A stretch of 44,619 nt of DNA from Spirogloea muscicola (taxonomy: Eukaryota; Streptophyta; Zygnematophyceae; Spirogloeales; Spirogloeaceae): assembly GCA_009602725.1 (NCBI GenBank), contig WELB01000120.1:59060-103678 (forward strand). The letters run 5' to 3'. A model generated the notes under the pieces. The model was not told the origin of the DNA. It saw only the letters and a list, made by a program, of their open reading frames with translations, and did not search any database. Both the position numbers and the translations under genes were made by a program. Shown piece by piece: positions 1-44,619 of the stretch; positions within the stretch are counted from its first letter, which is position 1, and each line of letters starts with the position of its first letter.

Positions 1-267
1 TTTTTTTTTTTTTTTTTTGTGTGGGAGAGCCACTTTCCCATTGCCGATTGCCCTGGTTTGTCGGCAAAGCTGGTCCTCAGAAGAAGCTTCGTCTCCCCGA
101 CGCTTGCCTCGTCGCGACCGCCGCGGCGTGAGTCCCCATCCGGCGATGGCGCCGACGGCGGCGGCGGTGCGGCCTTCGGCGTCAAGCTCCAGAGCTTAAC
201 CCTGAGCCCTGAGAGCAGCTTCACCCGCGAGCTGCGACGGGCGCCGCCGCCGCCGGTGGCGGCGGCG

Positions 268-3129
268 ATGGCGTCCGGCGCCGTGGGCGACGACGGCTGC
301 TTCACGCTGCGGACGGGCGCCAGGATTCCCGCCGTCGGGCTCGGGACATGGCAGGCCACCGACGGGCAGGGCAAGACCGCCGTCGCCGCCGGTGCGCTGA
401 ACCCTTTCTTCTTCTTCTTCCAGAAGAATCATAGAAGCCTGCGGCTGCTGATGTTAGAAGAGCGGCTGTAAACGCCAGCCAGTTGCATACAGAGGGTGTT
501 CGTGACTATGTTAGCGGAGCCACAGGATAGGCAGACAGGGCTCTCTTAGCACCCCCGTGTCAGCAGTAGGACGTCAGAATGCGGCTGCTGATACTGAGAG
601 CTGTATATATAGCTGAAAGCTCTTAAGGCCAGCCAGGTAAAGGCCTGCCACTGGGCCCCTCTCTCGCCTTCCTCCTCCTTCCCCACAGCCTCCCGCTTCC
701 TTGGACGTCCTCAGCAGCCCTCAGGTGCTCGCAAGATGGCGCGCCGCCACCGGCTCTCGGCAACTTGAGGTCTTAGTGGCAAGGCCGCCGTGGTGCTGCT
801 GCGAGGCAAAGCCATGCACTGGAAGAGAGCTACTCACCAGCAGCTGCTCAAGCTTCTCTGAGCCGCCCGGCCAAGACTGGCCCACTATCGCCACTGGAAA
901 GCCTGGTGGCGAGACTTCTGCTGTGCTGACCTTGGGCAGTGGCAGCCGCCACAGAACGCCCCAGAGCAGAATGCCGCTGCCGGGTGGCGCCCATACAGCT
1001 GCTGCGTTTTGTGGAATTGTGGACGCCACCTTGTTCTGCGGCCACGTTGCAGCACTTGTTGCGTCTACTGACTGGTTTTTGCTCCTGGCCTCCTCCTTGC
1101 TATGCCTCGGCGACACCTGGGCGAGCAGCGCTGGAGTGCGGTTACCGCCACCTGGACTGTGCGCACCTGTACGGCAACGAGCGGGAGGTCGGCGAGGCGC
1201 TGGCCGAGGCGCTGCGGCCGCAGGGCGGCGGCGACGGCGGCGCGGGCCTGCGCCGCGAGGACGTGTTCGTGTCCTCCAAGCTCTGGTGCACCAGCACCGC
1301 CCACAAGCACGTCCTCCAGGTGCGCTGCAGGCATGGCTCTGCTCTCCGTCTGGTCGCGCCCTGTGCCGAATGTCCTGCCTCCTTCCCCTTCTTCTGCCCT
1401 CAGCCCTCAATGTAACTGCTCTCCTCCCTCCTGCCTCCTCCCTCAGCTCTCTTCTTCCACCAACATTCCTCGTTACTCCTTATTGCTGCCCCACCGTTCT
1501 CCTTCCACCCGTTAATCCACTCCCCACTCTCCCTCCGCACTACACTACTCTCCCTCCGCACTACACTAATTCTCCCCTCTACCTCAACACTTGCCTTCTA
1601 GTTTTATCTTCTTGCCTTCTGTATCTCCCACCCGACCTGGCTTGCTGGAGGCGCCGCCCCTGCGCCGCCTTCTGCGCTGCGATGCCAACTCATGGCTCCA
1701 GCTGCTTGACCGGCGCAGCCTTACCTCATGCCACATATGGCACCTATGTTACCGGCACAGGCCTGCGAGCGGTCTCTCAACAGCCTGGGGCTGGAGTACC
1801 TGGACCTATACCTCGTGCACTGGCCCGTGACGAGCCCCGTCGGCGACCTCACCGACCCGCCACGCAAGCCCCCGCCACTCGAGGGCTCCAAGTCCAATCT
1901 CAACATGCAGGCGAGCATCTGGCCTTCAGTTGCACTGCAGCAACCTCTTGGCGCAGCCTCTCAGTGGGCACCCACCACGCGGGTCCTGACGTCGGAAGGC
2001 TGTGCCGGCTGGTGGCACCAGGCGACGTGGCTGGCGATGGAGAACCTCGTGCAGCGGGCCTTGGTGCGCGCCATTGGCACGAGCAACTTTGGCATCCCGC
2101 AGCTCGAGGACGTGCTCGGTTATGCCACCATCCCGCCTGCTGTGAATCAGGTCAGTTGGCTGCTATGGCTGCAGTGGACTCCTTCAGCCAGCAGCCAGTT
2201 GCGGGCCACTGACAGAGCACTAAGATTGCCAGGCCTGAGCGCTGAGGGGCGGCGGCACTGAGGTGCAGGTGGAGCTGCACCCATACTGGAAGCAGGACGA
2301 CCTGCTGCGCTTCTGCCGGCAGCATGACATCCACGTGTCAGCGCACACACCGCTTGGGATACCTGGTGCTGCAGGCCTCACGGTGCCTGCAGACGAGCGG
2401 CCCAGCCCAGCCGCATGCAGCTCTGGTGGCAGTGACACTGAGCCTCAGCCATCGCCAGGCCGCTCAGATTGCACTGCAGCCGCAAGGGGCGGCAGTGGTG
2501 GCAGCGGCGTGCACAAATCGCGTAGCGTACATGCGCCGATGCTCAAGGACCGCGTCATTCTGCAGATTGCCGAGCGACTTGGCAAGACGCCAGCACAGGT
2601 GCAGTGACGTTCTGCCCACTAGTCAACCTTCACTTCATCTCTTAAGTTACTGATTAAAGGATAAGATTCCACGACACCCCTTAAGGATAAAATTCAACTT
2701 CAGGATGTCACTCCCTTCTCCTCTTCCTGGTATGTATAGTGGGCGTGGCGGCATGAATGAGTGCCTAGCTATGAGGCACGCAACTTGACACGTGGCCGGC
2801 AAAGCCCACAAGACAACAAATCCTTGTGGAATGCTAGCCCTCACGTGTAACACCTACATGCAACGACTGCGCAGGTCATTCTGCGGTGGGGCATCCAGCG
2901 TGGCACAAGTGTGCTGCCAAAAAGCGTGCGGCCGGAGCGCATCTCGTCCAACCTGCGCGTGCTGGACTGGGAGCTGTCGCCGGCTGACTTTGCAGCCGTA
3001 GACAGCTTGGGGCCGCAGGTGCGGCTTGTCGATGGTGCCCACTCATCGTTTCTTGCTGAGTCACTGCAGTCGAGCCTATGCGAGATTGATGAGGAGGATG
3101 AGGGCACAGCAATCGGCGACGGCTTGTAG
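268..3129 (+). CDS. Aldo-keto reductase, spliced gene
   Basis: This is an NAD(P)H-dependent aldo-keto reductase of the (alpha/beta)8 barrel superfamily, probably cytosolic, reducing carbonyl substrates; the substrate is unknown. Exons that keep frame are 268-391, 1129-1319, 1761-1910, 2022-2150, 2269-about 2365, about 2480-2598 and 2875-3129. The catalytic tetrad is visible: Asp and Tyr in [11 protein letters not shown], Lys in VFVSSKLW, His in YLVHWPV. The cofactor-binding motif ([11 protein letters not shown]) lies in the last exon, and AIGTSNF is the usual strand motif. The start is the first ATG before the family N-terminus ([17 protein letters not shown]), in a GCGGCGATGG context. Intron 3 appears to use a GC donor (CAG|GCGAGC after 1910). 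The exon 5/6 junction is uncertain: my model gives about 354 residues against a usual 315-330, so a few dozen intronic residues may be included there. First exons are very GC-rich. Confidence 0.85.
392..1128 (+). other. Long first intron of the aldo-keto reductase gene
   Basis: The 737-base intron is bounded by CCG|GTGCGC and GAGCAG|CG and is phase 1 on both sides. It holds open frames without family resemblance, which I regard as chance. No RNA gene or repeat is recognised. Confidence 0.7.
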
Positions 3130-3884
3130 GCCAGCCCCAAAAGCCGGCTGCCCTGAGGAGGAAGCGCAGCATTGGCATAAGGACGTCTGCTATGGTAGTG
3201 GCTAGCCGACTGGCGGGCAGAGGTGAGGTTCAGTGTTAAGGTAGGCTTTGCACCAATTGTGGTCATGCCAGCTTGTTGGTGACCTTGGTCACACGGCACG
3301 TCACTGCAGCTCTTGCAGCTTGAATTGTTGGTTTTCTGGCTCAGCACCTTAAGTGATGCTCAAGATGGAGACTGTTGAGGGTTGGCAACACTGGTATGTG
3401 ACAAGGAGCATGTGCTTAAGGGGGAGAAGAGCAGGTGGTCAGTAGGGCGTGTTGGGGAAGAGGGAGAGTGCAAGCAACGTTGGAGTAAGATCTGCGCTAT
3501 GCGGCCAAAAGCAAGGAAGCAAAAGCTTGGACAAAAGAGCATGAGAGAGGCGGAGGGTGAGCCTGATAAACGATAAGACAGACGCTGAAGGAGGGAGGGC
3601 CTGTAGCCGCTATTATCAGCGCAAGGATATAAGTTAAGAACAGATGAAGGCGCTGTGCATGAAGAAAGGGAGGCCAAATTAAGCCAAGCCACTGTCCGAG
3701 AAAGAGCTAGTTAACTGTGCGAGAGCTGGTTGAAGGGGGCCTTCAGGTACCTCGAGTCAGTACTTACACTATTGACGTGCTGTATTGAGAAGCCGAAACA
3801 CAGGCACAGAAGCCAGCGGCCTGACTAAAAGCCTGCCCAGCACGCAAATGTATAGCCATGTGTTGGGAGCACTGCCAAGTACAT
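3130..3884. other. Intergenic, nothing recognised
   Basis: This stretch follows the aldo-keto reductase stop. I see no conserved reading frame, no RNA gene and no clear TGTAA signal, so the end of the transcript cannot be placed. Confidence 0.5.
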
Positions 3885-4110
3885 AGATGCCGTGTCATGC
3901 ATGCAATCAAAGTGAAGGAGAAGTCGAAGAATTAGCTCCTATAGAAAAACAGCTCTTTCTGGTAAAGCAGTGGCCGTCAGAGGCCAGCCCAAAAAATGCA
4001 GCAGCAGCAGCTCTTACAGAAGTTCTAAAATTTCAAACCTTGTCATTTCCCCTTCCTGGGGCTGGCCAATCAGAGCCATCGCCCACTATTGGAAGAGTTC
4101 GTCCTTTGTT
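3885..4110. mobile_element. Retrotransposon 3' tails, two opposite copies
   Basis: Around 3915-3990 a minus-strand tail ends in a GGCCAGCCCAAA hairpin half preceded by a GAAGAATTAGCTC-like terminus. Around 4050-4110 a plus-strand tail reads GGGGCTGGCCAATCAGAGCCATCGCC followed by a TTGGAAGAG terminus. Both match the shared 3' hairpin architecture seen throughout the window. Boundaries are approximate. Confidence 0.5.
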
Positions 4111-4478
4111 GAAGAAGATTGGATGCCAAGTGAATTTCTTCTGATGCCAAGTGGGTATTGGCGTCACCAGGCTGGCCCAAGGTATGAGGTGACGTACTGG
4201 CCGTTGGATCGGTCATCGGATGGTCTAGTATACAGCACGCACATCTGCCCTTCTGGAGCGTTCCCAGTCGCCGCGGCAGGGGGGCGGGGAGGGCGGAGGA
4301 GGGACTGGGCGAGAGGCTGGTCAGAGCACTGAAGTGGGACCGGGGAGAGAGGAGCGAGGCGGCGGGGAGGGGGGGGGCCCTCGCCCTCGCCGCCTCCCTC
4401 CCTCCGATCCCCCGTGGCACTTGCCTTCCGTGGCATGGCCTTATGACGGCCATGGTTTTGGTTTTGGGAGGGCCACTG

Positions 4479-4640
4479 CTACTCAGATTTGCATCTCCTG
4501 ACTAGAGGTTAGTGAGCGTTCCGTGGCTGATGTCTTAGTCCTAGTCCTTCGTACTCCGGCTCCTTCAGACCTTGTCCATTCCTTTGGGCTGGCCTTTCCC
4601 AGCCACCAGTCAATCTGGCCGTGCTTCCTGTTTCGATGAC
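4479..4640 (+). mobile_element. Retrotransposon 3' end, family C
   Basis: The fragment starts with the end of a reading frame, TCAGATTTGCATCTCCTGAC, encoding SDLHLLTRG and then a stop. The 3'UTR continues through CTCCGGCTCCTTCAGACC to a GGGCTGGCCTTTCCCAGCC hairpin and the terminus CAGTCAATCTGGCCG. Close copies occur near 12860-13062, 17925-18085 and, inverted, at 22306-22390. Confidence 0.75.
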
Positions 4641-4699
4641 GGCCATGGTTTTGTCATGCAAAGCAAGAACGATAGAAACAGCCCATGCGTCCTCGTGTG

Positions 4700-4880
4700 C
4701 TATAGCGCTTCTTCTTCTTGAACAATGTATTGGCTTGAATTGGCCTCCCTTTCAATTCATGCGCCCCGCGCGCCTTCTCTCTTTCTGGCCCCTTCGAGCT
4801 CTGTTGTACTTGATCGGCCAGCCCAGAGCCATCGCCCGCTACTCGTCCTTCTACTGGAAGCGTCTGCTCCTAACGAAGGG
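4700..4880 (+). mobile_element. Retrotransposon 3' end, family E
   Basis: It carries the block TTGGCTTGAATTGGCCTCCC, then CATGCGCCCCGCGCGCC, then a degenerate CGGCCAGCCCAGAGCCATCGCC hairpin region. The same block recurs near 16660, 18655, 27400, 27500 and inverted at about 43890. The fragment ends within about 450 bases of the plastid GET3 start codon, so it may form part of that gene's upstream region. Confidence 0.6.
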
Positions 4881-5322
4881 AAGGAAAGTGGCTCTCCCGA
4901 ACGAGGCGTGGGCTGTGAAAAGAAGAGAAAGCGAACGCTTCGTCCACTTCGACATTCGCGTCAGTCGTGGGGTAGCTTCAGCTCGAGCTCGTCAGGGAGC
5001 GGCGGCGGCGGCGGGGCTGAGCTCTGCGGGACCGCCGGAGCCGGGCGCCAGTCGCTGCGGCCGAGGCGGAGGACCGGCTTGGAGACGAGCCAGGCCGTCG
5101 CAGCCTGCGCTGCCAAGGCCGGCGCTCTCTGAGGCTCCTGGCCTGGCCTCGCAAGCCCCGGAATCGAGCTTAGCGATTGGTAGACTTAGTGTTCGATAAC
5201 TCGGAAGCGGCTGCGCGATTTCCGGAGCCAAGCCCGGGGCTGCACCCGGACTGCCGCTGGGCTAGCGCCTCCATAAGGACGACCTGACAGTCCCATCGGT
5301 GAACGTCTCAAACGACGTCAAG

Positions 5323-9445
<4,123 letters not shown>

Positions 9446-9492
9446 GTCACCATGTTGCTGGGTTTCTTTTTAGACATTCTATGTAGTGAATG

Positions 9493-9497
9493 TGTAA
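9493..9497 (+). terminator. TGTAA polyadenylation signal of GET3B
   Basis: TGTAA lies 48 bases after the stop codon. UGUAA replaces AAUAAA as the main polyadenylation signal in chlorophyte algae. The cleavage site itself cannot be seen. Confidence 0.6.
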
Positions 9498-11756
9498 GAA
9501 ATGTGTACTTTGGGCTCTAGCACATTGTTTTTGGTTTCATCATCCTGCATTGATAAGTTGGGTCTCATGCACATCTCCTCTATGAAATTCTTGGCCCGTG
9601 GCAAGCAGTAGAACGACCTTGGATGTCAGCGTTGCTGTTCTGGACGAAGATTACACTATGCTCTAAGGTTGCATAGTTGCAGACATGAGTATCCAGTAGG
9701 TTTCAGTAGGTTTCAGTAGGTTTACTTTGAACTTCTATTATTGTTTCCTGTGTACAATCACCACCAGAGATTTTGCTGTCCATGTTGGGTACCACTTTCC
9801 ATCTTGCTACAAATGTGAAATTTATTCATCATGATTTGTTGCTTCAGACTTCATCAGTCCCTGTAGCTGTAGGTATAAAGATCCTAGGCCTTACACAAGC
9901 ACAAGCAGCATAATCAAAGCACCTGCGATGAAGAAGAGGTCACCTTGTGCTTAACATACAGTCAAATGTCCTCTTTCACCAGGGGGGAATCAACAAATTT
10001 GACAAACACATGCGTCCAAGCGGGACACTACTTGCTCCATGTCACCTCTGTCCATATTTTCTTGATCTATCATGAATGGTATGTGCTTGTCGATTTTCTC
10101 ACAAGCTAATTTGCTGGAATGCTTGCTACCTTGCTTCGCACTTAATTTCAATAAACTCGCTGGCCACGTGGACTATGAAATGCCAACTTTTCCCCTACTG
10201 ATCTAAAGTACTGACATGGTACGGCAGTTGAAGCCCTATGGTAAGACAGGGTCTCTTCAACGAGGCATATTGATCTGGTGGGCGTCCTATTGGGAGGTGG
10301 TAAATAGCTGCCCATGAATGTCACACTTCCCGACAGCTCTTACAAGAGGGCTGTGACAGTTTTCAGGAGGCTACGCTATTGATGGCTGGACAAACGAGAT
10401 AAGCAAGTACTCTGACCAATCTGCCGGCGCCACCTCGACCTGCTTGTCACGATATCCATGGGTGATATGATAATTCGTGGTCCTCAGTGTTGCTGGCTTC
10501 TCAAGCTGAGGAGGGAGTCAGCACATCTGCGGGCCTTTGACTTTTTCCTCCTGCTATCAGTTGCGTGTCTCCTTTGCTCCAGCATCCTCCATGCCATGCA
10601 CCGCCGTGCCGGTCGGCCGTTCAGCAGCCTCAGGCTTGCGCAGCGGGCTTTCACATTCTCCTGGCTTAGACTTATCTCCATTGTTGCATGGACACACCAC
10701 GTAGGGCCTTGAGGTGCCCACTCTGCAGCTCCACATACTTCAGACACTAGAGTTTCCGCCTTGTGCAGTCAGTAGGCCTCCATAGTTGTCCACTTTAGCT
10801 GGCATATATTGCTTTCAGAAAGCTGTGTCCTCCTCATTCCGGCTATGTCAGCTGGCTACGCGATTAGCTCTAGAAAGATGCAAACAGGGGGGCCTTAAGA
10901 TCTTGAGAGGTGTGCACGCCGTCCATACTGTCAAGTCTTAGATCTGGCGACTATTATCGGTCCTCTTGGCTGCATTGGAATCTAAGCACTTCCTGTCCGC
11001 CTCAGCCGGCTTTCACACTGATACCTTAGCTCCTCTTAGCATCGGGCGAGAGCCAAATGAGCAAATGATCAAGACATCTTACAGCACTGAAAGCCACTCC
11101 AATCCATCCAGATTGCGAGGCAGCATCCCCTCCAATTTCAGATATAGCGGATGAAACTGGCTTCCTAGGTACCTGCAGAGGCAGGAATTCTGCCAAGTCT
11201 TCATAGCCACATTCCAGAGGACTGGCAAGCGACGGCACAAGAGGCTCAACAGTAGACGAAAATTTGTGACTTAATTGATTGAAGTAAGAAGGGAGGCTCA
11301 CAAGGCCTCAACCCGAAGGCGACCGCCTGCTTGATCTCGCTGTCACACGTAAAATTTTGCTCGATGCAACATGTCACTCCGGTCCAAGAATTAATGCAGG
11401 TGTCTGTCGTGCCATTCCAGTCACTAAGGTAACCACTGGGATCCTTAACAATGTGCCGTCGGAGCTCCAGAAGAACAGCACCTGCGAGCAGGCCAGCGCT
11501 TGCAATATTCTCAATGTAACCCCAGACAGCGACACGGCTGATTGGCCAAGCTTTAGACTAAGGATGGGCGCACAATACGAGGCTTCCAAAGAGAAGAGAC
11601 ATTGAGGCACAACGGTGAGGATTCTCATGGAGGGTGAGTGGCAGTACGATCAGCAGCCAGTGTTCGTCCATCATTGACACACAGAGTGCCTGCCAGGAGC
11701 ACTGCCTTCAAAAGTGCGTGTGCCATTGCCTATGTGTGGTAACAAGGTTTCAGCAA
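9498..11756. other. Intergenic, nothing firmly recognised
   Basis: Open frames around 10458-10747, 10966-11301 and 11357-11628 show no family motifs and no consistent splice structure. Short stretches such as GCCGGCTTTCACACTGAT (about 11007) also occur near 26944 in retroelement debris, so some of this may be old repeat sequence. Confidence 0.4.
9694..9723. repeat. Three perfect 10-base tandem repeats
   Basis: The unit CAGTAGGTTT occurs three times without mismatch downstream of the GET3B polyadenylation signal. No function is evident. Confidence 0.8.
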
Positions 11757-12575
11757 TATAAGGCACTGCAACATCAACGCAGCATCAGTAGCATCAGCTG
11801 CTGATGCAGGCGAACCAATGACAAATCTCATGTTGTTGCAAGGCCTATGGACGACTGTCCAGCTAGCTTTCAGCCAATGCAAGAAGCACGTGCCCGAATA
11901 CATGTGCCATCACTGTGAGAAAATCAACCTTTCACGACTCCCTTCTCACATTCGCAAGACCTGAACCCTTGCTGTATCTGTTGCTCACATTTGCAGTGTT
12001 CTCCATAGTGGTAGCACCCACCCTCTGGATCACAGGCAGCAAAACGGTTACTATCAGATTATAGATGGAATTAGGCATGTCAAGGCATATGTGCACATAT
12101 TGCACATATACACAGCAAAAGCTAGTAGAAGCAGCAGGTCGGGGAAAGCTTGCTAGACTTCATGACAACTCAGACCAGCGAAAAGCAGTCATCAAATCAT
12201 CGCTCTGCAACTACGGATTGACGACCATGATTTGATGCCTACTGAAAACGATCAACTCCAGCAGCCTGTTGACTCTGTAGCTTACGGTCTGTGCAAATTA
12301 CAAGATCATGGAAGACAAAGAGCCGCAAAGCGGCACAGTATGGCATAGAGAGCAAAGGTGATATGGAGGAATGTCGAATGATCAAGGCCTTCACTGACAC
12401 GACATGCACTGAGGCAACAATGGAAGAGCGCATACAGGAGTGGCTGGGGCTGAGGCTCATATACTACTGCGTGCTGATGACCTACCTGTTTAACAAGTCA
12501 GCAGGTCTGCTTTGCACGGAGAATGACGAGCTCCACCGGTATAAGCAAACCACTGTGTCGAAGAGAGAGAAGGAA

Positions 12576-12825
12576 GTGCTCGCCCATTGAGGATAGGGGC
12601 TGGATAAGAGAAATTGCTCGCCCATTGAGGATAGGGGCTGGAAAAGCCAGCCCAAAAAAGAATGAACAGAGCACGAGAAGGGGGCCAGGGGAAGCGCTAA
12701 GAGAAACAAGCACATAAAGATACAAAGGAGTTACGAATCACTCAGTAACCCCTGCTAAGCAGCCGCAGGTCGGAGATGCTAGGCTCCTGGAAGTGGGTCC
12801 CCTGGCCAGAGCCAGAAAAGCCAGC
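12576..12825 (-). mobile_element. Short family A retrotransposon 3' fragment
   Basis: Read on the minus strand, it starts CTGGCTCTGGCCAGGGGACC, encodes the end of the family A protein (EPSISDLRLLSRGY then stop), and runs through the 3'UTR to the GGGCTGG hairpin and the CAATGGGCGAGC terminus. The terminal segment is duplicated (two hairpin entries near 12595 and 12640). It interrupts the 1.1 kb repeat unit. Confidence 0.8.
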
Positions 12826-12849
12826 CCCTAAAAGAGAGAGGCCACTTCG

Positions 12850-13062
12850 GCCAATTGTTTTGGGCTCCTTCAGACCTTGTCCATTCCTTTGGCACCTGTT
12901 GTAGCTCTTTGGATTTTGTCCATTCTTTTTTGGCTGGCCTCTGCCCCTCTCTTCTATGGGCGAGCTCATCTTCTGCCAGCCCCTCTCTTCTATGGGCGAG
13001 CTCATCCTTCTTTGGGCTGGCCTTTTCCAGCCACCAGTCAATCTAGCCGCGCTTCCTGTTTG
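12850..13062 (+). mobile_element. Family C tail with embedded family B-like tails
   Basis: CTCCTTCAGACCTTGTCC begins a family C 3'UTR that ends at about 13062 with GGGCTGGCCTTTTCCAGCC and CAGTCAATCTAGCCGCG. Between lie two near-tandem pieces ending CCCCTCTCTTCTATGGGCGAG, the terminus typical of another family. This looks like tail-upon-tail insertion or template switching. Confidence 0.65.
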
Positions 13063-13945
13063 GAGAGGCTAACCAAGGCCGCAGAGGCCGGCAGCAGAGG
13101 AGAACATCGGGCCTAATGGGACTTGCAGCATGTCGCCTTCCCGTCTCCTTCGTGGCGAAAGGCTGCCGGCAGCACCCTGCGCGACCAGTGCCTCCGCCAA
13201 CGCTTCTGCCCCGGCGCCTTGATTGCGCTGCCGCTGCCGCCGTGCCCGGGAAGACTGGCGGCCAGGGAGCTTCGGGAGCTCGCCGCCGTCGTTGTGCCAG
13301 TCACTGCCCCTCTGGACCTTGTTCCCCCCCCAAGGGCCTGCCAGCCGACCTGCGCTTGCCCTCGGGCTGTCAGACACCAGCTGGGGGCTTCATCCTCCTC
13401 GGCGCCCCCATAGGCTCCCCAGCCTTTGTATGGAGCAGCTAGCTCCAGGTACGACTGCTGGAGCACCTCCGGCCGGCGGACCGCCTCCACGCACTGCAAG
13501 ACATGCAGCTGGCGACCGTTAAGCTGACCAGGTGCATTGCCTGGCGTCCGCACTACCTGGCCCGCGTCCTCCCTCACTCCCCGGCGGTGAATGCGGCGTA
13601 CGCGGCTTTTGACTCTGGCATTTTGGAAAGCGCTGCCACTCTCCTGCAACACCCCGGCTTCCTCACCACACCAGCCGCGTTGCTCCAGGCTAGCCTGCCT
13701 GTTAGTCGCGGTGGTCTGGGCTGCCGCCCAGTCGCCCGCGCCTGCGAGGCCGCTACTTGGGCAGCTGGGCCCAGGTCGCCGCACCCATCAACCGGCGGTT
13801 CCAAGCTCACGGCATCCGCACCTTGGAGCGGGTGATAGCTGAAGTGGAGAGCGGCTCGTTGCCCTTCCAGGCTGCTCTCCGCGCTGCCAACGACGCGCTC
13901 CTGGTGGCCCATGTTGAGCTGGGCTATTCGTTAGTGCCGTATTAG

Positions 13946-14585
13946 GACTAACTGAATGCCCAGGACCCAGAGTCTCACCATCACTCGGTTGGGGCTCAGG
14001 CCGTGAAGAAGCTTGAGGCTCAGGCGATGAGGACGCGGTGCTCTTGAATGGAGCGCCGCGCTCCTTCCTCGCCTTCTTGCCCACGGCAAAGACAGCCTTC
14101 TTGCCCATGGCGGTGATGGCGGCAGGGTCCGGCAGGAAGCAGGCCGGCAGCAGCTCAAGGCAGGTGGCGTGGGCGCTGGCAAGCAAGGAGGAGCGGTGGG
14201 CAAAAGGAGGACGGTGGCTCCTGTTAGAGTGAGCAAGCTTGAGCTCACTCGACCCCCTTTTGCCTACATAGAAAGAATGCAGAATCACATGGGCACACTG
14301 GGTCCCGGCGGGTCTGCACACCGGGGGCCCAAGGAGGGCCGGCTGCAGAGCCGGCCCGAGGTGTCCGTTAAGCTAGTCGGGCAGGGGCCTGCTGCAGAGC
14401 TGGCCCTAGGTGTCCGTTAAGCTGATGTGTCCACAGGTGTGAGGCACATACTCTCACGTGTGATCTGTCTACGTGTCACCCTGATGATCCGGGCAAGCCA
14501 CCTCTGGAAGCGAGAGGTGCTTCCCTAAGTGGGACACTTAAAATAGTATGGAGAATAACGAAAGGAGCTAATGCCTATATTCTAA
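13946..14585. mobile_element. Insertion of unknown class inside family B element
   Basis: About 640 bases interrupt the family B frame between residues homologous to SLRSAHQELLAAHTDL and TADLRVQAHFAAVV of family A. Inside are two copies of an AGGTGTCCGTTAAGCT block (about 14360 and 14407). The minus strand carries a short open frame starting MGKKAVFAVGKKARKERG near 14116. Flanks show imperfect similarity (TAGTGCCGTATTA and TAATGCCTATATT), possibly a decayed target duplication. The class cannot be determined. Confidence 0.45.
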
Positions 14586-14701
14586 CAGCCCACCCCGACA
14601 TGTCGAAGCAGGTCGTTCCGTTCATCTACCTCGCACATACCCCCGACCTGCGGGCCCAAGCCCGCCACACTGCGCTTGTGGACAAAGCGGCCTATGACCA
14701 G

Positions 14702-14905
14702 GGGACCCACTTCCAGGACCCTAGCCTCTCTGATTTGCGGCTGCTTAGCAGGGGTTACTGAGTAATTTGTAGCTGCTTTCTTTCTTTGTGTGCTTTGGTT
14801 TCTTAGCGCTTCCTCTGGCTTCCTCTGGCCCCCTTCTCGTTCTTTGTTCATTCTTTTTTGGGCTGGCTTGTCCAGCCCCTATCCTCAATGGGCGAGCCCT
14901 TTCTT
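14702..14905 (+). mobile_element. Short family A insertion with target-site duplication
   Basis: This 204-base copy starts GGGACCCACTTCCAGGACC, encodes SLSDLRLLSRGY and a stop, and ends with the 3'UTR hairpin and CAATGGGCGAGCCCTTTCTT. It is flanked by direct repeats CTATGACCAG at 14692-14701 and 14906-14915. Removing the insert and one repeat restores the family B frame across KAAYDQVVELL, which colinear family A supports (NKAAYTTAMLQL). Confidence 0.9.
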
Positions 14906-15960
14906 CTATGACCAGGTGGTGGAGCTCCTTCCGCTGCACGACATCCGAGGGCGCGCCCAGATCCTCTCTGCCTCCTCCCCGGGTGCGGCGGCGTGGCTAT
15001 CAGCACTCCCCATCTACACGGCGCTGACAATTCCAGACGCGGTGTTCAGGACGGCGGCCCACCGGCTCCTTGGCCTCCTCCCTCCATGCCTCGTCGGGGT
15101 CCATTAGTGCGAGTGCGGTGCCCACCACGATGACCCTGCGGCGCTGGCGGCCCACATGCTCCGCTGCGCGTACGGGGGCGAGCGGACAGGTTCACACGGC
15201 CTCCTGCGAGACGCCATGCAGGGTGTGTTCCTGGAGGCCGGCTACAAGGTGGCAGTGGAAAACTCGACGATCATGCCCATCCTGCGGGCGCTGACGGACA
15301 GCTTCACACCCGCTGCGCGGACCTCGTTACCATCCCGCCCGTTGGAGGTCCGCGTATCATCGCTGATGTGGTGACTGCAGATTGCGTTGATTCGGCCGAA
15401 CCCGCGAAGTCGGCGACGCTCGTCGGGCACGCGGTCGCTTTGGCGGCTCGGAGTAAGGAGCGCAAGTACTCTGACCACCCTCCAGGCGATGCCTTCGCGG
15501 CACTGGCCATTGACGTACACGGGGCCTTTGGCAGTGGCTGGTTGGATCTCCTCCAGCGGCTTGCCCGGGAGGCCATCGAGCGGCGGCAGGGTTCGCCAGG
15601 CTTCAATGCTGCGGGCTCCCTCGCGCAGGTCTTTCGGATGAGGCTGGCCGTCTCGCTACAGCGCTCTTTGGCTCATGCGGTCCACACGCGCGCTGGCCGT
15701 GCTATGGCTGCTGCTTCCGGGTCTCGGCAGAGTGCTGCTTCGAGTTACTCTAATCTGCTGTTGCTCACACGTGGATACTGAGCATCCATCTGCATCTCCC
15801 TCTGCACCATCTCGCGCCTTGTAGTGTAGTCCCTTTTTGGCACTTCTTTCTTTGGCTTTGGACACTGTCCATTCTTTTTGGGTTGGCTTTGCCAGCCCCT
15901 CTTCTCTATGGGACGAGTTCTTCTTCTTGTTCCATCCCTTCGCCATTTTTTGGCTACAGC

Positions 15961-16300
15961 CTCTGGCTCTGGCCAGGGGGAGACGTGCTCGCCCATAGAG
16001 AAGAGGTGCTGGCAAAGCCAGCCCAAAAGAAATGGACCATGTCCAAAGCCAAAGAAAGGTAGAAAGAGGTGCCGAAAGAAGAAGTGCTCGCCCATAGAGA
16101 AAAAGTGTTGGCAAAGCCAGCCCAAAAAAATGGACAATGGATTGAAAAAGGACGACTCTACCAAACACGACAGCGCACTAGGGAAGCTCAGTAGAAAAAA
16201 AAGGGCCCAGTACCCGCGAGTGAGCAACATCAGCCAGGGGACCCGCTACTCGGAGACTAGTTTCTTCATTCTGCGGCTGCTCAACAGGGAATAATGAGTG
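15961..16300. mobile_element. Two family B tails (-) and a family F C-terminus (+)
   Basis: After a short CTCTGGCTCTGGCCAGGGG junction (15961-15980) come two minus-strand tails, GCTCGCCCATAGAGAAG with hairpins near 16010 and 16105. Then a plus-strand fragment, CAGCCAGGGGACCCGCTAC, encodes an end resembling ILRLLNRE and a stop near 16293. Confidence 0.65.
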
Positions 16301-16439
16301 CCTAGTGGCCACTTGATTTCTCTCACTCTCTGACTATACGACGCTTCCAGTAGAGGGCGGTAAGAGAAGTGGCTCTCCCAACAGGGGCAAGGGCTGTGAA
16401 AAGCCAGCCCTCTCTCTCTCTCTTGGCCATTCTAGCGTG

Positions 16440-17060
16440 TCCCGCAAGCCATCATCGCATGCTATAGGATGCGGCTATCATTGAGTCTGCAGCGCTCCCA
16501 GGCACTCGCGTTCACCAGCGTGCTGGTCGTGCACTAGCCCAGGCTAGTGGCTTCCGTGGTGGGTTTTGGCTCCTCAATATAGTTTGTCGGATATGCATGT
16601 GCTCACTCGAGGATATTTAGTGTCCCCCTTAGCCAGCTCATTACTCGGTTAACAGGACATTTAATGGCTAGAATTGGCCTCTTTCAATTTCATGCGCACC
16701 GCGCGCCTTCTCTCTCGCTACAGGTCACTCGCTACTTGAGTCGCCGTGTGCGTCAGCGCTTTTGTGGCCCCTTCGGACTTCGTTCATTCTTTTATTTGGG
16801 CTAGCCACTCACAGCCATCAACCTCCACTGAAAGAGTCTTTCTCTCTGTGGAGAGGCGACTCTTCATGAGTCTTCCTTTCTTTGTGCCTAATTTCTCTGA
16901 CCTGCGGCTGCTCCGGCTGCTCACTAGGGGATATTGAGCACCCAGTGACCACTTGAGTCGCTGTGCAAGTTTAATGCTTTTCTGGCCCCTTCGAAACTTA
17001 TTGCCTTTTCTGGGCTGGCCAACCACAGCCATCGCCCTCTTCGTCAAGGCCCTACCGGCT
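16440..17060 (+). mobile_element. Retrotransposon C-termini and tails of several families
   Basis: SLQRSQALAFTSVLVVH (16480-16545) matches the C-terminal region SLQRSMARALHLRAGRA of family A. SDMHVLTRGY follows near 16590-16620. A family E block starts at about 16660. FSDLRLLRLLTRGY and a stop end at about 16937, followed by a tail with GGGCTGGCCAACCACAGCC near 17014. All pieces are fragments. Confidence 0.6.
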
Positions 17061-17129
17061 TTTCCGGCCCTCCTTGCCCCGTCCGCCAGCCCTCCTGCCT
17101 CGGCAGAGTGCCGCTTTTCCTGCTTCGAG

Positions 17130-17293
17130 TTACTCTGATCTGCAGTTGCTCACACGTGGATACTGAGCATCCATCTGCATCTCCCTCTGCACCGTCTCGC
17201 GCTTTGTAGTGTAGTCCTTTTTCGGCACCTTTCTTTGGCTTTGAACATTGTCCATTCTTTTTGGGTTGGCTTTGCCAGACCCTCTTCTCTATG
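17130..17293 (+). mobile_element. Family B 3' end
   Basis: It encodes SSYSDLQLLTRGY and a stop at 17164-17166. The 3'UTR is nearly the same as the family B tail at 15780-15910 (CATCTGCATCTCCCTCTGCA) and ends with GGGTTGGCTTTGCCAGACC. Confidence 0.8.
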
Positions 17294-17499
17294 CTGCTCT
17301 ATTCCCCTAGTGGCTTCAGAAGTGGACGAAGGACAGGTCGCCAAGGCCGTCATCAACATTTCCGGCCCTCCTTCCCCCCTCCGCCATCCCTCCTGCCACT
17401 GCTGCTGCCCTCCTCCTCGAGCGGCTTCAGAAGTAGATGAAGGACAGATTGTCAAGGCCCTCACCGGCCTTTCCGGCCCTCCTTCGAAGAAAACCACTT

Positions 17500-18089
17500 C
17501 GCTTGAAGAAGGGCTCGCCCATTGAGGATAGAGGCTGGCCATTGTGGCGCACGGGGCGATGGGCGCTCGGTGGCTCGAGCTGCTCAATCAGCTCTCACGT
17601 CACGCCATTGTCCGCCGCTTCCATGGAGAGCCGGTGGACTTCCATGCAGCCACGTCCCTAGGGCAGGTGTACCGCATGTGCTTGGCCGTCTCGCTGCAGA
17701 GCTTAATGGCCCGCGCGCTGCACCTGCCTGCCGGCAGAGCCCTCGCTGCTGCCGCTTGCTCTGGCCAGGGGACCCGCTTCCAGGAACCCAGTCTCTCTGA
17801 CCTGAGGCTGCTTAGCAGGGGTTACTGAGTCCTTCGTAGCCTTCGCGGTTCACTTACGCGTAGGCCGAGCTTTGGCGACGGCCTCCGGCCCTCGTCAGGG
17901 CGACGTCTTTCCGCCGGCTAGCTACTCAGAGTTGCATCTCCTGACTAGAGGTAACTGAGCTTTCCCTGGCTGATGTCTCAGTTCTAGTCCTTCGCACTCC
18001 GGCTCCTTCAGACCTTGTCCATTCCTGTGGGCTGGCCTTTCCCAGCCACCAGTCAATCTGGCCGCGCTTTCTTCGTGGCTGCTTCGTTC
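17500..18089 (+). mobile_element. Family A C-terminal fragment plus family C tail, inside satellite
   Basis: A reversed tail end (GGGCTCGCCCATTGAGG, 17509-17525) is followed by the family A C-terminal region, GARWLELLNQLSRHAIVRR to SLSDLRLLSRGY with the stop ending at 17828. Next comes a family C end, SELHLLTRGN and stop near 17955, with its hairpin at about 18030. The compound block interrupts the dimeric satellite, so it arrived after the satellite expanded. Confidence 0.75.
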
Positions 18090-18649
18090 TCCCTCCCCCC
18101 CTCCGCCATCCCTGCTGCCACTGCTGCTGCCCTACTCCCCTAGTAGCTTCAAAAGTGGACGAAGGACAGGTCGCCAAGGCCATCATCAAGATTTCCGGGC
18201 CTCCTTCCCCCCTCCGCCATCCTCCTGCCACTGCTGCTGCCCTCCTCGAGCGGCTCCAGAAGTGGATGAAGGACAGGTCGTCAAGGCCCTCACCGGCTTT
18301 CCCGGCCCTCCTTTCCCCCTCCGCCATCCCTCCTGCCACTGCTGCTGCCCTACTCCCCTAGTGTCTCCAGAGGTGGATGAGGACAGGTCGCCAAGGCCGT
18401 CATAAACACTTCCGGCCCTCCTTCCCCCCTCCACCGTGCTTCCTGCCACTGCTGCTGCCCTCCTCCTTGAGCGGCTCCAGAAGTTGATAAAGGTTGGGTC
18501 ATTAAGGCCCTCATTGGCATTTCCGGCCCTCATTACCACCCCTGTCATCCCTCCTGCCACTGATGCTGCCCCACTCCTTCCGCAGCTCCAGCAGTGGTCG
18601 TTTGACGGGTCGACAAGGCCCCCTTATCTTTGCCCCTTGTTTTCGTCTG

Positions 18650-18800
18650 ATAAATGGATTGGCTTATATTGGCCACGCTTTCACTTCAAGCGCACCGCGC
18701 GCCTTTCTCTCTTCTTTGGGCTTGCTTTTTTCCAGCCCTCGCCCCCTTCCAACAGTTGCCTCGTCGTTTGACATTGCAGCTGCTGACCAAGAATATTTGA
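18650..18800 (+). mobile_element. Family E tail
   Basis: ATTGGCTTATATTGGCCACG and AGCGCACCGCGCGCC are followed by a GGGCTTGCTTTTTTCCAGCCC hairpin and CCTTCCAACAG. An LQLLTK-like end with a stop lies at about 18776-18798. Confidence 0.55.
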
Positions 18801-18959
18801 GCAAGCACTCTTAGTCGTCACGAAGAGTACTTCTGTGCGCCTTCCAGCCCTCTTGGGCGCTCTCGTTCGTTTCGCTTCCTCTGAACAAGGTCAAAAGGGC
18901 CGAAGGCGCTAAATCCACGCTATGCAACTTGCTACAGCAAATGGGAGCATATTAATCCT

Positions 18960-19580
18960 GAGTCAGCAGCGGCAAGTAGGAGTAAGCTGTAGCCGGGGGC
19001 TTTCATCAGGGTCACCCTGATCAAACCCAGTAGTCGCAGCAAGAGCGCGGCCTGCCCACAAGTGCGCTGCACGAGCCTGGAAACATTGAAAGAAGATGGA
19101 GAGCCGCATGCGGAACACCTGGGCAAGCGACCCGGCGGAGCTTAAGCCGGGCAGCCCAAAGCCACTGACTGCCAAAGGCCGTGCACGTACACATCGCCAG
19201 TGCCACAAACCCATTGCCGGCAGGGTGGTCCCGTAGTGGTTTCCACGATTTTCCGGGCTCCTGTGACCCTTGTCCATCACTTTGTGGGCTGGTATTTCTC
19301 TTTTCTCTTTGTGGGCTAGCTCTTCCCAGCCTCACCCTTTCCCTTTTGGAAGAGTATGCACTTTCAAAAGAATGAAGAAGAAAGGAAAACGCTTCTAGAG
19401 GGCCATAGCTGTGAGTAGCCAGCCCAGAAAAAGGAATCAAGAGCTCTTCTAATGTAAGCAAATGGATGTGAAAGAGTGAGCTCCTCCAAAGGGGGCAAGG
19501 CTGTGAAAGGCCAGCCCGAAAAGAATGGACAAGGACCGAAGGGGCTGGACAGGGTGAACTATACAAGTACGAAGTATATT
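18960..19580 (-). pseudogene. Retrotransposon endonuclease C-terminal fragment and tails
   Basis: On the minus strand, GNGFVALAMCTCTAFGSQWL (about 19180-19260) matches DAFAALAIDVHGAFGSGWL of family B, and AGSLAQVFRMRLSIFFQCFQ (about 19080-19140) matches the downstream block. Frames are broken. At 19300-19560 further tails with GCCAGCCC and GGGCTAGC half-hairpins occur in both orientations. Confidence 0.65.
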
Positions 19581-19599
19581 CACTTAGTTATTCCTAGCA

Positions 19600-20136
19600 A
19601 GCAGCCACAAGAAAGATTGGCCGCAGGAAAGAAGACAGGGCTCGCCCATTGAGGATATGGGCTAAAATAGCCAGCCCAAAAAGAATGAAAAAAAGAAAGC
19701 AGTCCCCTTCACGATAGCCTAGATAGATAGTAGAGGCGGCAGCTAGAGCATAGCCTGCTCGCAGGTGCAACCCGTGGGCCAAGAAGGAAGACGCTTCCAG
19801 CAAAGAGTTTAGCCAAGGACCGCCTGAACGAAAATGTCAAGGTGCATGCGGAACACCTGCCTAGCGAGCCTGCGGCATTGAAGTCAGCGTGCTCGCCGTG
19901 CAGCCGGCTGTGAGAGAAAGACGCTTCCAGGTGAGGGCGGTGGCTGGGAGAGGCCACCCAAAGAGATGAACCGTCAGGCCCTTCCTAGGAGTGGCGCTTC
20001 CAAAATCGCCAGAAGGGCCGAGGGCTGTGAAAGACCAGCCCGAAGAGCGCTGGAGAGAAAGTCAAAGAAAAGTCATGCTCTCAAAATCAGATCCACTTCC
20101 AGGAAGAACAGCTCTTCCAGTTGACGGCAATGGCTG
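19600..20136 (-). mobile_element. Minus-strand retrotransposon fragments and tails
   Basis: A tail at about 19640-19690 (GCTCGCCCATTGAGGATATG, hairpin TAGCCAGCCC) precedes a degenerate C-terminal region, HGEHADFNAAGSLG at about 19850-19900, matching HGEPVDFPAAGSLA of family A. More tails with GTGAAAGACCAGCCCG and GTTAAAGCCAACCC follow near 20025 and 20140. Confidence 0.6.
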
Positions 20137-21275
20137 TTAAAGCCAACCCAAAGCAATGTACTCAGGGGCGGAAGATGGGACAAGGACCGAAGGAGCCTGG
20201 AAAACGTAGAGAGCAGTGGCCGGCACAACGACGGCGGCGAGCACCCGCAGCGCCCCTAGCCCGCCAGTGCTCCCGGGCTCGGCGGCAGCGGCGTCGCGGT
20301 CATGGCGCCGCGACGGGAGAGGCATCCTGCATTGCTCGCACACTTTGTGCTGCCGGCAGCCTTGTGCTACAAAGGAGACGGGCAGGCGACATGCTGCAGG
20401 TCCCATCAGGGCTGATGTTCTCATCTGCTGCGGCGTTGATTAGCCATTTCCGAAGCAGTCGACCGAGATAGCCTCTCTCCTCTTCAACATAGTGGTTTGC
20501 TTATATCCGTGGAGCTCGTCATTCTCCGTGCAAAGCAGACCTGCTGACTTGTTGGTCAGGTAGGTCATCAGCACGCGGCAATATCTGAGTCTCAGCCCCA
20601 GCCCACTTCTCAGCACTCTTTCTGTGTTGGCTCAGCGCAGCTCGTGTCAGTGAAGGCCTTCATCCTTCGATGTTCTTCTATCAGCAGCCCATTTATGCCA
20701 CACTGTGCCGCTGTGCTGCTTTCTGTCTCTTATGATCTTGTACCTCTTCGCAAAGACTGTGTGAGCTGCAGAGTCAACAGGCTTTTGAGCTTGATCGTTT
20801 TCAAGAGGCATCACAGAATGGTCGATGCTTCGTAGTTGCAGAGCCATGACTTGATAGCTGGATTATGCTGGTCTGAGTTGTCATGAAGTCCAGCAAAATA
20901 TTCCGATCTGCTGCTGCTACTAGCACTTACTATGCTTATGCGCATATTGTGTACAACAATCGACATGCCTACTGTCAATGTTATCTGATAATGATCGTTT
21001 TGCTGCCTGTGATCTAGAGAGTGGTTGCTACCACTTATGGAGTATACTGCACACGTGAGTAGCAGATACAGGGAGGTTTCAGGTCTTGCGAATGTGAAGG
21101 GAGTCGTGAAAGGCTGACTCTTCTCATAGTGATGGCACATGTAGTCGGGCACGTGCTTGTGTTGGCTGGAAGGTAGCTGGACAGTGGTCCCTAGTCCTTG
21201 CAACAATATGAAATTCTGGGTCGCCTGCATCAGCAGCTGATGCTACTGATGCTATGTTGATGTTGCAGTGCCTGG
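20137..21275 (-). repeat. Dispersed 1.1 kb repeat unit, copy 2, uninterrupted
   Basis: This is the inverted counterpart of 11757-12575 plus 13063-13329. The minus strand reads GCACTGCAACATCAACATAG at 21275 and reaches GGGACCTGCAGCATGTCGCC near 20400. Here the two halves are contiguous, which identifies the 12576-13062 block as a later insertion in copy 1. MGPAACRLPVSFVAQGCRQH on the minus strand matches MGLAACRLPVSFVAKGCRQH of copy 1. Confidence 0.7.
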
Positions 21276-21394
21276 AGAAGAGGGCTGGCAAAGCCAGCCT
21301 AAAATGAATGGACAATGTCCAAAGCCAAAAGAAAGAAGGAAGCGCGGCCAGATTGACTGGTGGCTGGGAAAGGCCAGCCCAAAGGAATGGACAA
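21276..21394 (-). mobile_element. Two minus-strand retrotransposon tails
   Basis: One tail has a GGGCTGGCAAAGCCAGCC hairpin at about 21284. The second has the family C terminus CGCGGCCAGATTGACTGG and GGCTGGGAAAGGCCAGCCC near 21365. They abut the end of the 1.1 kb repeat unit. Confidence 0.7.
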
Positions 21395-22305
21395 AGAAGA
21401 AAGTGCTCGCCCATTGAGAATAGGGGCTGGAACAACCAGCCCGAAAAAGAATAACAGAGTACGAGAAGGGGGCCAGGGGAAGCGCTAAGTAACAGAAACA
21501 AAGCTGCTACGAGACACTCAGTAACCCCTGCTAAGCAGCCGCAGATCAGAGATGCTGGGCTCCTGGAAGTGGGTCCCCTGGCCAGAGCCAGAGGCAGCAG
21601 CGAGGGCTCTGCCGGCACGAAGGTGCAGCGCCCGGGCCATGGACCTCTGCAGCGAGACGGCCAGGCGCATTCGATACACTTGCGCCAGCGACCCGGCTGC
21701 AGGGAAGTCAACCGGCTCCCCATGGAAGCGCCGGGCGATGGTGTGGCGGGCGAGCTGGGTGAGCAGCTCGAGCCACCGAGCGCCCAGCGCCCCATGTGTG
21801 TCGATGGCCAACGGGAAGAACTCGTCTTCCCGCGGATGATCCGCGTACTTCAGCTCTTTGGCCCGAGCAGCGCAGGCGACCGCATACCCAGCCGTGGTGG
21901 CACATTTGGCTGGGTGTGAGCGGTCATAGGCATCAGTAGTCACCACGTCCAGGAGAAGACGTGGCCCGCCGGCCTGTCGGGTGGCCACCAGGTCTACACG
22001 CCTGGCATGGAGACCGTCGGCCCTGTGCTGGATTGGCATGATTCCGGAGTGCTCTGCTGCCACGGAGAAACCAGCCTCCAACAGGATGCCATGCATTACG
22101 TCGCGGAGGCGGTCGTGGGCCGCTGTCCGCTCTCCGCCGTGGGAACAGCGCAGAACATGAGCAGCCAGCTCTCCAGGCTCGGTCCCGCGCTCGCCACACT
22201 CACATTGACGCACACCCTGGAGACATGGCGGCAGTAGGCCCAGGAGCCGGTGGACGGCACTTCGGAATACCTCGTCCGGGAGGGTGAGGGCGCCGTCAAG
22301 GTCTG
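21395..22305 (-). mobile_element. Family A copy with intact endonuclease region
   Basis: Read on the minus strand, the fragment starts with LTLPDEVFRSAVHRLLGLLP (about 22290), then the knuckle CECGERGTEPGELAAHVLRC, the restriction-like endonuclease core (RRVDLVATRQAGGPRLLLDV with DVVTTDAYDRS), and ends SISDLRLLSRGY with the stop at 21518-21520. The 231-residue frame 22213-21518 is unbroken. The 3'UTR and hairpin run to about 21395. It is nearly identical to 44195-44619. Confidence 0.88.
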
Positions 22306-22390
22306 AAGGAGCCAGAGTGCGAAGGACTAGGACTAAGACATCAGCCAGGGAGGGGGAACGCTCAGTGACCTCTAGTCAGGGAGAAGAGCT
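22306..22390 (-). mobile_element. Family C 3' fragment
   Basis: GAAGGAGCCAGAGTGCGAAG and CTCAGTGACCTCTAGTCAGG are the reverse complement of the family C C-terminus and early 3'UTR. It abuts the 5' truncation of the family A copy. Confidence 0.65.
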
Positions 22391-22424
22391 CGCCCAGTCA
22401 GGACCCCTTGGGCCGCAGGTTTTC

Positions 22425-23130
22425 TGCACGGCCATCCAGAGCTTCCTGGGCCTTTCCCACCCTGTCTGGGGGTGCTGCAGTGTGAATGTGGGCAAACGCG
22501 CGGCGGACTATTCGAGATTGGCGGCGCACGTCCTCCGCTGTGCGCACCAAGGCACGCCAAAGCGGCTCTTGACCTCCTCATGGATGCCATGTCTGGGATG
22601 TGTGGCCATGTTTAGTATAGGCTGAACCCTGAGCCCCACCTCCAGGAAGTACTTCCTGGAGGTGGGGTATATGGAGGCTTTTTAATTGACGCCCATCGTG
22701 CCCATCCGGCACAGGGCCGACGAACTCCGTATGCAGAGGGTCGACCTGGTGGCCACCACTCCGGGCAGGGGCCAAGGCATCATCACCAATGTGGTCATTA
22801 CAGATAAGGTTGACCGCTCCAATCTAGGGCTCTCAGCTCCAAACTCCAATCTAGGGCTCTCAGCTCCAAAGGCTGGGCACGGCAGCAGCACTTGCCGCTT
22901 GTGGCAAGGAGGTCAAGTACGCGGACCAAGTACGCGGACCTTTGCCAGCCTTGGTTGGCAGGTCGCCTTTAAACAAGGCCGCCGAGCCTCAATATTGCGG
23001 CTAAGCTCAATATCAACCGCATTGACTCCGGTTGGGGTGGTGAATAGGCGTGACAGTTGCCAATTGAGGCGCTTAAATGTATCAAAGCTGCGAAGCCAAG
23101 GAGCTGACGACGGGTACAGAATATATAAAT
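22425..23130 (+). pseudogene. Diverged retrotransposon endonuclease fragment, family D
   Basis: SRLAAHVLRCAH (about 22515-22550) matches the Cys/His knuckle region. VPIRHRADELRMQRVDLVAT (about 22700-22758) matches the endonuclease region around QERADGLHARRADLVAT. The frame is broken by a 34-base palindrome (22634-22667) and by two local tandem duplications, of 26 bases at about 22818-22870 and 12 bases at 22917-22940. Confidence 0.7.
22634..22667. repeat. Perfect 34-base palindrome without spacer
   Basis: The two 17-base halves are exact reverse complements; the right half starts ACTTCCTGGAGGTGGGG. It lies inside the family D endonuclease fragment, where the right arm matches the expected coding sequence (FLEVGY), so the left arm is an inverted duplicate of it. 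Confidence 0.9.
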
Positions 23131-24812
23131 AGTCAAATTTTCCTGCTCTGGCTGCTCCAAATGTTGCTTCTGTCGTTCACGTTCAGCAGCCTCCGCTTCG
23201 TCTCCCTCACTTAGAGGTTCCCACTGGACGATTCCCTTTCTCTGATGGACCAGCAGACCGCCCTCGTCTTGGAGGTTCAGATGCAGATGCCCTCATGACG
23301 GCACACAGAGATCAGTCACACTGTCACACAGACAGCTGAGGCTCCGCTCTCACATGAAATTTCGACCTCACACAGAGATTAGCCACACTGCCACAACAAC
23401 AGCATAAGCTCCGCCTGGCCGCACACAGAGCCGCACCCTTGGTGGATGGCAGCCATAGTTAGGGCGCACAGAGCAGCGCCATCGCCCCAGGAATGAAGCT
23501 GATATGCCGGGGCCTTCCTTCTACAGAGAAGAAAGGGCTCGCCCATTGAGGACAGGGGCTGCACAAGCCAGCCCATAAAAGAGTGAACAAAGTACGAGAA
23601 GGGGGCCAGGGGAAGAAAGGCTCCCACGGTCCAACTGGCTGAGTCAGATGGTCAGCCAACCGGACCCGCTGAGTCACCAGATTACAACATCCATACATAT
23701 GTATGTGACACCACCACCTTCTCAGCAAGAGGATTGTCGATGCTGTGTTGAGAAGCTATCACACAAGTAGCTGCAAAACGACAATGTGGAGAACGCTCGA
23801 GTCATCCTTACGAGTCAGGCCCCTGTATTAGAATCCAGATGCTGTCCTTCTAGGTCGATAGATGTCAGGCACATGAGAAAGCGCATGCAGTCAAATGAGC
23901 AGCAATACTACGCTGCGGTAGAAGTCAGGCACTCAAGCATTTGTAGCTTAGACGGCTGTGCCCTACACCATCTCATGCATGTTCTGAAGTTTTAAGTCTA
24001 AGTGGAGGACGTGTGCTCACCGACTAGCATCACTGACTGCTTAAGTCTGTGGTGCGCTGGTAAGTCATCTTGCTACTTGTGCATAATGACATCAGCTTAC
24101 CAGTAAGACACACCTGCACGACTTAGAGGAGCGTGGTAGCTAATTCTCGAACTTGCATTAGACGAATACTGAGTGTAGCCAATTAGCTAAGCAGTTGCCT
24201 ATGCTATTACGATAAGTCTGTACTGAACAAGGTCACAGCATACTTGTGTTCCAATGACATTCTTAAATCCTTGGGAGAAGGTCTCTGAGACCACGGCAAG
24301 CGGATGCCGATTCACAAACAAATTTTGGTGAATGGTGGCTAGTCATTGAGCAATGTTTTTCAGTATGTTTAAGTGACAATAGGTGTTTGCTTAATACACC
24401 TCATATCAGGTCTTGCACACTCTCAGATCCATCGACGCCCTCAGGGTGCACCTGGTCATCCATCAGTATCCACCACGGGGTAGACAAGCCAAGGCATATT
24501 GGCGGATGGGCGGAGGACTAGGAGCAGACAGCTGCATAGGTAAAGCAGGAAGCGCTTGTGATCCGTTAGCAACAAGATGTAGCACACAGGTCTACCATGA
24601 TACTCATGCTTACCGTCCTTCAGGGGCATACGGCATTTCCAATGCAGTGGTTCCCATAGCTAGAGGCCACTGACCACCTCCACAGCTGGGGGAGCTGCCA
24701 TGCACTGAGCTGCAAACCCTGGAGCTTTATGCAAGTTGCTGGAGAAATCTCTCTCCTATATCAAAGGGTTGTTGCTACTTCCAAAGTGGCCATGAGGCAC
24801 TGTCCTCTACTT
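23131..24812. other. Mostly unassigned intergenic sequence
   Basis: Apart from a family A minus-strand tail at about 23535-23612 (GGGCTCGCCCATTGAGGACA with hairpin GGGCTGCACAAGCCAGCCC), I recognise nothing. Repeated CACACAGAG motifs occur at 23300-23430 without clear periodicity. Confidence 0.5.
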
Positions 24813-24817
24813 TTACA
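24813..24817 (-). terminator. TGTAA signal for the Lys/Ala-rich gene
   Basis: The minus strand reads TGTAA, 277 bases downstream of the stop codon at 25094. Its position suits the chlorophyte polyadenylation signal, but other sites are possible. Confidence 0.4.
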
Positions 24818-25093
24818 TTCTACAGGCCGTTGCCACGGCAACAGAGGCTGCAGCAGGGGGAAGCATGCCCGGTGCATAGTTGCCCTGCCACCGAGGACTC
24901 GGAGGCAGCTCCTCACCTGCCCAACACCAATTGAGCACCCTCAACGCTGGCGGCTCTCAGAAGCGCATGCCACACCCAGAGCGCGTCGTGTTGCTGGCTA
25001 AGTCGGGTGAGCCGAGCCACGCCCCGCTCGTCTCGGCTCGGCGCTTCTCCGTCTGGTCGGGACACGCCTCCTGTCGTGGCGAGGCAGCCGGCC

Positions 25094-25489
25094 TCACTTC
25101 GTCTCCTTCTTGGCGTCACCGCCCTTGGCGTCTGCGGCGGCGGGCTCTGCTGGCTTCTCCTTCTCCGGCTCCTTGGTGGCCTCCGCCTCAGCCGCCTTCG
25201 CCTCCACGTCCCCGTTGGCCTCCTTGGCCGTTACGCCGTTGGCGTCGTTGGCGTCCTTGACCTCCTCGCCGCCCGCCGCCGGCGCCTCCGCCGGCGCTGC
25301 CTCCGCCGCCGGCTCGTCTTTCCGCGACGCCGCCAGCTTGTCCTCCCGGGCCTTCTTCAGGCGCGCGCTGGCGGCGGCCTTCTTGTCCTTCTTCTTCTGG
25401 CGCGCCTGCCGCGCCTTCTCCAGCGCCGCCAGGCGCTTGCTCTGCGCGCCGTCCGCCGCCGCCGCCGGGGGCTTCTCCTCGGTCGCCAT
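25094..25489 (-). CDS. Lys/Ala/Glu-rich low-complexity protein, unknown
   Basis: A 131-residue single-exon frame runs from ATG at 25489 to the TGA at 25094-25096. Residues about 15-55 are strongly basic and helix-prone (RLAALEKARQARQKKKDKKA and following), suggesting a coiled coil or nucleic-acid binding. The remainder is an Ala/Glu/Lys/Pro-rich, probably disordered tail ending in GGDAKKETK. I recognise no domain. The start is the first ATG downstream of GC-rich, (CGG)-rich sequence that runs into the assembly gap, so an upstream exon could be missing. Codons are extremely GC-rich at third positions. Confidence 0.6.
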   Translation of the reverse strand: MATEEKPPAAAADGAQSKRLAALEKARQARQKKKDKKAAASARLKKAREDKLAASRKDEPAAEAAPAEAPAAGGEEVKDANDANGVTAKEANGDVEAKAAEAEATKEPEKEKPAEPAAADAKGGDAKKETK

Positions 25490-25557
25490 CGCCACCTGCA
25501 CCGCGCCGGCGAGGCCCCCTTTCCTCGCTGCCGCTCGCCGCGGCGGCGGCGGCGGCG

Positions 25558-25866
25558 NNNNNNNNNNNNNNNNNNNNNNNNNNNNNNNNNNNNNNNNNNN
25601 NNNNNNNNNNNNNNNNNNNNNNNNNNNNNNNNNNNNNNNNNNNNNNNNNNNNNNNNNNNNNNNNNNNNNNNNNNNNNNNNNNNNNNNNNNNNNNNNNNNN
25701 NNNNNNNNNNNNNNNNNNNNNNNNNNNNNNNNNNNNNNNNNNNNNNNNNNNNNNNNNNNNNNNNNNNNNNNNNNNNNNNNNNNNNNNNNNNNNNNNNNNN
25801 NNNNNNNNNNNNNNNNNNNNNNNNNNNNNNNNNNNNNNNNNNNNNNNNNNNNNNNNNNNNNNNNNN
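25558..25866. other. Assembly gap, 309 Ns
   Basis: The gap begins within a CGG trinucleotide run at the 5' side of the Lys/Ala-rich gene and ends exactly at the TA flank of the pogo-like MITE. Both neighbours are hard to sequence or assemble. Confidence 1.
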
Positions 25867-25868
25867 TA

Positions 25869-26334
25869 CAGTCAAACCTTGTTATAGGCACCTCTCGATA
25901 TAGGCACATTAGGGCAAAACCTTGATAGTGGCACCATTTTGCGGGAAGCACTTTTTTCCCCCGGCAAATGTGACTCGATACAGGAACGTGCCTGTATGTA
26001 CAGGCACAGTTTTTCGGGGCAGATTCCCCCACTAGAAGTGCCTATATGAAAACAAATCAACATATCTCTCATATTCTCTACAGGGGTTAGGGTTGAGGTT
26101 TAGGGTTTAGGGTGTGGGGTTTAGGGTTGAGGTCTAGGGTTAGGGTCTAGTTTTTAAACCCTAACCCTAAACCTAAACCCAAAAAGCCATTTTCAATATA
26201 ATTTGATATATTGCTGATTGTCACGGTAGAAGCACATTTGGGGGCAATAGTGCCTCTACAACGAACAAGCACACCTCGATATAGTCACATATTTTCGCCA
26301 AACCGGCCGACGTGCCTATAACAAGGTTTGACTG
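25869..26334. mobile_element. Pogo/Tc1-mariner-like MITE
   Basis: Terminal inverted repeats of at least 23 bases begin CAGTCAAACCTTGTTATAGG at 25869 and are mirrored at 26312-26334. Both ends are flanked by TA (25867-25868 and 26335-26336), the target duplication of Tc1/mariner/pogo transposases. CAGTCAAACC is a typical pogo/Tigger-type end. The 466-base element has no transposase frame and is therefore non-autonomous. Subterminal TCGATATAGGCAC-like motifs repeat, and 25989-26008 is a near-palindrome (GTGCCTGTATGTACAGGCAC). Confidence 0.88.
26082..26182. repeat. Degenerate inverted telomere-like repeats inside the MITE
   Basis: The left part has GGTTTAGGG, GGGTTAGGG and similar units on the plus strand. 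After a short TTTTTAAA centre the right part reads AAACCCTAACCCTAAACC, the complementary orientation. The units resemble the plant/green-algal telomere repeat TTTAGGG. The array lies internal to the MITE ends and so is not a chromosome end. Confidence 0.8.
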
Positions 26335-26504
26335 TACGTGCTGCCAACCTGCAACACGTACTAATATGATTGGGTATGGACATAGTGATAAACCAAACCA
26401 CTAGTCGACTACTGTCGGTCCAGCCATCCACGTAAAGCTGGGCGTGTGGACATAGTCCCGGGCTCGAATGTGAGCACCCGGCTGTCCTAGCTGCAGTGGG
26501 AATT

Positions 26505-26810
26505 GCTCGCCCATAGAGAAGAAGGGGTGGCGAAGCCAGCCCAAAAAGAATGGACAATATCCAAAGCCAGAAAAGGTGCCGATAAGAGAAACTACACAAA
26601 TAGACACGAGACGATGCAAATGGAAGCTCAGTACCCGTGAATGAGCAACATCAAGTCCGAGTAACTCGCTGCAGGGAAAGAGGCACTCCGCCGTGACTCA
26701 GATGCAGCAGCCATAGCCCGACCTGCTTGCGTGTGGACGGCGTGAGCCAGGAATCGCTGGAACGAGAGTGCAGCCGCCAGTAGCCACCTCTACTTGCAGA
26801 CCTGTGCAGC
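26505..26810 (-). mobile_element. Family B-like 3' end
   Basis: The tail begins GCTCGCCCATAGAGAAGAAG with hairpin GGGTGGCGAAGCCAGCCC. Upstream on the minus strand lies SYSDLMLLIHGY and a stop, and behind it degenerate sequence resembling HAVHTRAGRAMAAASGSR of family B. Confidence 0.65.
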
Positions 26811-26929
26811 GCTCACAAGCTTTGGCTATCACCTGCGTGCTGGGCTCGCAGGTAGCCAAAACACTCGCTTTTGTGGTGGTGCTCCGGCTCCCCAATTTAA
26901 GCTGTCGGATATGCAGAAGTGCTCATTCT

Positions 26930-27600
26930 TGGGTACCCCTTCAGCCGGCTTCCACACTATCACATTAACTTGCACCTTCAGCCCTTCTGAAGCTTGTTCA
27001 TTCTTCTTGGCTGGCCTCTTTCAGCCGTCACCTTGCCTCGGAGAGCTGTTTGCTTACCTTAGTCCCCCTTAGCATAGGGCTTCGCAATGAGTTGTGGGCG
27101 TGCTCTGAGTTAGGCAACCAGCTTCGGTGGCGGTGCTCCGGCTCCCCAAGTTAGCCTGTCGGATTTGGATATGCTCACCCGTGATTGTATGTGTTCACCC
27201 GTTGCTACTAACGTCACACTGTCACCTTAGCCACCTGAGCATAGTGCTTCATTAAAGTAGCCCCACTTTCTGCAATAGCTATTTTCCCCTGAACAGCGTG
27301 TTGGCTTAGAGCTTCTTAGTGCTTCCCCTGGCCCCTTCTCGCACTTCGTTCATTCTTTTGGGGCTGGCCTTTTCCAGCCCCTATCCCTTCTCTATTGGCT
27401 TGGATTGGCCACCCTTTCATTTCATGCGCACCGTGCGCCTCCTCTCTCTCATTCTATACACCTAGCTTTTGCCAGAACAGTTTATTTGCCTAATTGATTG
27501 GGCGTCCCTTTCATTGGATGCGCACCGCGTGCCTTCTCTCGTTCAGCCCTTGCCCCCATTGGAAGAGCCACTTATTCTGTGTCAATCTGGCCGCGCATTC
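26930..27600 (+). mobile_element. Plus-strand retrotransposon tails
   Basis: Several truncated 3' ends follow one another: hairpins near 27010 (TGGCTGGCCTCTTTCAGCC) and 27360 (GGGGCTGGCCTTTTCCAGCCCC), a family A 3'UTR piece at 27327-27380, and two family E blocks near 27402 and 27495. No coding region of useful length remains. Confidence 0.6.
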
Positions 27601-27659
27601 TTTCTGTGAGACCCTTAATCGCAATAGGTTCTAACATTCCGTAGTCGTGCTTGCTCCAA

Positions 27660-27960
27660 AAGGCAAGCGCGGCCAGCTTGACTGGTGGCTGGGAGAAGAA
27701 GAAAAGAAGTGCTCGCCCGTAGAGAAGTGGGTTTGCAAAGCCAGCCCAAAAACAATGTCCACAGCCAAAGAAAGAGGTGCCGAAAAGAGAAAATAGAGAT
27801 AACTGCCAGCCCATAGAGAAGAAAACGTGTGCATGATGTGATGGGGAGGCCATGTGTGGCCAAGTACAAAGGCAAGCACATTGACAAATGTACGTCAACC
27901 TGCTGCTAAGCTAACCCGCTCAGTAACCACGAGTCAGCACATAGAGGTCGCTAACTGATG
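27660..27960 (-). mobile_element. Family G 3' end, with other tails
   Basis: On the minus strand SDLYVLTRGY-like coding sequence and a stop (about 27920-27955) lead into a 3'UTR containing GTGCTTGCCTTTGTACTTGG. The same 3'UTR occurs on the plus strand at 29045-29070. Tails with GCTCGCCCGTAGAGAAG and a TTTGCAAAGCCAGCCC hairpin lie at 27710-27755. Confidence 0.7.
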
Positions 27961-27984
27961 CTCGAATACCGGACGGCAATCGAC

Positions 27985-28665
27985 AAGCTCTTCACTCCGG
28001 CGTCATGCCGCTCCAGGAAAGGGCCGACGGTCTCCACGCCCGTCGCGCAGACCTGGTGGCCACCCCACAGGCCGGCGGGCCACGTCTTCTCCTGGAGGTG
28101 GTGACCACCGACGCATACGACCGCTCACACCCAGCCCAATGTGCCACCAAGGTTGGGTATGCATCGCCTGCGCCGCTCGGGCTAAAGAGCTCAAGTACGC
28201 CGACCATCCGCGGGAAGACAAGTTCTTCCCGTTGGCAATTGACTCCATGGGGCGCTGGGCGCTCGGTGGCTCGAGCTGCTCACCCAGCTCGCCGGCCACG
28301 CCATCGCCCGTCGCTTCCATGAGGAGCCGGTGGACTTTCCTGCAGCCGGGCCCGCTAGCTCAGGTGTACCGGATGCGCTTGGCCATCTCGCTGCAGCGGT
28401 CGATGGCCCCGCGCTGCACCTGCGGGCCGGCAGAGCCCTCGCTGCTGCCTCTGCCTCTGGCTGGTGATAGCTTCCCGGCAGCTAGTCTGTCGGATCTGAG
28501 GCTCCTCACTCGTACTTATTGAGTGATCCATCCTCCCCCTGTTTTACCATTGCATCCTCAGGCCCCTTTGTAGCTGCTCACCGCTCTTAGGCCCCTCTGA
28601 ACCTTTGTGAATTCTTTTTGGGCTGGCTTTTCGCAGCCCTTGCCCCCATTGGGAGTGCCACTTCT
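27985..28665 (+). pseudogene. Family A endonuclease copy, frameshifted
   Basis: It starts near HSGVMPLQERADGLHARRAD (about 27995) and carries the endonuclease core, with EVVTTDAYDRS where other copies have DVVTTDAYDRS. A frameshift near 28165 and others near 28250 and 28345 break it. It ends SDLRLLTRTY with the stop at 28519-28521, and a tail with GGGCTGGCTTTTCGCAGCCC lies at about 28619. Confidence 0.8.
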
Positions 28666-28872
28666 TCTGGCTCTGGCCAGGGGACCCACTTCAAGGAGCC
28701 TAGCATCCCTGATCTGCGGCTGCTGAGCAGGGTTACTGAGTGATTCGTAGCTGCTTTGTTTCCTTGTGTGCTTGTTTATCTTAGCGCTTCCCCTGGCCCC
28801 CTTCTCGTACTTTGTTCATTCTTTTTTGGGCTGGCTTTCCCAGCCCCTATCCTCAATGGCCGAGCACTTTCT
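28666..28872 (+). mobile_element. Short family A unit
   Basis: It starts CTGGCTCTGGCCAGGGGACC directly after the CTTCTT end of the preceding tail and runs through ISDLRLLSRV, where a missing base shifts the frame before the stop. The 3'UTR, the hairpin GGGCTGGCTTTCCCAGCCCC and a CACTTTCTTCTT end follow. Confidence 0.8.
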
Positions 28873-29115
28873 TCTTTCTCCGAAGGGAGAAGGAAGAAAG
28901 ATCAACGCGATCAACTGCTGCCAGCTGCAATCGGCAGAAGGGCTCCGTTCCTGGCATCTAGTGTTCATGCATCGAGTAGTGACCTTTATGTTTTGACCCG
29001 TGGTTATTGAGCGGGTCAATCTGCTGTAGGTTATGTAGATTCTTAGATGTGCTTGCCTTTGTACCTGGCCATTTGGCCTACATTTCTTTCTAATACACGA
29101 TCTCTTCTCCACGGG
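28873..29115 (+). mobile_element. Family G C-terminal fragment
   Basis: SSDLYVLTRGY and a stop (28975-29010) are followed by a 3'UTR with GTGCTTGCCTTTGTACCTGG. It is the plus-strand counterpart of the copy at 27860-27955. Confidence 0.65.
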
Positions 29116-29129
29116 GCCGCTGGGCAAGA

Positions 29130-29480
29130 AGAAGAAGAAGGCTCGCCCATAAAGAAAGAGGGGCTGGCAAAGAAGAAGAGGGGCTGGCAAAGCCAGCCCT
29201 TGCCCGCTGGGCAAGGGCTGGGGGAAAAGAAGAAATGCTCGCCCATTGAGGACAGAAAGAAAGTGCCCGCCCATTGAGAACAGGGGCTGGCAAAGCCAAC
29301 CCAAAAAGAATGGACAATGTTCAAAGCCACAGAAAAAGAAGCGCCGAAAAAAGAAGGGGGCCAGGGGAAGCGCTAAGAAAAACAAGCACAAAAATAAACG
29401 AAGCAGCTACGAATCACTCAGTAACCCCCGCTCGATTGTTGCAAATGCACGATACCCCTTGCTGAGCAGCCGCCCGGGAA
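29130..29480 (-). mobile_element. Stacked family A/B tails
   Basis: Three or more hairpin termini (GGCTCGCCCATAAAGAAAG, GCTCGCCCATTGAGGACAG, GCCCGCCCATTGAGAACAG) lie within 150 bases, followed by the family A 3'UTR in reverse and CACTCAGTAACCCCCGCTC at about 29415. Close stacking points to repeated insertion into earlier tails. Confidence 0.7.
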
Positions 29481-29548
29481 TAAGCCCAGCCCGATAAGAA
29501 TTGACAACTCCTCTAGTACTTGTGCCGTTCCAGCTAATCCCCTAGCAC

Positions 29549-29841
29549 AAAGCAGGCCTTCGCCATCACTCCTGCCTGAGTGCAATAAACACTGGACTCC
29601 ACTCTCCATTTTCCCTGCCCGAGTGCAACTCCCCCGGGCGCGCCGCGCAGCCACGTGGCGCCGTCGCCGCGCTTCCCGGCGCCGGTCGCGCCGCCCGCCG
29701 CGGGCGGCGNAAAGCAGGCCTTCGCCATCACTCCTGCCTGAGTGCAATAAACACTGGACTCCACTCTCCATTTTCCCTGCCCGAGTGCAACTCCCCCGGG
29801 CGCGCCGCGCAGCCACGTGGCGCCGTCGCCGCGCTTCCCGG
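29549..29841. repeat. 131-base direct duplicate around a single N
   Basis: Bases 29549-29679 and 29711-29841 appear identical. Between them lie GC-rich sequence and one N at 29710. This is the pattern of two contigs joined without merging their overlap inside a CGG-rich region. Confidence 0.8.
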
Positions 29842-29849
<8 letters not shown>

Positions 29850-29878
<29 letters not shown>

Positions 29879-31876
29879 ATGAGACTTCGCGGCCGGCGGC
29901 GGCGGCGCCCGGGGGCAAGCTGGCGGACCTGGAGGCGGACCTCGCGGAGCAGCCCGCCTGCCGCATCTGCCTCGAGGTCGAAGGTGCCCACCAGCCCTCG
30001 TTGCTCACGTACCTCTGGAAAGGGTTGTCTAGTCTGCGTTAGCCCCTGGCCGGCTCTGCAACCATCAAGTAAACCTCGTCACCGTTCTGCTGGTTTACTG
30101 ATGTGACAAGGCCGGCCTGCGTGCCCGCTTTCGGGACGTTTGACGAGCAATTGTGCGCCTGTAAGTCAAGAATTGGGGTTCAGTGTGCCTTGGCTAGCTG
30201 GTGAAAGCATGTTTCAGTTCCCAGCTTTTCCTCCTCCGCCTGAAATTTGACTCCGGCACACTGTGCGCACTGCCCATCGTAAACCCAACTTCACGCTCTG
30301 TCCCGCGCCCACTAAATCCTGGACAGGCGAGGACGAGCTCATCTCGCCGTGCCTCTGCAAGGGCACCGCCCAGTTTGTGCACCGCTCTTGCCTCGACCAG
30401 TGGCGCGCTGTCAAGGTCCGCCATAAGCAAGACCGAGCCTCTTTCCCCCTCCGCACTCATTGTTGCAAGAGCTCAGGTGCTTGCATCCGCATGCAGTGCT
30501 GAGCTTCCTGTACGTAATTGCCAGCGATTACGTGTGTGTGGAACAGGCTGACTTGCATATGTTTGTAGAGGGTGTAGCTTCTACATCATAGATAAATAAA
30601 CTAGATATTTTGGAGACTCGACCAGAGTCTGGGAAGAGTGATTCTGTCTGTGTCCTTCTCCAAGGTCCAGTTGGAAAGTGGCATACGTTATACTTGAGTT
30701 GCTCAGGCTTCCTCATGTGCTAGTCAAGACAGTCTGTTCTGTTTGTTAACACTCCTCTTTAGTCTTTGCAACAGGAAGGCTTTGCTTTTGCGCACTGCAC
30801 CACCTGCAGGGCTCAGTACCATTTGCGACCAGATCTGCCGGAAGATTTCTCCTGGCGCCAGCTCAAGTTTCGCTTCTTTGTCACACGGGACATCATACTT
30901 GTCGCATTGTTCATCCAAGCAGTAAGAAGCAGTTAGCTCGGCACCCTTAGAAATGTGTGACAGCAAGTAGCAAGCGCTTGTCGCACCTATGTTGGTGGGT
31001 GGCTGGTTGATATGCTAATTATATCACATGCGAACAAGCCAATCGTGAGTCTTCTGCACATATCATAACATCTCTGCAAACTTACAGTGCCCCTTACCGA
31101 GCAGGTGGTATTCTTGTTGGCTGGCGCCGTCTACCTTCTTGACATGCACGGCAACTGGCGCAAATCACACAAGTGGGGCGAGGAGCACCCGCTGGCCTTC
31201 TACTACTGCTGGGGTGAGGCGGCGTACTTTCGCTCCACGGAGGTGCACTCACACCTTCGGGTGTCCTTGTAACGAATCTGTGCCCGTCACAATGGCGGTC
31301 TTCTGCTCCTAAGTGTGTCTTATGTGGCACCTGCTTGCTGCGCAGGAGTGTTTATATTTTTCTTTCTCTCTGGCTTGGTGGGCGTAGTCATCCATTGTCG
31401 AACGGGCATGGACACCGATCCTTGCGGTGTTGGCATGTGTGGTGCCGCCGACTGCTATCCAGGCCTGTTGGCCTGCGAGAGCGGCGAAGCTTGCCTTGTC
31501 CTCCTTGTGGTTGTCGTCTTCTTCTTCGCCTTTCTTGGTGTCATCTACGGCGTCGTTGCCTCCGTGATGGCGTTCCAGCGTATTTGGCAGACGCATTACC
31601 ACATCCTCACAAAGAAAGTTCTTGCCAAGGTATCGTTAATGCAACGAGTGACTCCCAAAACAAATGTCCGTTTCGCTGAGACCTGGCAGCTGGTTTGATG
31701 AATATAATGGTCTTTTCAATTGTCTAACTGCTTTCTAAATTTTCTAAATCAGCCAAGTATGGCATTTGTGTTGATGCTTGCAGGAATATATAGTGGAGGA
31801 TATACATGGTGATTATACACCTCCAACCCTGAATCCCAAGGACGAGGCTCGTCTGCGCGCCTTAGGCCTGCTTTGA
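29850..31876 (+). CDS. RING-variant (MARCH-like) membrane E3 ubiquitin ligase, start missing
   Basis: The product transfers ubiquitin through a RINGv (C4HC3) domain and sits in a membrane. Exons: about 29850-29983, 30327-30415, 30775-30921, 31105-31213, 31346-31629, 31784-31876; all junctions keep frame. RINGv residues span exons 1-3: CRIC, then CLCKGTAQFVHRSCLDQW, then CTTC. After it come hydrophobic segments DIILVALFIQAVVFLLAGAV, FIFFFLSGLVGVVI and a Val/Phe-rich LVLLVVVVFFFAFLGVIYGV, so three likely transmembrane helices with a Cys-rich loop between the last two. The C-terminus EYIVEDIHGD...LRALGLL resembles plant RINGv proteins. No in-frame ATG is found upstream: the frame enters a (GGC) run next to the faulty join at 29710, so the start is probably lost there. 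Confidence 0.85.
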
Positions 31877-32033
31877 CGATAAGGTAGTTTGGCAACAATA
31901 TATTCAGCTGCCCAGGACATGACTACTGGTCTGTGTATTGTGCTCAATAAGCTGCAGGCACGAGCATTCAATCTCGCTTGTTGAATGGTGCCGGCCTGCA
32001 TTAACAGTCCTCAGATCGCTGCTCAGCTCCTAT

Positions 32034-32038
32034 TGTAA
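32034..32038 (+). terminator. TGTAA polyadenylation signal of the RINGv gene
   Basis: TGTAA lies 158 bases after the stop, in the convergent interval shared with CURT1 on the other strand. Confidence 0.55.
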
Positions 32039-32940
32039 CAAGCTCCATTTTCTAAATGCAAGAGTGATGTTCTGCAGACTTCCTGACATATGAGGTCAAT
32101 CCATGCAAGCACATGGTTGACATGATATCTGCATACATTTACTATGATAGTGGGGCTTGTGGTGCAGAAAACAGCTGCCACATGTCTTCAACATATGACA
32201 TATCATGGCTGGACACATTGTGATCACTTCCCTACACTTGACAAACTACAAATCGAAGGACGAACCTTAAATTGGTCAGTCCATCCTGCAAACCAGTACT
32301 GCCAACTTTTCTGTATGATAGCAGCGCAGCAAGTACCCTTTCTTGAATACTCTGTGGTAACAACTTGAAAGGGAGAGTTGCAAGTCCACAAAACGTGCTG
32401 AGTCTGCCTACATCTGAGTAAATAGCAGCTGCTCATTGCACAGTGTCGGACCTGTTAACCACCTGCTTTACTAGCACCTGTGAGGCAAGCACGTTCTGCT
32501 TGGTGCAAATATCATGCATGTGACATGCAAGGCTACCATCTCTGTGTGATAAGAGACTTAGCATATAGTCCATTGTTACCCAGATAATCAGGGCCGACAA
32601 TGTTGCATGCACATGAAGGTAGACGTTAATGCACCACCACTGTATACCCAGCCCTCCATTCAAGAGATATATGTCGTTTCCCCCACACCCCGTGATTGCG
32701 CATAGGAATTATGGAAGAAATCACCAACATAATCTTGCAGTCACCAAAGGCCAGGATGAATGGAAGCCCTGCTAACAGTGGGGCTGACGGGGCAGCTTCA
32801 AACAAGCTTTGCTTGCTAAAAGCATGTATGCAGGACTGCTGACTTTGTCCAGACAATCTTGCACGCACGTTCTGCCACCTTTGCTTCAAACCTTCATCAA
32901 GACTGCTGCTTGTGCTGCCTGCTCTTGCCAATGCAGGCAG
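32039..32940. other. Convergent intergenic interval
   Basis: This lies between the 3' ends of the RINGv gene (+) and CURT1 (-). Open frames here show no recognisable family, and no retroelement pieces are apparent. Confidence 0.5.
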
Positions 32941-34992
32941 CTACTGGCCAGTAACCTTCGACTTTGCCTCACCAATGAGCTTCAAAAGCTCCTCCCTGCC
33001 AACCAAATGATAACACATTGAGCTCATTAGGACCATGCTATAAAAACTTGGTATGCAGCATCTAGATGCAGCCACTTCACAGTATGACGAACTACTTTGC
33101 TTATGATTATTGACGCGATTCAATCATTGCTCCTTAATCAAGGTCTCATGCAGTACGGGGAAGCATAGGTATCTGTGCAATAAATGTGTGTAATCATGGA
33201 GCAAGACCTCACCTGTCAGGCTTGAAGAGCAGGTAACGGTATGTGAACCACTGTACACATTGAGAAACACAAGAGTGGCCGTAGCTTTAGGATATCTGAC
33301 TCTGCAGGCACATCTTAACTAGCCCGTCTCTTGTGGATTCCAGCTACACTGAATGTCTACTTCTTTCTATCGACAAGGGGCCAGTGAGCGGCCCTTCTTA
33401 GCCTGAGGCTTCGGTGAGGTTCTAGAAGTCTCAACCCATCCTTGCACGCGCATGGTTGGCCTTGACAGTTGTCGAACGAAAGCACTGATGCAAAATCGAA
33501 GAGACGTGCAAAAAGACCCCTTAACCTCTCAGATGACTTGGGAGCTATCCATTCGAGGATCTATATACATCCCATCAGGCGAGCAACATATTGTCTGCCT
33601 TACCCCAGTGAAGACAAGGCCAATGAGCTCAAAGAAGCCACCAAAAAGTGGCACCCTGTCAATAGCCTGTCACATAAGTACAAGCGAGTGTCAGAGTCAA
33701 ACCTTGTACTTCATTAATGCATGCTGATAAGTTTTCTATGTCCAGCTGCAGGCAGATGCAAGGAAAACTAGCTGTCTCATTTCCACGGGCAGCCAACATC
33801 TACAGCAATACAAGCCCGTTCTGCAAGCTGCCACATGAATAACTCACGCATTGAGAAAATCTCACAGAGTGTAATGGCAAACTCACACCGACGAGGCCGG
33901 TGGAAGCCCAAAGCACAACAATAGCAGCAACCCCGAGGCCGCCGACCGCCACCTTGTCATCCACTTTGTCCCACTGCCAATGGCACCCCAGACAGTCTGA
34001 TGGCTGTGTTGCTTCTGTGCAACTTCCCTTTGGTATAGCTAACAACCTCATCCCCTAAAGACTGGTAGTCCATATTAGGCACCAACATGAAGACTGGAAC
34101 AAGGGAGCCACAACAGCTGCATTGTGCTGTCTCTGAGTCTCTGCGACTGGCACGCCAGCAGGCAAATTGCTTGACGCAACAGCAACTTTGGACGATGCCA
34201 TTGCGGAATGTCCCGAAGAAGCATGTGAAAAGCTGGTCTTTGAGGTTCTAACTAGCCACACCTTCTATCAAGAGCAGCTAATCTTCCACAAAAGTAAGCG
34301 AGAACACTTACTACACCTGAATATAAGAATGTGTTCAGCTACCTGAGTCTGGAGCTTCTTGATGTAGTCATTGAGGGCCTTCTGCGTGTCGGACTCCTCA
34401 ACGGCCATCCTCACAAAGAGGGAGGCCTTCTTCGCTCCTGGAGCACGTCACAGGAATACAGTGGGTGTGACATGTGATTTCAAGGTAATCATGCTGTTCA
34501 GCACTGTGAAGCTGTCTACATTACAGCCAATTAGAAACGGGTAATGCAGGAGAGTTCTAGTCTGCCGGAGATGTTCTATGGACACTGTCTGTCACAGGCT
34601 CTCTCTGCTCGCCAAAGAAGCAATTGCTGATCAGATCAATGGCTCTCGCAGGATGTGAACGAACACTTTGGAAAGGGGTTGAAGCAAGAAGAGTAAGAAC
34701 CTCGACGCGGCACGGCGGCAAGTAAAGGCAAGCCCGTGGCAAAGGTGCCGGCGAGGGATCGGCTGCACAAAGCATGCAACAGCGGCCAGTCAGCCAACGT
34801 GGACGACGTTGCCAGCCAGTGAGCTGCACCGATCAGCAGATCGGGCGGCTTGCGCAAGCTAGCTCGCCGGGAGTCCATTGAGCCCCGCCGCGAGCTCGGC
34901 GCTGGCCCGGCCCGGGGTGCGCGAGCGGGCGGGCCAGGCAGCGGACCTGGAGCGGGCGAGGCCGCCAGCGGGGCGAGCGCGGCGGACGCCAT
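32941..34992 (-). CDS. CURT1: CURT1 (CAAD-domain) thylakoid curvature protein, 6 exons
   Basis: CURT1 proteins oligomerise in thylakoid membranes and bend grana margins. Minus-strand exons: 34992-34830, 34437-34343, 33973-33887, 33666-33604, 33250-33213, 32995-32941; all phases match and give 166 residues, the usual family size. The start ATG opens an Ala/Pro/Ser/Arg-rich transit-like segment (MASAALAPLAASPAPG). An amphipathic stretch ALNDYIKKLQTQ precedes the CAAD domain: WDKVDDKVAVGGLGVAAIVV begins the first transmembrane helix, AIDRVPLFGGFFELIGLVFT links to the second helix with WFTYRYLLFKPDR, and a charged C-terminal helix EELLKLIGEAKSKVTGQ ends at TAG. Donor sites include GTGAGT and GTAAGG. 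It shows the organism is photosynthetic or of recent photosynthetic descent. A retrotransposon begins about 330 bases upstream. Confidence 0.92.
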
Positions 34993-35319
34993 GGCGGCAG
35001 CGGCGGCGGCGGCAGCGGCGACGACGGCGGCGGCGGCGGCGGTGGAGGAGGCGGCGACGGAGGTATGAAGTGGCAAGGCCAGGCACCTCCTAACCCTCGC
35101 AACGGGTTTGCGGCATCGACGGCGCCGGAGGCGGCGACTGCTATCGGACGGCTGCGACGGCCTCCCGCATCCCCGCTGCTCGGGTGGGGTTATCCGGCCG
35201 CCGGGCGGGCGGTGTTGCCGCGGGCCCAGCCCAGTCTGGCGCCCTCGCGGCACGTGGCGGCCACCGGATCGCCGGCGCGCCCCACGGTCCGCTTCTGAAG
35301 AAGCACCAGCTCCTCGAAA
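34993..35319 (-). promoter_or_regulatory. Upstream region of CURT1
   Basis: This GC-rich stretch lies between the CURT1 start codon and the nearest retrotransposon tail. It begins with a GCC/GCN trinucleotide run (34993-35060) that probably belongs to the 5'UTR. No TATA box or named element is recognised. Confidence 0.4.
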
Positions 35320-36157
35320 ACGGAAACACACATGGAGAGAGAAATGGAACGAGAGACGAATGAACCGAGGACGAGAAGGGGGCCAGGGGAAGCGCCAAGG
35401 AAAACAAGCACGCGAAGAAGCAAAGCAGCTACGAATCTCTCAGTAACCCCTGCTCAGCTGCCGCAGGTCGGAGACGCTAGGCTCCTGGAAGTGGGTCCCC
35501 TGGCCAGAGGCAGCAGCGAGGGCTTTGCCGGCACCGAGGTGCAGCGCGCGGGCCATAGACCTCTGCAGAGCAGCGAGACGGCCAGGCGCATTCGATACGC
35601 TCGCGCCAGCGACCCGGCTGCAGGAAAGTCTACCGGCTCCCCATGGAAGCGACGGGCGATGGTGTGGCGGGCGGGCTGGGTGAGCAGCTCGAGCTACCGA
35701 GCGCCCAGCGCCCCATGGGTGTCCATTGCCAACGGGAAGAACTCGTCTTCCCGCGGATGGTCGGCGTACTCGAGCTCTTTAGCCCGAGCGGCGCAGGCGA
35801 CCGCATACCCAACCTTGGTGGCACATTGGGCTGGGTGTGAGCGGTCGTATGCGTCTGTGGTCACCACGTCCAGGAGAAGACGTGGCCCGCCGGCCTGTGG
35901 GGTGGCCACCAGGTCTACTCGACGGGCGTGGAGACCGTCGGCCCTTTCCTGGAGCGGCATGACGCCGGAGTGCTCCGCTGCCACCGAGAAGCCAGCCTCC
36001 ACCAGGATGCCATGCATCGCATCGCGGAGGCGGTCGTGGGCCGCTGTCCGCTCGCCGCCGTGGGCGCAGCGCAGAATATGAGCGGCCAGCTCCCCAGACT
36101 CGGCCCCTCGCTCGCCGCATACACACTGACGCACGCCCTGGAGACATAGAGGCGGCA
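35320..36157 (-). mobile_element. Family A copy, 5'-truncated, inverted
   Basis: The minus strand starts at LPPLCLQGVRQC (36157), carries the knuckle CVCGERGAESGELAAHILRC and the endonuclease core to about 35700, then frameshifts and reaches the SDLRQL-like end near 35455 (one residue differs from other copies). The 3'UTR runs to about 35330, but the terminal hairpin is not evident, so the tail may be truncated or altered. It is head-to-head with the next element. Confidence 0.8.
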
Positions 36158-37609
36158 GCCCATTGACACAATACAGCACACAACATGTCCGTTGGCACTG
36201 CGCGCGCCGCGGCCAAGTTCGCGTGGGCGCAGCGGTTTCGCCCTCGCTGCCTTCCATGCCGCCACCACGCCACCTCCGCCGCAGCCCCCCCTTCTTCCGC
36301 CGTCACCACCCTCGCCTGCGAAGCCCCAGCGCGCACCGTGGTCCACCTACCCGCGGGACTTCGCAACTCCCCATGGCGTCTCCGTGCATCGGCGACACTG
36401 CAAGGGGCATGCCAGCCCCACCGGCACTCCGCCCGCAGCGGCCGTCGCAGCTTGCAGCCCCATCGTACGGGCTCTGGCATCTGCTCAGGCGGAGCATAGC
36501 ACTGAGCATTCCACGGAGGCCACTACTTTATCGCCTCCCGCCCGAGAGAAGTGTCGGGCACAAGCGTTATCGCCTCCACCCCTGAGATGCGAGGGGACTC
36601 ACGAGGTGACCACGCTCCTCCATCCTCAGGGTACCATGCCCCATGTGCTCGGCCCTGATGTTTCTGAGTGTGCTTCTCCGCCGACAGAGGTGCAGCAGCC
36701 GCTATCGCCCGCTGAGCCGTTGTCACCACAGCTGCCGTCGGTCCCCCCGCCCCCACCTCCCCCGACGCCCCGTTCCCAGCCATCCGCCATCCCGCCTCTC
36801 GAGCCGCCCAGCCTTCCACAGTCGGCGCCATCGACGCCGCCCCCGTCTCCGCCGCCTCCACCCCCGCCGAGCGAGCCGGCTCCACCGCCGTCGCCCCCAC
36901 CTCTCTCACTCGACCCGCTGCTGTGCCAGCTTTGCTAGAGGACCTTCACCACGCGGTCCGGCCAGTCCAACCACCAGCAATCGTGCACGTGCAACAACCA
37001 CCGTGCGGAGCAGGCGCCGAGCGCAGCAGCGGCGGGTGGTCGTCGGGGCAGACCAGGCAGGCCTCCCGCGCCGTCCCCGCCCACGCCTCACCACTGGCAG
37101 TGGCTGGCAGGCCTCGACCTAGCTGCAATTCACTGCCAGGCGGCCCTGCCGCTCCTTAGCCACGTTCCGCGCTGGGCGCGCCCACACCTCCGCCGCGCGC
37201 TCCGCCCGGTGACGCAGCAGATCGTCACGGACCACAGGGACGAGGCGGCGTGGAAGTTGTTCATCCTCTTCCCCCGGCTGTTGCTCGGGCGGGTCTTTCC
37301 CGACAGCCGCAAGCAGGGCCAGCCCCTCCCCTCTTGGAACGCGTCCAGTTGTTCAAGAGCGGGCACTGGGAGGAGCTCCTGGCGAGGCACGACGCAGCCG
37401 TGGCGGCGTCCACGGCCAACCGTGGTGGCCGAGGGGCAACACACGACCGGGCCGCCAGCGTCCGCAGGGCTCTTCGCTACGGCCACGCGGGTGAGCTCTC
37501 CCAGGCTGTGCAGGCCCTGGACGATGCGATGCTGGCGCCAACCAATGCGGCAAACCGGGCGGCTCTGGACTCCCTCCACCCCCCGGCCAGCTTCCCCCTG
37601 CCCCCGTGA

Positions 37610-38900
37610 ATGGCCGCGTTCGCCCAGCCGGAGGAGGTGGTCATGGAAGCTGACGCCCTCAAGAATGCTCTCCAGACCAGCCGTTGCGCAGCCGCGGGCG
37701 GCCCCTCCCGCATGCTAACTGAGCACCTGTGGGAGATCTTCCTCGAGGGTGAGGCGGCAGACTTCGACGCGCTGCTGCAGATCTGCCAGCATATGGCCCG
37801 AGACAATGTGCCGGCCAGCATCTGCGGCGTACTGTGCAGCACGCTGCTCGCCCTCAACAGCGGGGGAGTCAGGCCAAGCAGGGGAGTCAGGCCCATTGCC
37901 ATTGGGGAGGTCCTGTACCGCCTGGTGAGCCGCGTACTCTGGCAGCAGCATGCGGGCCGGCGCAGGTGCACATGGCGCCACACCAGTACGGTGCGGGGCT
38001 GCGGAGTGGGGGCGAGGCCGTCGTCCACGGGGTTCGTGCGACCTTGGACCAGAACCCGGGGTGGCTGGTGCTGGCCGTTGACGTGAAGAATGCCTTCAAC
38101 ACTGTGGAGCGCGCCAGCATTGCGGAGGAGCTCTGGGCATCCTTCTCCTCCCTGGTACCCTTTTTCCGCTTGGAGTACGGTCAGCCCAGCGACCGACAGG
38201 GGGTGATCAAGTGGAGGTCCTGCAATCCCAAGCGGGCACGCGGCAAGGGGACCCCCTCGCCGGCTTCTACTTTGCGCTCGCTCACCACTGGGCTCTGCGG
38301 GCTACCGCGGCAGCACACTCAGCAGTCCTACTCCCCAGCGTTGCGGATGACACCACCATAGTCGGCACTCCGGAAGACGTGGCTGTGGCCTTCGTCACCT
38401 TTGAGCTGCAGCCGGCCACCCTCGGCCTGTCCACCCGGGCGTCGAAGTGCGCGGCTTGGTCTCCCTGCGGCCTCCCACCCACCCTGACGCTGCCCACCGG
38501 ATGCCAGACTCCAGCAGATGGCTTCACCCTGCTGGGGGTCCCCATCGGCGCGCCATCCTTCGTGGAGGGGCAGCTGCAAGCCCGCCTTATGGAGCATCTT
38601 AAGCCTGCGGCTCGGCTTCCCGAGCTGGACGTTATGCAGCTGTCGTTGGCCATGTTGACCAAGGCCATTGGGCAGCGGCCCCAGTACTTGACGAGGGCCA
38701 CTCCGCCGCCCCCAGGGCCGTTGGCGGCATACGTGGATTTTGACGCAGGCATGGTGGCGAGCTTGGCGGCCCTGGTCCGCCACCAGGGTTCCCTCCAGTC
38801 GCCAGCCGCTATCCACCAGGCGGCGCTACCCCTCAGCCACGCTGGTCTCGGCCTGCTCCCGCTCGCCCGTTCTTGCTGGGCTGCATACCTCGGCAGCTGA
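37610..38900 (+). pseudogene. Reverse transcriptase domain of family A
   Basis: Recognisable RT blocks: GVRPIAIGEVLYRLVSRVL (about 37875-37935), motif A LAVDVKNAFNTV with the first catalytic Asp (about 38073-38105), motif B QAGTRQGDPLAGF (about 38225-38260), motif C SVADDTTIVG with the Asp pair (about 38338-38365), then LGVPIGAPSF of the region after motif C (about 38530). Catalytic Asp codons survive, but frame changes near 37955 and 38205 separate motifs A, B and C. A local duplication of GGGGAGTCAGGCC lies at about 37863-37892. Confidence 0.88.
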
Positions 38901-39801
38901 GCGCAGACTGCCGCCTCCGTGGCCCAGCGCTTCATGGTCCACGGCCAGCGTGCACTGGAGCAGGCGGTGGTGGAGGTCGACATGGGCGCGCTGCCATTCT
39001 AGGTGTCGCTTCGCTCCGCCCACCAGGAGCTGCTCGCGGCGCATACGGACCTGGCAGGCCAGGCGGTCTCCTTTGCGCACCTTGCGACACACCGCTGACC
39101 TGCGCGTCCAAGCGCACTTCGCGGCTGTGGTCAACAAGGCCGCCTACACCACTGCCATGCTGCAGCTCCCCGAGGCGGACCTGCGCGGGCGCGCGAGACT
39201 TCAATCGGCCTCCTCCCCGGGGGCAGGGGCGTGGCTTCTGGCCCTCCCCATAAATGACGCCCTCACTCTCCCCGTTGAGGTATTTCGCACTGCCGTCCAC
39301 CGGCTCCTGGGACTGCCGCCTCCATGACTCCAGGGCGTGCGTCAGTGTGCATGCGGCGAGCGAGGGGCCGAGGCTGGGAAGCTGGCTGCTCATGTTCTGC
39401 GCTGCGCCCACGGCAGCGAGCGGACAGCGGCCCACAACGGCCTCCGCGATGCGATGCATGGCACCCTGGTGGAGGCTGGCTTCTCGGTGGCAGCGGAGTA
39501 CTCCGGCGTCATGCCGCTCCAGGAAAGGGCCGACGGTCTCCACGCCCGTCGCGCAGACCTGGTGGCCACCCCACAGGCCGGCGGGCCACGTCTTCTCCTG
39601 GACGTGGTGACCACCGACGCATACGACCGCTCACAACCAGCCCAATGTGCTACCAAGGTTGGTTATGCGGTCGCCTGCGCCGCTCGGGCGAAAGAGCTCA
39701 ATTACGCCGACCATCCGCGGGAAGACGAGTTCTTCCCATTGGCAAATTGACACCCATGGGGTGCTGGGCGCTCGGTGGCTCGAGCTGCTCACCCAGCTCG
39801 C

Positions 39802-40355
39802 CCGCCACACCATCGCCCGTCGCTTCCAAGGGGAGCCGGTAGATTGTCCTGCAGGTGGGTCGCTGGCGCAAGAGTATTGTATGCGCCTGGCCGTCTCGCT
39901 GCAGAGGTCTATGGCCCGCGCGCTGCACCTTCGTGCCGGCAGAGCCCTCGCTGCTGCCTCTGGCTCTGGCCAGGGGACCCGCTTCAAGGAGCCTAGCATC
40001 TCTGATCTGCGGCTGCTTAGCAGGGGTTACTGAGTGGTTCGTAGCTGCTTTATTTCTTTGTGTGCTTGTTTTTCTTAGCCGCCACACCATCGCCCGTCGC
40101 TTCCAAGGGGAGCCGGTAGATTGTCCTGCAGGTGGGTCGCTGGCGCAAGAGTATTGTATGCGCCTGGCCGTCTCGCTGCAGAGGTCTATGGCCCGCGCGC
40201 TGCACCTTCGTGCCGGCAGAGCCCTCGCTGCTGCCTCTGGCTCTGGCCAGGGGACCCGCTTCAAGGAGCCTAGCATCTCTGATCTGCGGCTGCTTAGCAG
40301 GGGTTACTGAGTGGTTCGTAGCTGCTTTATCTCTTTGTGTGCTTGTTTTTCTTAG
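39802..40355 (+). repeat. 277-base tandem duplication of the element's 3' end
   Basis: Bases 39802-40078 and 40079-40355 differ at a single visible position (near 40331). The unit spans the end of the ORF (from RHTIARRFQGEPVD), the stop and the early 3'UTR. It could be a real recent duplication or an assembly product. Confidence 0.9.
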
Positions 40356-40559
40356 CGCTTCCCCTGGCCCCCTTCTCGTACTCTGTTCATCCTGTTGGGC
40401 TGGCTTTCTCGGCCCCTATCCTCAATGGGTCAATGGCCCCCTTCAGACCCTTTTCTGGGCTGATTAGTGACATTCGTGGCCCGTCACTGGGAGATTCATT
40501 CTCATTTCAGCCCTCGCCCCTTCTGAAAAGAGCTTACTCACTTGAAATAAGATAGGAGC

Positions 40560-40850
40560 GCGCGGGAAACAAACAAACAAAAAAAGCTCGCCCATAGAAG
40601 AGAGGGGCTGGCAGAAGCCAGCCAAAAACGAATGGACAAAATCCAAAGAGCTACTGGAGAATCACTCAGTAACCTCTGCTAAGCAGCCGCAGGTCGGAGA
40701 TGCTAGGCTCGTTGAAGTGGGTCCCCTGGCCAGAGCCAGAGGCAGCACCGAGGGCTCTGCGGGCACGAAGGTGCGACGGGCCATAGACCTCTGCAGCGAG
40801 ACGGCCAGGCGCATTCGATACACTTGCGCCAGCGAACAAAAAGCAACTTT
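40560..40850 (-). mobile_element. Family A fragment with family B-like tail
   Basis: A tail GCTCGCCCATAGAAGAGAGG with hairpin GGGCTGGCAGAAGCCAGCC (about 40603) precedes, on the minus strand, the family A C-terminus and the block RMRLAVSLQRSMA near 40790-40830. Confidence 0.75.
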
Positions 40851-41089
40851 AACAAAAAGCCCTCTCAAAGAAGGATCAAGAGGCCAGCCCAGAAAGACTG
40901 CAAGGGAGGCCAAGCCAAGCCTGTACACTGTCGTGGCCCCTCTTCTGTACAGAGGTACAGAGAGGGGCTAGGGTAACAGAAGGAAAAGCACGATGGAAGG
41001 GGGACTCCAATATCGCAGAGTGATACTTGCATTGGTGACAGACTAACCTGGGGAGCCGGAGCACTACAGTCCAAGCCAGTGGCCTGGCT

Positions 41090-41760
41090 TAGCATGCAAT
41101 AGAAGCAGCACAAGAAGGGAGAAACAGCTCTTCTTATGTAAGGCATTGGCTGTAAGAGGCCAGCCCAAATGAAATGAGCTCTTTCAAAGGGGGCGAGGGT
41201 TGTGAAAAGCGAGCCCAGAAAGAGTGAGAGTGGACAAGGTCCAAAGGGCTGAAGAAGTGCTAAAATCACACAGCTATGCAAGTGACTACACTTGGAGCTT
41301 AGTAAACCCGAGTTAGCAGACGCAAGTTGGAGTCAAATGCAGCTGGAGAAGAGCCAACCCTACAAAATCCACTAGCAGCATAAAAGTGGCGCTTGCCTGC
41401 AAGTGCACTGCATGAGCCTGGGAATGCAGTGCGCACTAGAAGTGTGCGACAACAGAAGCAGCTCTTTCAAAGAGATAAGAGCAGCTATCAAAGGGAAGAC
41501 CTATGCTAAGGTGGGATAAGGTGAGACACAAAGAACAATGTAAAAGCTCCTTTAAGGTGGCGACGGGAGTTAATGGCCAGCCCACAGTGACAAATGACAA
41601 GGGCAAGAAGCTTTCCCTGGCACTTTCCTGCAGTATTTCTCTAGCACAAGTCTTGCCTTACTGTGCTGGTCGTGCCCTGGCTGCCTCAGGCATAGGCGGG
41701 GCAACTCCTTTTCGTGACACTCTTGTGGCTGCAATAACCTTAAAGATTACTTAAGTGCTC
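41090..41760. mobile_element. Old retrotransposon tails and C-terminal debris
   Basis: Minus-strand hairpin halves occur near 41155 (AGAGGCCAGCCC) and 41205. SNLRLLTRVY and a stop lie on the minus strand near 41305-41340. At 41640-41690 the plus strand has CAGRALAAS, like AGRALAAAS of the other families. Confidence 0.5.
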
Positions 41761-42248
41761 ATTTGGTTGCTCGTCTTGCTAATGTCTTGACCTTAGGTGC
41801 TTTGCACTATTCTGGCTATTCCCCTTGTCATTCCTCACTCCCACCTAAAAGGAAAAGCAGAGTGGTCTTGCTTAGATTCTTGGCAATGATGCATGCTTAA
41901 TCATTATTGGGCGAAGGAGCTGCTATGGAACTGTTAACCAACTTTGAGCTTGGATCCATTACCTGGTATAGTGGTTGAGCGCTCCAACAAAAGCCACCTT
42001 GACGAGCAAGGCTTGAAGTACCAACTGGAAGTCTATGGAAAATAACGATTGCAAAATCCTGCAGTATTCACACAACCTTTGCAAGGCACGTACTGCGAGG
42101 CGTTTGCGACATATGGTGCAGCTTCCTCTCAGCAAGAGCGTATGCATAGTTGAGTATTTATCACCAGTGTACAGGCTTGTGCTAGCCAAAAGTGATCCCG
42201 TATTTCCCTACTTTAAGAGGCTGAGCTCTTTGGACAATGTCAATCCAA
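41761..42248. other. Intergenic, nothing recognised
   Basis: No conserved frame, repeat or RNA gene is recognised between the retroelement debris and the parvulin 3' end. Confidence 0.5.
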
Positions 42249-42253
42249 TTACA
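42249..42253 (-). terminator. TGTAA polyadenylation signal of the parvulin gene
   Basis: The minus strand reads TGTAA about 100 bases after the stop codon at 42353. Confidence 0.55.
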
Positions 42254-42352
42254 TTCTAGGAGTCTGCAAACAAATAATGACTAACTTCACTAGTCCTCCA
42301 TGAGCTCGACACTATCGCAGTGTAGTATCAGAGCTGAAATACATCTCAGTGT

Positions 42353-43490
42353 CTAATTTTTCCGCCCTTCAACAAGGATGATGTGATAGCCATGCCTGCA
42401 TCATACGACAGCGATCATCACAAGCAGGCAAAAGTGATACAAAGTCATTCCACGAGATGATTCAGAAAAACGCTTCTTCTCAGAAAAGTCGACTAAGTCT
42501 GCATACTCCGACACACAATGCTGTCAAACTTGCCATGCTCACTTAGCATGCTGCAAGTTTTCCAGCTTCAGCCCCTGCAGTAGACGACTCACGTTGACTT
42601 GAATGGCGTGCTTGTGACACCAATAGGTGTTGCAAAAGCCACATCTTGAAAAGGGCCGGCCATCTTGCCGCGAGGAAACCACCCGAGGTCCCCACCCTCT
42701 TTACCTGAAGGACACTCTGAATACTCCGCAGCCAGCTGAAAGTAAGGCCAAGCACCCATCGTCTTACCAACTGACCGAAGTCTGACAACCAAGTGCATAA
42801 GCGAGGATCATTTGGGTTTGCAGTCTACATTCGCTTCAGCTCGCGCATGCTCTCAACTTCAGAAGGTAGCTGTCTGCAAGCTCTGGCTGCCATGAGACCG
42901 TGACTGACCTCCCCAAATTTGGATGGCGGCACCTTGTCGCCCTGGTCGAGGAAGCCCTCCTGCAGCTTCTTGTACGCCTCGTTGACTTTGCCCTGCTTCT
43001 CGCAGAGGATGTGCCTGGCTGCAGCACGGACATCAACCACAGCAGTGTCTTTGCAATGACGGACTGCCTGCTGGTGCATAACAGCTCTGTGCAACAAATC
43101 AGCACGCGACAGCTCGGAAACATCGGCAATGAGAGCAAAGCTATCCAGGCGCTGCACCTTTACAAAGTACATATCACTGCCGGTCGACTGCAAGTCGAGG
43201 TCTGAGCCAGTGCTTTGAGTCAAGTTTCAGCATTACGAATAGCCCATGCACTCTCTCGCCGACAATATGATTTCATATGGAGCTCAGAATGTACGCCCAG
43301 CATTGACGGCCAGCACATTGTCCAACCACCACTGCAGGCGCTCGCGACAGTGGCGTGCGCTCGGACCTTTCACGAAGGTGCAGGTCCCGAGGTCCCCGCC
43401 CTTGCCGCCGCCGCCGCCGCCGCCCTTGTCCGCCGCTCCTCCAGATTTGCCTTTGGCTTTCCCGGCGCCGTCCTTGGCCTTGGGCGCCAT
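42353..43490 (-). CDS. PIN4: Parvulin-type peptidyl-prolyl isomerase, PIN4/Par14 type
   Basis: Parvulins isomerise peptidyl-prolyl bonds; the Par14/PIN4 type has a short basic Gly-rich N-terminus instead of a WW domain and works in the nucleus, in ribosome biogenesis and in mitochondria in other eukaryotes. Minus-strand exons: 43490-43367, 43018-42909, 42735-42593, 42395-42353; all phases match and give 139 residues, close to the usual 130. The N-terminus (MAPKAKDGAGKAKGKSGG and a Gly run) is followed by the rotamase domain: ARHILCEKQGKVNEAYKKLQ, then LAAEYSECPSGKEGGDLGWF, RGKMAGPFQDVAFATPIG and HGYHIILVEGRKN at the end. The two His residues (RHIL, HGYHI) and Cys of the active-site region are present. 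Exon 1 is much richer in GC than exon 4. Confidence 0.93.
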
Positions 43491-43799
43491 GAGCGGCAGC
43501 CACCCGCCGCGGCTCCCGGGCGTCGGGGCGTACCCAAGCTGCAGGTCCGCTGCTGTGGCTGGCTCCGGGCGTGCTATGACTGACTTCTACAGCCGCTCTT
43601 CTGATATCAGCAGCTGCATTCTTACTTTCTATGGCGACATTGGCGAGACGCAGGCGGGGCTCGAGGACCCACGAGCGCCGCCCACAGGCGCCAGTCCGGG
43701 ACGGGCTGGCGTGTGTCGAGGGCGGCGGAGCGTCGGAGATGGCGCGCGGTGTATAATGGTTAAGCTCTTGCAGGAGACCTCATAATGAAACGAGGAGAG

Positions 43800-44180
43800 A
43801 GACTCTTCCACTGGTGGGCAATGGCTGTGGTTGGCCAGCCCAGAAAAAGGATGAACAAGAAGAGAGAAGCGCGGCCAGATTGACTGAGGAGAGAAGGCGC
43901 GCTGGGCGCATGAAATCGAATGGAGGCCATTTCAAGCCGATAAAATGTTTAGGCAGAGTCTAGGGCAAACTAAACAGGGCTACATAATACGGAGACCGAG
44001 ACTAAGGATGAGCTCGCCCAGAGAAAAGAGAAGTGCTCGCCCATTGAGAATAGGGGCTGGAAAACTAGCCCGAAAAAGAATAAACAGAGTACGAGAAGGG
44101 GGCCAGGGGAAGCGCTAAGAAACAGAAACAAAGCAGCTACGAGACACTCAGTAACCTCTGCTAAGCAGCCGCAAGTCGGA
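43800..44180 (-). mobile_element. Minus-strand tails, families C, E and A
   Basis: A hairpin GGCTGTGGTTGGCCAGCC lies at about 43822. The family C terminus CGCGGCCAGATTGACTG follows at 43870, and a reversed family E block (GCGCATGAAATCGAATGG) at about 43905. A family A 3'UTR (44036-44178) breaks off inside CCGCAAGTCGGA, where another tail begins. Confidence 0.7.
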
Positions 44181-44194
44181 AAAGAGGGGCTGGC

Positions 44195-44619
44195 AGAAGA
44201 AATGCTCGCCCATTGAGAATAGGGGCTGGAACAACCAGCCCGAAAAGGAATGAACAGAGTACGAGAAGGGGGCCAGGGGAAGCGCTAAGAAACAGAAACA
44301 AAGCAGCTACGAGACACTCAGTAACCCCTGCTAAGCAGCCGCAGATCAGAGATGCTGGGCTCCTGGAAGTGGGTCCCCTGGCCAGAGCCAGAGGCAGCGG
44401 GCTCTGCCGGCACGAAGGTGCAGCGCCCGGGCCATGGACCTCTGCAGCGAGACGGCCAGGCGCATTCGATACACTTGCGCCAGCGACCCGGCTGCAGGGA
44501 AGTCAACCGGCTCCCCATGGAGCGCCGGGCGATGGTGTGGCGGGCGAGCTGGGTGAGCAGCTCGAGCCACCGAGCGCCCAGCGCCCCATGTGTGTCGATG
44601 GCCAACGGGAAGAACTCGT
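44195..44619 (-). mobile_element. Family A copy running off the window edge
   Basis: The 3'UTR with hairpin, the C-terminus SISDLRLLSRGY and the upstream C-terminal block (RARCLWLWP in another frame) are nearly identical to 21395-21838, apart from small deletions (near 44398 and 44520). The copy continues beyond base 44619. Confidence 0.88.

What the first reader, a model, noticed from the sequence alone, without database searches (positions are those of the whole stretch)
12640..44250. One 3'-terminal hairpin shared by many diverged retrotransposon families
Across about 40 tails on both strands the 3'UTR ends in the same layout: CATTCTTTTTGGGCTGGC, a 3-6 base loop, GCCAGCCC, a family-specific 15-25 bases (CTATCCTCAATGGGCGAGC, TCTCTATGGGCGAG, ACCAGTCAATCTGGCCGCG or ATCGCCC), then often a pyrimidine-rich CTT end. 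Outside the hairpin the 3'UTRs of families A, B, C, E and G have diverged beyond easy alignment. Stem variants include paired changes (for example GGCTGGCC/GGCCAGCC against GGGCTGG/CCAGCCC). For non-LTR elements the 3' RNA structure can be what the reverse transcriptase recognises in target-primed reverse transcription, so this hairpin is a candidate common recognition element that would let families and short copies use each other's enzyme.
Basis: partly seen in the sequence, partly recalled or inferred. Interest (0 to 1): 0.78.

Follow-up and report, generated by a model that had tools for sequence, protein, structure and literature searches.

The report
Shared 3'-end hairpin of retrotransposon families
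Several related families of a 'copy-and-paste' DNA parasite in a green photosynthetic organism end in the same small RNA hairpin a fixed distance from the tip, probably the handle by which their copying enzyme recognises its RNA; such handles are known from other organisms, and here one family carries another family's tail.

Summary
The tails are real: 42 in the window, 17,096 genome-wide against 7 for the reversed control. They are 3' ends of related non-LTR retrotransposons: of 51 copies with a readable ORF end, 48 carry the tail 66-208 nt further on. Insertions end 22-30 nt past the hairpin in a pyrimidine-rich, mostly CTTC-like end (41 of 42 copy pairs; one further group is ragged); candidate target-site duplications are enriched and mostly start there. 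The claimed compensatory changes are absent: none at the five core stem pairs in 185 distinct tails, nor in the 71 not chosen by a stem pattern. The core stem is nearly invariant, the loop differs by family, and a single-stranded box upstream is nearly as conserved. Tail type follows the protein clade in 39 of 40 typed copies. The exception is a chimera, A-clade body with B-clade tail, at seven distinct sites. Best reading: a stringent-type recognition module for target-primed reverse transcription, inherited within one R2-like clade and occasionally exchanged. New member of a known kind; enzyme sharing is plausible, not shown.

The parts
28790..28874 (+). A-type tail; hairpin GGGCTGG-CTTTC-CCAGCCC starts at 28828; MFE -13.3, z -3.4
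12608..12692 (-). A-type tail
14823..14906 (+). A-type tail
21397..21480 (-). A-type tail; hairpin 77 nt after the end of the ORF at 21518-22375
21339..21396 (-). ACC-type tail, 5'-truncated, directly abutting the CTT end of the A tail at 21397-21480 (tail-on-tail)
21278..21326 (-). B-type tail (partial), third in the same-strand series
15849..15917 (+). B-type tail, GGGTTGGC-TTT-GCCAGCCC (wobble pair); hairpin 100 nt after a B-clade ORF end
17992..18072 (+). ACC-type tail
4549..4628 (+). ACC-type tail with a 13-nt candidate target-site duplication (GGCCATGGTTTTG)
28582..28668 (+). CTT-type tail; hairpin 99 nt after an ORF end
29256..29334 (-). B-type tail inside a dense tail array (29138-29334)
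44197..44280 (-). A-type tail
41118..41176 (-). tail of another type (AATGCCTTACATAAG...)
21518..22375 (-). C-terminal part of an A-clade retrotransposon ORF: CCHC-like knuckle plus candidate restriction-like endonuclease domain
38082..38900 (+). reverse transcriptase part of a degraded copy (weak RVT_1, E 0.0055, below cut-off; 143 genome matches)
39328..40030 (+). C-terminal endonuclease part of the same degraded copy; 39802-40078 is repeated as 40079-40355
40361..40429 (+). A-type tail of that copy

Best explanation
The hairpin is part of a 3'-terminal recognition module (box TGTYCATTC-T-run, hairpin GGCTG/CAGCC, spacer, CTTC-like end) carried by families of one clade of non-LTR retrotransposons that encode a reverse transcriptase and, probably, an R2-like C-terminal restriction-like endonuclease. 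The element's own enzyme most likely binds this module on the RNA, the RNA's CUUC-like end is placed on a nicked target that sometimes also has CTTC, and reverse transcription starts 22-30 nt past the hairpin and runs towards the 5' end, usually stopping early. Families share the module mainly by descent: the core stem is common to all and the loop is specific to each. Recognition is not so narrow that exchange is impossible, since a chimera with a foreign tail has amplified. Shown here: homology, nearly fixed 3' end, enrichment of target-site duplications, short 3'-anchored copies, predicted hairpin stability, chimera. Inferred: binding of the hairpin by the enzyme, pairing of the RNA end with the target, and which enzyme moved the chimera.
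For: 17,096 genome matches vs 7 control. 48 of 51 ORF ends carry the tail. The two stem arms are 97% conserved on average against 71% elsewhere in the tail, and are exactly complementary. Mean hairpin folding z -3.0, all 47 tails below -1, stretches before and after near 0. 3' ends 22-30 nt after the hairpin in 41 of 42 copy pairs. Shared repeats >=8 nt at both ends in 28 of 144 copies against 5.3% in shuffled pairs. The 3'UTR outside the module is at background similarity (p-distance 0.60; shuffled tails 0.62), whereas the box reaches 80-91% identity between clades. R2 proteins are the top two structural hits of the C-terminal domain (from a poor model).
Against: No covariation in the core stem. 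The whole tail is less conserved between clades than the ORF (p-distance 0.43 vs 0.33). The upstream box is nearly as conserved as the hairpin, so the hairpin need not be the key contact. Fixed 3' ends would also follow if the hairpin sets where the RNA is cut. Sequence similarity of the enzyme to solved R2 proteins is very weak (E 0.73); the folded model has mean pLDDT 45, no structural hit passes E 0.001, and Tdp2 nucleases follow R2 closely (9.4e-3).
Confidence: 0.68

Rival explanations
1. The hairpin is a host-read 3'-end formation signal (transcript cleavage or termination, as the histone mRNA stem-loop works), and the fixed insertion end simply reflects where the RNA ends. The enzyme would read the end or the CUUC tail, not the hairpin.
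For: No poly(A) end in the copies compared: ends are CTTC-like at a nearly fixed place. Core stem invariant in sequence without covariation, as expected for a protein-read stem-loop.
Against: No Rfam family, the histone 3' stem-loop included, reaches its gathering score in the window. The end lies 22-30 nt past the stem, much farther than the few nt recalled for histone mRNA. The loop differs by family.
Confidence: 0.17
2. Shared ancestry only: the families descend from one element, and hairpin and box persist without a role of the folded form. The self-complementarity is incidental to a conserved linear protein-binding sequence.
For: No compensatory change at any core pair. The neighbouring single-stranded box is nearly as conserved. 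Tail type follows the protein tree.
Against: The rest of the 3'UTR has drifted to background similarity, so these positions look selected. Two separate conserved blocks that are exactly complementary are unlikely by chance. Two changes in the core, C-G to U-G in B tails and G-C to G-U in L099, keep pairing.
Confidence: 0.12
3. Common currency: the shared hairpin makes all families and solo tails substrates of each other's enzymes.
For: A-body/B-tail chimera at seven distinct sites. Tails sit close to other tails far more often than density predicts (28 of 118 same-strand within 60 nt), although that clustering fits shared target preference as well.
Against: Tail type and protein clade agree in 39 of 40 typed copies. 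Loops are family-specific, and in zebrafish L2 elements the loop decides and swapped stem-loops fail (PMC4176376, section 13). The short copies fit 5' truncation.
Confidence: 0.25

Closest known systems
Stringent-type LINE 3' tails: UnaL2, ZfL2-1, ZfL2-2 (L2 clade)
   Same: Short 3' stem-loop near the end of the RNA. In ZfL2 the stem-loop is essential, and recognition is described as stem-general and loop-specific (PMC4176376, abstract and sections 13, 18 read); here the core stem is common and the loop differs between families.
   Different: Here an R2-like C-terminal endonuclease is indicated rather than an endonuclease upstream of the RT, the end is CTTC-like and not a TGTAA repeat (UnaL2: PMC3747384, passage), the core stem is nearly invariant in sequence, and no binding test exists.
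Monocot L1 (ME1) LINEs and ZmSINE2/3 with a conserved 3' hairpin
   Same: Many LINEs of one lineage keep a conserved 3' end with a hairpin while the rest diverges (PMC3747384, section 16 read; it also names a conserved CGAG 3' of the stem, and A tails and several B tails here have GGGCGAGC).
   Different: There the stem varies with compensatory changes and the last 45 nt are far more conserved than the whole element (0.144 vs 0.570). Here the core stem hardly varies and the tail as a whole is less conserved than the ORF.
RLE-encoding non-LTR retrotransposons (CRE, R2, R4, NeSL, HERO; PMC4640811, passages read)
   Same: Reverse transcriptase followed by a C-terminal CCHC-like knuckle and candidate endonuclease domain; R2 is the top structural hit (poor model). 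HERO contains non-specific and microsatellite-targeting families.
   Different: The flanks of the copies compared differ from each other, so no fixed gene target was seen. Clade assignment was not possible with the databases at hand.
Zepp / Zepp-like LINEs of green algae
   Same: Nested insertion into existing copies gives arrays made mostly of 3' ends (PMC8226300, passages read), like the tail-on-tail arrays here.
   Different: Zepp is L1-clade with (A)n ends (PMC3747384, table passage). The tails here are dispersed over the genome, end in CTTC and belong to R2-like proteins.

Membership tests
Non-LTR retrotransposon (LINE) | ORF with reverse transcriptase upstream of the 3' end | tested here: met
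   RVT_1 above cut-off in 2 of 4 proteins, below it with E 7.7e-06 and 8.5e-05 in the other 2; 612-aa C-terminal parts align at 64-89% identity to the first; 48 of 51 ORF ends followed by the tail
Non-LTR retrotransposon (LINE) | 5'-truncated copies with a fixed 3' end and target-site duplications | tested here: met
   77 copies of >=90% identity, median 83 nt; ends 22-30 nt after the hairpin in 41 of 42 pairs; repeats >=8 nt in 28 of 144 vs 5.3%
Stringent-type 3'-tail LINE | Conserved 3'-terminal stem-loop shared within the clade | tested here: met
Stringent-type 3'-tail LINE | Stem supported by compensatory changes | tested here: not met
0 of 185 at the five core pairs, 0 of 71 in the part not chosen by a stem pattern; U-A 3 observed, 4.9 expected.
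Stringent-type 3'-tail LINE | Enzyme requires or binds the stem-loop | not testable with these tools
   needs biochemistry
RLE-encoding (R2-like) LINE | C-terminal CCHC knuckle and PD-(D/E)XK endonuclease | tested here: inconclusive
   CxCG...H...C and RRxDLVA...DVVT conserved in all 10 proteins (motif names recalled); R2 top Foldseek hits E 3.3e-3 and 4.7e-3 on a model with mean pLDDT 45
SINE/LINE pair | Non-autonomous element with an unrelated body and the same tail | not tested
   no separate body was sought; solo tails fit truncation

The most novel reading that the evidence does not exclude
Body and tail are separable modules in this clade: by template switching a family can take over another family's 3' module and amplify with it. 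The genome would then hold a pool of interchangeable tails read by more than one enzyme, and insertion into existing CTTC tails would feed new tail-tail junctions. The A-body/B-tail chimera at seven sites is the visible case.
Probability: 0.3. Interest if true: 0.65.

Novelty: new member of a known kind. Interest (0 to 1): 0.45.

Why it matters
It adds an apparently R2-like clade in a green-lineage phototroph to the LINEs with a compact, shared 3' hairpin, with four families that still have open frames and could be tested side by side for stem versus loop recognition. The natural tail-swap chimera offers a ready experiment on whether an enzyme can use another family's tail; the direct tests that I read are of two zebrafish L2 elements (PMC4176376).

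Tried and rejected
Covariation scan: the 40 highest-ranked pairs of 272 tails (Neff 99) contain no pair of the hairpin stem in register; some other pairs rank high, mostly non-canonical, as subfamily structure would give. That sample was picked with a stem-conditioned pattern. The profile search did not demand pairing, but the regions L001-L080 had themselves been fetched around pattern matches, so I recounted the window and the opposite strand alone: 71 tails, again no double change at the core pairs.

Second hairpin (CC-N5-GG after CAGCC) and a third upstream (GGAC-NNN-GTCC): suggestive by eye in single families (CCAG/CTGG in ACC, CTTA/TAAG in another type, GGAC/GTCC in B), but the flanking stretches fold no better than shuffles (mean z +0.18 and +0.21). 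Rejected as general features.

Rfam: no family in the window at gathering thresholds. PDB by sequence: none for two single proteins at E<=1; with a profile R2 at E 0.73-1.2, followed by YuiC at 1.9-2.4.

Three-part mosaic of the L083 locus (L081-like, then L109-like, then B tail): contiguity of the fetched stretches was checked, but the first switch lies inside a stretch identical in both families, and locus L142 has the same 3' flank with a different upstream part. It may be an assembly join, so it is not used. The tail junction itself recurs at independent sites and is kept.

Clade labels put L091, L121 and L124 wrongly into A (their C-termini end like A's), so some rows there are wrong; I use it only for the window tails at 15849 and 40361 and for one unfollowed case. 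In the typing rule, A is the default class, and the A clade as a whole has low support (0.12), while B, ACC and CTT have 0.98-0.99.

Literature: searches listed no paper that I recognised as describing this hairpin, but I saw only titles and abstract starts, and only part of the longer lists (12 of 475, 10 of 76). It is no proof that it is unpublished.
Full report
What was checked. The window lies in a 153-Mb assembly of 471 contigs. Several of these exons occur with near-equal scores on two contigs, so the assembly may hold two haplotypes and genome counts may be inflated.

The tails are real and far beyond chance. GGGCTGGC occurs 43 times in the window against 5.28 expected. The pattern YYYYKGGSYTGG-N2-10-CAGCC occurs 17,096 times in the genome and 7 times when read backwards. 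One A-type 38-mer alone is found 5,189 times with up to 3 mismatches, against 0 for the control. A profile made from 47 ORF-anchored tails finds 42 tails in the window at E<=0.01 (15 on +, 27 on -), 39 of them overlapping the stated range and 36 covering both hairpin arms.

They are retrotransposon 3' ends. A reverse-transcriptase fragment of the window matches 143 places at 56-100% identity, more than twenty of them in open frames of over 1,100 aa; only 142 of 1,921 candidates were scored. I fetched 60 such loci, chosen by hand for spread of identity and long frames. In 51 the C-terminal end of the ORF could be found, and 48 of these 51 have the hairpin tail 66-208 nt after it. The misses are L106 and L124, where other sequence follows, and L132, which stops at the locus edge; nine loci had no such end. 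A few of the 48 are decayed at the stop (L082, L105, L126). The proteins are 64-89% identical to the first over the last 612 aa, with an ADD reverse-transcriptase motif, a CCHC-like knuckle and an RRxDLVA...DVVT motif (motif names recalled). RVT_1 exceeds its cut-off in 2 of 4. R2 proteins head a list of six PDB sequence matches (E 0.73-1.2; the other three are YuiC) and are the two best structural matches of the C-terminal domain (E 3.3e-3 and 4.7e-3, followed by Tdp2 at 9.4e-3), but the model is poor (mean pLDDT 45). I therefore call the clade R2-like and leave its place open.

Nearly fixed 3' end. Among copies of the same subfamily in different places, sequence agreement stops 22-30 nt after CAGCC in 41 of 42 pairs from ten groups; the other pair showed no break within the 44 nt compared. 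An eleventh group (B-095) mixes subfamilies and gives 4-26. The ends are pyrimidine-rich and mostly CTTC-like. Repeats of 8 nt or more at both ends of a copy occur in 28 of 144 copies against 5.3% in shuffled pairs. Of the 18 repeats of 9 nt or more, 13 start 23-40 nt after the hairpin, against 39 of 198 in the shuffled pairs; L003 and L004 are one copy seen twice, and the cases at 14-18 nt look like repeats between tails (the 39 of 198 are my sum of its printed histogram). In several clear cases (L044, L049, L059) the repeated target itself begins with CTTC, so the element's end and the target overlap. This is what target-primed reverse transcription with pairing of the RNA end to the target would leave; the pairing is inferred.

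Structure. The hairpin folds better than dinucleotide shuffles (mean z -3.0; all 47 ORF-anchored tails below -1), while the stretches before and after it do not (+0.21 and +0.18); whole tails have mean z -1.5 (four window examples: z -3.4, -3.3, -2.4, -1.4). But there is no covariation. Of 230 profile hits, 207 have both arms without gaps, 185 of them distinct. In these the five core pairs are paired in 177-183 and never change on both sides. The outer pair is paired in 104 of 182 (77 right-only and 6 left-only changes; 4 double changes, of which 3 pair) and the inner pair in 105 of 185 (88 right-only). Because the L001-L080 regions were fetched around pattern matches, I recounted the window and the opposite strand alone: 71 tails, core pairs paired in 66-71, no double change; the outer pair holds the same 4 double changes. 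Invariance neither proves nor disproves the helix. The support is that two separate blocks, 97% conserved on average against 71% elsewhere, are exactly complementary.

What is shared and what is not. Between the four clades the ORF differs at 33% of bases and the tail at 43%. The short 3'UTR stretches upstream of the tail (18-66 nt) are at 60%, close to shuffled tails (62%). Within the tail the box TGTYCATTC-T-run reaches 80-91% identity, nearly as high as the stem arms. This differs from monocot L1 elements, where the last 45 nt are far more conserved than the element (0.144 vs 0.570; PMC3747384, section 16). Loops differ by family, with typical lengths of 5 in A, 3 in B, 6 in ACC and 8 in CTT (sequences; structures). 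That is the pattern expected if stem reading is general and loop reading specific, as shown for zebrafish L2 elements (PMC4176376, sections 13 and 18), but it is a parallel, not a test.

Exchange. In a tree of 42 C-terminal domains, 39 of 40 tail-typed tips have the tail of their clade; two have no tail. A is the default class of the typing rule, and support is 0.99 for B, 0.99 for ACC, 0.98 for CTT but only 0.12 for A. The exception, L083, has an A-clade C-terminus and 3'UTR start, then from a sharp junction a B tail of about 84 nt: 79 of 82 aligned bases agree with B copy L134, 62 of 77 with its A-clade relative L109 (gaps left out). The junction pattern occurs at 9 places and 0 in the control. 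L083 and L142 share their 3' flank, L146 has lost the hairpin, and the rest have distinct flanks, so seven distinct sites carry the chimeric tail; at L147 it lacks its last stretch. A-clade coding sequence was recognised upstream at 7 of the 9 places (only 22-29 aa at L143 and L144), and not at L141 and L147. The chimera therefore moved after it formed. Whether its own A-type enzyme or a B-type enzyme moved it is not known; either would mean use of a tail by a non-cognate partner. One window tail (40581-40650, -) after an A-like C-terminus of only 35 aa also looks B-like and was not followed.

Tail-on-tail. Of 118 tails with enough downstream sequence, 28 have another tail starting within 60 nt on the same strand (23 of these neighbours at E<0.01, the rest up to 0.85) and 10 on the other. 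From the pattern density, and from 42 profile hits against 12 pattern hits in the window, I estimate 0.4-1.3% by chance per strand. Young copies are very short: median 83 nt, 45 of 77 at most 100 nt (lengths are those of the alignments and may be somewhat low). Insertion into existing CTTC ends, or end-to-end template jumping, would both give this; Zepp elements do the former (PMC8226300, passages read). It may explain much of the crowding in the window.

Verdict. A real, functional-looking 3' module of a known kind in a new clade, with a natural tail swap that makes the sharing idea testable. The covariation claim does not hold, and a shared enzyme is possible but not the default.

Noticed in passing
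window 21278-21480, 12904-13056, 29138-29334; L001-L080: Tails sit in same-strand series, each starting at or near the CTT end of the one before: 28 of 118 tails have a same-strand neighbour within 60 nt, 10 an opposite-strand one.
   Followed up: partly
L083, L141-L148 (contigs C135, C21, C28, C126, C159, C84, C42, C44, C98): A-clade body with a B-clade tail at a sharp junction in the 3'UTR, at seven distinct sites.
   Followed up: partly
L083 with L149, L150 (C135:49300-56400): First part of the ORF mostly 99-100% L081-like, rest 97-100% L109-like; the switch is in an identical stretch and may be an assembly join.
   Followed up: partly
contig places: Light-harvesting exons occur with near-equal scores on two contigs, suggesting two haplotypes in the assembly.
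   Followed up: no
window 40581-40650 (-): B-like tail 44 nt after a 35-aa A-like ORF end, a possible second tail swap.
   Followed up: no
window 17330-18645: Minisatellite-like direct repeats spaced about 107-111 bp next to an ACC-type tail.
   Followed up: no
window 39802-40355: A 277-bp tandem duplication covers the C-terminal end of a retrotransposon ORF and part of its 3'UTR.
   Followed up: no
window 1710-2261: Aldo/keto reductase exon (PF00248, E 2.6e-13), a host gene beside the repeat-rich stretch.
   Followed up: no
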